Assembly: GCF_943181405.1 (NCBI RefSeq)
Contig: NZ_CALPBY010000004.1
Coordinates: forward strand, 372,001-436,000
Length of the DNA: 64,000 bases
Source of the DNA: Cellulosimicrobium sp. Marseille-Q4280
GTDB lineage: Bacteria > Actinomycetota > Actinomycetes > Actinomycetales > Cellulomonadaceae
Direction of reading: 5' to 3'
The notes below the pieces were generated by a model. That model worked only from the letters and a program-made list of their open reading frames with translations. It was not told the origin of the DNA and made no database searches. Positions 1 through 64,000 of the stretch are shown here, in pieces. A program made the translations under genes and the position numbers. Positions within the stretch are counted from its first letter, which is position 1; the number at the start of each line of letters is the position of its first letter.

Positions 1-1036
1 GGTACTCGATCGCGACGGCGAGGTAGTGGTTCGGGTTCATGAGCCCGGCGTCGGGCGTGACGATGCCGTGGCGGTCGGAGTCGGCGTCGTTGCCCGTCGC
101 GACGTCGAACGGCGCCTCCTCGCCCGTGCCCGTCATCCCCGCGACGAGCGACGCCATCGCGTACGGCGACGAGCAGTCCATGCGGATCTTGCCGTCCCAG
201 TCGAGCGTCATGAACGACCAGCGCGGGTCGACCTGCGGGTTCACGACGGTCAGGTCGAGCCCGTACCGCTCGCCGATCTCGCCCCAGTACTCGACCGACG
301 CGCCGCCCAGCGGGTCCGCGCCGATGCGCACGCCCGCCGCGCGGATCGCCTCGAGGTCGAGGACGTTCACGAGGTCGTCGACGTACGTCGTGAGGAAGTC
401 GTGCTTGTGGACGTGCTCCGACTCCAGCGCCTGCGTCAGCGCGACGCGGGGGACCGCCCCGACGCCGGTGCGCAGGATCTCGTTCGCGCGGTCCGCGATC
501 CAGCCGGTGGCCTCGGAGCCGGCCGGCCCGCCGTGCGGCGGGTTGTACTTGAAGCCGCCGTCGCGCGGCGGGTTGTGCGACGGCGTGACGACGATGCCGT
601 CCGCGAGGCCGGGGCCCGTGGTCCGCACGCCCTCGGACGTCCCGGCGCCGTTGTGCAGGAGGATCGACTGCGAGACGGCAGGGGTGGGCGTGAAGGAGTC
701 CCGCGCGTCGACGAGGGTGGTCACGCCCGCGGCGACGAGCACCTCGAGCGCCGTCTGCCACGCGGGGAGCGACAGGGCGTGCGTGTCGCGGCCGATGTAC
801 AGCGGTCCGTCCGTGCCCTGCGACCGCCGGTACTCCACGATCGCCGCCGTGATCGCGACGATGTGGGCCTCGTTGAACGCGTGGTCGAGGCTCGACCCGC
901 GGTGGCCCGACGTGCCGAACACGACCTTCTGCGCGGGGTCGTCGACGTCGGGGGACAGGTCGTAGTAGGCGCCGACCACGGCGTCGACGTCGATGAGGTC
1001 GCTGGGCTGGGCGGGGGTGCCGGCGCGGGGGTCCAT
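1..1036 (-). CDS. pgm: alpha-D-glucose phosphate-specific phosphoglucomutase (3' end of gene outside window)
   Basis: Interconverts glucose-1-phosphate and glucose-6-phosphate in the cytoplasm, linking glycogen, trehalose and nucleotide-sugar synthesis to glycolysis. The first 345 residues are present. The start is an ATG at 1034-1036 giving [20 protein letters not shown]. Family hallmarks visible: GTSGHRGSS near residue 42, the phosphoserine loop [12 protein letters not shown] near residue 150, and the metal-binding loop DADSDRHG near residue 320. This arrangement fits the approximately 545-residue Pgm branch of the phosphohexomutases rather than ManB/GlmM, because of the VTPSHNPP form of the loop. 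The C-terminal sugar-binding domains lie beyond base 1. It is read away from the downstream TetR gene with 55 bp between them. The assignment is firm; only the truncation by the window edge limits it. Confidence 0.93.
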
Positions 1037-1091
1037 GGGTCGATCCTGCCAGGGGTGGCCGTCCCCCGTCAGCCGGGACGGGAAGGCCGTC

Positions 1092-2039
1092 TCAGCGACC
1101 GGCGTTCGCCCGGTCGATCGCCATCTCGACGGCGTCGAGCAGGCGGTCGAGGCTCGCGTCGAACGGGCCCTGCGGGGCGTCGAACCCGCCCGCGACGTAG
1201 ACGCGCGTCATGGTGGGGTAGCGCTCGACGTCGAACCAGTCCTCCCAGAACGAGCTGAGCGTCGTCCAGTACTCGTCGCTGCCGTCCTGCTCGGACGACT
1301 CGGCGATCGTCGCGCGCGCCAGCCCCTGCACGTAGTTGTCCACCAGGCCGAGCGTCTCCACGACCTGGATCTCGCCGAGGCCGGTGTCGACGATCGTGCG
1401 CAGCCCGGCCTCCTGGGCGTCGAGCACGTGCGGGGCGAGGGGCGCGCGCCACATGTTGGTCTGCAGGATCCACGGGTGGCGCAGGTAGAGGTGCCACATC
1501 TCGTGCGCGTACTGCGCGAGCGCCCGACGCCACGGGTCGCCGGCGGCAGGCAGGTCGAGCTCGGAGTAGGCCCGGTCGATCATGAGGTCGACGAGCTCCG
1601 TGCGCCCGGGGACGTACGTGTAGAGCGACATCGCGCCGACGCCCAGCTCGGTCGCGACGCGGCGCATCGAGAGCGCGTCGAGCCCGCCCTCCTGCGCGAC
1701 GGCGATCCCGGCCCGCACGACGTCGTCGAGCGTGAGTCGTGGCTTGCGTCCCCGGGTCGCAGGGGAGGGCGGGTCCCACAGGAGCGCGAGCCGGCGCGTG
1801 ACCTCGGGCGTGCGCACGACCTCGGCGATCCCCGCGCGTGCGTGCTCGGCGGCGGCGACCGCGCTCGGCACCCCGGCCTCGGCGGCCGCGACGACGCCGC
1901 GCGGCCGGTCCCGGGTCCCGTCCCCGCCGGCCTCGGCGGGCTCGTCGGACCCGGCCGGCCCGGCAGGGCTGCCCGGGACGGGCGGGGTGCCCGACGGCGC
2001 GTCGGAGCTCGTGCGTTCCTCGGTGCGGTCGGTCGTCAC
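1092..2039 (-). CDS. TetR/AcrR family transcriptional regulator
   Basis: A 315-residue repressor-type protein. I chose the GTG at 2037-2039 because GGGGGAGG lies about 8 nt upstream; an in-frame ATG at 2093 has no such site. Residues 1-75 are a poorly ordered Ala/Pro/Glu-rich leader, unusually long for the family. The helix-turn-helix is at about 100-150 ([18 protein letters not shown], then [19 protein letters not shown]), and the rest is a ligand-binding domain of the TetR_C type. The gene is divergent from an ABC exporter at 2174, and the shared intergenic region carries a spaced inverted repeat (2112-2159). By family analogy it probably represses the exporter and itself until a drug-like ligand binds. 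The ligand is unknown. Confidence 0.88.
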
Positions 2040-2111
2040 GTGCGCATCCTCCCCCGACTTCCTCTCGTGGGCCGCCTCGGTACGTGTCCGCAAGCAAGGC
2101 TTGCCTTTTCC

Positions 2112-2159
2112 CGTACACCGTATGCTAGCGTGGTCGGGTCAATTTCGGTACGGCGTACG
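2112..2159. promoter_or_regulatory. probable TetR operator between divergent tetR and ABC exporter
   Basis: An 11-bp arm CGTACACCGTA at 2112-2122 is repeated in inverted form as TACGGCGTACG at 2149-2159 (10 of 11 bases pair, 26 bp between arms). Each arm is itself nearly palindromic around GTAC. A -10-like TATGCT/TAGCGT (2121-2130) falls inside the left part, so a bound dimer pair would cover the exporter promoter. The right arm ends 15 nt before the exporter start. Function is inferred from position and symmetry only. Confidence 0.6.
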
Positions 2160-2173
2160 AAAGGGTGGCTCCG

Positions 2174-3196
2174 GTGATCCGAGCCCGTGGCCTGACCAAG
2201 ACCTTCCACCGCAAGAAAGAGGTCGTCGAAGCCGTCAGGGCGATCGACGTCGACGTCCGCGAGGGCGAGCTCGTCGCCTTCCTCGGTCCCAACGGGGCCG
2301 GCAAGTCCACCACCCTGAGGATGCTCACGAGCCTCCTCGAACCGACCGCCGGCTCGGCCGAGGTCGCCGGGTTCGACGTCGTGCGCCACCCCGCGCACGT
2401 GCGCTCGCGCATCGGCTTCATCGGGCAGGGCAACGGGGGCGGCTACTCCTACCGCGTGCTCGACGAGCTGCACAACCAGGGCCGCTTCTACGGCCTGCCT
2501 CCCGCCGAGTACTCGCGGCGCGCGGCCGACCTCCTCGAGGCCCTCGACCTGGGCGGGCTCGAGAAGCGGACCGTGCAGTCGCTGTCCGGTGGTCAGCGAC
2601 GGCGCCTCGACGTCGCGCTGGGCCTCATGAACCACCCGCCGCTGCTGTTCCTCGACGAGCCGACGACGGGGCTCGACCCGCACGCGCGCGCCAACCTCTG
2701 GGAGCACATCCGGGCGATGCGCGAGCGGTACGGCATGACGATCGTCCTCACGACGCACTACCTCGACGAGGCCGACGACATGGCCGAGCGCGTCGTCGTC
2801 ATCGACCACGGCGACATCATCGCCGACGCCACCCCGGACGACCTCAAGCGCGACCACGCGGACGACCTCATCACGCTCACCGTGAGCCCGTTCCCGGGCG
2901 ACGGGCCGGGGCAGGGTGCGCCCGCGTCGTCGGGCACGGAGGGCGTGCCCGACGACGTCGCCCGGGTCCGCGCGGCCCTCGCCGAGGACGCGGAGCGGGC
3001 GGAGGTGACGCCCGGCGCGGACGGCGGTCTCGCCGTGCGGATCTCCACGACGCACGGTGCCGACCGGCTGCCCGAGGCGATCGAGACGCTGCGCGTCGGC
3101 GGGTTCGCCGTGCGGTCGGCGGAGCTCCGGCAGGCGAGCCTCGACGACGTGTTCCTCAACCTCACCGGACGCAGCCTGCGAGAGGAGGCGGCGTGA
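2174..3196 (+). CDS. ABC transporter ATP-binding protein (DrrA-like drug exporter type)
   Basis: The cytoplasmic ATPase subunit of a two-gene exporter; it powers the permease encoded next. Visible motifs: Walker A GPNGAGKST near residue 40, signature LSGGQRRRLD near residue 140, Walker B LLFLDEPTTGLD and the H-loop LTTHYLDEADDMAERV. After about residue 215 a C-terminal domain of the DrrA/CcmA-type DUF4162 region follows. About 340 residues. The GTG at 2174 is preferred over the in-frame GTG at 2165 because AAAGGG ends 8 nt before it, whereas it would touch the earlier one. The stop overlaps the start of the permease (TGATG), indicating translational coupling. The divergent TetR gene and operator suggest substrate-inducible expression. 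Substrate unknown. Confidence 0.92.
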   Translation: MIRARGLTKTFHRKKEVVEAVRAIDVDVREGELVAFLGPNGAGKSTTLRMLTSLLEPTAGSAEVAGFDVVRHPAHVRSRIGFIGQGNGGGYSYRVLDELHNQGRFYGLPPAEYSRRAADLLEALDLGGLEKRTVQSLSGGQRRRLDVALGLMNHPPLLFLDEPTTGLDPHARANLWEHIRAMRERYGMTIVLTTHYLDEADDMAERVVVIDHGDIIADATPDDLKRDHADDLITLTVSPFPGDGPGQGAPASSGTEGVPDDVARVRAALAEDAERAEVTPGADGGLAVRISTTHGADRLPEAIETLRVGGFAVRSAELRQASLDDVFLNLTGRSLREEAA

Positions 3197-4053
3197 TGAC
3201 GACCAGGACCGACGTGTCAGGAGCACGGACCACCGGGGTGACCTCCGGCCCTGACGCCACCCTGCGGACGGGGGCCGCGAAGTTCTTCGCCGACACCTGG
3301 GCCGTGTTCACGCGCGAGATCCTCCTCGTGCTGCGCGACCCGTTCACCCTCATCTTCTCGCTCCTGCAGCCGCTGATCTTCCTCGGGCTGTTCGGGCCGT
3401 TGCTGACCGGTGCGGTCGGCGGGTCGTTCGGGGGAGCGGAGGGCGCGAGCACCGCGGACACGCTGCAGTGGTTCGTGCCCGGCGTGATCGTCATGATCTC
3501 GCTGTTCGGCACGTCCATGAGCGGGTCCAACCTGCTCTACGAGATGATGACGGGCTCCTACGAGCGGGTCCTCGCGACGCCGCTCGACCGGTCGGCGATC
3601 CTCGTGGGCCGCGCGCTCAAGGAGTTCGCGCCGCTCGTCGTGCAGGGGCTGCTCATCGCGCTCGTGTGCGTGCCGTTCGGGTTCACCCTGTATCCGCTGC
3701 ACCTGCTCGTCGGGCTCGCGCTGCTGGGCCTGTTCGGCATCGGTGTCGGCGCGCTGTCCATCGCGCTCGCGCTCGCGGCGAAGAACCGTGAGTGGCTGTT
3801 CTGGGGCGTGCAGCAGTCGCTGCTCTTCCCGCTGCTGATCCTCTCCGGGATGATGCTGCCGCTCGAGGCCGGCCCGGCGTGGATGCGCACGGCCGCGCTG
3901 TTCAACCCCCTCACCTACATCGTCGACGCCGAGCGCGCGCTGCTCGCCGGCCGGTTCGCCGACACGGACGTGCTGTGGGGCTTCGTGGCCGCGGCGGTGA
4001 CGTGCGCCGTCGGGCTGTGGGTCGGCATCCGGCGCACGCGGCGCACGGTCTGA
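3196..4053 (+). CDS. ABC-2 type transporter permease (DrrB-like)
   Basis: The 285-residue integral membrane partner of the preceding ATPase. It starts with ATG overlapping the ATPase stop by one base. After a cytoplasmic N-terminus of about 30 residues there is the ABC-2 pattern: an amphipathic FTREILLVLRDPFTLIFSL stretch, then six hydrophobic segments, including LLILSGMMLPLEAGPAWM just before the last periplasmic loop, a typical ABC-2 signature region. The two proteins would form a (DrrA)2(DrrB)2-type exporter for a hydrophobic drug or lipid. The stop at 4051-4053 lies 4 bp from the convergent stop of helR, so transcripts from either side must terminate within the neighbouring coding region or run into each other. 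Confidence 0.92.
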   Translation: MTTRTDVSGARTTGVTSGPDATLRTGAAKFFADTWAVFTREILLVLRDPFTLIFSLLQPLIFLGLFGPLLTGAVGGSFGGAEGASTADTLQWFVPGVIVMISLFGTSMSGSNLLYEMMTGSYERVLATPLDRSAILVGRALKEFAPLVVQGLLIALVCVPFGFTLYPLHLLVGLALLGLFGIGVGALSIALALAAKNREWLFWGVQQSLLFPLLILSGMMLPLEAGPAWMRTAALFNPLTYIVDAERALLAGRFADTDVLWGFVAAAVTCAVGLWVGIRRTRRTV

Positions 4054-4057
4054 CCGC

Positions 4058-6232
4058 TCAGCGGCTCGTGAGCACCACGAGCCGCTGGGTCGCGCGCGTC
4101 ATGGCGACGTAGCGGTCGACGGCGCCCTCGATCCCGGAGCCGAACGCCTCCGGGTCGACGAGGACGACGAGGTCGAACTCGAGCCCCTTCGCCAGCTCGG
4201 GCGTGAGCGAGCGGACGCGGGGCGTCGCGACGAACGTCGGGTCGCCGATCACGCACGCGGTGCCCTCGGCGTGCTCGGCGAGCCAGCCGTCGAGGATCGC
4301 GTCGCGCTCCGTGGCCGGTGCGTGCCGGACCGGCACCCCGGTGCTCCGGACCGACGTCGGCACGTTGGCGTCCGGGAGCGCGGCGCGGATCACCGGCGCG
4401 GCCTCCGCCATGACCTCCTCCGGCGTGCGGTAGTTGATGCTCAGCGACGCCACCTCGACGCGGTCGAGACCGACGCGCCCGAGGCGCTCCTCCCACGACC
4501 CGGCGAACCCGTGCCGTGCCTGGGCCCGGTCGCCGACGACCGTCAGGCTCCGCGACGGGCAGCGGTCGAGCAGCATGCGCCACTCCGCGTCGGTCAGCTC
4601 CTGCGCCTCGTCGACCACGACGTGCGCGTACGGGCCGGCGAGCAGGCCGGGGTCCGCCGGCGGGGCCGAGTCGTCCACGAGCGCGTCCTGCAGGTCCTGC
4701 CCGCGCAGCATCGACATGACGAGCAGCTCGGAGTCGTCGGCGGCGACGAGGTCGTCCACCACGTCGGCCATGCGCCGCCGCTCCTCCACGACGGCCGCCT
4801 CGCGCCGACGCCGACGTCTCGACGTCTCGGGGTCGCCGAGCCTCCGCCGGGCGGCGTCGAGCAGGGGCAGGTCGGAGACGGTCCACGCCTCGGGCTCGTC
4901 CCGCTGGAGCGTCCGCACCTCGTCGGACGTGAGCCACGGGGCGCACAGCCGCAGGTAGGCCGGGACCGACCACAGGTCGGCCACGAGGTCGGTCGCCTCG
5001 ACCAGCGGCCAGGCCCGGTTGAACGCCGCGCCCAACTCGCGGTCCTGCGCGAGCGCGCGGCGGACCTGTTCCGCGGCGGCGCCACCGCCGTCGGCCGACT
5101 CGTCGCCGTCCGCGTCTCCGATCTTGTCGACGAGGATGCCGAGGAGTGCGTCCCAGACGTCGTCGCGCGCCTCGTTGTGCGGCGTCCCGGGCTCGGGGGC
5201 CTCGAAGGCCTCGGCCCAGTCGGCGGTGCTGACCCAGACGTCGCCCCACGGGGTCTCGACCTCCATGCCCTCGCCGGGCGGCCGCTCGGAGAACGCGACG
5301 GCCGGCTCGATCGCCCGCACGAGCTCGACGGAGGCCTTGAGCCGAGCGACCTCGGGGTCGGTCTCCGGCACGGCGCTCGCACCCTCGGGGACGAGGTCGC
5401 GCAGCGTGCAGGTCTGCACGCCCTCCTCGCCGAGGCTGGGCAGGACGTCGGCGACGTAGGCGAGGTAGGGCTGGTGCGGGCCGACGAACAGCACCCCGCC
5501 GCGGCGGTGGCCGAGGCGCGGGTCGGAGTACAGCAGGTACGCGGTGCGGTGCAGGGCCACGACGGTCTTGCCCGTTCCCGGGCCGCCGTCGACGACGAGC
5601 GCGCCCCGCGACCCCGCCCGGACGATCGCGTCCTGGTCGGCCTGGATCGTGCCGAGCACGTCGCGCATCCGGGGCGACCGGCTGCTGCCGAGGCTCGCCA
5701 CGAAGGCGGACTGGTCGTCGAGCGCGACGTTCCCCTCGAGGCCGTCGGGCGTGAACACCTCGTCCCAGTAGTCGCTCACGCGGCCGCGGGTCCAGCGGTA
5801 GCGGCGGCGGCTCGCGAGGCCCATCGGGTCGGCGTGGGTCGCCCCGAAGAACGACTCGGCCACCGGCGACCGCCAGTCGACGAGCAGCCGACGGTCGGCG
5901 CCGTCGGTGAGGCCGAGGCGGCCGACGTAGACGGGCTCGGAACCGTCGGCCGGGACCATGCGGCCGAGGCAGAGGTCGAGCCCGAAGCGCCGCAGCGTGC
6001 GCAGGCGTGCGCTCAGGCGGTGGACCTCCTGGTCGCGGTCCAGCGCCGCCTGGCCGTGGCCGCCCGGGGCGCGGCGCGCGGCGTCGAGGCGCACGGTGAG
6101 GTCGGCGACCTGCTCCTCGAGGGTCGCCGCGATGCGCGCGAGGTGCTGCTCGTCGTCGGCGACCAGGGCCGGGTCACCCTTGTGCGAGAGGCGGTCGGGA
6201 AGGTCGAAGGCGCTCGTGGCGAGAGGGTTCAC
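4058..6232 (-). CDS. helR: HelD/HelR-type RNA polymerase-recycling ATPase
   Basis: A 724-residue UvrD/Rep-like superfamily 1 ATPase. It is not a DNA helicase by family knowledge: HelD-class proteins dislodge RNA polymerase from DNA, and the HelR branch also displaces rifamycins from the enzyme. Residues 15-85 form a charged coiled-coil arm (the secondary-channel arm in HelD structures). Walker A GGPGTGKTVVALHR is near residue 220, Walker B VVVDEAQELTDAEW near 540, and the motif VI region YVAMTRATQRLVVL at the C-terminus. The start ATG at 6230-6232 gives MNPLATSAFD. Upstream lies an inverted repeat closely resembling the rifamycin-associated element, which favours HelR over a plain HelD. This gene sits alone, convergent with the ABC exporter. 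Confidence 0.85.
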   Translation of the reverse strand: MNPLATSAFDLPDRLSHKGDPALVADDEQHLARIAATLEEQVADLTVRLDAARRAPGGHGQAALDRDQEVHRLSARLRTLRRFGLDLCLGRMVPADGSEPVYVGRLGLTDGADRRLLVDWRSPVAESFFGATHADPMGLASRRRYRWTRGRVSDYWDEVFTPDGLEGNVALDDQSAFVASLGSSRSPRMRDVLGTIQADQDAIVRAGSRGALVVDGGPGTGKTVVALHRTAYLLYSDPRLGHRRGGVLFVGPHQPYLAYVADVLPSLGEEGVQTCTLRDLVPEGASAVPETDPEVARLKASVELVRAIEPAVAFSERPPGEGMEVETPWGDVWVSTADWAEAFEAPEPGTPHNEARDDVWDALLGILVDKIGDADGDESADGGGAAAEQVRRALAQDRELGAAFNRAWPLVEATDLVADLWSVPAYLRLCAPWLTSDEVRTLQRDEPEAWTVSDLPLLDAARRRLGDPETSRRRRRREAAVVEERRRMADVVDDLVAADDSELLVMSMLRGQDLQDALVDDSAPPADPGLLAGPYAHVVVDEAQELTDAEWRMLLDRCPSRSLTVVGDRAQARHGFAGSWEERLGRVGLDRVEVASLSINYRTPEEVMAEAAPVIRAALPDANVPTSVRSTGVPVRHAPATERDAILDGWLAEHAEGTACVIGDPTFVATPRVRSLTPELAKGLEFDLVVLVDPEAFGSGIEGAVDRYVAMTRATQRLVVLTSR

Positions 6233-6276
6233 GGGGCTCCTTGCGTCGTGGCGTGAGCCGTCAGTCTGGGTGCCGA

Positions 6277-6301
6277 GGGGGGCCTTGCCACAAGACCCCC
6301 C
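6277..6301 (-). promoter_or_regulatory. rifamycin-associated-element (RAE)-like inverted repeat upstream of helR
   Basis: Read on the + strand, the core GGGCCTTGCCACAAGACCCC (6279-6298 region) sits inside an outer run of G and C that extends the symmetry. It matches the actinobacterial RAE consensus as I recall it (GGGGCTTGCGGCAAGGCCC, here in reverse complement) at nearly every position, with one inserted A. It lies 45 bp before the helR start. A -10-like TATAGC for helR is at 6306-6311 on the minus strand, so transcription would begin in or beside the element. Such elements are known to mediate rifamycin-inducible expression of resistance genes. Confidence 0.7.
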
Positions 6302-6366
6302 ATGCGCTATACGTTGAGAACGGAGGGGTTCGCGCGACGTCGTCCGCGCGGTGGTTCACTGGACCG

Positions 6367-6723
6367 GTGCCCGACGACGCGCCGCTCGCCCTCCCTCTCA
6401 CCCTCCCCGGCCTCACCGACCGCGTCGAGGACGTCTCCGCCCTCTACGCGCGGAAGTTCGGCATCGACCGCGACGCCGACTGGTTCGCGCTCAAGCTCAC
6501 GGAGGAGGTCGGCGAGCTCGTGCAGGCGTTCCTCGCCGTCACGGGTCGCACCCGGCCGCGGGCGGCGGGCGAGCCCGTGCCCGACGGCGCACGACAGGCC
6601 CTCGCGGACGAGGTCGCCGACGTCCTCGCGCACCTCCTGCTGCTCGCCCGCTCGCAGGGCGTCGACGTCGAGGCGGCGGTGCGGCGCAAGTGGCTCGCCT
6701 GGGAGTCGGAATTCGATGGTTGA
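6367..6723 (+). CDS. MazG-like nucleotide pyrophosphohydrolase domain protein
   Basis: A short (118-residue) all-alpha NTP-pyrophosphohydrolase-like protein. The GTG at 6367 starts VPDDAPLALPL. The MazG/HisE signature is visible as LTEEVGELVQAFLAV (metal-binding EE..E) around residues 45-60 and LADEVADVLAHLLLLA (second E..D pair) around residues 80-95. Family members hydrolyse non-canonical or excess NTPs to NMP and pyrophosphate; the actual substrate cannot be told from sequence. No good ribosome-binding site is visible; TTCACT six bases upstream of the GTG would suit a leaderless start. It is divergent from helR, but the RAE-like element is oriented to the helR promoter. Confidence 0.75.
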   Translation: MPDDAPLALPLTLPGLTDRVEDVSALYARKFGIDRDADWFALKLTEEVGELVQAFLAVTGRTRPRAAGEPVPDGARQALADEVADVLAHLLLLARSQGVDVEAAVRRKWLAWESEFDG

Positions 6724-6752
6724 GCCGTCCGCCGCGCCTCTAGGGTGGCGCG

Positions 6753-7283
6753 GTGACCGACCAGCGCACCGACCCTCCCGCCACCGCCGACGAGATCACG
6801 ACCCTGCGCGGGTACCTCGACTTCCACCGCGACACGCTGCGCTGGAAGACGTCCGGCCTCGACGCCGCTGAGCTCGCGCAGACCCTGTCGCCGTCGACCA
6901 TGTCCCTGGGTGGCCTGCTCAAGCACGTCGCGCTCGTCGAGTCGTACTGGTTCTCGGAGATCTTCCTCGGCAAGCCGTTGATCGCCCCGTTCGACACCGC
7001 CGACTGGGACGCCGACGCGGACTGGGACTGGCACAGCGCGACGCAGGACAGCCCGGCCGAGCTGCGCGTGCTCCTGGACCGGTCGATCGCCGCGTCCGAC
7101 GAGATCCTCGAGGCGGCGTTGTCGGACGGCGGCCTCGACCGCGTCTCGGTCGTGACGCACAGGCGTACGGGCGAGCCGTGGAACCTGCGCTGGATCGTCG
7201 TGCACATGATCGAGGAGTACGCGCGGCACAACGGCCACGCGGACCTCATCCGCGAGTCGATCGACGGGGCGGTCGGCGAGTAG
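6753..7283 (+). CDS. DinB family protein (DUF664)
   Basis: A 176-residue four-helix-bundle protein of the DinB/YfiT superfamily. Members of this fold bind a divalent metal through three histidines; here candidates are in LLKHVALVESYW (His near 55), DWDWHSATQ and VVHMIEEYARHNGHADLIRE (His near 150-163). Some relatives are bacillithiol or mycothiol transferases, but DUF664 proteins mostly have no proven activity. The GTG start is preceded by TAGGGT six bases upstream with no ribosome-binding site, so the mRNA is probably leaderless. It stands 29 bp after the MazG-like gene. Confidence 0.85.
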   Translation: MTDQRTDPPATADEITTLRGYLDFHRDTLRWKTSGLDAAELAQTLSPSTMSLGGLLKHVALVESYWFSEIFLGKPLIAPFDTADWDADADWDWHSATQDSPAELRVLLDRSIAASDEILEAALSDGGLDRVSVVTHRRTGEPWNLRWIVVHMIEEYARHNGHADLIRESIDGAVGE

Positions 7284-7457
7284 TCCTCGTGGAAGACCGG
7301 GCGGTGCGCGCCGCCGTGGACGACGGTTGCCCCGGTGTCGGGCACCCGGCACGATGGCGGGCGTGACCGCGCCACCGCCCCGCCCCTCCCGCGACGGCCT
7401 CGCGCCTCGCGCAGCACGGCGACCACCGTCGGCCAGGTCGCCGCGAGCGGGCGCGGC

Positions 7458-8165
7458 ATGAGCGCGCCCGGGTACGACGTCGTCCTGCTCGACCTCGACG
7501 GGACGCTCGCCGACTCCGCTCCCGGGATCGTCGCGTCCGTGCGCCACGCCTACGCGGCGCTCGGGCTCGCGGTACCGCCGGACGACGTCCTGCGCGGCTT
7601 CATCGGCCCACCCCTCGACGACACGTTCCCGCGGCACGGCGTGCCGGTCGACCAGGTCGGCGCGGCCGTCGCCGCCTATCGCGAGGTGTACGCGGCGGGG
7701 AAGCTGTTCGACAACGCCCTCTTCCCCGGCATCCCCGCGTCCCTGACGACCCTGCGTGACGCAGGTGTGCGCCTCGCCCTCGCGACGTCGAAGCCGGAGC
7801 CCCTGGCCCGCCGGATCGCCACGCACCTCGGCATCGACGCGTTCCTCGACCGTGGTCTCGACGACGTGTTCGGCGCGACGCTCGACGGCACGCGCCGGTC
7901 GAAGGGCGACGTCATCGCGCACGCGCTCGCCGGGCTGCGCGCGGACGCGGGGCTCGTTGACCTGACGGCCGACGCAGTGGTGATGGTCGGTGACCGCGAG
8001 CACGACGTGCACGGGGCGGCCGAGCACGGGATCGCGTGCGTCGGCGTCGCGTGGGGCTACGCCGACCCGGGTGAGCTCGAGGCGGCGGGGGCGCGCGCCG
8101 TCGTCGGGTCGCCCGCGGAGCTCGTCACGACGGTCCTCGGGCTCGCTCGACGCGACGCCGGCTGA
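7458..8165 (+). CDS. HAD family hydrolase (phosphoglycolate phosphatase-like)
   Basis: A 235-residue cytoplasmic haloacid dehalogenase-superfamily phosphatase. Motif I is DLDGTLADS (nucleophile Asp near residue 11), motif II LATSKPE, motif III Lys near SKGDVIAHAL, and motif IV MVGDREHDVHGA. The helical cap inserted after motif I is of the Gph/PGMB type. It would remove phosphate from a small metabolite; the exact substrate is unresolved. The ATG at 7458 is chosen because motif I then lies at the usual distance from the N-terminus; an upstream in-frame stretch from 7335 is Arg/Pro-rich and not protein-like. Confidence 0.88.
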   Translation: MSAPGYDVVLLDLDGTLADSAPGIVASVRHAYAALGLAVPPDDVLRGFIGPPLDDTFPRHGVPVDQVGAAVAAYREVYAAGKLFDNALFPGIPASLTTLRDAGVRLALATSKPEPLARRIATHLGIDAFLDRGLDDVFGATLDGTRRSKGDVIAHALAGLRADAGLVDLTADAVVMVGDREHDVHGAAEHGIACVGVAWGYADPGELEAAGARAVVGSPAELVTTVLGLARRDAG

Positions 8166-8212
8166 TCCGACGTGACGGGAGAGGGCATCTTTTCGCGACG
8201 TTCGGTCGCCCG

Positions 8213-9004
8213 TCAGGCGCGAGCCAGGACGACGACCGGTGCGAGGATCCCGGCTCTGGTCGCCGCCATCCGGTTCGCCATGCGCTCGACGAAGGCTGGA
8301 CCGAAGACGACGGCCCGGTCCTCCGCGGGTTCCCCAGGACCCGCAGCGAGCGCCGCACGGCGGTCCTCGACGCTCAGCACCTCGAAGCCGGCCGCTGCGA
8401 GCGCGTCCACGTAGGCGGACGGGGAGGCGAGGAACGACGTCTCGTCGTCGACGGCCCACGGCTGCGGGTAGGGCAGGTCGCCGGGGCCGACGCGCATCTG
8501 GTCGTGCAGCCCGAACAACCCGCCGGGCCGCAGGACGCGGTGCACCTCGGCGAAGGTCGCGGCCTTGTCGGGCAGGTTCATCCCGACGTGGATCATCACC
8601 GCGCGGTCGTGGGAGGCGTCGTCGCACGGGAGCTGCTCTGCCTGCCCGACCTCGAACCGGAGGAGGTGCGACAGGCCGACACGCGTCGTCAGGGCCCGCG
8701 CCGCGGCGACGAAGTCCGGGCTCAGGTCGACGCCGGTCACCGGGCAACCGTGGCGGTCGGCGGCGACGCGGGACGAGCCGCCGAGACCGCAGCCCACGTC
8801 GAGGAGGGCCGTCCCGGCGTCGAGCTCGAGCCGGCTCAGCAGGTAGAGGGTCGTGGCCAGCCCCCCGGCGTGCAGCTCGTCGTACGGCGCGAGCGCGTCG
8901 ACCGGTACGGCACCGCTCTCGTCGTCGGCACCGGCGGCGGCAAGGATGCGGTCCGCGAGGTCGCGCCCTGCGTAGTGCTCGCGGATCCGGTCGTTCGCGG
9001 CCAT
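8213..9004 (-). CDS. class I SAM-dependent methyltransferase
   Basis: A 263-residue methyltransferase of the UbiE/sarcosine-dimethylglycine-like class I fold. Motif I is LLDVGCGLGGSSRVAADRHG near residue 68, followed by an acidic ribose-binding VTGVDLS; a later LRPGGLFGLHDQM matches the post-motif region. The ATG at 9002-9004 is selected because GGAGG lies five bases upstream; another ATG at 9022 lacks a ribosome site. It faces the divergent TipA-like regulator gene and could be a second target of it, although the MerR-type promoter points only the other way. The methyl acceptor is unknown. Confidence 0.85.
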   Translation of the reverse strand: MAANDRIREHYAGRDLADRILAAAGADDESGAVPVDALAPYDELHAGGLATTLYLLSRLELDAGTALLDVGCGLGGSSRVAADRHGCPVTGVDLSPDFVAAARALTTRVGLSHLLRFEVGQAEQLPCDDASHDRAVMIHVGMNLPDKAATFAEVHRVLRPGGLFGLHDQMRVGPGDLPYPQPWAVDDETSFLASPSAYVDALAAAGFEVLSVEDRRAALAAGPGEPAEDRAVVFGPAFVERMANRMAATRAGILAPVVVLARA

Positions 9005-9111
9005 CGTGGCCTCCGCTGTCATCGCGTGTCCCGGCGGGCGCACGTCCACCGTCGACGGTACGCCGTCGCCTGACACCGCGCCCGGGCGGCGCGGGGTTGT
9101 CGAGCGCGGTG

Positions 9112-9142
9112 TTGACCTTGACGTAACGTCAACTCCTAGCGT
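9112..9142 (+). promoter_or_regulatory. MerR-type promoter with 19-bp spacer and perfect dyad
   Basis: The -35 TTGACC (9112-9117) and -10 TAGCGT (9137-9142) are separated by 19 bp instead of 17, the hallmark of MerR-family promoters that need DNA untwisting. The spacer contains a perfect 15-bp dyad, TTGACGTAACGTCAA (9118-9132). The start of the regulator gene is 47 nt downstream of the -10 and has its own ribosome-binding site. This indicates autoregulation of the TipA-like gene at 9189. Confidence 0.82.
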
Positions 9143-9188
9143 GGTGATCGCTGCCGCACCGCACGGGCTGCGTACAGGAGGAGGCGTC

Positions 9189-10004
9189 ATGGGAGTCACG
9201 GCACCCGCTCGGACGGCCGACTGGTCGATCCAGGAGGTCGCTCGGCTCGCGGGCACGACGAGCCGCACGCTGCGTCACTACGACGCCGTCGGGCTGCTCG
9301 CACCCACCCGCGTCGCGTCGAACGGCTACCGCCACTACGACGCGGACGCACTGGTCCGGCTCCAGCGGATCCTCCTCCTGCGGGATCTCGGTCTGGGTCT
9401 GCCCGCGATCAAGGCGGCGCTGGACGGCCCGGGCGACCGGGCGCCGTCGGGCACGGGTGCCGAGGACTCCCAGGTGCGGGCGCTGCGCGGCCACCTCGAG
9501 TGGCTGCGTGCCGAGCGGCAGCGGCTGGCGCGACAGATCGCGTCGGTCGAACGGACGATCACCACGATGGAAGGAGGTGGCGAGCTCATGGCGAAGGACA
9601 TGTTCGACGGGTTCGACCACACGCAGTACCAGGCCGAGGTCGAGGACCGCTGGGGCAAGGACGCGTACGCGCGCGGTGACGCCTGGTGGCGCGGGATGTC
9701 CGACGACGAGCGGTCGGCCTGGAAGGAGCGCACCGCACGGCTGAACGACGACTGGGCGGCGGCGGCGCAGGCCGGTGCCGACCCGGCGTCGGACGAGGCG
9801 CAGGAGCTCGCCCGACGCCACGTCTCGTGGCTGCAGGCCGTCCCCGCGAACCCCGTGCACGAGGCGGGTGCGCTGGCCGGCTACCTCCTCGGTCTGGGAG
9901 AGATGTACGTGAACGACCCGCGGTTCGCGCTCAACTACGGCGGCGTCGAGGGCGCGACGTTCGTGCGCGACGCGCTGCGCGTCTACGTCGACCGCGTCCT
10001 GTGA
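9189..10004 (+). CDS. MerR family regulator with TipAS antibiotic-recognition domain (TipA-like)
   Basis: A 271-residue transcription activator. Residues 14-83 are the MerR DNA-binding domain (WSIQEVARLAGTTSRTLRHY, then YRHYDADALVRLQRILLLRD). Residues 95-130 form the dimerising coiled coil, and residues 140-271 are the TipAS domain (DMFDGFDHTQYQAEVEDRWG through FVRDALRVYV), which in Streptomyces TipA captures thiopeptide antibiotics. The start ATG has GGAGGAGG upstream. A second, stronger ribosome-binding site inside the gene precedes Met134 and would yield a free TipAS protein of 138 residues, as in tipA. The promoter is of MerR type with the dyad described separately, so the gene likely controls itself. 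Whether it binds thiopeptides or other ligands is not visible. Confidence 0.9.
   Translation: MGVTAPARTADWSIQEVARLAGTTSRTLRHYDAVGLLAPTRVASNGYRHYDADALVRLQRILLLRDLGLGLPAIKAALDGPGDRAPSGTGAEDSQVRALRGHLEWLRAERQRLARQIASVERTITTMEGGGELMAKDMFDGFDHTQYQAEVEDRWGKDAYARGDAWWRGMSDDERSAWKERTARLNDDWAAAAQAGADPASDEAQELARRHVSWLQAVPANPVHEAGALAGYLLGLGEMYVNDPRFALNYGGVEGATFVRDALRVYVDRVL
9571..9590 (+). promoter_or_regulatory. internal ribosome-binding site and ATG for a free TipAS domain
   Basis: AAGGAGGTGG at 9571-9580 is the strongest Shine-Dalgarno match in the neighbourhood, and it lies 10 nt before an in-frame ATG at 9588-9590 (MAKDMFDGF). The position is exactly the junction between the coiled coil and the TipAS domain. 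In Streptomyces, TipAS is made from an equivalent internal start. The product would be 138 residues (9588-10004). Confidence 0.75.
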
Positions 10005-10037
10005 GCCGGACGCCCGGCCGGCCTGCCGGGCGGTCCC

Positions 10038-10068
10038 CGAGGGAGGGCTCCGCGTGAGCCCTCCCTCG
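10038..10068 (+). terminator. 13-bp perfect hairpin after tipA-like gene, enclosing the next start codon
   Basis: CGAGGGAGGGCTC (10038-10050) is perfectly complementary to GAGCCCTCCCTCG (10056-10068), with loop CGCGT. It lies 34 nt after the TipA-like stop and could act as a terminator, though it lacks a T tract. The GTG assigned to the next gene is at 10054-10056, and its ribosome-binding GGGAGGG is in the left arm. The hairpin would therefore also hide that translation start. Confidence 0.65.
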
Positions 10069-10908
10069 CGGGCCGGTGCCGAGCCGGTCGCCGCCGTGGT
10101 GATCGCCGTCGCGGCGGCCACCGCGCTCGCGGGCTGCTCGTCCTCGACGTCGTCGCCGGACGCGTACCGCCTGCCGCCGACCGAGGGCACGTTCGACTAC
10201 CAGCTCGGCGCCGCGTACGACCTGCCGGGCGGGCTCGACGTCGTCGTGCGCGACGCGACGGCCGAGCCCGCCGGGGGCGCCTACTCGGTCTGCTACGTCA
10301 ACGGCTTCCAGACGCAGCCGGGCGAGGAGGACCGCTGGCTCGGCGAGCACGAGGACCTCCTGCTGCACGACGCGTCGGGAGAGCTCGTGGTCGACCCCGA
10401 CTGGCCCGACGAGCTCGTCCTCGACCCGTCGACCGCCGCGCAGCGCGCGGGGATCCTGGAGGTCCTGGGCCCGGTCGTCACCGGGTGCGCCGACGCCGGG
10501 TTCGACGCCGTCGAGATCGACAACCTCGACACGTGGACCCGCTTCGACGACCCGGCGACCGGTCGCGTCGACGAGGAGGGCGCGCTCGCCCTCGCGGCGG
10601 CGTACGTCGACCTCGCGCACGGGGCGGGGCTCGCCGTCGCGCAGAAGAACGCGGCCGAGATCGCGGTCGTGGCCCACGACAAGCTCGGCTTCGACGTCGC
10701 GGTGACCGAGGAGTGCGCCGTCTACGACGAGTGCGCCGCGTACACGGACGTGTACGGCGACCACGTGCTCCAGGTCGAGTACGTCGACGCGCTGCCCGCT
10801 CCGTTCGCGGACGTGTGCGCACGGGCCGACCGTGCGCGGCTCACCGTCCTGCGCGACCGGGACCTCGTGGGGCCCGACGACGCGGGCTATGTGCGCGAGC
10901 AGTGCTGA
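10054..10908 (+). CDS. endo-alpha-1,4-polygalactosaminidase (GH114)-like lipoprotein
   Basis: A 284-residue secreted lipoprotein. The N-terminus has one Arg followed by VAAVVIAVAAATALAGC, a lipobox ending at Cys27. The remaining domain resembles the GH114/TM1410 TIM-barrel family: YSVCYVNGFQTQ near residue 75 (first strand), then DAVEIDNLDTW near residue 155 carrying the acidic residues expected of the active site, and later VAVTEECAVYDECAAY. Family enzymes cut galactosamine-rich exopolysaccharide; here the substrate is inferred only from the family. The GTG start lies in a hairpin loop. No other in-frame start would keep the basic residue before the hydrophobic core, so I keep it. Confidence 0.75.
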   Translation: MSPPSRAGAEPVAAVVIAVAAATALAGCSSSTSSPDAYRLPPTEGTFDYQLGAAYDLPGGLDVVVRDATAEPAGGAYSVCYVNGFQTQPGEEDRWLGEHEDLLLHDASGELVVDPDWPDELVLDPSTAAQRAGILEVLGPVVTGCADAGFDAVEIDNLDTWTRFDDPATGRVDEEGALALAAAYVDLAHGAGLAVAQKNAAEIAVVAHDKLGFDVAVTEECAVYDECAAYTDVYGDHVLQVEYVDALPAPFADVCARADRARLTVLRDRDLVGPDDAGYVREQC

Positions 10909-10926
10909 CCGGCCGAGGCGGGCGGC

Positions 10927-11634
10927 TCAGTCCGTCGTCGCGGCGGACACGTCGACGCAGACGACTCCCTCGTTGCCGTCCTGGTCCGCGATCACGGTGA
11001 GCGCGGGGGCGTCGCTGTCGTCGACGACGGTCCCGCCCGCGGCGAGCGCGGCGGCGACCCGTCGCGCGGCCACCTCGGGTGCGACATAGACCTCGACGTG
11101 GAACCGCTGACGTGGGGTCTCGTGCTCGCCGGAGGGCCCGAACCACAGGTTCGGCACCCGACCCGTGGCGTCGCGGATCTCGTCGCTCGGCGTCCCGCGG
11201 CCCTGGGCCTCGGCGCTCCCGGTCAGGAGCGCGGCCCACACGGGGGCGATGGTCGCGGAGCGCGCCGTGTCGAGACCGAGCTCGACGACGCTGACCGAGC
11301 CGGGGTCGGCGCCGAGCTGGTGCTCGGCGGCGATCTCGCTGATCCGTCGCGCGAGGTCGACGTCCAGCTGGGTCACCCATTCGACGACGTGCTCGGTGCC
11401 CGCGTCGTCGCGGTAGATCGCGTCGTCGCTGACCAGCTCGAGGTCGACGAACCCCGTGCCGATCGACACGCTCGGGTGGTGGCCGAGCTCGTCGCCCGCC
11501 TCGCCCACCGCGGCGACGAACCGTGCGCCGGTGCCGAAGTCGTCGACCAGGTAGCGGGTATGCAGGCCTTGGGCCAGCTTGCGCCAGTCCGTCAGGTCGG
11601 CCGCCGCGATCTGTGCGCCGCTCAGCATGTCCAT
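10927..11634 (-). CDS. 4a-hydroxytetrahydrobiopterin dehydratase-like/glyoxalase-like fusion protein
   Basis: A 235-residue two-domain protein. Residues 5-105 resemble pterin-4a-carbinolamine dehydratase (PCD/DCoH): LTDWRKLAQGLHTRYLVDDF, then GHHPSVSIG, which carries the HHP active-site signature, then LDVDLARRISEIAAEH. Residues 110-230 look like a glyoxalase/VOC fold (VSVVELGLDT to ALTVIADQDGNEGVVCVDV), with NLWFGPSGEH in the middle. PCD recycles the pterin cofactor of aromatic amino acid hydroxylases, and no such hydroxylase is in the window. The ATG at 11632-11634 follows TACGCT eight bases upstream, suggesting a leaderless mRNA. Many actinobacterial PCD-VOC fusions lack a proven substrate. 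Confidence 0.72.
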   Translation of the reverse strand: MDMLSGAQIAAADLTDWRKLAQGLHTRYLVDDFGTGARFVAAVGEAGDELGHHPSVSIGTGFVDLELVSDDAIYRDDAGTEHVVEWVTQLDVDLARRISEIAAEHQLGADPGSVSVVELGLDTARSATIAPVWAALLTGSAEAQGRGTPSDEIRDATGRVPNLWFGPSGEHETPRQRFHVEVYVAPEVAARRVAAALAAGGTVVDDSDAPALTVIADQDGNEGVVCVDVSAATTD

Positions 11635-11799
11635 GGACGGGCAGCGTATCCCCGTTCCGGCCGCAGCGACCCTCGAACGCCGGCCTGAGGTTCGTGACCT
11701 CCGACCCGCGCGCGATCGGCGTCACCTCACTAGCCTGGGGTGACGGTGGGCGGTCGCCCGCCGCGAGACAGCGTCGCGAGGCAGCCGAGGGAGGCAGCC

Positions 11800-13875
11800 A
11801 TGGGCACGTCGTCACCAGCCCCCGGGCCGCGCACGGTCCGCAACGTCGCCCTCGTGGGGCACAGCGGCTCGGGCAAGACCACGCTCGCCGAGGCGTTCCT
11901 CCATCGGGCGGGCGCGATCCCGCGGCCCGGCTCGGTCACCGAGGGCACGACCGTGTGCGACCACGAGCCCGAGGAGATCGCGCGGGGCATCTCGGTCGGG
12001 CTCGGCGTCGCGCACCTCGACTGGACCGCGCCCGACGGCGAGTCCTACCGCGTCACGCTCCTCGACACCCCCGGCTCGCCGGACTTCCTCGGCGCGGTCG
12101 ACGCGGCGCTGGCCGTCGCGGACCTCGCGGTCGTGGTGGTGAGCGCCGTCGACGGGGTCCGCTCCGGGACCCAGGAGGTGTGGCGGCTGTGCGACGAGGC
12201 GGGGATCCCCCGCCTCGTCCTCGTCTCGCAGGAGGACCGCGCGCGCGCCGACTTCCGCGCCGTGCTCGACGACGTGCGGTCGACCTTCACCGCGTCGTTC
12301 GTCCCGCTCGAGCTCCCGCTGGGCGAGGAGCAGTCGCTGCACGGCGTGGCCGACGTCCTCGCCGAGCGCGCGCGGGAGTACGACGGCGACGGGAGGTCCC
12401 ACGACGAGGCAGTCCCGGACGACGTCCGCGCCGAGGAGCACGCGCTCCACGACCAGGTGGTCGAGGAGATCGTCACGCACGACGACGAGCAGCTCGAGGC
12501 GTACCTCGCCGGTGACGAGCCCGGCGTCGCGGACCTGGAGCGCACGCTCGCGCAGGAGGTCCGCGACGGCGAGGCCGTGCCCGTGCTCCTCGCCTCCGCG
12601 CTCACCGGCGTCGGGGTCGACCGCGCGCTCGACCTCGTGTGCGAGCTCGGCCCGTCGCCCGCCGACCGGCCGGCCGTCGTCCTCCTGCCCGACGCCGCGA
12701 CGTCGGAGGTGGTGGCGGCACCCGGAGGGGACCCGCTCGTCCAGGTGTTCCGGACGGTGGTGGACCCGTTCGTGGGGCAGGTGTCCGTGTTCAAGGTGCT
12801 CTCCGGCAGCGTGGCGAGCGGGGACCGCCTGGTCGACGTCGCGACGGGTGCCGAGGACCGCGTGCACGGGTTGTTCCGCCTGCGCGGGCGCGAGCACGTG
12901 GCGGTCGAGCGCGTCGGCGCGGGGGAGGTGGCCGCGGCGGCGAAGCTCGGGGCGGCGTCCACGGGCGGGCTCCTCGCGAGCCGCCGCTCGCCGGTGTCCG
13001 CGCGACCGCTGCCCGGCCGGCCGGCCGTCTACGCGCACGCGCTGCGGCCCGTCTCGCAGTCCGACGACGACAAGCTCTCCGCCGCGCTCGCACGCCTCGT
13101 CGCGGAGGACCCGACGCTGCACGTGGACCTCACCGGAACCCAGGCGGTGCTCGGCGGGCTCGGCGACACGCATCTCGCCGTCGCGCTCGAACGGCTCGGG
13201 CGCACGTTCGGCGTGCACGTGACGACCGAGCCCGTCCAGGTCGCGTACCGCGAGACGATCGCGCGGCCGGCCGAGGCCGAGGGGAGGCTCAAGAAGCAGT
13301 CGGGCGGGCACGGCCAGTTCGCCGTCGTGCAGCTGCGGGTGTCGCCCCTGCCTCGGGGATCGGGGTTCGAGTTCGCCAACGCGGTCGTCGGCGGGTCCGT
13401 GCCGCGGCAGTACCTCCCGGCGGTCGAGCGCGGCGTCGCCGAGGCGATGGCCGCGGGCGGTCCGCACGGCTACCCCGTCGTGGACGTGCGCGTCGAGGTG
13501 TACGACGGCAAGGCGCACTCCGTCGACTCGTCCGACATGGCGTTCCGCACCGCCGGCGCCGTGGGGCTGCGCGAGGCGCTCGCCGCGGCCGGGACCGTCG
13601 TGCTCGAACCGGTCTCGGCCGTGACCGTGACCGTCCCGCCCGACGCGCAGGGCGACGTCATGGGCGACCTGTCGGCCCGGCGCGGCCACATCACCGCCAC
13701 CGACTCGCTCGACGACGGACGTGTCGTCGTCGAGGCGCTCGTCCCCGAGGCCGAGCTCGTGCGCTACGTGCTCGACCTGCGGTCGCTCACGGGCGGCCGC
13801 GGGTCGTTCACGGCACGCCCCGACCGGTACGAGACCCTCCCGGGCGGCGTCCCCGCCCCGAGCCCCACGAGGTAG
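11800..13875 (+). CDS. fusA2: elongation factor G-like protein, EF-G2 type
   Basis: A 691-residue translational GTPase paralogue. Domain I starts with the P-loop GHSGSGKTT near residue 22 and the G3 motif DTPGSPDF in place of the usual DTPGHVDF. The G4 motif is VSQEDR where canonical EF-G has NKxD, so guanine recognition is altered. Domain II, III, IV (SGGHGQFAVVQLRV and later FRTAGAVGLREALAAAG) and V (GDVMGDLSARRGHI) follow in normal order. The ATG at 11800 has GGGAGG upstream; a promoter-like TAGCCT at 11731-11736 precedes it. The stop codon TAG lies inside a repeat of the CGAGGTAGTACC family. The function of the EF-G2 class is not settled. Confidence 0.88.
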   Translation: MGTSSPAPGPRTVRNVALVGHSGSGKTTLAEAFLHRAGAIPRPGSVTEGTTVCDHEPEEIARGISVGLGVAHLDWTAPDGESYRVTLLDTPGSPDFLGAVDAALAVADLAVVVVSAVDGVRSGTQEVWRLCDEAGIPRLVLVSQEDRARADFRAVLDDVRSTFTASFVPLELPLGEEQSLHGVADVLAERAREYDGDGRSHDEAVPDDVRAEEHALHDQVVEEIVTHDDEQLEAYLAGDEPGVADLERTLAQEVRDGEAVPVLLASALTGVGVDRALDLVCELGPSPADRPAVVLLPDAATSEVVAAPGGDPLVQVFRTVVDPFVGQVSVFKVLSGSVASGDRLVDVATGAEDRVHGLFRLRGREHVAVERVGAGEVAAAAKLGAASTGGLLASRRSPVSARPLPGRPAVYAHALRPVSQSDDDKLSAALARLVAEDPTLHVDLTGTQAVLGGLGDTHLAVALERLGRTFGVHVTTEPVQVAYRETIARPAEAEGRLKKQSGGHGQFAVVQLRVSPLPRGSGFEFANAVVGGSVPRQYLPAVERGVAEAMAAGGPHGYPVVDVRVEVYDGKAHSVDSSDMAFRTAGAVGLREALAAAGTVVLEPVSAVTVTVPPDAQGDVMGDLSARRGHITATDSLDDGRVVVEALVPEAELVRYVLDLRSLTGGRGSFTARPDRYETLPGGVPAPSPTR

Positions 13876-13930
13876 TACCGCAACCCGCCGAGGTAGTACC
13901 CCTGTCCGCCGAGGTAGTACCGCAGCCCGC
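13868..13930 (+). repeat. three tandem 21-bp CGAGGTAGTACC units at the 3' end of the EF-G2 gene
   Basis: Units begin at 13868, 13889 and 13910, each CGAGGTAGTACC followed by a nine-base GC-rich tail such as GCAACCCGC. The first unit supplies the TAG stop codon of the EF-G2 gene. No inverted partner arm lies directly downstream, unlike other copies of this family in the window. The remainder of the gap to 14022 shows nothing recognisable. Confidence 0.85.
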
Positions 13931-14021
13931 CGGTCTCGCCCGTCGTGTCGGTGCATACCTGAGGCTTGCCGCGCCGAGGCCCGCGACGACGGCGTCGGCC
14001 GTCGTCGCCCTGCGGCGGCGC

Positions 14022-14564
14022 CTATGACGTGACAGTGAGCTCGTCGCCCCGTCCGGAGATCTCGACGTGACGAGGTAGCGGACTCTTCGTGGTGACGAGC
14101 TCGCCGTCCGCGTCCTGAGCGCGCCACACCGCCTGGCCGCCGGCGACGACGTGCTGGCCGGTGTCTTCGTCGTCGAGCACTCTCCACGGGCGGAGATACA
14201 CCACGTAGCGCGTTCCTGGGCCGGGCTCGAGTGCCGGTGCGACGTTCACCCAGCGGTCGCCTTCCTGGCGGATCTCGACGACGTCGCCCGCGGAGAGCGG
14301 CCCGGCCCCCGACGCGACGACGTCGACCTGCGTCACCACGAACGAAGCACCGTGCATCTCCTCGGTGCGCTGCGCCCCCGTCGGCTCGACGAGCACGACG
14401 TCGCTCGCCACGTCCTCGAGCTGCCTGAGCGTGCTGTGCTCCGTCATGAGGTCCAGCTCAGGGGCGCTGGGCTGGACGGTCGTGGTCTCGACCACCACCA
14501 GGACCCCGAGAAGTCCGAGCCCACCCAGGAGCACGAGCGACTTCCATGCCCGCTGCTGCGTCAT
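14022..14564 (-). CDS. hypothetical membrane-anchored protein
   Basis: A 180-residue protein that I do not recognise. The ATG at 14562-14564 gives MTQQRAWKSL followed by the hydrophobic stretch VLLGGLGLLGVLVVV (residues 11-26), a single membrane anchor or uncleaved signal. The exported part (about residues 30-180) is soluble-looking and mostly beta, with ALEPGPGTRYVVYLRPW and acidic turns. The presence of GTRYVVYL is reminiscent of small export-domain proteins that bind nothing known. GGGGAG lies about ten bases upstream. It stands alone between the EF-G2 repeats and the heme uptake operon. Confidence 0.6.
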   Translation of the reverse strand: MTQQRAWKSLVLLGGLGLLGVLVVVETTTVQPSAPELDLMTEHSTLRQLEDVASDVVLVEPTGAQRTEEMHGASFVVTQVDVVASGAGPLSAGDVVEIRQEGDRWVNVAPALEPGPGTRYVVYLRPWRVLDDEDTGQHVVAGGQAVWRAQDADGELVTTKSPLPRHVEISGRGDELTVTS

Positions 14565-14629
14565 CGCGTACCAGCTCCCCACCGTCCGTCGCGCCGCACA
14601 GCCTAGGTGACTCGGGAGGTCTTTCGGCG

Positions 14630-14649
14630 GACCGCGGTACTCCCTCGGC
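14630..14649 (-). repeat. single CGAGGTAG-family arm after hmuV
   Basis: Reading with the heme operon, CCGAGGGAGTACCGCGGTCC occurs 5 nt after the hmuV stop. It is the variant of the repeat with GAGGGAG instead of GAGGTAG that serves as the pairing arm elsewhere. No clear partner is nearby, so it may act only as part of a weak terminator. Confidence 0.6.
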
Positions 14650-14654
14650 AGGGG

Positions 14655-15527
14655 TCAGCGGCGCGGCAGCACGATCGGCGCGCCGCCGCACGGGTGCTCG
14701 ACGATCTCGACCGGATAGTCGTAGACCTCGCTGAGCAGCGCCTCGGTGAGCACCTCGCGCGGTCCGCCGTCCGCCACCACACGACCGTGCGCGAGCAGCG
14801 TCACGCGGTCCGCGTATGCCGCGGCGAGCGACAGGTCGTGCACGACGACGACGACCGCACCGCCCGCGGCGGCGTGCGCCCGTGCGAGCCGGAGCACCAG
14901 CTCCTGGTGCTTGAGGTCGAGCGCGGCGGTGGGCTCGTCGAGCATGAGCAGCGTCGTGCGCTGGGCGAGCACGCGCGAGAGCGCGACGCGCGCCTTCTCG
15001 CCGCCGGACAGCGACGTGAAGTGCCGCTCGGCGAGGTGCTCGACGTCCGTCGCTCGGAGGGCCGTCGCCACAGCATCGTCATCGGCTTCCTCGAGCGGCG
15101 TGCCGCGCCAGGGCGAGCGACCCATGCGCACGACGTCGACGGCCGTGAACGGGAAGCTGAGCGACACCTGCTGGAGCAGCACCGCCCGGCGCATCGCCAG
15201 CTCGGTGGGCGACCAGTCGCCCAGCGCGCGTCCGTGCACGACGACGTCCCCCGCCTCCGGGGTCAGGTCGCCCGTCAGCACCCCGAGCAGCGAGGACTTG
15301 CCCGCGCCGTTGGGACCCAGCAGCGCCCGCACCTCGCCCGCGCGCACGTCCACGGACACGTCGCGCAGGATCGGCGCCCCGCCCAGCGTGAGCGACACCG
15401 CGTGCGCGGCAGTGACGACGTCGCCGGGCGAGACGGGCTCGGGCAGGCGGGACCGGCGTCGGGCACCGGTCACGGCGGTCCGCAGCGAGCCCAGGAACGA
15501 GGAGCCCTCGTGGCGCAGGTCGGTCAT
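14655..15527 (-). CDS. hmuV: heme ABC transporter ATP-binding protein
   Basis: The 290-residue ATPase of the heme importer. Walker A GPNGAGKSSL is near residue 73, the Q-loop VLLQQVSLSFPF near 120, signature LSGGEKARVALSR near 175 and Walker B LLMLDEPTAALDL near 195. The FecE/HmuV-type Q-loop and short C-terminus place it with iron-chelate/heme uptake ATPases. The ATG at 15525-15527 overlaps the stop of the permease gene, so hmuU and hmuV are coupled. It powers HmuU for heme import to the cytoplasm, where heme oxygenase at 18093-18761 could release the iron. Confidence 0.92.
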   Translation of the reverse strand: MTDLRHEGSSFLGSLRTAVTGARRRSRLPEPVSPGDVVTAAHAVSLTLGGAPILRDVSVDVRAGEVRALLGPNGAGKSSLLGVLTGDLTPEAGDVVVHGRALGDWSPTELAMRRAVLLQQVSLSFPFTAVDVVRMGRSPWRGTPLEEADDDAVATALRATDVEHLAERHFTSLSGGEKARVALSRVLAQRTTLLMLDEPTAALDLKHQELVLRLARAHAAAGGAVVVVVHDLSLAAAYADRVTLLAHGRVVADGGPREVLTEALLSEVYDYPVEIVEHPCGGAPIVLPRR

Positions 15528-16681
15528 GCCCAGCCTCCCTGGCGCGAGCGCGTGCGGCGCAGGAGGTAGAAGAAGAACGGCCCGCCGACGAGCGACGTGA
15601 TCATGCCGAGCGGCAGCTCGACGCTCGCGACGGCGCTGCGCGCGAGGAGGTCGGCGGCGAGCAGCACGACGGCGCCGCCCAGCACCGAGGCCGGGATGAG
15701 CGTGCGGTGGCTCGGCCCGCAGACCATGCGCACGAGGTGCGGCACGACGAGCCCGACGAACGCCACGATCCCCGTGAACGCCGTGCCCGCGGACACCAGC
15801 AGCGCGACGAGGACGATGACGACCTGACGCAGCCGCTCGACGTCGACCCCGAGGTGGTGCGCCGCCCGCTCGCCCAGGGCGAGCAGGTCCATCCTGCGCC
15901 GCACGAGCATCGCGCCGGTGACACCCACGACGGCGATGGGCAGCACGACGGCGACCGAGCTCCACGTCGCGCCGCCCAGCGAGCCGAGCTGCCAGAACAC
16001 GACCTGCTCGCGCGCGGCCGGGTCGGCGACGAACGTGAAGAACGCGAGCAGCCCGCCCGCGAACGCGTTCACCGCGATGCCCGTGAGGACGAGCGTGACG
16101 ACCTCGGTCCGCCCGCCGGCGCGCGCGAGCGCGTAGACGACGAACGTCGTGACGAGCCCGCCGACGAACGCCGCCCCGGCGACCCACGTCCCCGGCACGA
16201 GCGCCCCCGCCGTGACGATGACCGCGCACGCGCCGACGGCCGCTCCGGCCGACACCCCGATGACGCCCGGCTCGGCGAGCGGGTTCCCGAACACGCCCTG
16301 CATGAGCGCGCCCGAGCACGCGAGCGCGGCCCCCACGACGATCGCCATGACGACGCGCGGGAACCGCACGACCCACAGCGCGTTCTCCCCCTGCGGGTGC
16401 GACGGCATCGGTCCCCAGTCGAGCCCGACGTGGTGCGCGAGCGACCCGAGCACCTCCGCGGGCGAGACCGGCACCTGGCCCGTCATCCCCGACACGACGG
16501 TGAGCACGGCCAGCGCGGCACCGAGCCCGCCCATGAGCCAGCGTGCGGCGCGGCGCCGCTGCTGCCCGACGTCGGGGCCCACCCGGGTGGGCCCGCCTCC
16601 CGGGCGCGTGGCGGCGTCGGGCACGGTCGCGGTGACGCCGTCCTCCCGTGCGCCTGTCGGGCGCGTGACCGGCGCGCTCAC
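15524..16681 (-). CDS. hmuU: heme ABC transporter permease (FecCD/BtuC family)
   Basis: A 385-residue BtuC-type permease with about ten membrane segments. After a 50-residue cytoplasmic leader come family signatures VRFPRVVMAIVVGAALACSG and MQGVFGNPLAEPGVIGVSAG, and near the C-terminus GIVAFVGLVVPHLVRM, which forms the coupling helix to the ATPase. The GTG start at 16679-16681 overlaps the stop of hmuT (GTGA), a strong sign of co-translation. It transfers heme received from HmuT. Confidence 0.93.
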   Translation of the reverse strand: MSAPVTRPTGAREDGVTATVPDAATRPGGGPTRVGPDVGQQRRRAARWLMGGLGAALAVLTVVSGMTGQVPVSPAEVLGSLAHHVGLDWGPMPSHPQGENALWVVRFPRVVMAIVVGAALACSGALMQGVFGNPLAEPGVIGVSAGAAVGACAVIVTAGALVPGTWVAGAAFVGGLVTTFVVYALARAGGRTEVVTLVLTGIAVNAFAGGLLAFFTFVADPAAREQVVFWQLGSLGGATWSSVAVVLPIAVVGVTGAMLVRRRMDLLALGERAAHHLGVDVERLRQVVIVLVALLVSAGTAFTGIVAFVGLVVPHLVRMVCGPSHRTLIPASVLGGAVVLLAADLLARSAVASVELPLGMITSLVGGPFFFYLLRRTRSRQGGWA

Positions 16682-17856
16682 GAGGCCGGGAGCTCGGGCG
16701 CGGGCACGCCGTAGAACGCCTCGACGAGCGAGGCGATCGTCGCGCCGGTCCGGGGGCCGAACGTCAGCAGGCGCGAGCCGTCCATGTCGACGACCCGCTG
16801 CGACTCACCCGCGGGCGTCTGCGCGAGGCCCGGGATCGCCATCATCGCGTCCAGGCCACCCATCGACGCGAGACCGTCGGTCATGACGAGGTACGCGTCG
16901 GGCGCGGCGCTGATGATCGCCTCGCTCGTCACGGGCGCGTACTCCTGCGTGAGCCCGATCGCCGTGCCGGCGTCCTCGGCGCCGATCGCGCGGACGAGGT
17001 CGTCGGCGCCGGAGCCGGGCCCGAAGAGCATCTTGATGTTCGCGCCGCGCAGGTAGAGGAACGCGACGCGCGGCGTGCCGGTCTCCGTGGGGACGGCGTC
17101 GAGCGCGGCGCAGATCTGCCGGTCCGTGCGCTCCACGAGCGCCTCGCCCTCCGCAGGGACGCCGAGCGCCGTCGCGACCGCGCGGATGCGGTCGTCCACA
17201 CCGTCGAGCGTGCGGGACTCGTCGAGGTAGACGACGGGCACGCCCGACTGCTCGAGCTGCGAGCGGACGTCGTCCGTGAGGATCGTCGCGTCGGTGAGGA
17301 TGACGGACGGGTCCAGGCCGAGGATCGCCTCGACGTCGAGCGCGTGGCCCGCCCCCGTGACGACCGGGACGTCCGCGGCCTCCGGGAAGCCCGTCGGGAG
17401 GTCGCGGCCCACGACGTTGTCGCCGAGCCCGAGGCTGTAGACGATCTCGCCGAGCGTGCCGTAGAGGTCCACGGGGATGATGCGGCTGACGTCGGTGACC
17501 TCGACCTCGCGCCCGTCGACGGACTGCACCGTCACGGGGAGCTGCGGCGCGGGGGACTCGGCGATGGGGTGGATCGCGTCCCCGGAGAACGCCGCGGTCG
17601 TGGGGCCCGTCGGGAACGAGGCCGGGTCGACGTCGCTGCCACCACCCGCGGCGCGCGACTCCTCGAGCGTCGTGCAGAGCGGGGCCGTCGTCTCGGTGGG
17701 CTCCGCGGACGGAGCGGCCGCTGGTTCGACGTCCTCGGTGGCCGTGGCCTCCGGCGTCGCGGGCGGCTCGTACGGCAGCGGCGCGCACGCGGCGGCGAGC
17801 CCCAGCAGGACGACGGCGCTCAGGGCACGCAGCGTAGAGCGGGCGGGGTGACGCAT
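16678..17856 (-). CDS. hmuT: hemin-binding lipoprotein of ABC importer
   Basis: A 392-residue surface lipoprotein. The signal peptide LRALSAVVLLGLAAACAPL ends in a lipobox with Cys24. A linker rich in Ala/Pro/Glu/Thr (25-60) tethers the class III (TroA/FepB-like) binding protein. The bilobal domain begins near SRIIPVDLYGTLGEIVYSLG and continues through VVTGAGHALDVEAILGLDPS and DAYLVMTDGLASMGG; heme-ligand candidates are a His in GHALD and a Tyr in QEYAP. A ribosome site GGAG stands nine bases before the ATG. An iron box at 17923-17941 controls this first gene of the operon. Confidence 0.92.
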   Translation of the reverse strand: MRHPARSTLRALSAVVLLGLAAACAPLPYEPPATPEATATEDVEPAAAPSAEPTETTAPLCTTLEESRAAGGGSDVDPASFPTGPTTAAFSGDAIHPIAESPAPQLPVTVQSVDGREVEVTDVSRIIPVDLYGTLGEIVYSLGLGDNVVGRDLPTGFPEAADVPVVTGAGHALDVEAILGLDPSVILTDATILTDDVRSQLEQSGVPVVYLDESRTLDGVDDRIRAVATALGVPAEGEALVERTDRQICAALDAVPTETGTPRVAFLYLRGANIKMLFGPGSGADDLVRAIGAEDAGTAIGLTQEYAPVTSEAIISAAPDAYLVMTDGLASMGGLDAMMAIPGLAQTPAGESQRVVDMDGSRLLTFGPRTGATIASLVEAFYGVPAPELPAS

Positions 17857-17922
17857 GGGGAGTTCTCCAAGAGCGGGGCGCGGACCGGCGCGGCCGGTCC
17901 GGCCGCCGCCTCGTAGGCCAAG

Positions 17923-17941
17923 TGAGTTAAGGCTAACCTAC
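17923..17941 (-). promoter_or_regulatory. DtxR/IdeR-like iron box upstream of hmuTUV
   Basis: TGAGTTAAGGCTAACCTAC matches the DtxR/IdeR consensus TTAGGTTAGGCTAACCTAA at 15 of 19 positions, with the AGGCTAACCTA half exact. It is centred about 75 nt before the hmuT start. It implies iron-dependent repression of heme uptake by a DtxR/IdeR-type regulator encoded elsewhere. Confidence 0.82.
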
Positions 17942-17980
17942 ATCGACGGTGCTCCGCGGCGACGGGGGGACCGCGGTCGC

Positions 17981-18094
17981 GCGAGGTAGCACTGCGGGCG
18001 CGTGAAGTAGTACCGGGGTAGCGCGAGGTGGTACCGAGTCCCCACTCCTGCCCGACGGGGGTACTCCTTCGGCGTACTGCGGTGCTCCCTCGTC
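17981..18094 (-). repeat. nested inverted CGAGGTAG-family repeats after the heme oxygenase gene
   Basis: On the + strand three arms (GCGAGGTAGCAC at 17981, GTGAAGTAGTACC at 18002, GCGAGGTGGTACC at 18022) face two inverted arms (GGTACTCCTTC about 18059-18070, and GCGGTGCTCCCTCG at 18079-18092). Arm 1 pairs with the last arm through GCAC/GTGC, and arm 2 pairs with the first through GTAC/GTAC plus GAAG/CTTC, giving nested stems that keep pairing by compensating changes. The heme oxygenase stop codon abuts the last arm. Likely a terminator for heme oxygenase. Confidence 0.8.
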
Positions 18095-18761
18095 AGCAGT
18101 GGACGGCGCCGAGGTCGGCGAAGAGAGCGCTGTTGAGCCGGAACGCCAGCTTGGCCTCGGCGACGGTCTCGTCGACCTGCTCGGGCGAGAGGTCGAGGCC
18201 ATCGAGGCGCTCGCGGTAGACGTCCTTGAACGGCTTGGACTTGGGGATCTCGACGAACGTGTAGAACGCGAGGCCGTCGACCGACAGGCCGTAGTGGCGC
18301 TCGAGCATGCGCTTGATGATCTGGCCGCCCGAGAGGTCGCCGAGGTAGCGCGTGTAGGCGTGCGCGGCGTACGCGGGGAGCGACCCGCCGACCTCGCGCA
18401 GGCGCGCGACGTAGCGCTCGGTCGCGGGGCGGATCGTGATGCGCTCCGCCCAGTCGGGGCCGACGAGGAACGCGAGGTCCTTCTCGATCTCCGGCGTGCG
18501 CGCCAGCTCGTCGAACACGAGCGCCGCACCCTGGGTGTCGTCGCGGATCGCGGCGCTCGCGTCCTCGAGCGCGCCGTAGATCGCCCACTGCTGCGCCGCG
18601 AGGTCGGCGTATGCCGCGACGTCGAGCCCGCCCGACATGAGCTTCTCCACGAAGCCCGAGCCCTCGGCCTGCTCGTGCTCGGGGCGAGTGCCCTCGCGCA
18701 GGCGGAGGGAGAGCGCGACTGGGAGGTCGGCGGGGGCGAGATCGTGCGTGAGAGCCGTCAT
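18093..18761 (-). CDS. hmuO: biliverdin-producing heme oxygenase
   Basis: A 222-residue HO-1 family enzyme that cleaves heme to biliverdin, CO and ferrous iron in the cytoplasm. The proximal heme His is in RPEHEQAEGSGF near residue 29. The flexible distal helix is YLGDLSGGQIIKR near residue 143, with the expected glycines. Other conserved parts are SLPAYAAHAYTRYLG and FYTFVEIPKSKPF. The ATG has AGGAG five bases upstream. An iron box at 18840-18858 is about 80 nt before the start. With hmuTUV it forms an iron-from-heme pathway. The actinobacterial genes for heme oxygenase are also often called hmuO, so the symbol is conventional. Confidence 0.93.
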   Translation of the reverse strand: MTALTHDLAPADLPVALSLRLREGTRPEHEQAEGSGFVEKLMSGGLDVAAYADLAAQQWAIYGALEDASAAIRDDTQGAALVFDELARTPEIEKDLAFLVGPDWAERITIRPATERYVARLREVGGSLPAYAAHAYTRYLGDLSGGQIIKRMLERHYGLSVDGLAFYTFVEIPKSKPFKDVYRERLDGLDLSPEQVDETVAEAKLAFRLNSALFADLGAVHC

Positions 18762-18839
18762 GGGAGCTCCTGCGGTGCGTCGGGTCAGGGTGCGCGTCCT
18801 GACAGGGCGTCATGACGATGCGTCAGGAACTGTACCGCA

Positions 18840-18858
18840 TAAGGTAAGGCATGCCTAC
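18840..18858 (-). promoter_or_regulatory. probable DtxR/IdeR iron box before heme oxygenase
   Basis: TAAGGTAAGGCATGCCTAC matches the iron-box consensus at 13 of 19 positions and contains the perfect palindrome AGGCATGCCT. It overlaps the TAG stop of the upstream MFS gene and precedes the heme oxygenase ATG by about 80 nt. The match is weaker than the hmuT box, but the pairing of the two genes makes it likely. Confidence 0.6.
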
Positions 18859-20144
18859 GTGCTCTCGGGGCGAGGGGTCGCACCGACGTCCTCCGGGTTG
18901 GGCAGACCGGCGAGGAAGCGGAAGCCGACCAGCCCGACCACGACCGCGAGGCCACCGCCGACGACGAGCGGGGTGGTGAGGTCGATGCGGGCGAGGAGCC
19001 CGCCGAGGAACGCGCCCAGTGGCATGACCCCCCACAGGAGCGTGCGCCACGTGCCGTGCACGCGGCCGAGCAGCCGGCTCGGGATGACCGCCTGGCGCAG
19101 CGACATGACGTGGATGTTCCAGACGGTCGTGCCACCGAACGACAGCGCGAGCAGCACCGCCGCCACGGGCACCACGGGCACGAGGCCCATGACGACGAGC
19201 GCCGCGGGCGTGAACAGGTTCGCCACGGCCATGACGGGCCCGGAGCGGAAGCGCTCCTTGAGCGGCGAGGCCGCGGCCGCACCCAGCAGCGAGCCGACGG
19301 CGCCGACGAGCATGAACGCGCCGAACCACGCCTCGGGCACGCCGAGGCGGTCGAGCACGAAGAGCACGAGCGTCGCGGTCGCCGCGGAGAAGCACAGTCC
19401 GACGACGGTCGACAGCAGCCACAGCGGGCGCAGCATCGGGTGCGCCCAGATGTACCGGAAGCCGTCGGCGACCTGGCGGTACCAGCGCACCGGGGCGTCG
19501 TCGGACGCGTGGGTGCGGTGCTCGCCCGCCGCCGCGGCGGGCAGGAAGAACGCGAGGACGAACGCCACCGCGTACCCGAGCGCGCCGACGCCCAGCGGGA
19601 CCACGACGGCGATCGCGAACAGCGCGGACGTGAGCGGCGCCGAGAGGAAGTTCTGGACCGTGATCTCGCCCGCCTCGATGCGGGAGTTCCCGCGCGGGAG
19701 GTCGGCCGGCCGCACGATCGAGGGGACGACCGCCCGGATCGCGCCGTCGTACACGGTCTCGAACGCGCCGTAGAGGAAGACGACGGCGTACAGCGACCAG
19801 ATCGTCAGCGTGTCCGTCCACGCGAGGGCCACGAGCCCGAGGGCGAGCAGCGTCCGCACACCGTTCGCGAGGGCCAGAGCATGGCGACGGTCGATTCGGT
19901 CGAGCAGGATCCCGGCCGGGATGGCGAAGAAGAGCCACGGCAGGAGCGCGACGGCGGCGATGCCGGAGACGAGGACCGGGTCGTCGGTGAGACGGACGGC
20001 GAGCAGCGGCGCGGCGACGCGTGCGACGCCGTCGCCCAGGCTCGAGCTGAGGTTCGCCGTGAAGACGTTGGTGAACGCCGGCCCCAGGCGATCACGCGGT
20101 GGCCGCGGCAGACGCGGCGAACGGTCGCGACGTCCGAGGGGCAT
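18855..20144 (-). CDS. MFS transporter (putative drug or siderophore exporter type)
   Basis: A 429-residue protein with about twelve hydrophobic segments and a short basic tail. The N-terminal half shows FTNVFTANLSSSLGDG, a first helix typical of the MFS_3/enterobactin exporter-like family, then GILLDRIDRRHALALANGVR, the MFS loop 2-3 motif. Loop 6-7 is short and hydrophilic (AAAAGEHRTHASDDAPVRW). It probably expels a hydrophobic compound by proton exchange. The ATG follows TACCCT seven bases upstream without a ribosome site, suggesting a leaderless mRNA. The gene lies upstream of heme oxygenase and ends in its iron box; co-transcription is possible, so a siderophore role is a guess only. Confidence 0.85.
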   Translation of the reverse strand: MPLGRRDRSPRLPRPPRDRLGPAFTNVFTANLSSSLGDGVARVAAPLLAVRLTDDPVLVSGIAAVALLPWLFFAIPAGILLDRIDRRHALALANGVRTLLALGLVALAWTDTLTIWSLYAVVFLYGAFETVYDGAIRAVVPSIVRPADLPRGNSRIEAGEITVQNFLSAPLTSALFAIAVVVPLGVGALGYAVAFVLAFFLPAAAAGEHRTHASDDAPVRWYRQVADGFRYIWAHPMLRPLWLLSTVVGLCFSAATATLVLFVLDRLGVPEAWFGAFMLVGAVGSLLGAAAASPLKERFRSGPVMAVANLFTPAALVVMGLVPVVPVAAVLLALSFGGTTVWNIHVMSLRQAVIPSRLLGRVHGTWRTLLWGVMPLGAFLGGLLARIDLTTPLVVGGGLAVVVGLVGFRFLAGLPNPEDVGATPRPEST

Positions 20145-20271
20145 GGCAGCGAGGGTACGAGACCGGTGCTTCGATCACCTACCTCCGGGTGCCGGCAGGC
20201 GAGGACCTCTGCCGAGGGCAGAAGTGGGTCCGCGCGGGTCCGGCCGGTCGCCTCGGTCTCGACCCGTCGGC

Positions 20272-20889
20272 TCAGCCGCGGGCGAGCGCAGGGGCGTCGA
20301 GGTCGGCGCCGACGGCGCGCAGGACGAAGGCCTCGGTCGCGGCGACGGCCTGCGCGCGCGCGACGGGGTCCTCCGGGGCGAGCCGGCCGGACAGGCACGC
20401 GTTGACGAGCTGGACCGTGGTGTCGATGTCCTGCGCCGGGAACTCGCCGGCGTCGATGCCCGACCGCACGATGCGCCGCAGGATCGCCTCGACGAGCTCG
20501 GCGTGCTCGCGCAGCCGCTGCCGTGTGGTGCGCGAGAGCACGGAGCGCAGGTCCGGACCCGGGGCCAGGTGGAAGACGCGCATGAGCTGGGCCTGCTGAC
20601 GGATGTAGGTGCGCAGCTGCTCGACCGGGTCGTCCACGTCCTCGAGCGCGCGCTCGAGCGTGCCGACGTACTGCTCCGTCTCGTGGGTGATGAAGCCCAG
20701 GAGGAGCGCTTCCTTGTCGGGGAAGTGGTTGTAGACGGCCGTGCGGCCGACCCCCGCCGCGGCGGCGATGTCGGCGAGCGAGATGGCGTCGAAGCCGCGG
20801 TCCATCATGAGGTTCGAGAGCGCCGCGAACAGCTTCTGCCGGGTCTGCGCGCGGTGCTCGTGGAGCGAACCTCCGATGATCTTGGGCAT
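20272..20889 (-). CDS. TetR/AcrR family transcriptional regulator
   Basis: A 205-residue repressor-type regulator. The helix-turn-helix is at residues 12-60 (TRQKLFAALSNLMMDRGFDA, then ISLADIAAAAGVGRTAVYNH). The C-terminal domain contains TTRQRLREHAELVEAILRR and a Glu/Asp-rich effector pocket. The ATG at 20887-20889 follows TATGGT six bases upstream, consistent with a leaderless start, and that -10 is flanked by the arms of an inverted repeat that is the likely autoregulatory operator. It is separated by 127 bp from the MFS gene, which it might also control, and is divergent from the DinB gene. Confidence 0.88.
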   Translation of the reverse strand: MPKIIGGSLHEHRAQTRQKLFAALSNLMMDRGFDAISLADIAAAAGVGRTAVYNHFPDKEALLLGFITHETEQYVGTLERALEDVDDPVEQLRTYIRQQAQLMRVFHLAPGPDLRSVLSRTTRQRLREHAELVEAILRRIVRSGIDAGEFPAQDIDTTVQLVNACLSGRLAPEDPVARAQAVAATEAFVLRAVGADLDAPALARG

Positions 20890-20890
20890 G

Positions 20891-20916
20891 CTGACACCAT
20901 AGGCATCCCGTGTCAG
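20891..20916. promoter_or_regulatory. TetR operator CTGACAC-N12-GTGTCAG
   Basis: CTGACAC at 20891-20897 and its inverted complement GTGTCAG at 20910-20916 are separated by 12 bp and surround the -10 element TATGGT of the tetR gene on the minus strand. The dyad begins two bases beyond the tetR ATG. A dimer here would block tetR and probably the divergent DinB gene. Confidence 0.68.
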
Positions 20917-20963
20917 AACGCCAAACGCCGCAGGTCACGGCCGCGCTCTGCGACACTTCCGCC

Positions 20964-21545
20964 ATGGACACGAGCGCGTTCCCCGACGGCGGTCCCGCGC
21001 AGGACGCCGCACCCGCCGACTTCCCGCCGGTCCCCGCCGACACCAAGGACTGGACGTGGGTCCTCGAACGGCCCTGCCCGGAGTGCGGCTTCGTCCCGGG
21101 CGACGTCACGCCGGACCAGGTCGGGGCCGCCGTCCGCGCCGCGGTGCCACGCTACGTCGCGGTCCTCGGGCGGGCGGACGTCCGCACGCGGCCCGACGCG
21201 ACGACCTGGTCCCCGCTCGAGTACGCCGCGCACGTGCGCGACGTGTTCTCGATCTTCGACGTCCGGCTGCAGTCGATGGTCGAGGGCGACGACCCGCTCT
21301 TCGCGAACTGGGACCAGGACGCGACCGCGGTCGAGCAGGACTACGCGCACCAGGACCCGGCGGTCGTCGCCCGCGAGCTCGAGATCGCCGGCGACCAGGT
21401 CGCCGGGCGCTTCGACGCCCTGACGCCGGACCGGTGGGAGCGCCCGGGGCGCCGGTCGAACGGGTCCGTGTTCACGGTCCGTACGCTCGGGCAGTACTTC
21501 CTGCACGACGTCGTCCACCACCTCCACGACGTGCGCGCGGGCTGA
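20964..21545 (+). CDS. DinB family protein
   Basis: A 193-residue DinB/YfiT-like four-helix bundle. Relative to the usual length of about 160, it has a 40-residue Pro/Ala/Asp-rich N-terminus and a short ERPCPECGF motif. Three candidate metal ligands are visible: His in YAAHVRDVFSIF, and two in GQYFLHDVVHHLHDV near the end. The ATG at 20964 is chosen over a GTG at 20910 that lies in the operator. The divergent TetR suggests that it may be a target of that regulator. Substrate unknown. Confidence 0.85.
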   Translation: MDTSAFPDGGPAQDAAPADFPPVPADTKDWTWVLERPCPECGFVPGDVTPDQVGAAVRAAVPRYVAVLGRADVRTRPDATTWSPLEYAAHVRDVFSIFDVRLQSMVEGDDPLFANWDQDATAVEQDYAHQDPAVVARELEIAGDQVAGRFDALTPDRWERPGRRSNGSVFTVRTLGQYFLHDVVHHLHDVRAG

Positions 21546-21631
21546 GCGCGACCTCGCCACCACGGGCAGCACGGCCGAAAACGTGACACGCCTGTAACAC
21601 CGTCGCATTCCGGACGTACTACGGTCCGGTC

Positions 21632-22642
21632 ATGGACCCCGTCGTCGTCGCCGGTCTCGTGCCCGAGGCGCACGCCGGTGCCCACCTGCTCGCGGTGCCC
21701 CGCTCGCGCGGTACGGCACGGACCCCCGTCGACACGCTCGCCCGCGCCTGGTTCCCCGAGGCGGGGTGGACCACGGCTCCCGGAGGCGGCGGAGCGGCGC
21801 GGCCGATGGCGGGTGCCAGGTTCCGCGGCGTGGTGGCCGACACGGTGACCGCGCCGGGGGTGCTCCGGCTCCTCGAGGGCGCCCGCGCCGTCGGGCCGTT
21901 CCCGCTGACAGTCCCGCAGACGCAGGCGCTCGACCTCGCGAGCGGGGCGGCCGAGGTCTTCGCGCTCGAGCTCGACGACCCCGCGCCGCGCGGGGCGCCG
22001 GCAGCCGTGCCCGACGACCGGGACGGGATCGCGCGGGTCTTCCCCGGCGGGCTGCCGCAGGGCGCCGAGCTCCAGGTCGTGGGGTGGGCCGTCGCGGTGG
22101 CGCGGCGCGTGGGCGGCGCCGTCGTCGCCGACGGGCGGTCGGTCCTCACCCCGGACCCGGCCTCGGGGGTCGACCTCACGCTCTACTCGGCCCAGGTGCT
22201 GGCGCCCGAGGACGTGCTCGGCGTGCTGCGGACCGTGGTGCCGTCGGCGCAGCTCGTCGCGGTCGAGCCGCGCGCCGACGGGCCGTCGGACGTCGCGGCG
22301 TCCGGCGACACCCCGTACGACGGCGCGGTCCGGCTGTGGATGCAGCGCGTCCCGGAGGTGCCGCTCGCGCTCGGCGCGCTCGACTGGCGGGAGTACGGCC
22401 CGTACGCGTACCGCGTCTCGTGGAGCCCGGTGGACACCTACGAGCTCGAGGTCGAGCGGCCGTCCGGTCTCCACGCCATCGCGCGCTCGCGGGCCCGGGT
22501 GCTCGTGGCGCGGCTCGCCGCCATGCTCCAGGGCCGGCTCGCGGGCACGCTCGTCGACGACGGCGGCTTTGTGGTGCGCGACCTCGACCTCGACGCGCGC
22601 CTCACGCCGGCGCCGACCTCGACGTCGCAGTTCTGGGTCTGA
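21632..22642 (+). CDS. conserved hypothetical protein, function unknown
   Basis: A 336-residue protein I cannot assign to a named family. It has no signal peptide or membrane segment. The sequence is compositionally normal coding DNA with many short beta-like stretches: LTLYSAQVLAPEDVLGVLRT, RLWMQRVPEVPLALGALDW and YAYRVSWSPVDTYELEVE. Cys is absent. The mid-part LLEGARAVGPFPLTVPQTQA could be a helix-turn region. It starts with ATG six bases after TACGGT, indicating a leaderless transcript. It stands alone, with 86 bp to the DinB gene on the left and the large gap on the right. High GC at third positions and length argue for a real gene. Confidence 0.65.
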   Translation: MDPVVVAGLVPEAHAGAHLLAVPRSRGTARTPVDTLARAWFPEAGWTTAPGGGGAARPMAGARFRGVVADTVTAPGVLRLLEGARAVGPFPLTVPQTQALDLASGAAEVFALELDDPAPRGAPAAVPDDRDGIARVFPGGLPQGAELQVVGWAVAVARRVGGAVVADGRSVLTPDPASGVDLTLYSAQVLAPEDVLGVLRTVVPSAQLVAVEPRADGPSDVAASGDTPYDGAVRLWMQRVPEVPLALGALDWREYGPYAYRVSWSPVDTYELEVERPSGLHAIARSRARVLVARLAAMLQGRLAGTLVDDGGFVVRDLDLDARLTPAPTSTSQFWV

Positions 22643-22692
22643 GGAGGACGGGCGGCCGACACCGGGTGAACGGGCCGTGACGGCCCGACGGA

Positions 22693-22765
22693 CTGTCCAC
22701 AGAATTCGTCCACAGGCCTGTGGGCGACGTTGCCCTCGCGCGGGTGCGGCTGTGGACGAACCTGT
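22693..22765. other. cluster of DnaA-box-like sequences
   Basis: CTGTCCACA (22693), TCGTCCACA (22707-22714 region) and, inverted, TGTGGACGA (22751-22759) each differ by one or two bases from the DnaA box TT(A/G)TCCACA. The second and third are arms of an 11-bp inverted repeat, TTCGTCCACAG (22705-22715) and CTGTGGACGAA (22750-22760). CCTGTGG occurs twice more. It is too small for oriC and lacks an AT-rich region; a DnaA-titration or regulatory site is possible. Confidence 0.4.
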
Positions 22766-22838
22766 GGTCGACGAGGGCCCGGAAATGACAACGGTGGGAA
22801 CCCTTGCCCTCGCCCGGTCCGAGGACTACAAACGTGCC

Positions 22839-23195
22839 TATCGGCCTGGACGGGCGCACGTGGACGACGGTGTTCCGGCACGCAGAGCAGGGGTCATCCC
22901 GACCTCGCCGGCACCGGCAGGTGACACCACGGCGCGCACGTGAGGCACGGTCGACCGGAGAACGGTGGACGACCCGCGACCTCGGCCGCGGGCTGCGCGC
23001 GACGGCGCAGGCTCCGACCGGACCCGGAAGACCGACCGCGATCGGTGTCGTCGAGGAGACCGGACCCGTCTGGTCCCGCGACGGCACCGGGCCGCCACGT
23101 CGCGAGCGGCGCCCCGGCGGGCCACCCGGCCCGACCGCCCCGGGGTTGCGCGGCGACGGCGAGGCCCCTCGGAATCCTGCTCCGAGGGGCCTCGC
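22839..23195 (+). ncRNA. candidate non-coding RNA (promoter-like pair to terminator hairpin)
   Basis: The segment runs from about seven bases after a -10-like TACAAA (22827-22832; -35 TTGCCC 17 bp upstream) to the terminator stem at 23159-23195, about 360 nt. It contains no conserved parts of RNase P RNA, tmRNA or SRP RNA that I can find. It is full of GC-rich inverted words. No protein candidate fits. The pirin gene downstream has its own promoter, so this is not its leader. Speculative. Confidence 0.3.
23159..23195 (+). terminator. perfect 15-bp terminator hairpin
   Basis: GCGAGGCCCCTCGGA (23159-23173) pairs perfectly with TCCGAGGGGCCTCGC (23181-23195), loop ATCCTGC. It has no T tract. It lies 112 bp before the pirin start and ahead of that gene's own -10, so it ends an upstream transcript rather than attenuating pirin. 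Confidence 0.8.
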
Positions 23196-23307
23196 TGCCA
23201 TTGTCCCGCGAGGCCGCGCGCGACCACAGCCCCTGTGCGCGCGTGGTCGGGAGGCGCCGGGCGGGCCCGTGCTGTCGCTGCCTCGTGCGGGTGCCTACGC
23301 TCGACCC

Positions 23308-24459
23308 ATGAGCAACCTGGAGACCCGTCCGGAAGAGCGCGTGTGCACCGCGGGCGCGTCGCACGACCCGGACCGCGGCGCCGTCGAGATCCTGGAGCAC
23401 CGCGACGTCCCTCTCGGCGGGACGCGGGCGATGCAGGTGCGCCGGACGATCCCGCAGCGCGCGCGGTCGCTCGTCGGGGCGTGGTGCTTCCTCGACCACT
23501 ACGGGCCCGACCCGCTGCCCGCGATCGGTGACGGGACCGACGGCATGCAGGTCCCGCCGCACCCGCACACCGGCCTGCAGACCGTCTCGTGGCTGTTCGC
23601 GGGGGAGATCCTGCACCGCGACTCCGTCGGCTCCCTGCAGACCGTCCGTCCCGGCGAACTCAACCTCATGACCGCGGGCCGGGGGATCTCGCACTCCGAG
23701 GAGACGCCGCGCGGCGTCCGCCCGCCCGTGCTGCACGGCGTCCAGCTCTGGGTCGCTCTCCCCGGCGACCGCCTCGCCGACGCGCCCGCGTTCGAGCACC
23801 ACGCCGACCTCCCCGTCGCGACGGACGGCGGCGCGCGGGTCCAGGTTTTCCTCGGCGCGCTGACGGTGGCCGGCGCCGAGCTGCGATCTCCCGCGACGGC
23901 GTACACGCCTCTGGTGGGTGCCCAGCTCGACCTCGAGCCGGGCGCGCGCGTCGTGCTCGACGTCGACGCCGCGTTCGAGCACGGGCTCCTCGTGGACGAC
24001 GGCGCGGTGCGGCTCGAGCACGAGGCGATCCCGGTGGCGTCCCTCGGGTACGTGGCGCCCGGTCGCCGGACGCTGACCGTCGAGGCCGGCCCCGACGGCC
24101 CGGCGCGCGCGGTTCTCGTCGGCGGCGAGCCGTTCGGGGAGGACATCGTCATGTGGTGGAACTTCGTGGGCCGCTCGCACGACGACGTCGCCCGCGCCCG
24201 CGAGGAGTGGCAGACCCAGCTCGTGGTCGACGGCGAGGACGGATCGGACGGCTCACCGGAGAACGGCCCGAACCCGGACCGCGGACCGGGCCGGAGCCCG
24301 CGGCGCGGTGGGACGCGCTACGCCGAGGGCGCGGCGTCGGGCCGGTACGGGCAGGTCGTCGGGTACGACGGCGGCCCGCTGCCGGCCCCCGTGCTCCCCG
24401 ACGTCCGCCTCCGCCCGCGCACCCGTCCTGCGAGCACCGCGGGGCGCCCGCCGAGGTAG
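23308..24459 (+). CDS. pirin family protein with extended C-terminus
   Basis: A 383-residue bicupin of the pirin family. The iron-binding motif of the first cupin is present as PPHPHTGLQTVSW near residue 85 and continues in GISHSEETPRG, giving His-His-His-Glu ligands. The body ends near residue 295 (GGEPFGEDIVMWWNFVGRSH). Some bacterial pirins are quercetinases or metabolic regulators, and no substrate can be assigned. The last about 85 residues are a low-complexity Gly/Arg/Pro tail, and the stop TAG is in the first CGAGGTAG repeat. The start ATG follows TACGCT six bases upstream (leaderless). Confidence 0.85.
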   Translation: MSNLETRPEERVCTAGASHDPDRGAVEILEHRDVPLGGTRAMQVRRTIPQRARSLVGAWCFLDHYGPDPLPAIGDGTDGMQVPPHPHTGLQTVSWLFAGEILHRDSVGSLQTVRPGELNLMTAGRGISHSEETPRGVRPPVLHGVQLWVALPGDRLADAPAFEHHADLPVATDGGARVQVFLGALTVAGAELRSPATAYTPLVGAQLDLEPGARVVLDVDAAFEHGLLVDDGAVRLEHEAIPVASLGYVAPGRRTLTVEAGPDGPARAVLVGGEPFGEDIVMWWNFVGRSHDDVARAREEWQTQLVVDGEDGSDGSPENGPNPDRGPGRSPRRGGTRYAEGAASGRYGQVVGYDGGPLPAPVLPDVRLRPRTRPASTAGRPPR

Positions 24460-24523
24460 AACCGGAGGCCACGAGGTAGAGCTCCGTGGGCTCTCTCTCG
24501 CGACGCCGGGTTCTACCTCGCGG
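24451..24523 (+). repeat. nested double hairpin of CGAGGTAG-family arms after pirin
   Basis: Outer arms CCGAGGTAGAACCGG (24451-24465) and CCGGGTTCTACCTCGCGG (24506-24523) pair; inner arms CGAGGTAGAGCTCC (24472-24485) and GGGCTCTCTCTCG (24488-24500) pair. The variable bases changed together (GAAC with GTTC; GAGC with GCTC). The pirin stop codon is in the outer left arm. It should terminate pirin before the DUF5926 promoter. Confidence 0.85.
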
Positions 24524-24573
24524 CGGGCCCTCGCCTGCCAGGAGCGCCGACCGCCGTCGGTAGACTGCCGCGC

Positions 24574-25398
24574 ATGGCCAAGAACTCCACGCCCGACTTC
24601 GTGCTGCGTCCGTTCGAGGGGCTGCCCGGCGAGACCGACTGGGTCGCGATGCGCGAGGTCGTGCCCTCGGCCACCGCGACGGCCCGCACGACCGCCGAGC
24701 ACGGGTCGCGCGACGTCCTCGTCGTCACCGTCCTCCCCGCCGGCTGGGCGGCGCTGCACCGTCAGGACGGGGTCGTCCTGCTCGCCGTCCAGACGCTCGC
24801 CGGCTCCGGCGACACGAGCCGTGACCTCGCTGCGGCGCTCCTCGAGGCGATCGACGTCGAGCCGGGCACCTCGGTCGAGCTCGGCGCCCTCCCCGGCGCG
24901 GGGCCGCGACTGCAGGACGTCCTCGACCTCGACGTCCCGTTCGAGGTGACGGTCCACGAGGACTTCGCGTACTGGCTCGACCCGACGCAGGAGGTCACGC
25001 CCGACGTTCAGGCGTCGCTCGACGAGGCGGCGGGCTCGATGGTCCCGACCGTGAAGCTCGACGCCGTCCCGTCCGCGTACTGGTGCCGCATGTCGCGCGA
25101 GTTCCTGCGCTGGGCCCGGCCCGAGCCGGAGGACGCGCTCATCGATGGGATCTCGCGCCTGCACGCGCGCCGCGAGTCGGGCCTCGCCGACGGGAAGTTC
25201 GTCGGTGCGTTCCGCTCGAGCGGGCTGCTCGTGCCCGTGTGGGAGCTCCCGCGCGGCACGGAGGCCGACGAGCTCGAGGGCCCGGTCGCCGAGCTCGACG
25301 CGCGCCTCGCCGAGGCGCTGGCCGTCACCGAGCCGCTCGACGCGAACGAGCGCCGCGCCCGCGCGGGCATCGTGTCGCGCCAGGTCACGCTGCGCTGA
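24574..25398 (+). CDS. DUF5926 family protein
   Basis: A 274-residue actinobacterial protein of DUF5926. The typical opening FVLRPFEGLPGETDWVAMRE is present at residues 10-29. The middle carries FEVTVHEDFAYWLDP near residue 130, and the end has ALDANERRARAGIVSRQVTLR-like basic residues. There is no signal peptide or membrane segment. No activity is known for the family. The ATG has TAGACT seven bases upstream and no ribosome site, so it is leaderless. It sits 38 bp downstream of the pirin terminator. Confidence 0.85.
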   Translation: MAKNSTPDFVLRPFEGLPGETDWVAMREVVPSATATARTTAEHGSRDVLVVTVLPAGWAALHRQDGVVLLAVQTLAGSGDTSRDLAAALLEAIDVEPGTSVELGALPGAGPRLQDVLDLDVPFEVTVHEDFAYWLDPTQEVTPDVQASLDEAAGSMVPTVKLDAVPSAYWCRMSREFLRWARPEPEDALIDGISRLHARRESGLADGKFVGAFRSSGLLVPVWELPRGTEADELEGPVAELDARLAEALAVTEPLDANERRARAGIVSRQVTLR

Positions 25399-25621
25399 CA
25401 CGCTGGACGGCCTCCGCGCCGACCGCTCGCACGGCGGGTCCGGTGTCGCTCCGGCACCGGACCGGCCGTGCGGCAGGCTCTGTCCGTCGGGGCCGGGGTC
25501 GAGTAGGATCCCGGGCGGCGTCGGGAGATCTCGTGACGCACCGCGAAGGGTTCGCCGCAGATCTCGGGCGACACTCCTGGCGATTCTGCGGTCAACTCTT
25601 TGCACTACTAGGCTGGGCGGC

Positions 25622-26509
25622 GTGAACGCGGACCATCGGTCGACCGAGACGAGGAGCGAGCCTGGGCGCGGCGTGCCCGCGAAGGCAGCGTCTCCCCAGC
25701 CCCCGACCTACCTCTCGGCGTCCGGCACCCGGGCGAGGACCCCACGACCGACGCACGACGGTGCCCGCAGCGGCCGTGCCGTCCGCCAGCGCGTCGCGGT
25801 GATCATCCCGGCGAAGGACGAGTCCCGGCGCATCGCCGCGACGGTCCGCGCGGCCAAGGCGATCCCGCACGTCGACCTCGTGCTCGTCGTGGACGACGGG
25901 AGCGAGGACGACACCCAGCACGTCGCGCGCGAGGCGGGGGCCGTCGTCGTGCGCCACTCCCACAACCGCGGCAAGGCGGCGGCCATGGAGACCGGCGCCG
26001 CGGTCGTCGCGATGCGCGACGCCCCGGACCGCCCGCCACGCCTGCTGCTCTTCATCGACGGCGACCTCGGCGAGAGCGCCGTCAACACGGCGCCTCTCGT
26101 GCCGCCGGTCCTGGAGGGGCACTCCGACGTCGCGATCGCCCTCCTGCCGCCGCAGCCCGGCGCCGGCGGGCGCGGGATCGTCGTGGGCGCCGCACGCCGC
26201 GCGATCCAGTCGATGACCGGGTGGACGCCCACGCAGCCCCTCTCGGGCATGCGCTGCCTGACGCGTGAGGCCTTCGAGGCGGCCACGCCGCTGGCGCGCG
26301 GCTGGGGCGTGGAGACCGGCATGACCATCGACCTGCTCCGCCAGGGGTACGTGGCGGTCGAGGTGCCGTGCGACCTGCGGCACCGAGCGTCGACCAACGA
26401 CCTCAAGGGGCAGCTCCACCGGGCCGCCCAGTACCGCGACGTGCTCGTGGCCGTGAACGCGCGCAAGGTGCGCTACGCCGTCGACAAGGTGCGAACGGCC
26501 ACGAGGTAG
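25622..26509 (+). CDS. glycosyltransferase family 2 protein
   Basis: A 295-residue GT2 enzyme. Residues 1-55 are a basic, Ser/Thr-rich leader. The GT-A domain starts at VAVIIPAKDESRRIAATVRA near residue 60, has the UDP-binding VLVVDDGSEDDTQHVAREAG near 90 and the DxD-like FIDGDLGES near 145. It resembles polyisoprenyl-phosphate sugar transferases but lacks any membrane segment. The GTG is preceded by TAGGCT seven bases upstream (leaderless). The gene is followed convergently by the giant duplicated membrane protein, and its TAG stop is formed by the CGAGGTAG element. Together with the lipid kinase it suggests an envelope glycolipid function, by inference. Confidence 0.88.
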   Translation: MNADHRSTETRSEPGRGVPAKAASPQPPTYLSASGTRARTPRPTHDGARSGRAVRQRVAVIIPAKDESRRIAATVRAAKAIPHVDLVLVVDDGSEDDTQHVAREAGAVVVRHSHNRGKAAAMETGAAVVAMRDAPDRPPRLLLFIDGDLGESAVNTAPLVPPVLEGHSDVAIALLPPQPGAGGRGIVVGAARRAIQSMTGWTPTQPLSGMRCLTREAFEAATPLARGWGVETGMTIDLLRQGYVAVEVPCDLRHRASTNDLKGQLHRAAQYRDVLVAVNARKVRYAVDKVRTATR

Positions 26510-26515
26510 CCGTCC
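26502..26515 (+). repeat. solitary CGAGGTAG element providing the GT2 stop
   Basis: ACGAGGTAGCC includes the stop codon TAG of the glycosyltransferase gene. It is a truncated copy with no partner arm seen in the 55 bp before the convergent gene ends. Confidence 0.5.
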
Positions 26516-26564
26516 CCGGCCGTCCCGCTCGAGGCGGTGCGGGCGGTGCGTGCCGTGCGGGCCC

Positions 26565-29500
26565 TCAGGTGGTCCGGCCAGGTCCTGCCGTGACCGCGTC
26601 CTGCCCCGCGCTCGTGCTCCGTCGGACGACCGCGCCGTCGGGCACGTCGCCGTCCGGGCCGTCGGGCGCGGGGTCCCCGGCCGCGTGGAGCGCGGCGAGC
26701 GTGAGCAGGGGCACCGCCGGGATCAGGGCGATGAGAGCGATGCGCACCCCGAAGTCGTTGACGACCGACCCGGCCACGCACACGATCCACAGCGCCAGGA
26801 CCGTCGGGCGCAGGAGCGGCCAGGCCGCCTCGGTGCGCGCGAACCAGCGCGGCGTGAACCGGCGCGGCGCGAAGAGGAGCAGGGCTGCCGCGACGAGCAC
26901 GAGGATCGTGATCCAGACGGGCACGCCGCCCAGCACCGACCGGAGCGCGTAGCCCGCCTTGCGCAGGAGCGTCTCCCAGGCCGAGCCGTCGACGACCTGC
27001 TCGACGAAGCGGCCGAGGTGCGAGCGCTGGTCCGCGGGGCGCAGGTAGTCCAGCACGCCGACCGCGGCCACGGCCGCGACGCCCGCCGCCGCCACCACGA
27101 GGAACCGTCGCCACGTGACGCGCGCGCCCGACGCCGCGAGGCCCAGCACCGCGAAGGCCGGCACGACGACGAGCCCGCCACCGAGGTCGGCACCGAGCGT
27201 CGGCCACACGTCGACGACCATGGTCACGACGCCGATCCCGGCGACGACCGCGGCGGCCGTGCGCGGGCGCTCGCGCCGCACGAGCCACTGCGCGAGCGCC
27301 GCGGCGAGCACGAGAGCCGCGACCGCGTACACGGAGAACGTCGGGTTGCCGAAGCCGTAGAACCGCGCGCCGAACGTCGGTGCGGAGCCCAGCGGGCTCG
27401 CCCGGTTGAGCGGCGTCCCCACGAGCGCGTCGAGCGTGAGCACGCCGAACGTGATCCCCGCGACGAGGCCAGGGCCGAGCCACACGGGTCGCCGTGGGGC
27501 GAGCGCGCCGAGGCCCGCGACGGCGGCGGTCGAGAGCACGGTCGCGACCACCATCGCGACCGTCTGCTCGCCGAACCGCCACCAGCCGGTGAGCGACACG
27601 ACGAACGCGGCGGCGGGAACCGCCGCGACGACGAGCGCCGCCCCGCGGGCCCAGCGGGCCGCGCGCGCCCAGCGCAGCCGGGCACGGTCGCCCGTGGCCC
27701 GTCGTGCGCGCGGCGCGAGCAGCAGGCACAGCCCCGCGAGCGCCAGGCCCGCGTAGAACGGGACGTCGACGAAGTACGTGTACACGGCGCGGCGCACGTG
27801 GTCCCGGGACGTGAGGTCGGCGAGCGCGTCCGCGGTGGTCGCCGCGTCCGGGGGGCGCGGGGTGCCCCACGCGAGCGGCGTGTCCTGCACGCGCACCGGC
27901 GGTGCGAGCGCCGCGGCGTCGAGGATCGTCGCGGGCACGTCGAGCACGCGGGCGACTCCGTCCGTCCGGGTCGCCGCGCTCGTGAGGTACCGGGCCTGCT
28001 CGGGGCCGTCCGACGACGGCCGGACGAGCGCGGTGCCGAGCACCGGCCGGCCGCCCGGCGTCCCGGTCACGTCGACGACGAGCACGGTGGTCCTGGCGGG
28101 CACCCGGTCGAGCACGGCGTCGACCGTCGCGTCGACGGCCGCGAGCCGCTCGGCGCGCAGCGCGTCGCGGACGGCGGTGCGCTCTTCCGGGGGGAGCGTC
28201 GGGTCGGCGGGCGGGGCCGTCGCGTCCCCGGCGTCGACGACCGTCACCGGGCAGTCGTACGCGTCGCCGTCGGCCGTGGTGGCATCGGCCAGCTCGCGGT
28301 AGCGCGCGACGTCCCCGTCCGCGTCGGCGAGCGCGAGGGCGGCACCCGGTCCGACGGCGGTCGCGCACGCCGCGCGCCCGGCCCTGGCGAACGTGTCGCC
28401 CAGGACGCCGAGGCGCGCCTGGTACCCGGAGCCCTGCTGGAGCGCGACGAGGTCGTCCCAGCCGTCGACCCGGGCGCCGTCGCCGGCAGGGACGGGCTGC
28501 GCCGTCGGGCACTCCCACGTGCCGTCCGCGGCCCGGCCGGACGCGACCTCGGTGAGCTGTCCGGCGGAGAGCGCGAGCCACCCGCCCGCGGTGCACCGGC
28601 TCGCGGCGCCCGTCGGCTGCGCGACGCCCGCGGCGCCCGCGCCGTCGGTGAGCAGCGCGTTGAGCGTCGGGGTGCGCAGCTCGGCGACGTCCTCCCACGT
28701 GACGCCGGTCGTGCCCACGACGACGAGCGGTCGGTCGGTCGCGACGGCGTCCGCCCGGGTGGGGGAGACCTCGGCGCCCGCTCGCGCCGCCGCCGACGCG
28801 GGGCGCAGGCCGCTCGAGCCCAGGACCGCCGAGGCGAGCAGGACCACGAGCAGGAGGCCACCGCCGACGGCGAGCAGCATCGACGGCATCCGGCGGACGC
28901 CCGGCTCGGGCAGCGCGCGCCCCTGCAGCGCGCGATCCGGCCGGTCGCGCCCCGCCGTCGGAGCCGCGGCGGGCAGCGCGGTGAACCCCGGCACGACCAT
29001 CGCGGCGCCGACGACGAGCACCATCGCGCCGATGATCACGCCCGAGTCGTTGAGCAACGACCCGACGCCCGCCACGACCACGAGCGACACGACGACGGGG
29101 CGCAGCAGCGACCACCTCTCGTACGCGCGGGCGACCTCGGGCAGTCGCGCCCGGTCCGGCCGCAGCACCGCGAGGGCCACGAGGACGACGAGCACCGCCG
29201 CGACCGCCCCGACCGGGTTCGCGACGGTCGCCCACGCACCGAGAGCCTTCCGCCAGACCACCTCGAGGGCACCGCCGTCGACGACCGTCTGGACGAACCC
29301 GCCGAGGTGCGACGAGCCGCCGGGCAGGAGCCAGTCGACCACCGCGACGAGCGCGACCGCGAGGACTGTCACGGCCGCGACGACGAGCACGCGCGCTCCC
29401 GTGATGCGGACCTGCGCGACGAGCAGCGCGAGGACCGCGAACGCGGGGACGAGCGCGAGGATCCCGCCGAAGTCGGCGCCGAACGCGGGCCAGCCGTCGA

Positions 29501-31145
29501 TGACGACCGTCACGAGGCCGACGGCGACGACGCACCACGCCGCGAGGCGTCGCCGGCCGCGGCCGATCGCCGCCGTCGCGAGACCGCCGGCGAGGACGAG
29601 GCCCGCGACGGCGTACACCGCGAACGTCACGTTGTTGAAGCCGTAGAACCGCGTGAAGCCGACGACGGCCGACGTCCCGAGGAGCGACGCCTGCTGGAGG
29701 GTCGTGCCGGTCGCGCCGTCCACGGTGAGGACGAGCCAGGTGACCCCGGCGAGCGCCGTCGGGAGCGCCCACGGCTCCCGGGGCAGGAGCCGCGACACCC
29801 CCCAGGCGGCGAGGGCCACGACGACGGCGCTCACCGCGAGCGCGAGCGTGAGGGCTGCGGCGGGCGAGCTCCAGACCCACCACCGGGACAGGCTCGCGAG
29901 CGACGCGGCGACCGGGGCCGAGGCCGCGATCATCAGCACGGCGGTGACGACGCGGCGCCCTGCCGGACCGGGACGCGCGGGCTCGCCGCGCCGGGCGGCG
30001 GAGCGTCTGACCCACAGCGCGCCGCCGAGAGTCGCGACGAGGGTCGCCACGAGCAGGCCGACGAGCACCGGGTAGTGCGTCGGGATGGTGCTCGTCAGGA
30101 CGTTGAGGTATTGGCGGTTCTCGACCGTGCGCGCCACGTCGAGGCGGCGGGTCTCGCCGAGCTCGAGCGGCGCGCCGACGAGACCCTCGGTGCTCCCGCC
30201 CGCCGCCTCGACGACCGTCGCGGTGAGGTCGACGAGCTGGACGATGCCGTCCTTCTGCGTGCTCGGCGAGTGCAGCCACTGCCCCGTCGCCTCGCCCTTG
30301 CGCCAGTCGACGACGACCTGGAGCCCCGGCTCGCCCACGGGGTCGGCCGAGATGCCCGCGACGAGGACGCGCGTTCCCCGCGCGACCTCGCCCATGACGC
30401 GGTCGAGCGTGTCGTCGAGCGCGTCGAGGCTCTCGCCACGACCCGCGGCGGTGTCGACGAGCTCGCCCTGGTCCACGACCGTGACGTCGCACGCCTCGAG
30501 CCCGCCCTCGGGCAGGGCGTCCAGCGTCGGCGCGTACCGGGCGACGTGGCCCGTGCCGTCGGCCAGCATGAGGGCCGCGCCCGGTCCGACGGCCGTCGTG
30601 CAGACCCCCGTGGGCGCGAGGCGCGCGGCGAGGGTCCCGGGCGCGTGCTGCGTCGCCGTCGGCGGGTCCGCCTCGGTGGCGGGCGTGACGAGCGTCGACC
30701 AGCCGGGGACGTCGACGGGGGCCGGTGTCGTGGCCCCGACCGGCGTGGGAATCGGCGGGCACCCGGTCGCCGCCGGGTCCTCGGCGGTCGTCGAGCCGGC
30801 GTCCGCGGTCCCGTCGGGGACGGGCTCCGCGACGTGCTCGGCGGTCGAGATCGTCTGCCCGGCGGAGAGCGTGAGCCAGGCGTCGGTGGGGCACGTGCGC
30901 CCGACGTTCATCGACGCCACCGACCCGGACCGGATCATCGTCCACAGCGACGGTGTCGCCGAGGGGGAGACGTCGCTCCAGTAGAGGCCGGCGACGGCGA
31001 CGAGGACCACCGGCTCGGGGTCGTGCGTCGGCACGGTCGTGGCGTCGTCCGTCTCGGCCCCCGCGGCCGTGAGCGCGGGGAGGCCGAGGAGCACCACGGC
31101 CAGCAGGGTGAGGACGGCACGAGCACCGCGGGCCGGGAAGGTCAC
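26565..31145 (-). CDS. giant tandem-duplicated ecto-domain/polytopic membrane protein, function unknown
   Basis: A 1526-residue protein. Two homologous halves (1-752 and 753-1526) each consist of a signal-anchor, an exported domain of about 320 residues, and about ten membrane helices. The ecto-domains share the patterns TLSAGQ/ALSAGQ, AVGPGAALMLADGTGHVARY/AVGPGAALALADADGDVARY and VTVVD near the end, with some likeness to alkaline-phosphatase-fold enzymes (VVLVAVAGLYWSD; VVVGTTGVTWED), although the metal Asp expected there is absent. The membrane parts share FYGFNNVTF/FYGFGNPTF, WPAFGADFGG/WPTLGADLGG and LNDSGVII/VNDFGVRI. The second half starts at Met753 with a hydrophobic run like a signal peptide, suggesting fusion of two genes. 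The GTG start follows TACGCT six bases upstream (leaderless). It is followed by a short linker to the DGK gene. Confidence 0.8.
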   Translation of the reverse strand: MTFPARGARAVLTLLAVVLLGLPALTAAGAETDDATTVPTHDPEPVVLVAVAGLYWSDVSPSATPSLWTMIRSGSVASMNVGRTCPTDAWLTLSAGQTISTAEHVAEPVPDGTADAGSTTAEDPAATGCPPIPTPVGATTPAPVDVPGWSTLVTPATEADPPTATQHAPGTLAARLAPTGVCTTAVGPGAALMLADGTGHVARYAPTLDALPEGGLEACDVTVVDQGELVDTAAGRGESLDALDDTLDRVMGEVARGTRVLVAGISADPVGEPGLQVVVDWRKGEATGQWLHSPSTQKDGIVQLVDLTATVVEAAGGSTEGLVGAPLELGETRRLDVARTVENRQYLNVLTSTIPTHYPVLVGLLVATLVATLGGALWVRRSAARRGEPARPGPAGRRVVTAVLMIAASAPVAASLASLSRWWVWSSPAAALTLALAVSAVVVALAAWGVSRLLPREPWALPTALAGVTWLVLTVDGATGTTLQQASLLGTSAVVGFTRFYGFNNVTFAVYAVAGLVLAGGLATAAIGRGRRRLAAWCVVAVGLVTVVIDGWPAFGADFGGILALVPAFAVLALLVAQVRITGARVLVVAAVTVLAVALVAVVDWLLPGGSSHLGGFVQTVVDGGALEVVWRKALGAWATVANPVGAVAAVLVVLVALAVLRPDRARLPEVARAYERWSLLRPVVVSLVVVAGVGSLLNDSGVIIGAMVLVVGAAMVVPGFTALPAAAPTAGRDRPDRALQGRALPEPGVRRMPSMLLAVGGGLLLVVLLASAVLGSSGLRPASAAARAGAEVSPTRADAVATDRPLVVVGTTGVTWEDVAELRTPTLNALLTDGAGAAGVAQPTGAASRCTAGGWLALSAGQLTEVASGRAADGTWECPTAQPVPAGDGARVDGWDDLVALQQGSGYQARLGVLGDTFARAGRAACATAVGPGAALALADADGDVARYRELADATTADGDAYDCPVTVVDAGDATAPPADPTLPPEERTAVRDALRAERLAAVDATVDAVLDRVPARTTVLVVDVTGTPGGRPVLGTALVRPSSDGPEQARYLTSAATRTDGVARVLDVPATILDAAALAPPVRVQDTPLAWGTPRPPDAATTADALADLTSRDHVRRAVYTYFVDVPFYAGLALAGLCLLLAPRARRATGDRARLRWARAARWARGAALVVAAVPAAAFVVSLTGWWRFGEQTVAMVVATVLSTAAVAGLGALAPRRPVWLGPGLVAGITFGVLTLDALVGTPLNRASPLGSAPTFGARFYGFGNPTFSVYAVAALVLAAALAQWLVRRERPRTAAAVVAGIGVVTMVVDVWPTLGADLGGGLVVVPAFAVLGLAASGARVTWRRFLVVAAAGVAAVAAVGVLDYLRPADQRSHLGRFVEQVVDGSAWETLLRKAGYALRSVLGGVPVWITILVLVAAALLLFAPRRFTPRWFARTEAAWPLLRPTVLALWIVCVAGSVVNDFGVRIALIALIPAVPLLTLAALHAAGDPAPDGPDGDVPDGAVVRRSTSAGQDAVTAGPGRTT

Positions 31146-31243
31146 CGGACCAGCGTACGGGGGCGGGTCCGTGCCGTCGGGGCGCCCGGGGGTCACGACG
31201 AGGGTCCGACCGGAACGCTCACGCCCCCTCCACGGGGTCCGGC

Positions 31244-32395
31244 TCAGGCGGTGCGCACCACGAGCGCCCCGGGGTCGACCCGGCACTCGAGCTCGACCGC
31301 CTGGCCGAGCACGTCGCCGTCGACCTGCGCCTGCTCGCCGCCCTCGACGCGGACGCGCACCCGGCGGGCCCGGGTGTGGTCGATCCGGCCGATCTTCGCG
31401 GGCAGCTCGTTGCGCACGCCGAAGCCCTGCATGACGACCTCGCCGAACAGCTGGGCCCACCCCACGATCCCGCCGCGCGTGTCGACCGCCGCGACGTCGA
31501 GCACGCCGTCGTCGATGACGGCGTCGGGCAGGAGCGTGATGCCTCCCGGCAGCCGCCCGCAGTTGCCGATCATGAGCGAGCGCAGGCGCGCGTCCACCGG
31601 CGGCCGGTCGTCGAGCTGGATGGTGGCACGCATGCGGCGACCGTGCAGGTGGCGGATCCCCGCGACGAAGTACGCCATCCAGCCGACCTTCGCCTTGAGG
31701 ACGTCGTCCGCGTCGGCGACCATCGCGGCGTCGAACCCGAGCCCGGCGATCACGAGGAAGATGTGCTCCTTGCCGCCCGGGCCGTCCGGGGGCGTGACCG
31801 GGGGGATGCGGTCCTCGTCGCCCGGGACCTCGCCGGGCTTCTCCGCCCAGCGCAGGACGCGGGCCCACCCGACGTCTACCGGGCGGTCGGCGCCGGCGAT
31901 GACGACCCGCAGCGCGGCACGCGCGTCGCCGACCGGGAGGTCGAGGTTGCGCGCGAGGAGGTTGCCCGTGCCGACGGGGACCAGGCCCATCGGGCGTCCG
32001 CTGCCGACCATCGCCTCGGCGACCGCACGCACCGTCCCGTCGCCGCCCACCGCGACGACGACGTCCGCGCCCCTGGCGAGCGCCGCGCGCGTCTGACCGA
32101 CGCCCGGGTCCTCGATCGTCGTCTCGAGCCAGAGCGGGGCGGGGAGCGCGGCCTCCGCGAAGGTGGCGCGCACCGTGGCCTCGAGGGCGGGGACGCCGGG
32201 CTTCGACGGGTTGGCGACGAACGCGACGAGCTCGCGCGGGTCGTCCTCCGGCCCCTCGGCGTCCGGCGCGCCGCCCGCCGCGCGCTCCACGGCGCGGCGC
32301 TGGCGCTCCTGCTGCGCACGCAGCGACAGCACGAGCACGAGCGCGACCAGCGCGACCGCGAGGGCGGCGAACGCCAGCCACAGCTCCCATCTCAT
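31244..32395 (-). CDS. membrane-anchored diacylglycerol kinase family protein
   Basis: A 383-residue lipid kinase of the DAGK_cat/YegS/LCB5 family. Residues 5-27 form one membrane helix (WLAFAALAVALVALVLVLSL), followed by a basic linker. The kinase domain begins near VAFVANPSKPG at residue 55, with the nucleotide-binding AVGGDGTVRAVAEA near 112 and GLVPVGTGNLLARNLDLP near 135. The C-terminal sandwich has VDVGWARVLRW and VIDDGVLDVAAVDT. It phosphorylates a diacylglycerol- or sphingoid-like lipid. ATG is preceded by TACGGT seven bases upstream (leaderless). It precedes the giant membrane protein by 98 bp on the same strand and is divergent from serS. Confidence 0.88.
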   Translation of the reverse strand: MRWELWLAFAALAVALVALVLVLSLRAQQERQRRAVERAAGGAPDAEGPEDDPRELVAFVANPSKPGVPALEATVRATFAEAALPAPLWLETTIEDPGVGQTRAALARGADVVVAVGGDGTVRAVAEAMVGSGRPMGLVPVGTGNLLARNLDLPVGDARAALRVVIAGADRPVDVGWARVLRWAEKPGEVPGDEDRIPPVTPPDGPGGKEHIFLVIAGLGFDAAMVADADDVLKAKVGWMAYFVAGIRHLHGRRMRATIQLDDRPPVDARLRSLMIGNCGRLPGGITLLPDAVIDDGVLDVAAVDTRGGIVGWAQLFGEVVMQGFGVRNELPAKIGRIDHTRARRVRVRVEGGEQAQVDGDVLGQAVELECRVDPGALVVRTA

Positions 32396-32493
32396 GGGCG
32401 CCACCGTAGTCCCCGGCCTCTCGACGCAGCCCCGGGCCGGTCCGGTCGGGGACCCTCCGGCCCGCAGGCCTCCGCGTTCGTTAGGCTGCACGG

Positions 32494-33774
32494 GTGATCG
32501 ACCTCCGCCTCCTGCGCGACAACCCCGACCTCGTCCGAGCCAGCCAGGTCGCCCGTGGTGACGACCCCGCGCTCGTCGACTCCGCCCTCGACGCCGACGC
32601 GCGCCACCGCGCGTCGCTCACCGAGTTCGAGCAGCTGCGTGCGGAGCAGAAGTCCCTCGGGAAGCAGGTCGCCCAGGCGCAGGGCGAGGAGAAGACGGCG
32701 CTGCTCACGCGCACCAAGCAGCTCGCGCAGGACGTCAAGGCCCGCCAGGCCGACGCCGACGCCGCGGCCGAGGAGCTCCGTGGCCTGCAGTACCGCATCT
32801 CGAACGTCATCGCGGGTGCCCCTCCCGGCGGCGAGGACGACTACGTCGTGCTGCGCGAGGAGGGCACGATCCGCGACTTCGCGGCGGAGGGCTTCACGCC
32901 GCGCGACCACCTCGACATCGGCGAGGGCCTGCGCGCGATCGACACCGAGCGCGGCGCCAAGGTGTCGGGCGCGCGGTTCTACTACCTCACCGGCGTCGGG
33001 GCGCGGCTCGAGCTCGCGCTGCTCAACGCGGCGATGGACCAGGCGATCGCGGCGGGGTTCACGCCCGTCATCACGCCGACCCTCGTGCGGCCCGAGGTCA
33101 TGCAGGGCACCGGGTTCCTCGGCGCGCACGCGGACGAGGTCTACCGGCTCGAGGCCGACGACCTCTACCTCGTCGGCACGAGCGAGGTCGCGCTCGCGGG
33201 CTACCACGCGAACGAGATCGTCGACCTGTCGGACGGGCCGCTGCGCTACGCCGGCTGGAGCGCGTGCTACCGCCGCGAGGCCGGCTCGTACGGCAAGGAC
33301 ACGCGCGGCATCATCCGCGTGCACCAGTTCCACAAGGTCGAGATGTTCTCGTGGTGCGACCCGGCCGACGCCGAGGCCGAGCACCAGCGCCTCCTCGGCT
33401 GGGAGGAGGAGATGCTGCGCAAGGCCGAGCTGCCCTACCGCGTCATCGACACCGCCGCCGGGGACCTCGGGTCGAGCGCCGCGCGGAAGTTCGACTGCGA
33501 GGCGTGGCTGCCCACGCAGAACCGCTATCTCGAGCTCACGTCGACGTCGAACTGCACCACGTTCCAGGCCCGCCGCCTCGGCGTGCGCGAGCGCGTCGAG
33601 GTCGACGGCCGGACGGAGACGCGGACCGTCGCGACGCTCAACGGCACGCTCGGCACGACGCGCTGGATCGTGGCGATCCTCGAGAACCACCAGCAGGCCG
33701 ACGGCTCGGTCCGCGTGCCCGAGGGGCTGCGGCCCTACCTCGGCGGCCTCGAGGTCCTCGAGCCGGTCCGCTGA
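32494..33774 (+). CDS. serS: serine--tRNA ligase
   Basis: The 426-residue class II synthetase charging tRNA-Ser (two tRNA-Ser genes are also in this window, at 49.9 and 52.2 kb). The N-terminal long coiled-coil tRNA-binding arm covers residues 25-110 ([20 protein letters not shown]). Motif 1 lies around [15 protein letters not shown], motif 2 is [20 protein letters not shown] near 260, and motif 3 is [16 protein letters not shown] near 385. The GTG start is preceded by TAGGCT six bases upstream (leaderless). It is followed by a HAD gene after two bases, so they likely form an operon. Confidence 0.97.
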
Positions 33775-33776
33775 GC

Positions 33777-34580
33777 ATGGCGGACGGGGACGCCCTGCTC
33801 GTCGCGCTCGACGTCGACGGCACGCTCATGTCGTACGACCAGGAGATGTCGGACGACGTGCGCGACGTCGTCGCGGACCTGCGCGCCGCGGGTCACCACG
33901 TGGTCCTCGCGTCGGGGCGGTCCCTCGTCGCCATGACGCCCGTCGCGGAGGTCCTCGGGATCGACAGCGGCTGGCTCGTCGCGTCGAACGGGTCGGTGAC
34001 GGCGCGGCTCGACCCCGAGCAGGCCGAGGGGTACGTCCTGCAGGACGTCGTGACGTTCGACCCCGGACCGGCGCTGCGTCTCCTGCGCGAGCACCTGCCG
34101 AACGCCCGGTACGCGGTCGAGGACATCGGTGTCGGGTTCCGCATGAACGAGCTCTTCCCCGACGGGGAGCTCGACGGGGTGCACCGCGTCGTCGACTTCG
34201 ACGAGCTGTGGTCGGGGGAGGTGACGCGCGTCGTCGTGCGCGCGCCGGAGTCCACGAGCGAGGACTTCCACGAGCTCGTCGAGCGGCTCGGCCTCGAGGA
34301 CGTCACCTACGCCGTCGGCTGGACCGCGTGGATGGACCTCGCCCCCCTCGGCGTCACGAAGGCGACCGCGCTGGAGCAGGTGCGGCGGGCGCTGCACGTC
34401 CAGCCGCACCGCACGGTCGCGATCGGTGACGGCCGCAACGACGTCGACATGCTGCGCTGGGCGGCGCGCGGCGTCGCCATGGGCCATGCGGACGACGTCG
34501 TGCAGGCGGCCGCCGACGAGGTGACCGGGTCGATCGCCGACGACGGCGCCGTCCAGCTCCTGCGCACCCTCCTGCCCTGA
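33777..34580 (+). CDS. Cof-type HAD family hydrolase
   Basis: A 267-residue HAD phosphatase of the Cof/IIB subclass. Motif I is VALDVDGTLMSYD near residue 10, motif II LASGRSLVAM near 45, the Lys of motif III is in GVTKATALEQV near 200, and motif IV is AIGDGRNDVDMLRWA near 220. The C2B cap lies between motifs II and III. It acts on a sugar phosphate, flavin or pyridoxal-type substrate; none is provable. The start is two bases after the serS stop, so it is probably translated from the same mRNA. It is followed by a five-unit terminator-like repeat array. Confidence 0.88.
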   Translation: MADGDALLVALDVDGTLMSYDQEMSDDVRDVVADLRAAGHHVVLASGRSLVAMTPVAEVLGIDSGWLVASNGSVTARLDPEQAEGYVLQDVVTFDPGPALRLLREHLPNARYAVEDIGVGFRMNELFPDGELDGVHRVVDFDELWSGEVTRVVVRAPESTSEDFHELVERLGLEDVTYAVGWTAWMDLAPLGVTKATALEQVRRALHVQPHRTVAIGDGRNDVDMLRWAARGVAMGHADDVVQAAADEVTGSIADDGAVQLLRTLLP

Positions 34581-34582
34581 CC

Positions 34583-34707
34583 GCGAGGTAGTACCCCGGT
34601 CGCGCGAGGTGGTACGCGGGTTGCGCGAGGTAGCACCCCGGTCGCGCGAGGTAGTACGCGGGTTGCGCGAGGTAGTACGCGGGTTGCGACAGCGGTACTC
34701 CCTCGGC
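34583..34707 (+). repeat. five tandem 21-bp GCGAGGTAGTAC units with one inverted arm
   Basis: Units start at 34583, 34604, 34625, 34646 and 34667, exactly 21 bp apart, each GCGAGGTAGTACC or GCGAGGTAGTACG with a tail alternating between CCGGTC and CGGGTT. Unit 2 has GTGGTAC and unit 3 GTAGCAC. One facing arm GCGGTACTCCCTCGGC lies at 34692-34707. Each unit could pair with that arm except at one constant mismatch (T of GGTAG against C). It follows the HAD stop by two bases and precedes the GNAT promoter. Probable terminator. Confidence 0.85.
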
Positions 34708-34724
34708 CGGTATCGTCGGCGCTC

Positions 34725-35204
34725 GTGGACGCCGCAGCCGACCCAGCCGCAGCCGAGCCGACGGGCGCCGACGCGACGGCCGTCCGGGTCCGAGGTGCCC
34801 GGCCCGACGACGCCGCGGCGGTCTGGCCGCTCGTCCAGGAGCTCGCGACGTCGTACGTCCCGGAGCGCGCAGCGTTCGACGCGTCGTTCCCCGCCCTGCT
34901 CGCCGCACCGGACGCGTTCGCCGTGGTGGCGGAGGCGGGCGACGCCCTCGTCGGCTACCTCGTGGCGCACCGCCACGGGACCCTCTACGCCAACGCCCCG
35001 GTGGTGTGGGTCGGGGAGGTCGTGGTCGACGCCGCAGCCCGACGCCGTGGGGTCGGCCGGCTCCTGCTCGGCGCGGCCGAGGAGTGGGCGTCCGGGTCCG
35101 GGGCCGCCTACGTGTCGCTCGCGACGCGCCGGGCCGCGGACTTCTACACCGCGCTCGGCTACGAGGCGTCCGCGACGTTCTTCCGCAAGCAGCTCGGAGC
35201 GTGA
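34725..35204 (+). CDS. GNAT family N-acetyltransferase
   Basis: A 159-residue acyl-CoA-dependent acetyltransferase. After a 22-residue Ala-rich leader, the GNAT fold begins VRVRGARPDDAAAVWPLVQE. The acetyl-CoA-binding motif A is VVVDAAARRRGVGRLLLGAA near 105, of the (R/Q)xxGx(G/A) type. Motif B is DFYTALGYEASATFF near 140. The acceptor is unknown. The GTG start has TATCGT eight bases upstream (leaderless) in the end of the preceding repeat array. Confidence 0.88.
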   Translation: MDAAADPAAAEPTGADATAVRVRGARPDDAAAVWPLVQELATSYVPERAAFDASFPALLAAPDAFAVVAEAGDALVGYLVAHRHGTLYANAPVVWVGEVVVDAAARRRGVGRLLLGAAEEWASGSGAAYVSLATRRAADFYTALGYEASATFFRKQLGA

Positions 35205-35248
35205 ACGACACAGGTCCCGACGGCCGACGGCCGACGGGCGCCCGGAGC

Positions 35249-35434
35249 GCGAAGTAGTACCGCTGTCCGCGAGGTAGTACCGCGGTCCTCCCCGGTACTT
35301 CCCCTCGGTAGACCGCGGTACTACTTCGGCCCACCCGGGTGCCACCTCGCGGACCGTTGTACTACTTCGCCGAACTGCGGTACTACTTCGCCGAGCTGCG
35401 GTACTGCTTCAGTCGCCTGCGGTACTGCTTCGCG
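35249..35434. repeat. facing arrays of CGAAGTAGTACC elements between the convergent GNAT and map genes
   Basis: Two forward arms (GCGAAGTAGTACCGC at 35249, GCGAGGTAGTACCGC at 35269) face about seven reverse arms, among them GCGGTACTACTTCGG (around 35315), GGGTGCCACCTCGCGG (35337), TACTACTTCGCCG (35359 and 35381) and GCGGTACTGCTTC (35398, 35419). Read from map the repeats are also CGAAGTAGTACCGC in sense orientation. It thus looks like a terminator array for both convergent genes. The map stop codon touches the last arm. Confidence 0.82.
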
Positions 35435-36226
35435 TCAGTCGCGCGGCTCGCGCGCGGTCAGGATGATCGGGCCGTCCGGGGTGATCGCGACGGTGTGCTC
35501 GCTGTGCGCGCCGCGCGAGCCGTCGGCCGAGCGCAGGGTCCAGCCGTCGGGGTCGGTGTAGATCTCGTCGGTCGTCTCGAGGAACCACGGCTCGATCGCG
35601 ACGACCAGGCCCGGCTTGAGCGGGAACCCGCGCTTGCGGCGCCCGTCGTTCGGGATGTGCGGCTCGCCGTGCATCGTGCGCCCGACGCCGTGCCCGCCGA
35701 AGTCGGTGTTCACCGAGTACCCGGCCGCGTGCGCGACGTCCGCGATCGCCGCGGAGATGTCACCGACCTTCTTGCCCACCTGCGCGGCCGCGATCCCGGC
35801 CTCGAGCGCGCGCTCCGTCGTCTGGACGAGCTTCGCGTCCGCCTCGCCGAGCGCCCCGGCGCGCGGCGTCCCGACGACGAACGAGACAGCCGAGTCCGAC
35901 ACCCAGCCGTCGACCGAGGCGGCGAAGTCGATGCTCAGCAGGTCGCCGTCGCGCAGCGCGTAGTCGTGGGGGAGCCCGTGCAGCACGGCGTCGTTGACGG
36001 AGGTGCACAGCACCTTCCCGAACGGGCTCGCGCCGAACGACGGGTGGTAGTCGATGTAGCACGACTCGGCGCCGCGCTCGCGGATCATGCGGTGCGCGAC
36101 CTCGTCGAGCTCGAGCAGGTTCGTCCCGACCTTCGCCGCGGCGCGGACGGTGGTGAGGACGTCGGCGACGAACCGTCCGGCGGGTCGCATCTGCTCGATC
36201 TCGCGCGGCGTCCTCAGCTCGATCAT
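35435..36226 (-). CDS. map: type I methionyl aminopeptidase
   Basis: A 263-residue MetAP type Ia enzyme that removes the initiator Met. Metal ligands are visible in sequence order: SIDFAASVDGWVSDSA (Asp near 96 and Asp near 107), GHGVGRTMHGEPHI (His near 169 and His near 176), VAIEPWF (Glu near 203) and AHSEHTVAI (Glu near 234). It has no N-terminal zinc-finger extension. The ATG at 36224-36226 has GGAAGGA upstream. It stands alone, separated from ribosomal genes that often accompany map. Confidence 0.95.
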   Translation of the reverse strand: MIELRTPREIEQMRPAGRFVADVLTTVRAAAKVGTNLLELDEVAHRMIRERGAESCYIDYHPSFGASPFGKVLCTSVNDAVLHGLPHDYALRDGDLLSIDFAASVDGWVSDSAVSFVVGTPRAGALGEADAKLVQTTERALEAGIAAAQVGKKVGDISAAIADVAHAAGYSVNTDFGGHGVGRTMHGEPHIPNDGRRKRGFPLKPGLVVAIEPWFLETTDEIYTDPDGWTLRSADGSRGAHSEHTVAITPDGPIILTAREPRD

Positions 36227-36399
36227 CGGTGTCCTTCCGGGGCAGGGTGCGGTCGTGGGTGCACGACCGCGGTCCACGATATCGGGACGGTGCCCTGCGC
36301 GGTCCCGGGGGGTGGGCCGGCCGCCGCGGGGGCCGGAGCCCGGCTGTCCGTGCGCGCGGATGTCGCGTGCCGTGCCCGCACGGGGGAGAATCACCCCTC

Positions 36400-37425
36400 G
36401 TGGCTGGCATCGACGACGTCGCGAGGGCCGCCGGGGTGTCCACGGCGACGGTCTCGCGCGCCCTGCGCGGCCTGCCGAACGTGTCGGAGTCGACCCGTCG
36501 GCGGGTCCACGCGGAGGCGGCGCGGCTCGGCTACGTCCCCACGCCGTCGGCGTCGTCGCTCGCGACCGGGCGCACGCGGACGATCGGCCTGCTCACGCCG
36601 TGGGTGAGCCGCTGGTTCTTCGCGAACGTCATCGAGGGGGCCGAGCGCGCGCTGCGCGACGTCGGCTACGACGTGCTGCTGCACACCTTCGTCGTGCGCC
36701 GGGACGAGGAGCGGCGCCGCGTCGACCCGAGCGTCCTGCGGCACCGGGTGGACGGCACGCTCGTCGTGGGCCTGCCGCTCGACGACGACGAGGTGCTCGC
36801 GCTCGTGGGCCTCGACCGCCCGCTCGCCTTCGTCGGGTCCGGTCCGGTGGACCAGGTGACGGTGCGGCTCGACGACGTCGCCACGGGCCACGCCGCGACC
36901 CGGCACCTGCTCGACCTGGGTCACCGCGTCGTCGGGCACGTGACGGGGACCCCCGACCTGGTGTCGTCGTGGTCGCCTCCGTCCGAGCGGTCGCAGGGCT
37001 ACGCGCGGGCGCTCCGGGAGGCGGGGGTCGTGCACGACCCGGACCTCGAGGTGAACGGCGACTTCGACGTGCAGGGCGGTCGCGTGTCGACGGCGGACCT
37101 GCTGCGTCGTCGACCGGACGTCACGGGCATCTTCGCCGCCTCGGACGAGATGGCGATGGGCGCGCTGCTCGCAGCGCGCGACCTGGGCCTGCGGGTGCCC
37201 GAGGACCTCTCGGTCATCGGGGTCGACGGCCACGACCTGGGGGAGGTGGCGGGGCTGACGACGATCGCCCAGGACGCCTACCAGCAGGGCGCCGACGCGG
37301 CGACGCTCCTGCTCGAGATGATCAACGGCGCGCCGGTGCCCGCGAGCCTCACCTACCCGACGGAGCTCGTCCGGCGGGGCTCGACAGCGCAGCCGCGGTC
37401 CGGTCCTCCGCCCCACGCGTCCTGA
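36400..37425 (+). CDS. LacI family transcriptional regulator
   Basis: A 341-residue repressor. The LacI helix-turn-helix and hinge are at residues 2-56 (AGIDDVARAAGVSTATVSRA, then RVHAEAARLGYVP). The periplasmic-binding-protein-like effector domain follows, with DGTLVVGLPLDDDEVLALV and SVIGVDGHDLGEVAGLTTI. The GTG at 36400 is the start that places the HTH at residue 2. The gene is immediately upstream of the sugar ABC operon on the same strand, and the LacI-type operator at 37561-37574 lies in front of that operon, so it is the likely local regulator. Sugar ligand unknown; alpha-glucosides are plausible from the transporter type. Confidence 0.9.
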   Translation: MAGIDDVARAAGVSTATVSRALRGLPNVSESTRRRVHAEAARLGYVPTPSASSLATGRTRTIGLLTPWVSRWFFANVIEGAERALRDVGYDVLLHTFVVRRDEERRRVDPSVLRHRVDGTLVVGLPLDDDEVLALVGLDRPLAFVGSGPVDQVTVRLDDVATGHAATRHLLDLGHRVVGHVTGTPDLVSSWSPPSERSQGYARALREAGVVHDPDLEVNGDFDVQGGRVSTADLLRRRPDVTGIFAASDEMAMGALLAARDLGLRVPEDLSVIGVDGHDLGEVAGLTTIAQDAYQQGADAATLLLEMINGAPVPASLTYPTELVRRGSTAQPRSGPPPHAS

Positions 37426-37560
37426 CGGCGCGCTCCGGCGCGCACCTCCCCGCGGGGTGTGGGAGCGTGGCCACCGCAGGGCTGTGCCGTCGACGCCTCC
37501 GCCGCTCCCGTGACGGAATCGTTACCCAAAGGCCGCCGCCCTGTGCTTGCAGAACGCCGA

Positions 37561-37574
37561 TGTAAACGCTTGCA
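37561..37574. promoter_or_regulatory. LacI-type operator in front of the sugar ABC operon
   Basis: TGTAAACGCTTGCA fits the LacI/GalR-family dyad TGNAANCGNTTNCA, with a central CG. It is about 106 bp upstream of the binding-protein gene start and follows a -35-like TTGCAG (37547-37552). A weaker related half-site GGAATCGTTACC is at 37515-37526. A bound repressor would occlude the promoter. Confidence 0.75.
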
Positions 37575-37679
37575 TGGATCTCGGGCGAGAGCGCACCCGC
37601 GCTCGCGACGTCGCGACGCGCCAGACCGGACCGGTCGGCGCGTGCTGCGTCAGCACTCACGACGAGGTGGAGGCTTGAC

Positions 37680-39077
37680 ATGACCAGGAGCACGATGTCC
37701 CGCGCCGGGCGCCGGCGCGCGATGGCCGTGGCGGCGGGCGGGGCGAGCCTCGCGCTCGTCCTCGCCGCGTGCGGCGGTGGCGGCGACGGGGGAGACGGCG
37801 GCGGCGAGGGCGAAGCCGAGGCGGCCGAGATCGACTGCGCGCCCTACGAGGAGTTCGGCGACCTGGAGGGCACCGAGGTGTCGGTATACACCTCGATCGT
37901 GGAGCCCGAGCAGGAGACGCAGGAGGCGTCCTACGACCCGTTCGAGGAGTGCACGGGCGTCACGGTGAAGTACGAGGGATCGCGCGAGTTCGAGGCGCAG
38001 CTCCTCGTCCGCATCCAGGCCGGCAACGCTCCGGACATCGCGTACCTGCCGCAGCCGGGCCTGCTCAACACGATCGTCAACGACTTCCCCGGGGAGATCG
38101 TCGCTGCTCCGGAGGGAACCGTCGCGAACGTCGACGAGTTCTTCAGCGAGTCGTGGAAGGAGTACGGGACCGTCGACGGCACGTTCTACTCCGCGCCGCT
38201 CGGCTCGAACGTCAAGTCCTACGTCTGGTACTCGCCCTCGATGTTCGAGGACGCCGGCTACGAGGTCCCCACCACGTGGACCGAGATGATGGACCTCAGC
38301 GACCAGATCGTCGAGGACGGCGCCATGCCGTGGTGCGCGGGCGTCGAGTCCGGTGACGCCACCGGCTGGCCCGCCACGGACTGGATCGAGGACGTCGTGC
38401 TGCGCACGGCGGGGCCCGAGGTCTACGACCAGTGGGTCACCCACGAGATCCCGTTCAACGACCCGCAGATCGTCGAGGCGTTCGACACCGCGGGCGAGAT
38501 CCTCAAGGACCCGGCGATGGTCAACGCGGGCCTGGGCGGCGTGGACTCCATCGCGACCACGACGTGGACCGACGCGGGCTACCCGATCCTCGACGGCACC
38601 TGCTGGCTGCACCGCGCCGCGAACTTCTACCAGACGCAGTGGCCCGAGGGCACGGAGGTCGCCGAGGACGGCGACGTCTACGCCTTCTACCTGCCGACCG
38701 ACCAGACCGACATCAAGCCGGTCCTCGGCGGCGGCGAGTTCGTCGCGGCCTTCGACGACCGCCCCGAGGTCCAGGCCTTCCAGACCTACCTGTCCTCGGC
38801 GGACTGGGCGAACACCAAGGCGACCACGACCCCCATGGGTGGCTGGGTCAGCGCGAACAACGGCCTCGACCCGGAGAACCTCGCCACGGACTTCGACAAG
38901 CTGTCCGCGGAGATCCTCGCTGACCCCGACGCGGTCATCCGCTTCGACGGGTCGGACCTCATGCCGGGCGAGGTGGGCGCCGGGACGTTCTGGACCGGGA
39001 TGGTCAACTGGTTCACCGGGTCCGACACGCAGGAGGTCGTCGACACGATCGAGGCGTCCTGGCCGGCCTCGTCCTGA
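37680..39077 (+). CDS. sugar ABC transporter substrate-binding lipoprotein
   Basis: A 465-residue group I (MalE/AglE-like) sugar binding lipoprotein. The signal AVAAGGASLALVLAACGGGG ends at a lipobox Cys near residue 34, followed by a Gly/Asp/Glu spacer. The binding lobe starts at GTEVSVYTSIVEPEQETQEA, near 66. Aromatic residues for sugar stacking are plentiful (YVWYSPSMF, WCAGVES, GDATGWPATDWIED). The ATG has GAGGTGGAGG nine bases upstream. It is first in an operon with two permeases and the LacI gene upstream. Similarity in architecture to alpha-glucoside importers (aglEFG) suggests an oligosaccharide such as trehalose or maltose-like sugars. Confidence 0.9.
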   Translation: MTRSTMSRAGRRRAMAVAAGGASLALVLAACGGGGDGGDGGGEGEAEAAEIDCAPYEEFGDLEGTEVSVYTSIVEPEQETQEASYDPFEECTGVTVKYEGSREFEAQLLVRIQAGNAPDIAYLPQPGLLNTIVNDFPGEIVAAPEGTVANVDEFFSESWKEYGTVDGTFYSAPLGSNVKSYVWYSPSMFEDAGYEVPTTWTEMMDLSDQIVEDGAMPWCAGVESGDATGWPATDWIEDVVLRTAGPEVYDQWVTHEIPFNDPQIVEAFDTAGEILKDPAMVNAGLGGVDSIATTTWTDAGYPILDGTCWLHRAANFYQTQWPEGTEVAEDGDVYAFYLPTDQTDIKPVLGGGEFVAAFDDRPEVQAFQTYLSSADWANTKATTTPMGGWVSANNGLDPENLATDFDKLSAEILADPDAVIRFDGSDLMPGEVGAGTFWTGMVNWFTGSDTQEVVDTIEASWPASS

Positions 39078-39109
39078 CGACGCCGCGCGCGCCGAGAGCA
39101 TGACCGGAC

Positions 39110-39139
39110 GGGGGGTCCGCCGAGACCGGCGGACCCCCC
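39110..39139 (+). terminator. 12-bp hairpin between binding-protein and permease genes
   Basis: GGGGGGTCCGCC (39110-39121) pairs perfectly with GGCGGACCCCCC (39128-39139), loop GAGACC. It lies 33 bp after the binding-protein stop and inside the operon. It probably stops most transcripts or protects the 3' end, so that the binding protein is made in excess over the permeases. Confidence 0.8.
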
Positions 39140-39205
39140 GCACCGGCTCCACCCGTTGACCGTGCTCGACCCTCAGAGCCGTGGGCGAGCAGACCGGAGG
39201 CCACC

Positions 39206-40195
39206 ATGGACTGGTTGACCGACCCGAGCTCTCCCGTGGAGAAGTTCGGCCTGATGTTCCTGGCGATCGTGCTGTTCGTCGTCGTCATGGGCGCGATCCT
39301 GCTGGCGGTGGACCGGCCCAAGCGGGTACCCCGCTGGGTCGTCGTCCTCGCGTTCGTCGGGCCGGCCGTGATCGGCCTGGCCTGGGGTCTGGTGAGGCCC
39401 GCCATCATCACGGTGTGGAACTCGCTGTTCGACCGCCGGGGCAACGAGTTCGTCGGCCTCGACAACTACGTCACCGCGTTCACGACGGACCAGTTCCAGC
39501 TCGTCCTGCGGAACACCGCGATCTGGGTCGTCGTCGTGCCGCTCCTCTCGACGCTCATCGGCGTCGTCTACGCCGTGCTCGTCGACAGGACGCGGTTCGA
39601 GAAGTTCGCGAAGGCTCTCGTGTTCCTCCCCATGGCGATCTCCATGGTCGGCGCGTCGATCATCTGGGGCTTCGTCTACGAGTTCCGCCCGGACCAGCCC
39701 GGTGTCCAGCAGATCGGTCTGCTCAACCAGGTCATCGTCTGGCTCGGCGGTCAGCCGCAGCAGTTCCTCATCGGTCAGCCGTGGAACACCTTCTTCCTCA
39801 TCGTCGTCATGATCTGGATCCAGACCGGTTTCGCCATGACGGTGCTCTCGGCGGCCATCAAGGCCATCCCTGACGACATCGTCGAGGCGGCCCGCCTCGA
39901 CGGCCTCAAGGGCTGGGGGATGTTCCGCTACATCACGATCCCGAGCGTCCGGCCGGCCCTCGTCGTGGTCCTCACGACGATCGCGATGGCGACGCTCAAG
40001 ATCTTCGACATCGTCCGCACGATGACCGGCGGCCAGTTCGGCACGCAGGTCGTCGCGAACGAGTTCTACACGCAGGCGTTCCGCCAGAACAACCAGGGCC
40101 TGAGCTCGGCGCTCGCGGTGATCCTCTTCATCCTCGTCGTCCCGATCATCGTGTACAACGTCCGTCAGATGCGTCTCGCCGAGGAGATCCGATGA
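39206..40195 (+). CDS. sugar ABC transporter permease (AglF/MalF-like)
   Basis: A 329-residue inner-membrane permease with eight predicted helices. Two hydrophobic segments precede a loop ending NEFVGLDNYVTAFTTDQF, and the coupling-helix signature is EAARLDGLKGWGMFRYITIP near residue 230 (EAA motif). Its N-terminal organisation resembles AglF and GgtC of alpha-glucoside and glucosylglycerol importers. The ATG has GGAGG seven bases upstream. Its stop overlaps the start of the second permease gene (ATGA), so they are made in equal amounts. Confidence 0.92.
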   Translation: MDWLTDPSSPVEKFGLMFLAIVLFVVVMGAILLAVDRPKRVPRWVVVLAFVGPAVIGLAWGLVRPAIITVWNSLFDRRGNEFVGLDNYVTAFTTDQFQLVLRNTAIWVVVVPLLSTLIGVVYAVLVDRTRFEKFAKALVFLPMAISMVGASIIWGFVYEFRPDQPGVQQIGLLNQVIVWLGGQPQQFLIGQPWNTFFLIVVMIWIQTGFAMTVLSAAIKAIPDDIVEAARLDGLKGWGMFRYITIPSVRPALVVVLTTIAMATLKIFDIVRTMTGGQFGTQVVANEFYTQAFRQNNQGLSSALAVILFILVVPIIVYNVRQMRLAEEIR

Positions 40196-41148
40196 CCAGC
40201 ACCCCGATCCCCCCGGTCGCCTCCACGACGGACCTCACCACCGAGGCCGAGCTCGAGGGCCCGCGGGCACCGCGCAAGATCAGCCGGCTCGAGAAGCGTG
40301 CCATCGCGGCGAAGGGCAAGCTCAGCTCGCCCTGGGCGTCGTTCATCGCGATCCTCATCGCCATCCTGTGGACGGTCCCGTCGATCGGCCTCCTCGTGAC
40401 GTCGTTCCGCCCCGAGCTGGACATCCGCCGCAGCGGGTGGTGGACCGTCTTCACGGGGAACGCCGAGTTCACGCTCGACAACTACGACCAGGCCCTCTAC
40501 GGCAGCGGGTCCTCGCTGTCGACGTACTTCGTCAACTCGTTCGTCATCACCCTGCCGGCCGTGTTCATCCCGATCACCATCGCGCTGCTCGCCGCCTACG
40601 CGTTCGCGTGGATCGACTTCCGGGGGCGCGAGATCCTCTTCGTCGCGATCTTCGCCCTGCAGGTCGTCCCGCTCCAGGTGGCGCTCGTCCCCCTGCTGCG
40701 CGACTACGTGAACGTCGGGCTGAACGGCACCTTCTGGACCGTGTGGCTCTCCCACTCGATCTTCGCGCTCCCGCTCGCGATCTTCCTGCTGCACAACTTC
40801 ATGAAGGACATCCCGCGCTCCCTCGTCGAGGCCGCCCGGGTCGACGGTGCGGGGCACGTGAAGATCTTCTTCCAGGTGCTCCTGCCGCTCCTCGTCCCGG
40901 CCATCGCGTCGTTCGCGATCTTCCAGTTCCTGTGGGTCTGGAACGACCTTCTCGTCGGCCTCACGTTCGCGAACACCGAGTCCTACCCGCTGACGGTCCG
41001 CATCGCCGAGATGGCGGGCTCGCGCGGCGGGGACTGGCACATCCTCACGGCCGGCGCGTTCATCTCGATCATCGTGCCGCTGGTCGTCTTCATCGCGCTC
41101 CAGCGGTACTTCGTCCGCGGCCTCCTCGCGGGGTCGGTCAAGGGCTGA
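40192..41148 (+). CDS. sugar ABC transporter permease (AglG/MalG-like)
   Basis: A 318-residue partner permease. After a cytoplasmic leader of about 45 residues, six hydrophobic segments follow. The EAA coupling loop is SLVEAARVDGAGHVKIFFQV near 220. Its start ATG overlaps the stop of the first permease. No ATPase gene follows; the gene for the ATPase is elsewhere, as is common where a shared MsiK-type ATPase serves several sugar importers in Actinobacteria. The next gene, an EamA exporter, has its own promoter. Confidence 0.92.
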   Translation: MTSTPIPPVASTTDLTTEAELEGPRAPRKISRLEKRAIAAKGKLSSPWASFIAILIAILWTVPSIGLLVTSFRPELDIRRSGWWTVFTGNAEFTLDNYDQALYGSGSSLSTYFVNSFVITLPAVFIPITIALLAAYAFAWIDFRGREILFVAIFALQVVPLQVALVPLLRDYVNVGLNGTFWTVWLSHSIFALPLAIFLLHNFMKDIPRSLVEAARVDGAGHVKIFFQVLLPLLVPAIASFAIFQFLWVWNDLLVGLTFANTESYPLTVRIAEMAGSRGGDWHILTAGAFISIIVPLVVFIALQRYFVRGLLAGSVKG

Positions 41149-41219
41149 CCGTCCGGTCCGGCGCGCGGCACCCGCCCGCGCCGGACCGGTGCGGGCGGGT
41201 GGGCGCCTAGAGTCGACGG

Positions 41220-42089
41220 GTGCCCGTCCGTCCTGCCGCCGCGCTCGGGCGGGTGCCCGTGCCCGCCCTCTTCGTCGTCTCGGGGCTGACGCAGTACCTC
41301 GGTGCGGCGATCGCCGTCGGGCTGTTCGCGGTCGCGGGGGCCGTCGAGGTCGGGTGGTTGCGCATCGCGGCGTCCGCCGCGCTCCTGCTCGTCTGGCGGC
41401 GACCGTGGCGCAGCCGGTGGACCCGGCACGACGTCGCGTGGGTCGCGGTCTTCGGCGTCGCCCTCGCGACGATGAACCTTGCGTTCTACGTCGCGATCGA
41501 CCACCTGCCGCTCGGGACGGCGGTCGCGATCGAGTTCTGCGGCCCCGTCGCCGTCGCGGCGGTCACGGGGCGGGGCTGGCGCGAGCGCGGCGCCATCGGG
41601 GTCGCGGCGCTCGGTGTCGTGCTCCTCGCGGGCGTCACCGTCGAGTCGGGGCTGCCGCGCGAGGACGTCGTCGTCGGGCTCGCGGCGATCGGCGTCGCGG
41701 CCGCGTGCTGGGCCGCGTACATCGTCCTGGGCCGGCGGGTGGCGGTCGCCGGGTCGGGCGTGACGTCGCTGTCGGTCGCCATGACGCTCGGCGCGCTCGT
41801 GTTCGCGCCGTTCCTCGCGTCCTCGGCCCTCCCCGTGCTGGCCGACTGGCGGTACGCGCTCGCCGTGGTCGGCATCGCGCTGTTCTCGTCGGTGGTGCCG
41901 TACGCGCTCGAGCAGGTCATCCTCCGGCGTGTCAGCGCCGCGACGTTCTCGGTGCTCCTCGCACTGCTGCCGGCGACCGCCGCCGTGATCGGAGCCGTCG
42001 TCCTGCGGCAGATCCCCACGGCGCCGGAGCTCGTCGGCCTGCTGCTCGTCTCCGGCGCGATCGCGATGACGGCGCGCCGGACGCCCTAG
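41220..42089 (+). CDS. EamA family transporter (DMT superfamily, RhtA-like)
   Basis: A 289-residue protein with ten membrane helices arranged as two EamA repeats. The N-terminal half contains LFAVAGAVEVGWLRIAASAA and LGTAVAIEFCGPVAVAAVTG, and the C-terminal half contains VPYALEQVILRRVSAATFSV and ALLPATAAVIGAVVLRQIP. This subfamily includes threonine/homoserine exporters such as RhtA. The substrate is not proven. The GTG start has TAGAGT six bases upstream (leaderless). Its stop overlaps the convergent stop of the Bpa gene by four bases. Confidence 0.86.
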   Translation: MPVRPAAALGRVPVPALFVVSGLTQYLGAAIAVGLFAVAGAVEVGWLRIAASAALLLVWRRPWRSRWTRHDVAWVAVFGVALATMNLAFYVAIDHLPLGTAVAIEFCGPVAVAAVTGRGWRERGAIGVAALGVVLLAGVTVESGLPREDVVVGLAAIGVAAACWAAYIVLGRRVAVAGSGVTSLSVAMTLGALVFAPFLASSALPVLADWRYALAVVGIALFSSVVPYALEQVILRRVSAATFSVLLALLPATAAVIGAVVLRQIPTAPELVGLLLVSGAIAMTARRTP

Positions 42090-42697
42090 AGGTACTGGCC
42101 AGGCGACGGGCGACCGTCGTGCGGATCGTGGCCACCCTGCTGCCCCGGCACGCCGGGACCGCCCGGGCCCATGGGCATCGCCCCTGGCGGCAGGGCGCGT
42201 CGCATCTGGGAGAGCTGCGACTGCGCCGCCATCTGCTGGGCGACGAGCGCCGTCTGGATGCCGTGGAAGAGCCCTTCGAGCCACCCGACGAGCTGGGCCT
42301 GGGCGACGCGCAGCTCGGCGTCCGTGGGGACGGAGTCGTCCGAGAACGGCAGCGTGATGCGGTGCAGCTCCTCGACGAGGTCGGGCGACAGGCCTTCCTC
42401 GAGCTCGGTCAGCGACCGCTCGTGGATCTCCGCGAGGCGCGAGCGCGCGGCCTCGTCGAGCGGTGCGTCGCGCACCTCGTCGAGCAGCTTCTTGATCATG
42501 CCGCCGATGCGCATGACCTTCGCCGGCTCCTCGATCACGGTCGCCGGGTTGCGGTCGGCGTCCGTCGAGTCGTCGCTCTCGACGACGCTCACCCCGACGC
42601 CGTCCGGCGTGACGACCGTGACGCGGTCGGGTCCGTCGTCGGTCTCCGGGGTCTGGACGGGCTCGTCGGGGCGGGGTTCGCGCGTCTCGTCAGCCAT
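42086..42697 (-). CDS. bpa: bacterial proteasome activator Bpa/PafE
   Basis: A 203-residue ATP-independent activator of the 20S proteasome. Residues 55-170 form the ring-forming helical bundle (VMRIGGMIKKLLDEVRDAPL, ERSLTELEEGLSPDLVEELH, RVAQAQLVGWLEGLFHGIQT). The C-terminus is a Gly/Pro-rich tail ending in GQYL, the docking motif by which Bpa opens the proteasome gate. No proteasome subunit gene lies in the window. It shares overlapping 3' ends with the EamA gene. The ATG at 42695-42697 is the first plausible start. Confidence 0.9.
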   Translation of the reverse strand: MADETREPRPDEPVQTPETDDGPDRVTVVTPDGVGVSVVESDDSTDADRNPATVIEEPAKVMRIGGMIKKLLDEVRDAPLDEAARSRLAEIHERSLTELEEGLSPDLVEELHRITLPFSDDSVPTDAELRVAQAQLVGWLEGLFHGIQTALVAQQMAAQSQLSQMRRALPPGAMPMGPGGPGVPGQQGGHDPHDGRPSPGQYL

Positions 42698-42809
42698 GGG
42701 GACAGTCTTGCGTGCCCCGCCCACGCGCGCACAGGCCACGCGGTGCGGCCCGCCCGCAGGAGCCGTCCCGGGGCCGGCGCCCGAGATCCGGGACCGGGGC
42801 GAGCAGGGG

Positions 42810-43787
42810 CTACGGGACGAGCAGGACCTTGCCGAACACGTCGCCGGACTCGAGGAGCTCGTGCGCCCGGGCCGCCTCGGCGAGGGGGACGCGCGCGTGG
42901 ACGACCGGTCGGACCCGCCCGTCCTCGACCATCGGCCAGACGTGCGTGAGGACGTCGTGGACGATGCGCGCCTTCTCGTGCGCGGGACGCGAGCGCAGCG
43001 TCGTGCCCGCGACCGTGGCGCGGCGGGCGAGGAGCCGGCCCAGGTCGAGCTCGGCACGGGCTCCCTTCTGCATGCCGATGACGACGAGCCGACCGTTGGT
43101 CGCCAGGGCCTCGAGGTTGCGGTCGAGGTAGGCGGCTCCCACGACGTCGAGCACGACGTCCGCGCCGCGTCCACCGGACGCCTCGCGCACCGCCGCGACG
43201 AAGTCCTCCTCGCGGTGGTCGACGGCGAGGCTCGCCCCGAGCGTCAGGCACCGGTCCGCGCGCTCACGCCCGCCGGCGGTGACGGCGACCTGTGCCCCGA
43301 GCGCGGCCCCGACCTGCACCGCGATCGTCCCGACGCCGCCCGACCCACCGTGCACGAGGAGCCACTCGCCCGCGGCGAGCCGGCCGACGTCCACGAGGTT
43401 GCTCCAGACGGTGCACGCCGCCTCGGGCAGCGCCGCGGCGTCGACGAGGTCCACCCCTGCCGGGACCGGCAGGACCTGCGTCGCGCGGACGCGGACCTGC
43501 TCGGCGTAGCCTCCGCCGTCGAGCAGCGCGACGGCCCGGTCGCCGACGGACCACCCGCTGACCTCGTCGCCGAGGAGGGCGACGGTGCCCGAGACCTCGA
43601 GCCCCGGCCAGTCCGGTGCGCCGGGCGGCGGAGGGTAGGATCCAGCGCGTTGTAGCAGGTCAGCGCGGTTCACGCCAGCGGAAGCGACGTGCAGGACGAG
43701 CTCCCCAGGCCCAGGGGTCTGGTCAGGGAGCTCGGAAACCGTTAGTTTCGCAGGGCCGCCGGGGCCGGATATCGTGACGCCTCGCAC
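42810..43787 (-). CDS. NAD(P)H-quinone oxidoreductase (zinc-free MDR family)
   Basis: A 325-residue medium-chain reductase of the quinone oxidoreductase (QOR/Tp53I3) class. The catalytic domain begins at VSELPDQTPGPGELVLHVAS with the RADLLQRAGSYPPPPGAP signature; zinc-binding cysteines are missing. The Rossmann fold has VHGGSGGVGTIAVQVGAALG near 145. NADPH-dependent reduction of quinones or related enones is likely. The GTG start at 43785-43787 follows TAGTCT seven bases upstream (leaderless). It is transcribed on its own, toward Bpa. Confidence 0.88.
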   Translation of the reverse strand: MRGVTISGPGGPAKLTVSELPDQTPGPGELVLHVASAGVNRADLLQRAGSYPPPPGAPDWPGLEVSGTVALLGDEVSGWSVGDRAVALLDGGGYAEQVRVRATQVLPVPAGVDLVDAAALPEAACTVWSNLVDVGRLAAGEWLLVHGGSGGVGTIAVQVGAALGAQVAVTAGGRERADRCLTLGASLAVDHREEDFVAAVREASGGRGADVVLDVVGAAYLDRNLEALATNGRLVVIGMQKGARAELDLGRLLARRATVAGTTLRSRPAHEKARIVHDVLTHVWPMVEDGRVRPVVHARVPLAEAARAHELLESGDVFGKVLLVP

Positions 43788-43993
43788 GACGTCGAGACTA
43801 CGCGTGGGCCGCCGGGGGCGCCGGTCCGCCGCGGGGCGAGGGGGCCGACAGCAGGTGTGGGAGCGCTTGCGTCCGGATTAGGCGTCCGGGGGAAGTGCAC
43901 CGATAGTTAGTACGCACGACCGGGGAGACGGGACGCAACGGACGCGTCGGGGGCGCCGATCCGGGTTGACCAGGGTGATGGAGGCAGGTTCGA

Positions 43994-46900
43994 ATGCTCC
44001 GCAGGTTGAGCGTCCGCGGGAAGATCCTTGCGGCTCTCGCGGTGCCGGTCCTCGTGCTGTTCATCGCCGCGGCCGTGATCTCCGGTCAGGCGATCGCGTC
44101 GGCACGCACGGCGAGCCAGACGAGCGCGCTCGTCGACGCCCTCGAGAAGCAGGACGTCGCCGGGACGGAGATCGCGGCCGAGCGCTCGCTCTCGATCCTC
44201 GAGTCCTACCGGGCGGAAGGCGCCGAGGAGCAGATGCTCGCACAGCGCGAGAAGACCGACCGCGCGCTCGACACCCGTGACCGGGCCTACGAAGCCTTGA
44301 ACCTCTCGGCGCTGGACACCCGCGTGCAGGACGCGGTCGAGCAGACGATCGCCGACCGGCAGGAGCTCGAGTCGATCCGCCGCGGGATCGACCGGTCGAG
44401 CCTCGGTGAGCAGCAGCGCACGGCCCTGTACACGGGACTGATCAACAACGCGCTCGACGTGCCGGCGAGCCTCGCGGACACCTCCACCCAGCGTGGTCTC
44501 GCGCAGTACCTCGACGCCTACGTGGTGCTGGACCGCCTGCTCGCCCAGCAGGCCGTCGAGCTCCCCGTCGCGGGCAACGTGATCGCCGCGGCGCAGGTCG
44601 GCCAGGAGAACGAGACCGCGAACCAGCGGGCCGCGGTCCTCCTGACCACGGGTGACACGCTCAGCCAGGAGGCTCGTCGGTCCATCCGCCTCCTGCCGGA
44701 CTTCGACCAGGCGCTCCCCGTGCCCGGCGCGGTGTACAACCAGCTCCGCGCCAACGTCGCGGGCTCCCGCCCGGCGTCGGTCACCGCGACCGCCGCGAGC
44801 GAGTGGCAGACGTTGTCCACGGAGGACCGTGCGAACACCACGCCCGTGCGTGACGCGGTGCGGTCCGAGACGATCACCGAGGCCTCCGCGCTCGCGACCG
44901 CCGCCACCACGCGCGCGATCCTGACCATCGCCGCGACGCTGGCCGCAGTCGTCGCCTCGATCCTCGTCGCGGGCCTCATCGCCCGCGCGATCGTCAACCC
45001 GCTGCGCCGCCTGACCGACGCCGCCGAGGACGTCCGTGACCAGCTCCCGAAGCTCGTCGAGCAGGTCGCGGTCCCCGGCCAGGGCCCGGGCATCGACCTG
45101 ACGCCGATCACCGTGGAGTCCACGGACGAGGTCGGGCAGCTCGCGACCGCGTTCAACGACGTGAACTCGACGACCGTCAAGGTCGCGCGCGAGCAGGCCG
45201 CGCTGCGTGGCTCCATCGCCGAGATGTTCGTCAACGTCGCCCGTCGCGACCAGGTGCTCCTCAACCGCCAGCTCGCGTTCCTCGACGACCTCGAGCGCTC
45301 CGAGGAGGACCCGGGGACGCTGTCGAACCTGTTCCGGCTCGACCACCTCGCGACCCGGATGCGCCGCAACGCGGAGTCCCTCCTCGTCCTCGCGGGCATC
45401 GACTCCGGCCGTCGCGTGCGTCAGCCCATGCCGGCGTCCGACGTCATCCGTACGGCGTCGTCCGAGATCGAGCTGTACGACCGCGTCCGCCTCAACCTCG
45501 TCGTCGACCCGCTCATGCTCGGGCACAACGCGCTCAACGCCGCACACCTGCTCGCCGAGCTCCTCGAGAACGCGACGATGTTCTCGGAGCCGCACACGCC
45601 GGTCGAGGTGACGACGGGTCGCGACGAGCACTCCGTCTACATCACGGTGCGCGACCACGGTCTCGGCATGACCGCGGAGGAGGTCGCCGAGGCGAACCGC
45701 AAGGTCGCGACGCACGCGGCGTCCGACGTCGTCGGCGCGCAGCGCCTCGGCCTCTTCGTGGTCGGCCGCCTCGCGGACCGCCTGGGCGCGCGCGTCCGCT
45801 TCGCCACCGGGTCCGACGGCAACGGGACCGAGGTCACCGTGTCGTTCCCGGGCGTGCTGTTCGTGCCCGACTCCAACGTGCCGCTCCCGCAGCCGACGGA
45901 CCCGCTGGAGACGCGCACGCAGGCCGCCGCCCAGCAGCTCGCCGCCACCGGTGTGGTGCCGGCCGTGGAGGCGCCCGCGCCGCAGCAGGCCCAGCAGCTT
46001 CCCGCCGCCCCGACCGTGACGTCCGCGACCCCGGCCGTCGAGCCCGAGGCGGCACCCGTCGCGGTCCCCGTCGACCTCGCCGCCCTCACCGACGGCACGA
46101 CCCAGACCGGGATGCCGCGTCGTCGGTCGCGCACCGTCGACCCCGCGGCGTCGGCGCCGAGCGCGTCGTTCGCGTCCGGTCCGCAGACCGGGGCGATCGT
46201 CCTGCCGCCGCTCGCGACCCCCGCGCTGCCCGACGAGCTGCCCGCGGGCGAGGACGCCTGGACCCCGCCTGCCGAGGTCGCTCCCGCGGGCAACGCCCTC
46301 CCGAGCCGCGCGCGCCAGGCGGCACCGACGGTCGAGCCGGTCTCGCAGGAGATCCCCGTCCTCGACGTGAGCACCCGCAGCGCGCTGTTCTCGAGCTTCC
46401 GTCCGGTCGGGGAGCGCGCTGCGACGGAGAACCCGGTCGACCTCCCGGCGGCACCCGAGGTCACCGCGACGGACATCCCGCTCGCCGCGGACACCGTCGT
46501 GAGCGAGCCGGTCGCCGAGTCGCCGTGGGCGCCGCAGGAGCCCGTGGTCCAGCAGGAGCCTGTGGTCCAGCAGGAGGCATGGGCGCCGCAGGCGCCGGCC
46601 GAGCAGCCGTGGGCCCCCCAGCAGGCCTGGTCCGACGAGACGCTCTCGGGTCGGGCGACGGCAGCGGTCACGGACACGTCCGACGCGACGCGCGTCGTGC
46701 CCGCGGTCCCCGTAGAACCCGAGCGCTGGAGCGAACCCGTCGACGACGCGACGGTGGCTCGTGCCCCGCTCGCGCAGCGGGTGCCGGCCCCCGAGCCGGC
46801 GCGTGTCCCGGACCCGGTGAGCGACGTGCCCGTCGTGCACGGCGAGGCCGACCAGGAGGTGCCGGCAGAGCTGTCCTTCGAGGCGCTGCCGCGCTTCGAG

Positions 46901-47854
46901 GAGCTCATGGCGGACCTGCCGACGCGACGTTCGCTGCGGGAGAGCCAGGTGCGCAAGCGTGGCCTCTTCGGCCGGCGCCCGCGCACGACCGCCACACCGC
47001 GGGCGACGGTGGCCCCGGACGGTCCGTCCGCGGCGGCCCTCGCCTCACGTCCTGCGGGGCCCGTCCCGGCCGAGCCCGCTCCGTCGGCACCGCTGACGCT
47101 CACGCCCGCCGAGCTGGTCGACGACGTCCCGGCACCGGTCCGTGCCTCGGCGTTCGCGGCTCAGGCGCCGTCGTCCGCGCCGGGGGCGGACGCCGCACCG
47201 TCGCCGTTCGCGGCGCCGGCACCGGCTCCTGTGACGGGGTCCCAGCCTGCGCCCGCCGTGGCCCGCGCCTCGGTCTTCGCGCAGCCGGAGCCCGCGACGC
47301 GTCAGGCTGTGGAGACCGTCGCCCCTGTCGGGGCGGCCGGCACGGACGCGTACGTCCCGGTCGACCCGGTCCGGCCCGCGGTCGCGACCGCGCCGGGCAC
47401 GGGGTTCGGTGCGCCGACGCCGCTCGTCCGTCGCCAGGTTCCCGAGGCGATCGAGCCGCTCGAGCCGGGCTACGTGAGCGACTCGGTCGAGGCGCGCTCC
47501 GACTGGATGGCCTCGGCCGTCCTGTACGAGGAGATGTCCACCCTGCTGCGGGGCAGCACCGACTTCCAGGAAGCGACGTTGGCGGACCCGAACGACGGCA
47601 CGTACCAGCCCCTCACGGTGGAGTCGGCCCCGCCGGCCGGCCTCACCCGCCGTTCGCGCGGCGAGAACCGCGAGGGCTACGTGGACCGCTTCACGGCCCG
47701 CATCGACCGTGACCCGGAGCAGCTGCGCGCCCGCCTGTCGGCCTTCCAGTCCGCCACGGCACGAGGCCGCGTCGAGGGCCAGGACGAGCCGGGCTCGACG
47801 TGGACCCCGGAGACCATGGATTATGTCCCTGATTCAGCGCCGCAGGCGCGGTGA
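43994..47854 (+). CDS. cvnA: conservon sensor histidine kinase-like protein CvnA
   Basis: A 1286-residue membrane kinase-like protein. Segments: membrane helix about 9-30, an extracellular NIT (nitrate/nitrite-sensing-like) domain about 35-305, second helix about 308-332, HAMP about 332-390, a helical dimerisation region with LFRLDHLATRMRRNAESLLV near 445, and an HATPase_c domain about 515-625 with LLENATMF and RDHGLGMT. The remaining about 660 residues are Ala/Pro/Val-rich, low complexity. GGAGG nine bases before the ATG is the ribosome site. It starts the cvnABCD operon (roadblock, DUF742, GTPase genes follow). Known Streptomyces conservons affect development and secondary metabolism. Its signal is unknown. 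Confidence 0.9.
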   Translation: MLRRLSVRGKILAALAVPVLVLFIAAAVISGQAIASARTASQTSALVDALEKQDVAGTEIAAERSLSILESYRAEGAEEQMLAQREKTDRALDTRDRAYEALNLSALDTRVQDAVEQTIADRQELESIRRGIDRSSLGEQQRTALYTGLINNALDVPASLADTSTQRGLAQYLDAYVVLDRLLAQQAVELPVAGNVIAAAQVGQENETANQRAAVLLTTGDTLSQEARRSIRLLPDFDQALPVPGAVYNQLRANVAGSRPASVTATAASEWQTLSTEDRANTTPVRDAVRSETITEASALATAATTRAILTIAATLAAVVASILVAGLIARAIVNPLRRLTDAAEDVRDQLPKLVEQVAVPGQGPGIDLTPITVESTDEVGQLATAFNDVNSTTVKVAREQAALRGSIAEMFVNVARRDQVLLNRQLAFLDDLERSEEDPGTLSNLFRLDHLATRMRRNAESLLVLAGIDSGRRVRQPMPASDVIRTASSEIELYDRVRLNLVVDPLMLGHNALNAAHLLAELLENATMFSEPHTPVEVTTGRDEHSVYITVRDHGLGMTAEEVAEANRKVATHAASDVVGAQRLGLFVVGRLADRLGARVRFATGSDGNGTEVTVSFPGVLFVPDSNVPLPQPTDPLETRTQAAAQQLAATGVVPAVEAPAPQQAQQLPAAPTVTSATPAVEPEAAPVAVPVDLAALTDGTTQTGMPRRRSRTVDPAASAPSASFASGPQTGAIVLPPLATPALPDELPAGEDAWTPPAEVAPAGNALPSRARQAAPTVEPVSQEIPVLDVSTRSALFSSFRPVGERAATENPVDLPAAPEVTATDIPLAADTVVSEPVAESPWAPQEPVVQQEPVVQQEAWAPQAPAEQPWAPQQAWSDETLSGRATAAVTDTSDATRVVPAVPVEPERWSEPVDDATVARAPLAQRVPAPEPARVPDPVSDVPVVHGEADQEVPAELSFEALPRFEELMADLPTRRSLRESQVRKRGLFGRRPRTTATPRATVAPDGPSAAALASRPAGPVPAEPAPSAPLTLTPAELVDDVPAPVRASAFAAQAPSSAPGADAAPSPFAAPAPAPVTGSQPAPAVARASVFAQPEPATRQAVETVAPVGAAGTDAYVPVDPVRPAVATAPGTGFGAPTPLVRRQVPEAIEPLEPGYVSDSVEARSDWMASAVLYEEMSTLLRGSTDFQEATLADPNDGTYQPLTVESAPPAGLTRRSRGENREGYVDRFTARIDRDPEQLRARLSAFQSATARGRVEGQDEPGSTWTPETMDYVPDSAPQAR

Positions 47855-47890
47855 TCACGTGCCCGCTGCGGCAACTGACGAGGAGGAAGT

Positions 47891-48340
47891 GTGAACGCGC
47901 TCAGCACCGAGGCCACGAATTTCGGGTGGCTGCTCGACAACTTCGTGCGAACGGTCCCGGGGAGCCGGCACACGCTCGTGGTGTCGGCCGACGGCCTGCT
48001 CATGGCGATGTCGGACCAGCTCGACCGGACGAGCGGTGACCAGCTCGCGGCCATCGTCTCGGGCATGTCGAGCCTGACGCGCGGGGCCGCGCGTCAGCTC
48101 AACGGCGGCAACGTCCGGCAGGCCATCGTCGAGATGGACAACGGCTTCCTGTTCCTCATGAACGTGTCGAACGGGTCCGTTCTCGGGGTCGTCGCGGAGG
48201 CCACGTGCGACATCGGGCTCATCGGCTACGAGATGGCGCTCCTGGTCTCGCGCACGGAGGCTACGCTGACCCCGCAGCTGATCTCCGAGATGCGGGGTAG
48301 CCTCCCCGTTGACGGTGCCACCCGAGCCCCCGTGGGATGA
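47891..48340 (+). CDS. cvnB: roadblock/LC7 domain protein CvnB
   Basis: A 149-residue cytoplasmic protein of the roadblock/LC7 family, which binds and regulates Ras-like GTPases (CvnD here). The fold signature includes SRHTLVVSADGLLMAMSDQL near 25, DQLAAIVSGMSSLTRGAARQ and GSVLGVVAEATCDIGLIGYE. The GTG has AGGAGGAA just upstream, 37 bp after the cvnA stop. The conserved order with cvnA, cvnC and cvnD shows its role as a conservon component. Confidence 0.93.
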   Translation: MNALSTEATNFGWLLDNFVRTVPGSRHTLVVSADGLLMAMSDQLDRTSGDQLAAIVSGMSSLTRGAARQLNGGNVRQAIVEMDNGFLFLMNVSNGSVLGVVAEATCDIGLIGYEMALLVSRTEATLTPQLISEMRGSLPVDGATRAPVG

Positions 48341-48350
48341 GGTCTGATCG

Positions 48351-48764
48351 ATGACGAACGTACCTTTCGGCCGTGCCGGAGCCCACTCCGACGGCTACGA
48401 GGCGTCGACGGTGCGTCCGTACGCCGTGACGGGCGGTCGTGTGCGCTCGGCGACGTCGGACCTGCCTCTCGAGGCGCTCGTCGAGGTCATGCCGGGCGCC
48501 GTGAACAGCTACGGGCTGCCGCCGGAGAAGCGCTCGATCCTCCAGCACGCCGCGCACACGTACGTCTCGATCGCCGAGCTCTCAGCCCTGCTGCGGCTCC
48601 CCCTCGGCGTGACGAAGGTGCTCGTCGCGGACCTGCAGGAGGACAACTACATCACCGTGCACACGTCGACCCCGCTCAACGTGCACACGGGTCACGGAAG
48701 CAACCACTCGGGCCTGTCCCTGAGCGTCTTGGAGAGTGTTCTCAATGGCATTTCCACCCTCTGA
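48351..48764 (+). CDS. cvnC: DUF742 protein CvnC
   Basis: A 137-residue DUF742 protein. It has a winged-helix-like body: VRPYAVTGGRVRSATSDLPL, then HTYVSIAELSALLRLPLGV and KVLVADLQEDNYITVHT. DUF742 proteins are only found in conservons and probably bridge the kinase and the GTPase modules. The ATG is ten bases after the cvnB stop, with GAGG upstream. Its last 20 bases overlap the start of cvnD, so translation is coupled. Confidence 0.93.
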   Translation: MTNVPFGRAGAHSDGYEASTVRPYAVTGGRVRSATSDLPLEALVEVMPGAVNSYGLPPEKRSILQHAAHTYVSIAELSALLRLPLGVTKVLVADLQEDNYITVHTSTPLNVHTGHGSNHSGLSLSVLESVLNGISTL

Positions 48765-49779
48765 GGGCTCGGGCGTCGCGCCTCAGGGCGGCCAGCCGTC
48801 CGGTGTGATCTCCGCCGTCCCCGGTGGCGCGAGGGCGGCGAGCGGACCGTCGTGGACGCCCGTCGCCGGGGGAGGGTCGCCGACGACGGCGCCTGCAACC
48901 CCCGCGCAGAACGCTCACGCGCAGAGCTCGCCCGTGGCTCCCGCGTCGGTGGCTCCCGTCCAGGGCGCGGCGACCGCGCAGCAGGGCGTGCCGGGTCAGG
49001 CTCCTGCGCAGGCGTCCGCGCCTGCCGCGCAGCCCGCGCCCAGCCCGACGGTGGCGCCGGTCGCACCGACCTCGTCGCACCAGCCCGCGGCCCAGGCGCC
49101 GGCCGCGCACGTGCCGGCAGCCCAGGTGCCCGTCGCCCAGGCACCGGCGCCGCAGCAGCCGCGCACCGCACCGCAGCCGATGGCCTCCGCCCAGGCGGGT
49201 GCGGCGCCGTCGGCGCCTCGCACGGCGCCGACGGTCGTGAAGATCGTCGTCGCGGGAGGTTTCGCCGTCGGCAAGACGACGTTCATCGGCTCGATCTCCG
49301 ACGTGGAGCCTCTCAACACCGAGGCGGCCATGACGGAGCACTCGGTGGGCGTCGACGACGCGGGCGGCGTCACCGACCGCAAGACGACGACCACGGTTGC
49401 CATGGACTTCGGCCGTGTGTCGCTCCCCGGCAACCTGTGGCTCTACCTGTTCGGCACGCCGGGCCAGGACCGCTTCCTCTTCATGTGGGACGACCTGGTG
49501 CGCGGCGCGATCGGTGCGGTCGTGCTCGTCGACACCGACCGTCTCGAGCAGTGCTTCCCGGCGATCGACTACTTCGAGTCGCGCAACATCCCGTTCGTCG
49601 TGGGTGTGAACTGCTTCGACGGCGTGGCCAAGCACAAGCTCGAGGACGTGCGCGAGGCGCTGCAGATCCCGGCACACGTGCCGATGCTCTACACGGACGC
49701 CCGGTCGCGGGCCGCCACCAAGCAGACGCTCATCGCGCTGGTCCAGCTCGCGATGCGCCAGCTCCGCGGCGCGGCCTGA
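48745..49779 (+). CDS. cvnD: conservon Ras-like GTPase CvnD with long Pro/Ala-rich N-terminus
   Basis: A 344-residue MglA-type GTPase. Residues 1-160 are a Pro/Ala/Gln-rich, likely disordered extension; canonical CvnD proteins are about 190-200 residues. The GTPase domain carries the P-loop GGFAVGKTTFIG near 168, the switch-II FGTPGQDRFLFMWDDL and NCFDGVAKHKLEDV in place of NKxD. The ATG at 48745 has GGAGAG nine bases upstream and overlaps cvnC. CvnB would regulate its nucleotide state; output unknown. A hairpin terminator follows. Confidence 0.92.
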   Translation: MAFPPSEGSGVAPQGGQPSGVISAVPGGARAASGPSWTPVAGGGSPTTAPATPAQNAHAQSSPVAPASVAPVQGAATAQQGVPGQAPAQASAPAAQPAPSPTVAPVAPTSSHQPAAQAPAAHVPAAQVPVAQAPAPQQPRTAPQPMASAQAGAAPSAPRTAPTVVKIVVAGGFAVGKTTFIGSISDVEPLNTEAAMTEHSVGVDDAGGVTDRKTTTTVAMDFGRVSLPGNLWLYLFGTPGQDRFLFMWDDLVRGAIGAVVLVDTDRLEQCFPAIDYFESRNIPFVVGVNCFDGVAKHKLEDVREALQIPAHVPMLYTDARSRAATKQTLIALVQLAMRQLRGAA

Positions 49780-49805
49780 CGCTCCGCCCGGCATCACCAC
49801 CGACC

Positions 49806-49839
49806 ACGGCGGGTCACCCTCCACAGGGCGACCCGCCGT
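49806..49839 (+). terminator. conservon operon terminator
   Basis: ACGGCGGGTCACCC (49806-49819) pairs with GGGCGACCCGCCGT (49826-49839) at 13 of 14 positions, loop TCCACA, 27 bp after the cvnD stop and before tRNA-Ser. Confidence 0.8.
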
Positions 49840-49893
49840 CGTCGTGCACGGGGCTGACGTGCCAGAATGGCACGCCGGGCCCGCGAGGCCCGA

Positions 49894-49978
49894 GGAGGGC
49901 TGACAGAGCGGCCTAATGTGACGGTCTTGAAAACCGTTGTGCGGCAACGCACCGGGGGTTCGAATCCCTCGCCCTCCG
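49894..49978 (+). tRNA. serT: tRNA-Ser (anticodon UGA)
   Basis: The acceptor GGAGGGC pairs with GCCCTCC (49971-49977). The anticodon loop CTTGAAA carries TGA between ACGGT and ACCGT stems. A long variable arm (TGTGCGGCAACGCA) confirms a class II tRNA. The T loop is TTCGAAT in a GGGGG/CCCTC stem. CCA is not encoded. The transcription start precedes it, just after the conservon terminator. Confidence 0.95.
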
Positions 49979-49988
49979 CTCGAGGACC

Positions 49989-50678
49989 ATGAACACCACC
50001 ACGTCCGGATCCAGCCTCTCGGTGCCCTCGCCCCGCGCGCACGCCGCACCGGCGGCGCGTCGTGCCGTCCTCACGCTGTGCGTCGCGGCGGTGGTGCTCG
50101 GGGGGTGCGCGGCGCCGTCGTCCGTCCCGAGCGTCGAGCTGTGCTCCGACCTGCACCCCGCTGACGTCGTCCCCGGGCCCGGCGAGGTGAGCGACCACGA
50201 CGAGTGCGTGGCGGGAGTCCAGGCCGGTCTCGCCGCGGAGCGGCCCGACACGGTGGCGGTGGACGACCTGGGCCGGATGCTCGACGACCCGACGTCGGAC
50301 GGGCAGATCACCGCGCGCACGGCTCAGGTGATGGACCTCGCGCTGGCCGAGTTCCCCGGCTCCTCCTGGTCGTGCTGGTCGCCGCGACCCGGGACCCGTT
50401 CCGAGCACCCCCTCGGCCGGGCGTGCGACGTGACGTACGGCAACGCTCTCGGCGAGGCGGCGACCGGCGACGCCCTGGAGCAGGGGTGGGCCATGACGGC
50501 CTGGTTGCAGACCCACGCCGAGGTGCTCGGGGTGGACTACGTCATCTGGCAGGGTGGCATCTGGTCGTCGCGGTGGTGGGGGGCCGAGTGGCGGCCGTAC
50601 GACGGCGGAGGCATGCACGACCCCGCAGCCGTCACGGGCGGTCACTTCGACCACCTCCACGTCACCGTGCGCGGCTGA
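49989..50678 (+). CDS. lipoprotein with M15-like (ARB_07466-type) C-terminal domain
   Basis: A 229-residue exported lipoprotein. After a 25-residue basic leader the signal segment AVLTLCVAAVVLGGC ends at Cys40. The C-terminal domain resembles the extracellular ARB_07466/D-Ala-D-Ala carboxypeptidase-like group: RSEHPLGRACDVTYGN carries His-Asp zinc ligands near 140-150 and GGHFDHLHVTV the final His ligands near 220. This pattern belongs to M15-fold proteins acting on peptidoglycan cross-links; hydrolysis is likely but not proven. It lies 10 bp after tRNA-Ser. The ATG at 49989 has no strong ribosome site. Confidence 0.8.
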   Translation: MNTTTSGSSLSVPSPRAHAAPAARRAVLTLCVAAVVLGGCAAPSSVPSVELCSDLHPADVVPGPGEVSDHDECVAGVQAGLAAERPDTVAVDDLGRMLDDPTSDGQITARTAQVMDLALAEFPGSSWSCWSPRPGTRSEHPLGRACDVTYGNALGEAATGDALEQGWAMTAWLQTHAEVLGVDYVIWQGGIWSSRWWGAEWRPYDGGGMHDPAAVTGGHFDHLHVTVRG

Positions 50679-50778
50679 GCCCGGACGTCGTCCGCTCGGG
50701 CGCGCCCACGGGAGCCGCTGGAGGTGGCGCGACCTCCCGGCACGGGACACGCGCGGCCGCGTGCGCCATCATGGCTGA

Positions 50779-52062
50779 GTGACGCGCCAGCCCCCCGGTC
50801 CCTCCTCCGACGAGGCATCGCTCGAGCCGGTCGAGCTCATCCGACGGTCGGGGACCGTGCTGCGCATCGGCAGGCTCGCGCTGTCGGCGGGAACGGGCAG
50901 CTACCGCGTGAAGTCGCACATGTGGCGCGCCGGGCGGGCGCTCGGCCTCGACCGGGTCGCGGCGCACGTGACGCTCACGGAGATCACGGCGACGTCGTAC
51001 CGCGGTCCGATCTTCCGCACGGAGCTCACGGAGGTGCGCTCCGTCGGGATCGACGCCGACAGGCTCAGCGAGCTCGAGCGCTTCTCGTCCGCGCTGCCAC
51101 GGGAGGCGGACCTGGACGCGGTGGACGCCGAGCTCGACCGCATCGCGCGCAAGCCGCCGCTCTACGGGGCCTTGCTCAACGCGACGTGGGCGGGCATGGC
51201 GTGCGCGGCGTTCGCGTTCCTCAACAACGGGGGAGCGGTCGAGTGCGGTGCCGTGCTCGTCGCGGCGGCGCTCGGCCAGCTCGTGCGCCGGGCGATGCTG
51301 CACCGGGGGATCAACCAGTTCGGCGTGACGATGCTCGCCGCGGCGGTGGCGAGCATCGCGTACCTCGTCCTCGTGCTCGGTCTGTCCGACCTCGCCGGCG
51401 TCAGCGGGAGCCACGAGGCGGGCTATGTCTCCGCGGTGCTGTTCCTCGTGCCGGGGTTCGCGCTCGTCACCGGGGCCCTGGACCTCGCGAAGCTCGACTT
51501 CTCCGCAGGGGTCGCCCGGCTGACGTACGCGTTGATGATCCTCGCGTCCGCAGCCCTCGCCGTGTGGGGGGTGTCCGCGATCGCGGGGCTCGCTCCCGAC
51601 CCCGTCCCGCCGCCGGGCCTCGACGAGCCGGCGCTCGTCGCCCTGCGCACGCTCGCGAGCTTCCTCGGCGTGCTCGGCTTCGCGCTGATGTTCAACAGCC
51701 CGTGGGCGATGGCGGTCGGTGCGGCGGCGATCGGGACCGTCGCCAACGTCGGCCGGCTCTTCCTGGTCGACGGCGGCGTGGTGTCGCAGGCCGCGGCGGC
51801 AGGGGCGGCGCTCCTGGTCGGTCTCCTCGCCGCGACGCTCGCGCCCGCGCTGCGCGTGCCGCGCATCACCGTCTCGGTGCCGGCCGTGGTGATCATGGTC
51901 CCGGGCGTCACGGCGTACCGCGCGGTCTACGAGTTCAACACCGGTGCGACGACGCAGGCGCTCGCCTATGCGGTGGAGGCCGGGCTCGTCATCGTGGCGC
52001 TGGCGATCGGGCTGGCCGTCGCGCGCATGCTCACCGACCGGCGGTGGACGTTCGAGCGGTAG
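50779..52062 (+). CDS. threonine/serine exporter family protein (ThrE-type)
   Basis: A 427-residue membrane protein with the fused DUF1212-DUF3815 arrangement of ThrE. Residues 15-135 are the cytoplasmic domain of the ThrE family (GTGSYRVKSHMWRAGRALGL). About ten helices follow, with AKLDFSAGVARLTYALMILA near 240 and the C-terminal half containing VPAVVIMVPGVTAYRAVYEF near 370. In Corynebacterium ThrE exports Thr and Ser. No ribosome site is clear before the GTG start. It is not linked to amino acid biosynthesis genes here. Confidence 0.86.
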   Translation: MTRQPPGPSSDEASLEPVELIRRSGTVLRIGRLALSAGTGSYRVKSHMWRAGRALGLDRVAAHVTLTEITATSYRGPIFRTELTEVRSVGIDADRLSELERFSSALPREADLDAVDAELDRIARKPPLYGALLNATWAGMACAAFAFLNNGGAVECGAVLVAAALGQLVRRAMLHRGINQFGVTMLAAAVASIAYLVLVLGLSDLAGVSGSHEAGYVSAVLFLVPGFALVTGALDLAKLDFSAGVARLTYALMILASAALAVWGVSAIAGLAPDPVPPPGLDEPALVALRTLASFLGVLGFALMFNSPWAMAVGAAAIGTVANVGRLFLVDGGVVSQAAAAGAALLVGLLAATLAPALRVPRITVSVPAVVIMVPGVTAYRAVYEFNTGATTQALAYAVEAGLVIVALAIGLAVARMLTDRRWTFER

Positions 52063-52221
52063 GCGGCCGTCGCAGGCCCGCGCGGCCCGCAGGTCCCGGG
52101 CGGCTCAGCGGGCACGGCGCCGTCGGCGGGGCGCGGTTTGGTCGTGCGCCGAGGCCCCGGTACCCTGGGCGACGCGGGTGCAGCTCCGTCGTCGATGCGT
52201 CGGCACGAGCAGGACCCGCGA

Positions 52222-52313
52222 GGAGACGTCGCATAGTCAGGTCTAGTGCGCCACCCTGCTAAGGTGGTAACGGGGCAACCCGTTCGAGGGTTCAAATCCC
52301 TCCGTCTCCGCCA
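52222..52313 (+). tRNA. serV: tRNA-Ser (anticodon GCU)
   Basis: Acceptor GGAGACG (52222-52228) pairs with CGTCTCC (52303-52309), followed by G and an encoded CCA (52311-52313). The anticodon loop CTGCTAA carries GCT between CCACC and GGTGG. A long variable arm (AACGGGGCAACCCGTT) marks it as class II serine tRNA. A clear terminator follows at 52316. Confidence 0.95.
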
Positions 52314-52315
52314 GG

Positions 52316-52350
52316 AAGGCTCCGGCAGCCCAGCGCCCGGAGCCTTTTCT
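52316..52350 (+). terminator. intrinsic terminator after tRNA-Ser(GCU)
   Basis: AAGGCTCCGG (52316-52325) pairs with CCGGAGCCTT (52337-52346), followed by TTTTCT. It has the T tract that most hairpins in this GC-rich window lack. Confidence 0.92.
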
Positions 52351-52389
52351 GTTGCCCGCGCACGGTCGACCGCGTCCCGCGCGCCACGA

Positions 52390-52514
52390 CGCCGAACCCC
52401 GGCATGTGCGTGACCCGCCCTCGCCGAACCCCGGGTTGTGTGTCACCCGCCCTCGCCGAACCCCGGGTTGTGGGTCACCCAAGGCGTTGAACGCCGCACA
52501 AGCCGGGGTTCGGC
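52390..52514. repeat. three 32-bp direct repeats plus inverted arm (CGCCGAACCCCGG family)
   Basis: Units start at 52390, 52422 and 52454, exactly 32 bp apart: CGCCGAACCCCGG, then a variable TTGTG/ATGTG part, then TCACCCGCCCT or TGACCCGCCCT. The inverted arm CACAAGCCGGGGTTCGGC is at 52497-52514. Thus three left arms can pair with one right arm. It sits between the tRNA-Ser and the stop of the ABC permease on the minus strand, so is probably a 3'-end hairpin. Confidence 0.83.
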
Positions 52515-52570
52515 AGAGGACGTCCGCCCACCGGAACCTCGAGCGGACCCGGTCCGGGGGAGCCTGTCGG

Positions 52571-53941
52571 CTACGCCGTGCCCGACGTCGCGAGCGCGGA
52601 CCGCACGACGAACCGGGAGGCACCCGCTCCCGCCAGGACGAGGCCCGACGCGGCCGCGACGCAGAGCAGGAACTGGACGACGACGCCCACGTTCGCGAAC
52701 GCGTTGAGCCCGATCACGGGGACCATGAACATCAGTGCCCCGACGGTCGCGACGCCGACGCTCACCGCGAGCGGGACGAGGGTCTCGCGGAACCGTGCCT
52801 GGTCGAGCGTGCGCAGGTCCGTGCCGGCGAGCACGAGCGTCCGGTACTCGCCGCGCTGGTCGATGACACGACCGGCCTGCATGACGCCCGTCGAGACGGC
52901 GGCGAGCACCCCGGAGATCGCGAGCGTCAGGAAGCCGCCCGTCTTGAGGTCGGTGAGGAACTGGACCTCGGCGGAGTCGGCTCCTGCGCCCGGGTCGAAG
53001 AGCGCGAAGATGCTCGTCAGTCCGGCGATGAAGGTCGCGAGCGCGACTCCGCCCACCGATCGCCACGCCGTCTTGGGGCTGTCGACGATGCGACGTCCCG
53101 CGAGCAGCGTCGGCACACGGCGCGCGCGGCCTGCCGTGATCCTCCCGACGAGCCAGATGACGAAGGGCCCGACGAGGTTGAGCGTCGCGAACCCGACGAG
53201 CAGGATCACGGTCAGCACGGTGATGACGACGGCGGCCGACCCGAACGACATGTTGGTGACGACGATCAGGGCGACGAACGCGACCCCTGTCGACAGCAGG
53301 CGCACGGCCTTGAGGCCGGGGGGAGTGACGCGGGCCGCGACGCCGAGCGGCGTGATCGCGACGCGGCGCAGGCTCGCCAGCGACGAGACGAGCGCGACGA
53401 CCACCACGAGCGCCACCGAGCCGAGCAGCGCGGGAACCCCGACCCACAGCTCGCCGATCCCGAAGGTGCGGCCCTGGAAGCGCAGCTGCGCGACGAGCGG
53501 CAGGAGCGCCGCGTAGCCGACGATCCCGGCGAGCGCACCGGCCACGGCCTGCGCCGCGGCGTCGAGCACGGTGAGGGTGGTGACCTGGCCGGTCGTGGCG
53601 CCGGCGAGGCGCAGCGCGGAGAGGCGCGCGTCCCGCCGCGCGACGGCGAGGCGCGCAGCCGCTCCACCCAGGGTGACGAGCGGGATGAGCAGCAGGAGCA
53701 CGGCGATCCCCGCGAGGACGGGGTACTGGGTGTCGTAGTCGCTCCCGTCGGCGATGCCCGTGCGCATCCCCTCGAGACCTCCACCACGGGCGAGGAACGC
53801 GCCGAACCCACCGACCACGACGAGCAGCACCGCGGTCGTCGTCGCGAACGCGATGACGGCGAGGACGGTGGTCAGCCGCTGCGGGTCGCGGTCGTCGGCG
53901 CTGCGGCGGCGCAGGAGCCACCAGAGGTCGACTGTCCTCAT
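52571..53941 (-). CDS. FtsX-like ABC transporter permease
   Basis: A 456-residue MacB/FtsX-family permease. Residues 25-50 are the first helix, and a second group lies at 70-260. The MacB-type core DARLSALRLAGATTGQVTTL near 110 follows the first pair, and GEYRTLVLAGTDLRTLDQAR near 360 is the coupling region in the second half. It has ten hydrophobic segments in two FtsX halves. It pairs with the ATPase encoded upstream on the same strand, overlapping start and stop (ATGA). Likely role: export or extraction of a peptide or lipid. The TAG stop is followed by repeats. Confidence 0.85.
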   Translation of the reverse strand: MRTVDLWWLLRRRSADDRDPQRLTTVLAVIAFATTTAVLLVVVGGFGAFLARGGGLEGMRTGIADGSDYDTQYPVLAGIAVLLLLIPLVTLGGAAARLAVARRDARLSALRLAGATTGQVTTLTVLDAAAQAVAGALAGIVGYAALLPLVAQLRFQGRTFGIGELWVGVPALLGSVALVVVVALVSSLASLRRVAITPLGVAARVTPPGLKAVRLLSTGVAFVALIVVTNMSFGSAAVVITVLTVILLVGFATLNLVGPFVIWLVGRITAGRARRVPTLLAGRRIVDSPKTAWRSVGGVALATFIAGLTSIFALFDPGAGADSAEVQFLTDLKTGGFLTLAISGVLAAVSTGVMQAGRVIDQRGEYRTLVLAGTDLRTLDQARFRETLVPLAVSVGVATVGALMFMVPVIGLNAFANVGVVVQFLLCVAAASGLVLAGAGASRFVVRSALATSGTA

Positions 53942-54738
53942 CGTGCACCCTCCGAGCTCGTCGCCGGGGGTGCGGGGACCGCGTGCTGGACGGCGGCGCT
54001 CGCCGGCGCCGCCTTCGTCCCGGGGGCGTAGAACTCGCCCGAGATGCGTCCGTCGCGCATCGTCACCGTGCGGGAGCAGTGCCGGGCCACGCCGGCGTCG
54101 TGCGTGACGATCACGAGGGCGGCGCCCGACGCACGGGTCGCGTGCGTGAGGACGTCGAGGACCTCGGAACCGGTGGACTGGTCGAGCGCGCCCGTGGGCT
54201 CGTCCGCGAAGACCACGCCGGGCGAGCCGACGAGCGCCCGTGCGATGGCGACGCGCTGCGCCTGGCCGCCCGAGAGCTCTCCCGGTCGCCGCTGCTCCAT
54301 CCCCGCGAGCCCGAGGTGGGCGAGCCACCGGGCCGCGACCGCCGTCGCCTCGGCGCGCGACGTGCCCGCGAGCATGAGCGGCAGCGCCGCGTTCTCCACC
54401 GCGGGAAGCTCCGGCAGGAGCTGCCCCGACTGGAAGACGAAGCCGAAGTCGTTGCGCCGCAGCACGGTGCGGCGCGCGTCGGAGAGCGTCGCGACGTCCT
54501 CCCCGCGCCAGGCGACCGAGCCGGACGTCGGCGTGAGGATCCCGGCGAGGCAGTGCAGCAGCGTGGTCTTGCCGGAGCCGGACGGGCCCATGATCGCGAG
54601 CGACTCGCCCGGGTGGACGGTGAGGCTCACGCCGGCGAGAGCGTGCGTCGTCGCCTCGGCGGTGCCGTAGACCTTCGTGAGGGCGCTCGCGACGAGCGGC
54701 GAGCCACCGGGGGAGGGGGCGGGGTGCGTGGACGTCAT
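53938..54738 (-). CDS. ABC transporter ATP-binding protein (MacB/LolD type)
   Basis: A 266-residue ATPase. Walker A is GPSGSGKTTLL near 52, the Q-loop FGFVFQSGQLLPEL near 100, signature ELSGGQAQRVAIARAL near 153 and Walker B VVFADEPTGALDQ near 170. The LolD/MacB set is recognisable by the NDFGFVFQ and EPTGALD forms. A 40-residue Ala/Pro tail follows. The ATG start gives MTSTHPAPSPG. Transport target unknown; such pairs often confer resistance to antimicrobial peptides. Confidence 0.9.
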   Translation of the reverse strand: MTSTHPAPSPGGSPLVASALTKVYGTAEATTHALAGVSLTVHPGESLAIMGPSGSGKTTLLHCLAGILTPTSGSVAWRGEDVATLSDARRTVLRRNDFGFVFQSGQLLPELPAVENAALPLMLAGTSRAEATAVAARWLAHLGLAGMEQRRPGELSGGQAQRVAIARALVGSPGVVFADEPTGALDQSTGSEVLDVLTHATRASGAALVIVTHDAGVARHCSRTVTMRDGRISGEFYAPGTKAAPASAAVQHAVPAPPATSSEGAR

Positions 54739-55007
54739 GGTCCGATCCTCGGGCGTCGACCGCCGACGCGGCGTCGGGCTGCGGGAGGGACGTGTCGCCA
54801 GGCGTGTCCCACCGTGGGAGGACCGGGTGTGCTGCGCCAGGCGGACACGGGACCGCCGCGCGGTCGGGAGCGAGCGGGAGGGCGGTCGTGGCGTCCGTCA
54901 CCTCCGGCCTCCCGGGGCCGTATCGGTTTGGGATCGCCGCCGGGACACGGTAGTCTTCTGGACGGCCGGTGAGCGATCGCCGGCCCTGCGAGAGCAGAGC
55001 ACGACCA

Positions 55008-55080
55008 GCGCCCGTAGCTCAACGGATAGAGCATCTGACTACGGATCAGAAGGTTGGGGGTTCGAATCCCTTCGGGCGCA
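55008..55080 (+). tRNA. argV: tRNA-Arg (anticodon ACG)
   Basis: Acceptor GCGCCCG (55008-55014) pairs with CGGGCGC (55073-55079), discriminator A. The anticodon loop CTACGGA carries ACG between TCTGA and TCAGA. Short variable loop. The A34 of the anticodon would be edited to inosine. CCA is not encoded. A terminator follows immediately. Confidence 0.96.
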
Positions 55081-55085
55081 CAGCT

Positions 55086-55118
55086 GAAGCCCCGGAACTG
55101 TGACGGTTCCGGGGCTTC
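55086..55118 (+). terminator. terminator after tRNA-Arg
   Basis: GAAGCCCCGGAAC (55086-55098) is perfectly complementary to GTTCCGGGGCTTC (55106-55118) with a seven-base loop, directly after the tRNA. Confidence 0.9.
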
Positions 55119-55176
55119 GTCGTTCTCGGCTCCGGAGGTCCGGGCACGGCCGTCTCCGCGCCCCTAGACTGCCGCC

Positions 55177-55785
55177 GTGCTGGGATCGGACCGCGACGTG
55201 CGGGTCTGCTTCGTCGGCGACTCCTACGTCGCGGGAGTCGGTGACGAGACCGCGCTCGGCTGGGTCGGGCGCGTCGCCGCCGTGTCCGCGATGCGCGGGC
55301 TGCCGCTGACGTCGTACAACCTCGGCGTCCGGCGCGACACGTCGGCGGACGTCGCGGCACGGGTCGCGGGTGAGGTCGCGCCGCGACTCCGGGAGGCGAC
55401 CGAACCGCGGGTCGTCGTCTCGTTCGGCGTGAACGACACGGTCCTCGACGGCGGTGCGCCCCGGCTCTCCGTCGACGAGACGCTCGCCGCGCTCGACCGG
55501 GTGCGCGTCGTGGTCCGCGACGAGCTGGACGTCCCGCTCCTGGTGGTCGGACCGGTCGCCGTCGCGGACGTCGAGCACGACGTGCGGATCGGGCGGCTCG
55601 ACGACGCGCTGGCGGTCGAGACGGAGAGGCTCGGCATCCCGTACGTCCCCGTGTTCGACGCGACGTCGCGCGACGAGGCGTGGCGGCACGCCGTCGTGGC
55701 GGGGGACGGCTACCACCCGGGCGCGAACGGCTACGAGATCCTCGCCGACCTGGTGGTCGCCCGGGTCCTCGACTGGGTCGGCTGA
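55177..55785 (+). CDS. SGNH/GDSL hydrolase family protein
   Basis: A 202-residue serine esterase-like protein. Block I is VCFVGDSYVAGVGDE near 11 (catalytic Ser), block II a Gly in SYNLGVRRDT, block III SFGVNDTVLDGG near 84, and block V DGYHPGANGYEIL near 175 (Asp/His pair). No signal peptide is evident, so it may act in the cytoplasm or be anchored otherwise. It probably hydrolyses an acyl ester. The GTG start has TAGACT six bases upstream (leaderless). Confidence 0.88.
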   Translation: MLGSDRDVRVCFVGDSYVAGVGDETALGWVGRVAAVSAMRGLPLTSYNLGVRRDTSADVAARVAGEVAPRLREATEPRVVVSFGVNDTVLDGGAPRLSVDETLAALDRVRVVVRDELDVPLLVVGPVAVADVEHDVRIGRLDDALAVETERLGIPYVPVFDATSRDEAWRHAVVAGDGYHPGANGYEILADLVVARVLDWVG

Positions 55786-55959
55786 GCACCGAGGTCTCAC
55801 CAGGAGAGACACGCGGTGTGTCCGTGATCGAATCGATACCTGACAGGCACGAACCGCGGTCCGTTGCGGATCCCGGCCTGTCTCCGGCTCGCTGTTCGTC
55901 ACGGGATCACCATCTCCGGGTGTCGGTCCGGCGCGGATGCGCCTAGGGTCGTCGACGGT

Positions 55960-56571
55960 ATGGACACGACGCCGAACGCCGCGCCCACAGCACCTCCGAC
56001 CCCGAGCAGGACCCCGGGCACCGCCCGGAGCGCGAGCCCTGCAGCGCTCGCCGACCACGACGGTCCGCCGGCAGGCCTGCGCGTCCGCCGGCCCGCCACG
56101 GCCGACGGCGCCGCCATGTGGCGCGTGGCCCGCGACTCCGGGGAGCTCGACCTCAACTCGTCCTACGCGTACCTGGTGCTGGCCGAGCACTTCGCGGAGA
56201 CCTGCCGTGTGGCGGTCGTCCCGGACGGTGCGAGCCCGACGGGAGAGCGGGTCGTCGGGTTCGTCTCCGGCTATCGGCTCCCCGACGACGTCGCGCACCT
56301 CTTCGTCTGGCAGGTCGCGGTGGACGAGGAGGCGCGGGGCAACGGGATCGCGGGGCGGCTGCTCGACGCGCTCGTCGACGACGCGCCCGACCTGACGACC
56401 GTGAAGACCACCGTCGCCGAGGACAACGTCGCGTCGCGGACGCTCTTCGTCCGCTGGGCCGCGCGTCGCGGCGCGACGATCGGCACGACCCCGCTCTTCA
56501 CCGCGGACCACTTCCCCGACGCCCACGTCGACGAGCCGATGCTCGTCATCGACGGCGTCCACGCTCGCTGA
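55960..56571 (+). CDS. ectA: diaminobutyrate acetyltransferase
   Basis: The 203-residue first enzyme of ectoine synthesis from diaminobutyrate: N-gamma-acetylation with acetyl-CoA. Residues 1-40 form a Pro/Thr/Ala-rich extension absent from most EctA (about 160-180 residues). The GNAT core begins near LRVRRPATADGAAMWRVARD, with the EctA signature LDLNSSYAYLVLAEHFAETC near 68 and the CoA-binding motif VAVDEEARGNGIAGRLLDAL near 125. The ATG has TAGGGT ten bases upstream. It opens the ectABC operon; no ectD or transporter gene is adjacent. Confidence 0.94.
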   Translation: MDTTPNAAPTAPPTPSRTPGTARSASPAALADHDGPPAGLRVRRPATADGAAMWRVARDSGELDLNSSYAYLVLAEHFAETCRVAVVPDGASPTGERVVGFVSGYRLPDDVAHLFVWQVAVDEEARGNGIAGRLLDALVDDAPDLTTVKTTVAEDNVASRTLFVRWAARRGATIGTTPLFTADHFPDAHVDEPMLVIDGVHAR

Positions 56572-56669
56572 CCGCACGACATCGGGCTGCGCCGGTCCGG
56601 CGCGCGGGTGACGACGCAGCCTCCGACATGCCACGCACCCGTGCGCACCAGCACAAGGAGAGCTCCTTC

Positions 56670-57968
56670 GTGACAACCTCGACCGCCCCTACCGCCGCCG
56701 CGTACACCGCCGACGACCCGCTCGGCTTCACCTCGCTGGAGTCCGGTGTCCGCAGCTACTCGCGCGCCTGGCCCGTCGTCTTCGACCGGGCACGTGGCGC
56801 TGCGGTGTTCGCCGAGGACGGCACCGAGTACCTCGACTTCTTCGCCGGGGCGGGCTCGCTCAACTACGGCCACAACGAGCCGCGCCTGAAGAAGGTGCTG
56901 ATCGACTACCTCGCGGACGACCGCATGGTGCACAGCCTCGACATGCTGACCACCGCCCGTCGTGACTTCCTGGAGACCTTCGAGTCGACGATCCTGCGGC
57001 CCCGCGGGCTCGACCACAAGGTCGTGTTCCCCGGTCCGGGCGGCGCCAACGCGGTCGAGGCGGCGCTCAAGCTCGCGCGGAAGGTGACAGGACGCGAGTC
57101 GGTCATCAACTTCACGAACGCGTTCCACGGCATGACGCTGGGCGCGCTGTCGGTGACAGGGAACTCGATGAAGCGCGGCGGCGCGGGCATCCCGCTCGTC
57201 CACGCGACGCCGATGCCCTACGACGACTACTTCAACGGCGACGTCGACGACTTCGTGTACCTCGAGCGCCTGCTGGGCGACGGGGGCAGCGGTCTCAACG
57301 AGCCGGCCGCCGTGATCGTCGAGACCGTGCAGGGCGAGGGCGGCATCAACGCCGCACGCGCCGAGTGGCTGCGCGGGCTCGCGGACCTGTGCACGCGCCA
57401 CGGGATCCTGCTCATCGTCGACGACATCCAGATGGGTTGCGGCCGCACGGGCGGGTTCTTCAGCTTCGAGGAGGCCGGGATCGTCCCCGACATCATCTGC
57501 CTCTCGAAGTCGATCTCGGGCTACGGGCTGCCCATGGCGCTCACGCTCGTGCGTCCCGAGCTCGACATCTGGGAGCCCGGCGAGCACAACGGCACGTTCC
57601 GCGGCTTCGCGCCCGCGTTCGCGACGGCGGCCGAGGCGATCCGCACCTACTGGTCGGACGACGCGCTCGAGCGCGCCACGCTCGCGAAGGGCGCGCTCGT
57701 GGAGTCGCACTTCAACGCGGCGGTCGCGCAGCACCCCGACGCCGGGCTGATCTCGAAGGGCCGTGGTCTCGCGCGCGGCCTCCAGATGGCTGACGGCGAG
57801 GTCGCGGGCCGGGTCTGCGAGGAGGCCTTCGCGCGGGGCCTGCTCATGGAGACGTCGGGCCCCGACGGCGAGGTCGTCAAGCTGCTGCCGCCCCTCACGA
57901 TCACCGAGGACGAGCTGCGCCGAGGGCTCGCGATCCTGGACGAGGCGATCGCCGTCGTCCTCCCCTGA
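56670..57968 (+). CDS. ectB: diaminobutyrate--2-oxoglutarate transaminase
   Basis: The 432-residue class III PLP aminotransferase that makes 2,4-diaminobutyrate from aspartate semialdehyde with glutamate. PLP site signatures: [20 protein letters not shown] near 120, [16 protein letters not shown] near 255 (Asp for the pyridine N) and the PLP lysine in [16 protein letters not shown] near 282. The GTG at 56670 is chosen because AAGGAG lies nine bases upstream; an ATG 42 bases earlier is possible. The ribosome-binding site lies in a small AAGGA/TCCTT inverted repeat. It is 98 bp after ectA. Confidence 0.95.
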
Positions 57969-58051
57969 ACCGTCCCGCACCCGGGCCCGTCGTCGTGCTC
58001 GGGAGCGGGACGCCCGTCGACCGACCTGCCGAACCAGCACTGGAGGTACCC

Positions 58052-58453
58052 ATGATCGTGCGCACCATCGACGAGATCACCGACACCGACGCCGACGTGC
58101 GGAGCGAGAACTGGCGCAGCAAGCGCATCGTCCTCGCGAAGGAGGGCGTCGGGTTCTCCGTCCACGAGACGACGCTCTACGCGGGCACGGAGAACGAGTT
58201 CTGGTACGCGAACCACATCGAGGCGGTCTTCGTCGTCGAGGGCGAAGGAAGCATCACCGATCTCGCGACGGGCGAGACGCACGAGCTCGCGCCGGGCTCG
58301 CTGTACCTGCTGGACGACCATGACAAGCACGTCGTGCGACCCCGCACGCAGATGCGCACCGTGTGCGTGTTCAACCCCCCGGTGACGGGTCGCGAGGTGC
58401 ACGACGAGAACGGCGTGTACCCGCTCGTCACCGAGGAGCCCGCGTCGGTCTGA
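58052..58453 (+). CDS. ectC: ectoine synthase
   Basis: The 133-residue cupin dehydratase that cyclises N-gamma-acetyldiaminobutyrate to ectoine, the osmoprotectant. The iron/substrate sites are recognisable in [20 protein letters not shown] near 50 and [12 protein letters not shown] near 90, followed by [20 protein letters not shown]. The ATG has GGAGG seven bases upstream. It completes the operon; there is no hydroxylase gene (ectD). A perfect 28-bp inverted repeat follows as probable terminator. Confidence 0.96.
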
Positions 58454-58462
58454 CCGGCTCGA

Positions 58463-58524
58463 CGCCGAACCCCGGGTTGTGAGGCGATCCGACGCCGGAT
58501 CGCCTCACAACCCGGGGTTCGGCG
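58463..58524 (+). terminator. 28-bp perfect inverted repeat after ectC (CGCCGAACCCCGG family)
   Basis: The arm at 58463-58490 begins CGCCGAACCCCGGGTTGTG and is fully complementary to the arm at 58497-58524, separated by GACGCC. The stem is 28 bp without mismatch. It is the same sequence family as the 52.4 kb repeats, whose units share its first 19 bases. It is placed ten bases after the ectC stop and likely ends the ectABC transcript. Confidence 0.88.
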
Positions 58525-58576
58525 CACGCAGGTTCGGGGCCGTCCGGAGTCGGGGGCGCGAGACCCTCGCCGTTTC

Positions 58577-58590
58577 AGCACGGTCGTGCT
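58577..58590. promoter_or_regulatory. TetR operator AGCACG-GT-CGTGCT
   Basis: A perfect 6-bp-arm palindrome at 58577-58590, ending at the T of the -10 TAACGT (58590-58595) of the tetR gene at 58603. A related copy with a wider spacer (AGCACG-N6-CGTGCT) is at 59347-59364. Probable autoregulation. Confidence 0.68.
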
Positions 58591-58602
58591 AACGTCGCGA
58601 GC

Positions 58603-59202
58603 GTGACCAAGGGCGACGAGACGCGGCAGGCGATCCTGCACCACGGCGTGGAGGCCGCCTACCGCGTCGGGCTGTCCGGGCTGACCATCGGCGAGCTGGC
58701 CCGGAGCACGGGCATGTCCAAGAGCGGGCTGTACGCGCACTTCCGGTCGAAGGAGTCGCTGCAGCTGGCCGTGCTGGAGCAGGCGCGCGCCGAGTTCGTC
58801 GAGTCGGTCGTCCTGCCCGCGCTCCGCACGCCGCGCGGCGAGCAGCGCCTGCGGACCCTGTTCGAGCGCTGGGTGTGGTGCGACCTGGTCCAGCAGCCCG
58901 GCGGGTGCCTGTTCGTCAAGGCGGCGACGGAGCTCTCGGCGCAGTCCGGCCCGGTCCGCGACCAGCTCGTCCGCGACCATCAGGACCTCTACGACGCGAT
59001 CGCCCAGGTGTACCGCACGTGCGTCGACGACGGGTTCCGCGACGACGTCGACGCGCAGCAGGTCGCGTCGGACCTCTACGGGATCATGCTCGCGCTCCAC
59101 CACGCGCACGTGTTCATGGGCGACGCCGCCGCCGAGGACCGCGCCCGGCGCGCGTTCGAGGCCCTGCTCGACGCCGCGCGCGTCCAGACCCCGGTCGGCT
59201 GA
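58603..59202 (+). CDS. TetR/AcrR family transcriptional regulator
   Basis: A 199-residue regulator. HTH at residues 8-55 (RQAILHHGVEAAYRVGLSGL, then LARSTGMSKSGLYAHFRSKE). The C-terminal domain resembles TetR_C_16/YxaF-like, containing WCDLVQQPGGCLFVKAATEL. The GTG start follows TAACGT seven bases upstream (leaderless), and a palindromic operator overlaps that -10. It is followed on the same strand by an alpha/beta hydrolase whose beginning contains a second, related palindrome, so those two genes probably form its regulon. Ligand unknown; the hydrolase suggests an ester or lipid. Confidence 0.9.
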   Translation: MTKGDETRQAILHHGVEAAYRVGLSGLTIGELARSTGMSKSGLYAHFRSKESLQLAVLEQARAEFVESVVLPALRTPRGEQRLRTLFERWVWCDLVQQPGGCLFVKAATELSAQSGPVRDQLVRDHQDLYDAIAQVYRTCVDDGFRDDVDAQQVASDLYGIMLALHHAHVFMGDAAAEDRARRAFEALLDAARVQTPVG

Positions 59203-59322
59203 CCGCGCCGCCCAGGCCGCCCGACCCAGACCCGCCCGACCCGGGCTCGCCGCCGAGCACCCGCCCGACACCCACCCTCGCCGTCCCACCCCGAACGCCC
59301 CACCCCCCGAGAGGAAGTCGCC

Positions 59323-60384
59323 ATGACGGAGTCAGGCGCTCAGAAAAGCACGATCGTTCGTGCTGAGTCGGATCGTCGCGTCGCGCGCCGTCGTGCTGCC
59401 CGCCGTCGGCGAGCAGCGCTGCAGCTCGCCGTCGTCCGTGCGCGCCTCGGGCTCCTCCAGCGCATCGCTCCGCGCCGGGCCGCGCAGCACGCCCTGGACC
59501 TGTGGGCCACGCCGCCCGACGGGGCCGGCCGCCGCCGCGACGACCGGCCCGCGCCCGGCACGCTCGGCTCGGTGACGACCGACGGAGGGTCGCACCTCGT
59601 CGTCGAGACGTGGTCCCCGCCGTCCGGCCCGGTGCCGGCGGAGGTGCTGGTGACGGGGGCGCCGACCGCGGTCGCGCCGTCGTCCGGGTCGACGCCGGGC
59701 GGGACCGTCGCAGACCTCGGCGCCGTCTACCTCGTCCACGGCTGGGGCGGGTGGCGCGGCCAGCTCGGCGCGTTCGTCGAGCCGCTGCGGGCGGCGGGGT
59801 ACCGCGTCGTGGCGTTCGACGCCCTCAGCCACGGTGACTCCGGCCCCGGGCGCTTCGGGCCGCGCCGGAGCACGGTGCCCGAGATGGCGGAGTCGCTCGC
59901 CGCGGTGGTGCGCGTCCACGGCGAGCCGACGGCCGTCGTCGCGCACTCGCTCGGCACGGCGACGACGACGCTCGCCGTCCGGGACGGGCTGGAGGTCGGT
60001 CGCCTCGTGCTCGTCGCCGCGATCACCGACCCGCTCGGCGAGCTGGAGCGGTTCGCCGACGCCCTGCGCCTCGCGGCACCGACGCGTGCGCTGCTCCGTG
60101 CGCTGATCCTCGACGTGGCGGGCCGTCCGCTCTCGGACCTGGACGTGCTCGACACCGTCCGCAGCCACCCGCTGCCACCGGCGCTCGTCGTGCACGACCG
60201 CGCCGACAAGGAGGTGCCGTTCGAGGTCGGGGCCGCGCTCGCGGCGGCGTGGCCCGAGGGTGAGCTCCTCGCCACGGACGGCCTCGGGCACCACCGGCTG
60301 CTGCGCGACCCCACGGTGGTGCGCACGGTCGTCGACTACCTGGCGCCGGTCGGCGTGCGGGCGGCCGGGGTCGGCGACGCGTAA
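59323..60384 (+). CDS. alpha/beta hydrolase family protein
   Basis: A 353-residue hydrolase. Residues 1-60 are strongly basic (DRRVARRRAARRRRAAL), residues 60-130 form a pre-domain, and the fold starts at LGAVYLVHGWGGWRGQLGAF near 130. The nucleophile elbow is VVAHSLGTATT near 205 (Ser in AHSLG), the acid is likely in VHDRADKEVP near 290, and the catalytic His in GLGHHRLLRDP near 325. The ATG has GAGAGGAA upstream. The second TetR-like operator is inside the first codons, suggesting repression. Its TAA stop is part of the -10 of the next gene. The substrate is unknown. Confidence 0.84.
   Translation: MTESGAQKSTIVRAESDRRVARRRAARRRRAALQLAVVRARLGLLQRIAPRRAAQHALDLWATPPDGAGRRRDDRPAPGTLGSVTTDGGSHLVVETWSPPSGPVPAEVLVTGAPTAVAPSSGSTPGGTVADLGAVYLVHGWGGWRGQLGAFVEPLRAAGYRVVAFDALSHGDSGPGRFGPRRSTVPEMAESLAAVVRVHGEPTAVVAHSLGTATTTLAVRDGLEVGRLVLVAAITDPLGELERFADALRLAAPTRALLRALILDVAGRPLSDLDVLDTVRSHPLPPALVVHDRADKEVPFEVGAALAAAWPEGELLATDGLGHHRLLRDPTVVRTVVDYLAPVGVRAAGVGDA
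59347..59364. promoter_or_regulatory. possible second TetR operator, inside the hydrolase gene start
   Basis: AGCACGATCGTTCGTGCT is a near-perfect palindrome whose arms equal those of the operator at 58577. It lies at codons 9-14 of the hydrolase gene. A block there could hinder elongation or the initiation complex. Confidence 0.45.
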
Positions 60385-60394
60385 CGTCCCTCCC

Positions 60395-61036
60395 ATGGCC
60401 GCCAGCGACGACGCCCCGCCCAAGGTCGACCTCAAGAGGCTGCACCGCGAGCTGTACGCCCCGCCGCGCGGACGGTTCGTCGAGGTCGACGTCCCGTCGC
60501 TGACGTACCTCGCGGTCGACGGCGAGGGCGACCCCAACACCGCGGCGTCGTACCGCGAGGCTGTCGAGACGCTGTTCGGGCTGTCGTACGCCGTGAAGTT
60601 CGCGAGCAAGCGGGAGCTCGGCAGGGACTACGTCGTCGGGCCGCTGGAGGGGTTGTGGACGGCCGAGGACCCCCGCGCGTTCGTGCGTCGGGACAAGGAC
60701 GCCTGGCGGTGGACGATGCTCGTCCTGCAACCCGACTGGGTCGACGCGGACCTCGTGGCCGACGTGACGTCGACGGTCCGGGCGACGAAGGACCTGCCGG
60801 CCCTCGACCTCGTCGAGCGGCGCCCGATCACCGAGGGCCGATCGGTGCAGACGCTGCACGTCGGGTCGTACGACGCCGAGACGCCGGTGCTCGCGGAGCT
60901 GCACGACGTGTACCTGCCCGAGCACGGGCTGACGTTCGCCGGGCCGCACCACGAGATCTACCTCAGCGACCTGCGCCGCACGGACCCGGCGAAGCTGCGG
61001 ACGGTCCTGCGGCAGCCGGTGCGACCCACGGCGTAG
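60395..61036 (+). CDS. GyrI-like small-molecule-binding domain protein
   Basis: A 213-residue cytoplasmic protein of the GyrI-like superfamily (SHS2 fold), which binds or detoxifies small drugs. Visible pattern: FVEVDVPSLTYLAVDGEGDP at the start, a middle strand LVLQPDWVDADLV and VQTLHVGSYDAETPVLAELH near 150, with Glu in GLTFAGPHHEIYLSD near the end. GyrI proteins inhibit DNA gyrase, but most relatives are effector sensors. The ATG follows TAACGT seven bases upstream, and that -10 includes the TAA stop of the preceding gene. A terminator-like repeat follows. Confidence 0.82.
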   Translation: MAASDDAPPKVDLKRLHRELYAPPRGRFVEVDVPSLTYLAVDGEGDPNTAASYREAVETLFGLSYAVKFASKRELGRDYVVGPLEGLWTAEDPRAFVRRDKDAWRWTMLVLQPDWVDADLVADVTSTVRATKDLPALDLVERRPITEGRSVQTLHVGSYDAETPVLAELHDVYLPEHGLTFAGPHHEIYLSDLRRTDPAKLRTVLRQPVRPTA

Positions 61037-61119
61037 CGCCGAGCACGGGGCTGCCGACGGCCGAGCACGGGGTAGTCCACCGGTTCCGCGCGGAAACGGT
61101 GGCCGACCCCGTGCTCGGC
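61037..61119. repeat. terminator-like repeat with two left arms and one right arm (GCCGAGCACGGGG family)
   Basis: CGCCGAGCACGGGG (61037-61050) and GCCGAGCACGGGGT (61060-61073) face ACCCCGTGCTCGGC (61106-61119). Between the inner arms CCACCG/CGGTGG and TTCCGCGCGGAA form further pairing, giving a long composite hairpin. It fills the gap between the convergent GyrI-like and nrdG genes and should terminate both. Confidence 0.82.
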
Positions 61120-61120
61120 G

Positions 61121-61834
61121 TCAGGCGGTGGTGCGGCGGCTCGCCCAGGGCAGGTCGGTCTCGTCGAGGACGTCGGCGAGACGTCGCCCGGTGAGCGTCG
61201 CGGCCCAGGCCGGGTCCGCGCCGTCGGGCCGCGCCTCCTGGAGGACCCAGCGTCGGACGCCGAGGCGGTGCAGGTGCGTGCCGAGCGCGAGGAGCTCGGG
61301 ACGGGTGTGGACGTGCGGGTCCACGGTCGTGCGGACCTCGTGGTCGACACCCGACCGCAGGAGCACGGCGAGAGACTCGAACGCCCGACGCCCGGACGGC
61401 ACGGTCCCCGTCACGGCGGGATAGCGGGACGGCAGGTGCTTGACGTCCAGCCCCACCCAGTCGAGGAACGGCAGGATCCGGGCGAGCCGGGCGGGCCAGG
61501 CGCCGCCCGTGTGCAGCCCGACGGCGAACCCGAGCGAGCGTGCGTCGTCGATCGCACCCAGCAGTCCGGGATGGAGCGTCGGCTCGCCGCCGGAGAACAC
61601 GACGCCGTCGAGGAGACCGCGCCGTCGTTCGAGGAACGCGAGGACCTCCGACCACCGCGGAGTGCCCTCGGTTGCGGCTGCGCCGGGTGGCGGGACCGGC
61701 ACGAGACCCGGGTTGTGGCAGTACGCGCAGCGCCAGGGGCAGCCCTGCGTGAAGACGGTCGCGACGAGCCGCCCGGGCCAGTCGACGGTGGAGAGCGGGG
61801 ACATCCCGGCGAGCACGAGGTCAGGCCGGGACAC
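61121..61834 (-). CDS. nrdG: anaerobic ribonucleoside-triphosphate reductase activating protein
   Basis: The 237-residue radical SAM enzyme that generates the glycyl radical on NrdD. The [4Fe-4S]/SAM motif is TQGCPWRCAYCHNPG near 32 (CxxxCxxC), followed by GVVFSGGEPTLHPG near 80. The C-terminus ends WASRRTTA. The GTG start overlaps the end of nrdD by 14 bp, so both are co-translated. It works only without oxygen, indicating facultative anaerobic growth. It is convergent with the GyrI-like gene. Confidence 0.94.
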   Translation of the reverse strand: MSRPDLVLAGMSPLSTVDWPGRLVATVFTQGCPWRCAYCHNPGLVPVPPPGAAATEGTPRWSEVLAFLERRRGLLDGVVFSGGEPTLHPGLLGAIDDARSLGFAVGLHTGGAWPARLARILPFLDWVGLDVKHLPSRYPAVTGTVPSGRRAFESLAVLLRSGVDHEVRTTVDPHVHTRPELLALGTHLHRLGVRRWVLQEARPDGADPAWAATLTGRRLADVLDETDLPWASRRTTA

Positions 61835-63680
61835 GGTCGCCCGCCTCGACGTCGTGCCCGCGCGCCTCGACGTCCTGCTCGGGCTCGCGGTCGACGTGCG
61901 CCGCTGCGCGCTCCTCCCGGAACGGTGTGCGCTCGGCGTACTCGCCCTTCTTGCCGATGTTGAACGACGACACCGGCCGGAAGTACCCCATGACGCGGGT
62001 CCAGACCTCGGCGGTCGCGCCGCAGGCCGGGCACGTCCAGTGCTCGCCCACGAGGTAACCGTGCGTGGGGCACACGGAGAAGGTCGGGGTGACGGTGAGG
62101 TAGGGCAGGCGGAACCGCGTGATCGCGCGCCGCACGAGCTCCTTGCACGCTTGCGTACTGGAGACGGCCTCGCCCATGTACAGGTGCAGGACGGTCCCGC
62201 CGGTGTACCGGGTCTGGAGGTCTTCCTGGCGTTCGAGGGCCTCGAACGGGTCCTCGGTGAAGCCCACGGGGAGCTGGGTCGAGTTGGTGTAGTACGGGTT
62301 GTCGCCCGTGCCCGCCTGGAGGATGCCCGGGAAGCGCGCGCGATCCTCCTTGGCGAAGCGGTAGGTCGTGCCCTCGGCGGGGGTCGCCTCCAGGTTGTAC
62401 AGGTTCCCGGTCGTCTCCTGCGCCGCGACGAGCCGCTCGCGCGCGTGGTCGAGGAGGCGGACGGCGAGGGCGTGGCCGTCCTCGCTCGTGAGGTCGTGCG
62501 TGTCGCCCGTGACGTTGCGGATCATCTCGTTGACGCCGTTGACCCCGACGGTCGAGAAGTGCGCGTCGAGAGACCCGAGGTAGCGACGCGTGTACGGGAA
62601 GAGGCCGTCGTCCAGGAGGCGCTGCACCGTCGCGCGCTTCGTCTCGAGCGACTCGACCGCGAGGTCGAGCAACCGGTCGAACGCGCCGAGCAGCCCGTCG
62701 ACGTCTCCTCGGTGGAGGTGCCCCAGGCGCGCGCAGTTGATCGTCACGACGCCGACCGACCCCGTCTGCTCGCCGGACCCGAACAGACCGTTGCCGCGCT
62801 TGAGCAGCTCGCGCAGGTCGAGCTGGAGCCGGCAGCACATGGACCGGACGTCGCCGGGGTCCATGTCGGAGTTCACGAAGTTCTGGAAGTACGGCGTGCC
62901 GTACTTCGCGGTCATCGCGAAGAGCGCGTCCGCGAGCGGCGAGTCCCAGTCGAAGTCCTCCGTGACGTTGTACGTGGGGATCGGGAACGTGAAGGCCCGC
63001 CCGGTCGCGTCGCCGGCCGTCATGACGTCGATGTACGCGCGGTTGATCATGTCCGCCTCGACCGCGAGGTCGCTGTACGTGAAGTCGGCCGTCGCGCCGC
63101 CGACCACCGGGTGCACGTCGGCGAGGTCGTGCGGGCACGTGAGGTCGAACGTGAGGTTGGTGAACGGCGTCTGCGTGCCCCAGCGCGACGGCACGTTGAG
63201 GTTGTGGACGAGCTCCTGGACGCCCTGCCGCACCTGCTCGTACGTCAGGCCGTCGACGCGCACGTACGGTGCCATGAGCGTGTCGAACGAGCTGAAGGCC
63301 TGCGCGCCCGCCCACTCGTTCTGGAGGATCCCCAGGAAGTTGACGACCTGGCCGATCGCCGAGGAGAAGTGCCGCGGGGGAGCGGAGTCGACCGCGCCGG
63401 GGACCCCGCCGAGCCCTTCCGCCAGGAGCGCGCGCAGCGACCAGCCGGCGCAGTAGCCACCGAGCACGTCGAGGTCGTGCACGTGCAGGTCTCCGCTGCG
63501 GTGCGCCACGGCGAGGTCGGGGGCGTAGACCTCGTCGAGCCAGTAGTTCGCCACGACCTTGCCGGCCGTGCTGAGGACGAGCCCTCCGAGCGAGAAGCCC
63601 TGGTTGGCGTTCGCGTTCACCCGCCAGTCCGACCGGTCGAGGTACTCCGAGACGGTGCTCGCGACGTCGACGTGACCCAT
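61821..63680 (-). CDS. nrdD: anaerobic (class III) ribonucleoside-triphosphate reductase, no ATP-cone
   Basis: The 619-residue glycyl-radical reductase making dNTPs from NTPs under anoxia. The body starts YLDRSDWRVNANANQGFSLG at residue 13, and the active-site Cys is near SDMDPGDVRSMCCRLQLDLR. The zinc region is CPTHGYLVGEHWTCPACG near 550, with the radical glycine in TRVMGYFRPVSSF near 580. The ATP-cone regulatory domain that precedes this core in most NrdD is absent, since GGAAGGA lies right before the ATG at 63678-63680. A palindrome of CRP/FNR type at 63749 is 69 bp upstream. It runs with nrdG. Confidence 0.94.
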   Translation of the reverse strand: MGHVDVASTVSEYLDRSDWRVNANANQGFSLGGLVLSTAGKVVANYWLDEVYAPDLAVAHRSGDLHVHDLDVLGGYCAGWSLRALLAEGLGGVPGAVDSAPPRHFSSAIGQVVNFLGILQNEWAGAQAFSSFDTLMAPYVRVDGLTYEQVRQGVQELVHNLNVPSRWGTQTPFTNLTFDLTCPHDLADVHPVVGGATADFTYSDLAVEADMINRAYIDVMTAGDATGRAFTFPIPTYNVTEDFDWDSPLADALFAMTAKYGTPYFQNFVNSDMDPGDVRSMCCRLQLDLRELLKRGNGLFGSGEQTGSVGVVTINCARLGHLHRGDVDGLLGAFDRLLDLAVESLETKRATVQRLLDDGLFPYTRRYLGSLDAHFSTVGVNGVNEMIRNVTGDTHDLTSEDGHALAVRLLDHARERLVAAQETTGNLYNLEATPAEGTTYRFAKEDRARFPGILQAGTGDNPYYTNSTQLPVGFTEDPFEALERQEDLQTRYTGGTVLHLYMGEAVSSTQACKELVRRAITRFRLPYLTVTPTFSVCPTHGYLVGEHWTCPACGATAEVWTRVMGYFRPVSSFNIGKKGEYAERTPFREERAAAHVDREPEQDVEARGHDVEAGDRVPA

Positions 63681-63748
63681 GGGCGCTTCCTTCCGGCCGA
63701 GTTGAGGCGCCCACCTCCCGCCGGCGACGGGACATCGTCACCCTAGAC

Positions 63749-63768
63749 CATGTGAAGGCTTTCACATG
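63749..63768. promoter_or_regulatory. CRP/FNR-superfamily palindrome upstream of nrdDG
   Basis: CATGTGAAGGCTTTCACATG has 8-bp perfect arms and fits TGTGA-N6-TCACA. It lies 69 bp before the nrdD start and 110 bp before the divergent glycosyltransferase gene. An oxygen- or cAMP-responsive regulator could act here; which one cannot be told. Confidence 0.68.
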
Positions 63769-63817
63769 GGCTACCGCACGCGCGCTCCTCGGCCGGTCCC
63801 CGACGGACCCAGGGGCA

Positions 63818-63831
63818 TGAGAGTCCTCTCA
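63818..63831. promoter_or_regulatory. palindrome TGAGAG-TC-CTCTCA before the glycosyltransferase gene
   Basis: A perfect 6-bp-arm dyad at 63818-63831, 46 bp before the start codon at 63878. Related in spacing to the nearby CRP/FNR-like site but with different arms. Regulator unknown. Confidence 0.45.
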
Positions 63832-63877
63832 CAGCACGTTCACGGGCGTCTCACCGCGCGCCGACATCGTGGCGGTC

Positions 63878-64000
63878 ATGACAGGGGCACCCGAACACCT
63901 CGCCGGTCGCGGTCACCGCACCCGCCGGCGCATCGCGCTGTACTCGCACGACACGCAGGGCCTGGGCCACGTGCGCCGCACGTCGCTCCTCGCCCGCGCC
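63878..64000 (+). CDS. glycosyltransferase family protein, 5' end only
   Basis: 41 codons are inside the window. After a basic start, RRIALYSHDTQGLGHVRRTS matches the N-terminal strand-loop of GT-B (MurG-like, COG4671) glycosyltransferases: LYSHDxxGLGHxRR, the donor-side glycine loop. The ATG at 63878 has no strong ribosome site. It is divergent from nrdD. The sugar and acceptor cannot be judged from this fragment. Confidence 0.75.
   Translation, partial: MTGAPEHLAGRGHRTRRRIALYSHDTQGLGHVRRTSLLARA

What the first reader, a model, noticed from the sequence alone, without database searches (positions are those of the whole stretch)
13868..35434. A repeat family (CGAGGTAGTACC) confined to gene 3' ends, with covarying hairpin arms
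Seen: arrays at 13868, 14630, 17981, 24451, 34583 and 35249, plus a lone copy at 26502, of a roughly 21-bp unit with one to seven copies, immediately behind stop codons. Inverted arms pair with them; the changed bases compensate (GTAC/GTAC, GCAC/GTGC, GAAC/GTTC, GAGC/GCTC; GAGG/CCTC, GAAG/CTTC). Several arrays keep the same T-against-C mismatch (GAGGTAG against CTCCCTC). I know of no described element of this form. Inference: amplified transcription terminators or RNA 3'-end structures, perhaps processed or bound by a protein.
Basis: partly seen in the sequence, partly recalled or inferred. Interest (0 to 1): 0.8.

Follow-up and report, generated by a model that had tools for sequence, protein, structure and literature searches.

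The report
Spreading repeats behind bacterial genes
A bacterium related to Cellulosimicrobium carries more than a hundred copies of a short repeat just behind its genes, often supplying the gene's own stop signal, and related species carry a differently spelled version throughout, which makes it look like a REP-like spreading repeat that sometimes serves as an RNA hairpin rather than a plain terminator.

Summary
The arrays are real and far above chance: CGAGGTAGTACC occurs 100 times in this Cellulosimicrobium-like genome, its reversed control once. They sit at gene 3' ends: of 40 arrays, 17 lie between convergent and 19 between tandem genes, none between divergent ones (1 of 44 with looser limits). 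In 17 of 53 adjacent ends the unit's own TAG is the stop codon. Mixed arrays face inward in 22 of 26 cases. Innermost units co-vary at positions 8 and 16, so a hairpin role is plausible, but only 2 of 5 window stretches fold better than shuffles and there is no U-tract. Against plain terminators: many arrays have one orientation, and copies lie in frame inside a narG-like gene and three others. At the narG site 11 of 13 species carry units and 2 are empty; position 8 is T here, A in nine species of another clade. I read this as a REP-like interspersed repeat, homogenised at DNA level without the REP transposase, often co-opted as a 3'-end hairpin. A second, conserved-loop hairpin sits at the apex of some arrays and has no Rfam match.

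The parts
13868..13926 (+). array of three + units (13868, 13889, 13910); TAG of the first unit (13873-13875) is the stop codon of the EF-G-like gene 11800-13875
14631..14647 (-). single - unit (CGAGGGAGTACC form), 8 bp from the 3' end of the ABC-ATPase gene 14655-15527 (-)
17982..18092 (.). array +++-- (17982, 18003, 18024 +; 18055, 18076 -), directly behind the 3' end of the heme oxygenase gene 18093-18761 (-)
24452..24520 (.). + units 24452 and 24472 facing - unit 24504 (GAAC/GTTC and GAGC/GCTC types); TAG 24457-24459 is the stop codon of the pirin gene 23308-24459; folds with z -4.66
26502..26509 (+). 8-mer CGAGGTAG only; its TAG (26507-26509) ends the glycosyltransferase-2 gene 25799-26509; doubtful single unit
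34584..34705 (.). array +++++- (34584, 34605, 34626, 34647, 34668 +; 34689 -), 4 bp from the end of the HAD-hydrolase gene 33777-34580 and 20 bp before the GNAT gene
35250..35432 (.). array ++------ between the convergent GNAT (34725-35204 +) and M24 peptidase (35435-36226 -) genes; its first 146 bases fold with z -6.77

Best explanation
An interspersed, REP-like repeat family of high-GC actinobacteria. The unit (CGAGGTAGNNCC plus a variable tail, 20 or 21 bp) is expanded in tandem and, in about half of the arrays, laid out as inward-facing + and - arms behind genes. Shown: placement at 3' ends, use of the unit's TAG as the stop codon, inward arms, a clade-specific NN dinucleotide and period, shared array positions in two species, and filled and empty versions of one site inside a narG-like gene. 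Inferred: units spread and are homogenised by a DNA-level process (slippage, gene conversion or template switching, perhaps with an unknown enzyme). 3' ends are the favoured seat because an element that brings its own stop codon does little harm there. Where both arms are present the transcript can form a two-way hairpin that stands in for an ordinary 3'-end hairpin.
For: Own genome 100 exact CGAGGTAGTACC against 1 reversed. 21-bp tandem pattern with free NN in 15 of 17 genus genomes and 7 of the other 183 family genomes, reversed control in 1 of 200. 36 of 40 own arrays between convergent or tandem genes, 0 divergent, against 36 divergent among 166 gaps (p 5.7e-5). Unit TAG is the stop in 17 of 53, 12 of 38, 12 of 33 and 2 of 23 adjacent ends in own, G032, G152 and G098. 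Commonest NN: TA in own (132), G032 (62) and G152 (97), AG in G098 (72); period 20 in G152 (79 steps, 1 of 21), mostly 21 elsewhere. All 25 orthologous gene ends of own and G032 with an array call in either one show units in both, 12 of them only on inspection. narG-like site: units in 11 of 13 genomes, none in G134 and G138 nor in the 4 paralogues read; TA units in own, one CA unit in G078, units with A at position 8 in the other nine. In-frame copies lie outside the Pfam domains of a copper-ATPase-like, an SDR and a NuoE-like protein. Two-orientation arrays seldom have a separate perfect hairpin (6 of 45 against 36 of 121, p 0.043; 7 of 61 against 36 of 119, p 0.005, with looser limits).
Against: No mobilising enzyme was found (no Y1 transposase, no reverse transcriptase in this genome; other enzymes were not searched). 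Positions are so stable between own and G032 that movement must be slow or old. The stretches compared were fetched because they hold units, so absence is under-sampled. A DNA-binding protein whose specificity drifted would also change units together. Position-8 co-variation between arms, stronger than between same-arm neighbours, points to selection on pairing of the innermost units. In the AG clade some narG copies are degenerate (G106, G118) or single (G088).
Confidence: 0.6

Rival explanations
1. Amplified bidirectional transcription terminators or mRNA 3'-end hairpins under selection for that role.
For: Inward arms in 22 of 26 own mixed arrays (24 of 31 with looser limits); best 56-nt hairpin of two-orientation arrays -36.8 kcal/mol convergent and -37.0 tandem, against -36.3 and -31.1 at 3' ends without arrays; position 8 co-varies across arms, 0.87 against 0.62 expected; fewer separate hairpins beside them.
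Against: No U-tract; unequal arms; one-orientation arrays without a hairpin better than shuffled sequence (L102, L110); three of five window stretches fold no better than shuffles; in-frame coding copies that follow the clade's unit type.
Confidence: 0.22
2. Phased binding sites of a DNA-binding protein (chromosome organisation or 3'-end insulation); GGTAGTACC is an odd palindrome and 20-21 bp is two helical turns.
For: Same-strand spacing is nearly always 20 or 21 bp; units change together across genomes; no exact CGAGGTAGTACC in contig C2 (734,919 bases) against 34 in C1, so the distribution along the genome is uneven.
Against: The position-8 variants A, C and G break the palindrome; inward arms are not needed for binding; copies lie inside coding linkers. 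No candidate protein was tested.
Confidence: 0.13
3. True GTAG-REPs moved by a REP-associated tyrosine transposase (RAYT).
For: GTAG in the unit, TAG as stop codon, 3'-end seat and in-frame copies all match the REPs of PMC3733652.
Against: Y1_Tnp in 2 of 200 family genomes, neither rich in units; a single unit has no stem-loop better than shuffles (z +0.66); some species have units without GTAG (CGAGAGAGAACC).
Confidence: 0.04

Closest known systems
GTAG-tagged REP elements (PMC3733652: abstract, passages, sections 5, 6 and 15 read)
   Same: short GTAG-bearing unit, seat close behind 3' ends of convergent and unidirectional genes, TAG used as stop codon, inverted and tandem groups, some copies in frame inside genes
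   Different: no stem-loop within the unit, no RAYT in the genome, 20-21 bp tandem arms with a different NN per clade, actinobacterial host (the word Actinobacteria does not occur in that paper's main text)
Rickettsia palindromic elements (named in PMC3733652 section 15; otherwise recalled)
   Same: palindromic repeats that insert in frame in proteins
   Different: other phylum; here most copies are 3' of genes and form tandem arms; sequences were not compared
Neisseria and Haemophilus uptake sequences that double as terminators (recalled, not tested)
   Same: short motif in inverted pairs behind genes
   Different: as recalled: no tandem arrays, far more copies, and an uptake role
Mycobacterial MIRU elements (recalled; one search found no paper for my terms)
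   Same: as recalled: actinobacterial repeats at gene ends that overlap stop codons
   Different: as recalled: longer unit and no inward arms

Membership tests
GTAG REP / RAYT system | conserved GTAG tag | tested here: inconclusive
   present in most units listed for this genome; absent from the CGAGAGAGAACC units of G088 (16), G129 (15), G118 (9) and others
GTAG REP / RAYT system | stem-loop next to the tag (stems mostly 6-9 bp in the paper) | tested here: not met
   a single consensus unit folds no better than shuffles, z +0.66; a hairpin needs two opposed units
GTAG REP / RAYT system | cognate Y1 tyrosine transposase in the genome | tested here: not met
   PF01797 in 2 of 200 family genomes (G075, G194), not in this one nor in any unit-rich one
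GTAG REP / RAYT system | seat behind 3' ends, TAG as stop, some copies in frame in ORFs | tested here: met
Intrinsic (Rho-independent) terminator | stable stem followed by a T-run | tested here: not met
   three terminator-like sites in 13800-33700 (1.8 expected), none at an array; none in 33700-36500
Intrinsic (Rho-independent) terminator | transcripts end there | not testable with these tools
   needs 3'-end mapping
Known Rfam RNA family | match at the gathering score | tested here: not met
   window: 3 tRNAs only; ten array loci: three microRNA-model matches, all below gathering; a stretch with two cores: nothing near gathering
Rickettsia palindromic elements | homologous sequence | not tested
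   no RPE sequence was compared

The most novel reading that the evidence does not exclude
Arrays and core hairpin are two modules of one unrecognised actinobacterial DNA element, moved and homogenised by an enzyme that is neither a RAYT nor a reverse transcriptase. It recognises the folded core (conserved loops, stems that co-vary with 54 two-sided changes and a single one-sided one) and rewrites the unit type of a whole genome in concert, inside coding genes too.
Probability: 0.25. Interest if true: 0.78.

Novelty: new variant of a known kind. Interest (0 to 1): 0.55.

Why it matters
In the survey I read (PMC3733652) REP-like repeats reside predominantly in Proteobacteria and the GTAG kind is tied to RAYT transposases. 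Here is an actinobacterial family with the same habits, without that enzyme, and with a readable record of genome-wide change: the same narG-like site is empty, TA-type or A-type in different species. That makes the old question of how dispersed bacterial repeats stay alike testable by comparing strains. It also warns against reading 3'-end repeats with paired arms as terminators from sequence alone.

Tried and rejected
RAYT mobilisation: rejected on PF01797 absence. Reverse transcriptase: PF00078 in 15 of 200 family genomes, 2 of 17 in the genus (G032, G065), not in this genome. Other mobilising enzymes were not searched. Carriage of the core by phages or plasmids: no blastn match of a 191-base core stretch in either collection, and no 21-bp-spaced unit pair in viral contigs. 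Rfam: three searches, nothing above gathering but tRNAs. Literature: eight searches, open-access papers only, gave no description of this repeat in their listings; one search listed nine papers that hold one of the letter strings, on unrelated subjects by their titles, not opened. PMC8266576: abstract and outline only. First impression 'array in one species only' among own/G032 orthologues: rejected, all 12 such calls were threshold artefacts. My unit threshold missed units with G for T (such as 34689), so it overcounts one-orientation arrays; one search recounts with looser limits: 73 mixed arrays (57 inward, 5 outward) and 62 one-orientation of 135, of which 31 of 44 near a 3' end point the gene's way; looser limits also admit chance hits (CGAGGTCGAACC in the narG coding sequence). 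Co-variation of arms as proof of RNA function: not accepted alone, since same-arm neighbours are nearly as alike overall (0.856 against 0.865) and template switching also perfects palindromes (general knowledge); position 8 stands out.
Full report
What is there. The window lies in a 4.86-Mb, 12-contig genome with 74% G+C in the window; the two named genomes nearest by one protein are Cellulosimicrobium marinum and C. terreum. The unit is CGAGGTAGTACC plus a looser tail (consensus SCGGTCSSS, seeds chosen by the core motif). Exact CGAGGTAGTACC: 48 + 52 in the genome, reversed control 0 + 1; CGARGTAGNNCC: 212 against 40. Same-strand spacing in arrays is 21 (60 cases) or 20 (26) in this genome.

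Where it sits. I called genes with a codon-usage script of my own, so single boundaries may err. Of 40 arrays with two or more units, 17 lie between convergent genes, 19 between tandem genes, 3 inside called genes, 1 undetermined, none between divergent genes; 36 of 166 gaps over 20 bp in the same stretches are divergent. With looser unit limits it is 19, 20, 3, 1 and 1 of 44 (the divergent one is probably the L012 array listed as divergent). The nearest 3' end lies within 12 bp in 24 of 36 cases; in 13 of 36 the array starts 7 bp before the gene ends, because the TAG in the unit is the stop codon. Three distances over 1 kb probably come from missed genes. The pattern repeats in G032 and in G152, which belongs to another genus of the family; G098 is looser (median distance 27 bp, 3 of 23 divergent), and 3 of 24 arrays in G152 are divergent.

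Orientation and pairing. Mixed arrays are + then -: own 22 of 26, G032 7 of 11, G098 4 of 5, G152 11 of 12; shuffled means 4.4, 3.4, 1.2, 1.1 (G032 and G098 alone are not beyond every shuffle). With looser limits 24 of 31, 14 of 20, 6 of 8 and 13 of 14. Of one-orientation arrays within 160 bp of a 3' end, 36 of 46 point the way of that gene, 31 of 44 with looser limits; in this genome alone there is no bias (6 to 4, and 4 to 4). Innermost + and - units match at position 8 in 0.87 of 31 pairs against 0.62 expected, same-arm neighbours 0.80 against 0.77; at position 3 the reverse holds (arms 0.71 against 0.64, neighbours 0.78 against 0.61). So there is a pairing signal, on top of local homogenisation. 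Two-orientation arrays fold as well as ordinary convergent 3' ends, and have a separate perfect hairpin less often (6 of 45 against 36 of 121, p 0.043; one-orientation arrays 11 of 34; looser limits 7 of 61 against 36 of 119, p 0.005, one-orientation 9 of 32). In the window only two of the five stretches folded beat shuffles.

Species comparison. A 21-bp tandem pattern with the dinucleotide left free occurs in 15 of 17 genus genomes and, with 1 or 2 hits each, in 7 of 183 others (G152 is nearly missed because its period is 20). The dinucleotide is mostly TA in own, G032 and G152 and mostly AG in G098; the places printed for G049, G065, G098, G106, G112, G118 and G129 are mostly AG, AA or AC. 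Own and G032: 68 orthologous gene pairs in the fetched stretches, 13 with array calls at both 3' ends, 12 at one only; reading these 12 side by side shows units in both species every time (some are the two sides of one gap). Fifteen of 29 G032 genes with an array call at the 3' end have their orthologue inside the own stretches, which cover about 6% of the genome. Unit number and the presence of the core differ freely. In L021 against its orthologue in L133 the stop codon is the unit's TAG in one species and TGA in the other. With G098 only 2 of 22 orthologous pairs had array calls in both (3 only in G098, 1 only in own), and with G152 none of 12, so sharing of positions is shown for near relatives only.

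Copies inside genes. In L029 the array and a core-like stretch are read in frame as DRGTTSA x3 plus a core peptide between the HMA and ATPase domains of a copper-ATPase-like protein. A related insert lies in a molybdopterin oxidoreductase (PF00384; 'NarG-like' is my naming). Thirteen genus genomes gave that gene. Eleven have at least one unit at one loop: three TA-type in own; one CA unit beside a core in G078; in the other nine, units with A at position 8, exact CGAGGTAGAGCC in five (G049, G065, G098, G112, G129) and variants in four (G088, G106, G118, G124). G134 and G138 have a short loop with neither core nor unit; so have the four paralogues read. A weaker CGAGGTCGAACC hit downstream, found in G134 and G138 too, is coding sequence of the gene itself. 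The tree of the flanking protein groups G000, G078 and G134 (100/100), apart from the A-type species (G138 is partial, many other branches are weak). Single units lie in frame in an SDR gene (L035) and in the tail of a NuoE-like protein (L041). A terminator cannot be what is kept there, yet the unit type follows the clade.

The core. At least four own arrays (L010, L014, L019, L037), and a number in relatives, carry at the apex a hairpin with two conserved loops; a 186-base query holding it matches 17 of 17 genus genomes. On 22 distinct sequences 95.9% of cells pair, with 54 two-sided changes and 1 one-sided change (sequences chosen by similarity). Such strict Watson-Crick change fits a folded DNA strand or palindrome-perfecting mutation at least as well as RNA (inference). 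A covariance model finds it in 53 of 200 family genomes, 11 of 25 genera (at most 23 candidates scored per genome) and 10 of 394 class genomes, own included, weak hits among them (sequences read). It is not in the window.

Verdict. Works like: a REP/RPE-type interspersed repeat, often co-opted as a two-way 3'-end hairpin. Is a member of: not the GTAG-REP/RAYT family, since stem and transposase tests fail. How units spread is not shown.

Noticed in passing
L019:2645-2721, L014:2650-2726, L010:1222-1302 and relatives: A 77-nt hairpin with conserved loops (CTACCATCCGC, TCGTYCCTC, CTCCCGCCAGRCCCRCCACG) on freely co-varying stems; in all 17 genus genomes, scattered further through Actinomycetia, without Rfam match.
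   Followed up: partly
G000 contig C2 (734,919 bases): No exact CGAGGTAGTACC in this contig against 34 in C1 (1,077,648 bases): arrays seem to avoid a large part of the chromosome.
   Followed up: no
L061, L070, L020, L090, L128 and others: Another dispersed stretch (CCCTTCGCATCCGAGCCC, up to 3 mismatches: 24 hits, a few of them the same place in overlapping loci, against 2 in reversed sequence), partly overlapping the 3' side of a core subtype.
   Followed up: partly
G000:C5:25-192, G000:C8:11-178, G118:C26, G118:C34, G129:C5: Contigs end in the core, and G032:C2 and C12 end within about 200 bp of arrays, so these repeats seem to break assemblies; L001 and L063 show poly-G/poly-C runs (L001 with N) at core places.
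   Followed up: no
L172 / L008:2186-2525: The narG-like gene of this genome continues in another frame after the insert, while the twelve other species read one open frame there.
   Followed up: no
L119:2281-2415: A core match stretched to 135 nt, that is with an insertion of about 60 nt.
   Followed up: no
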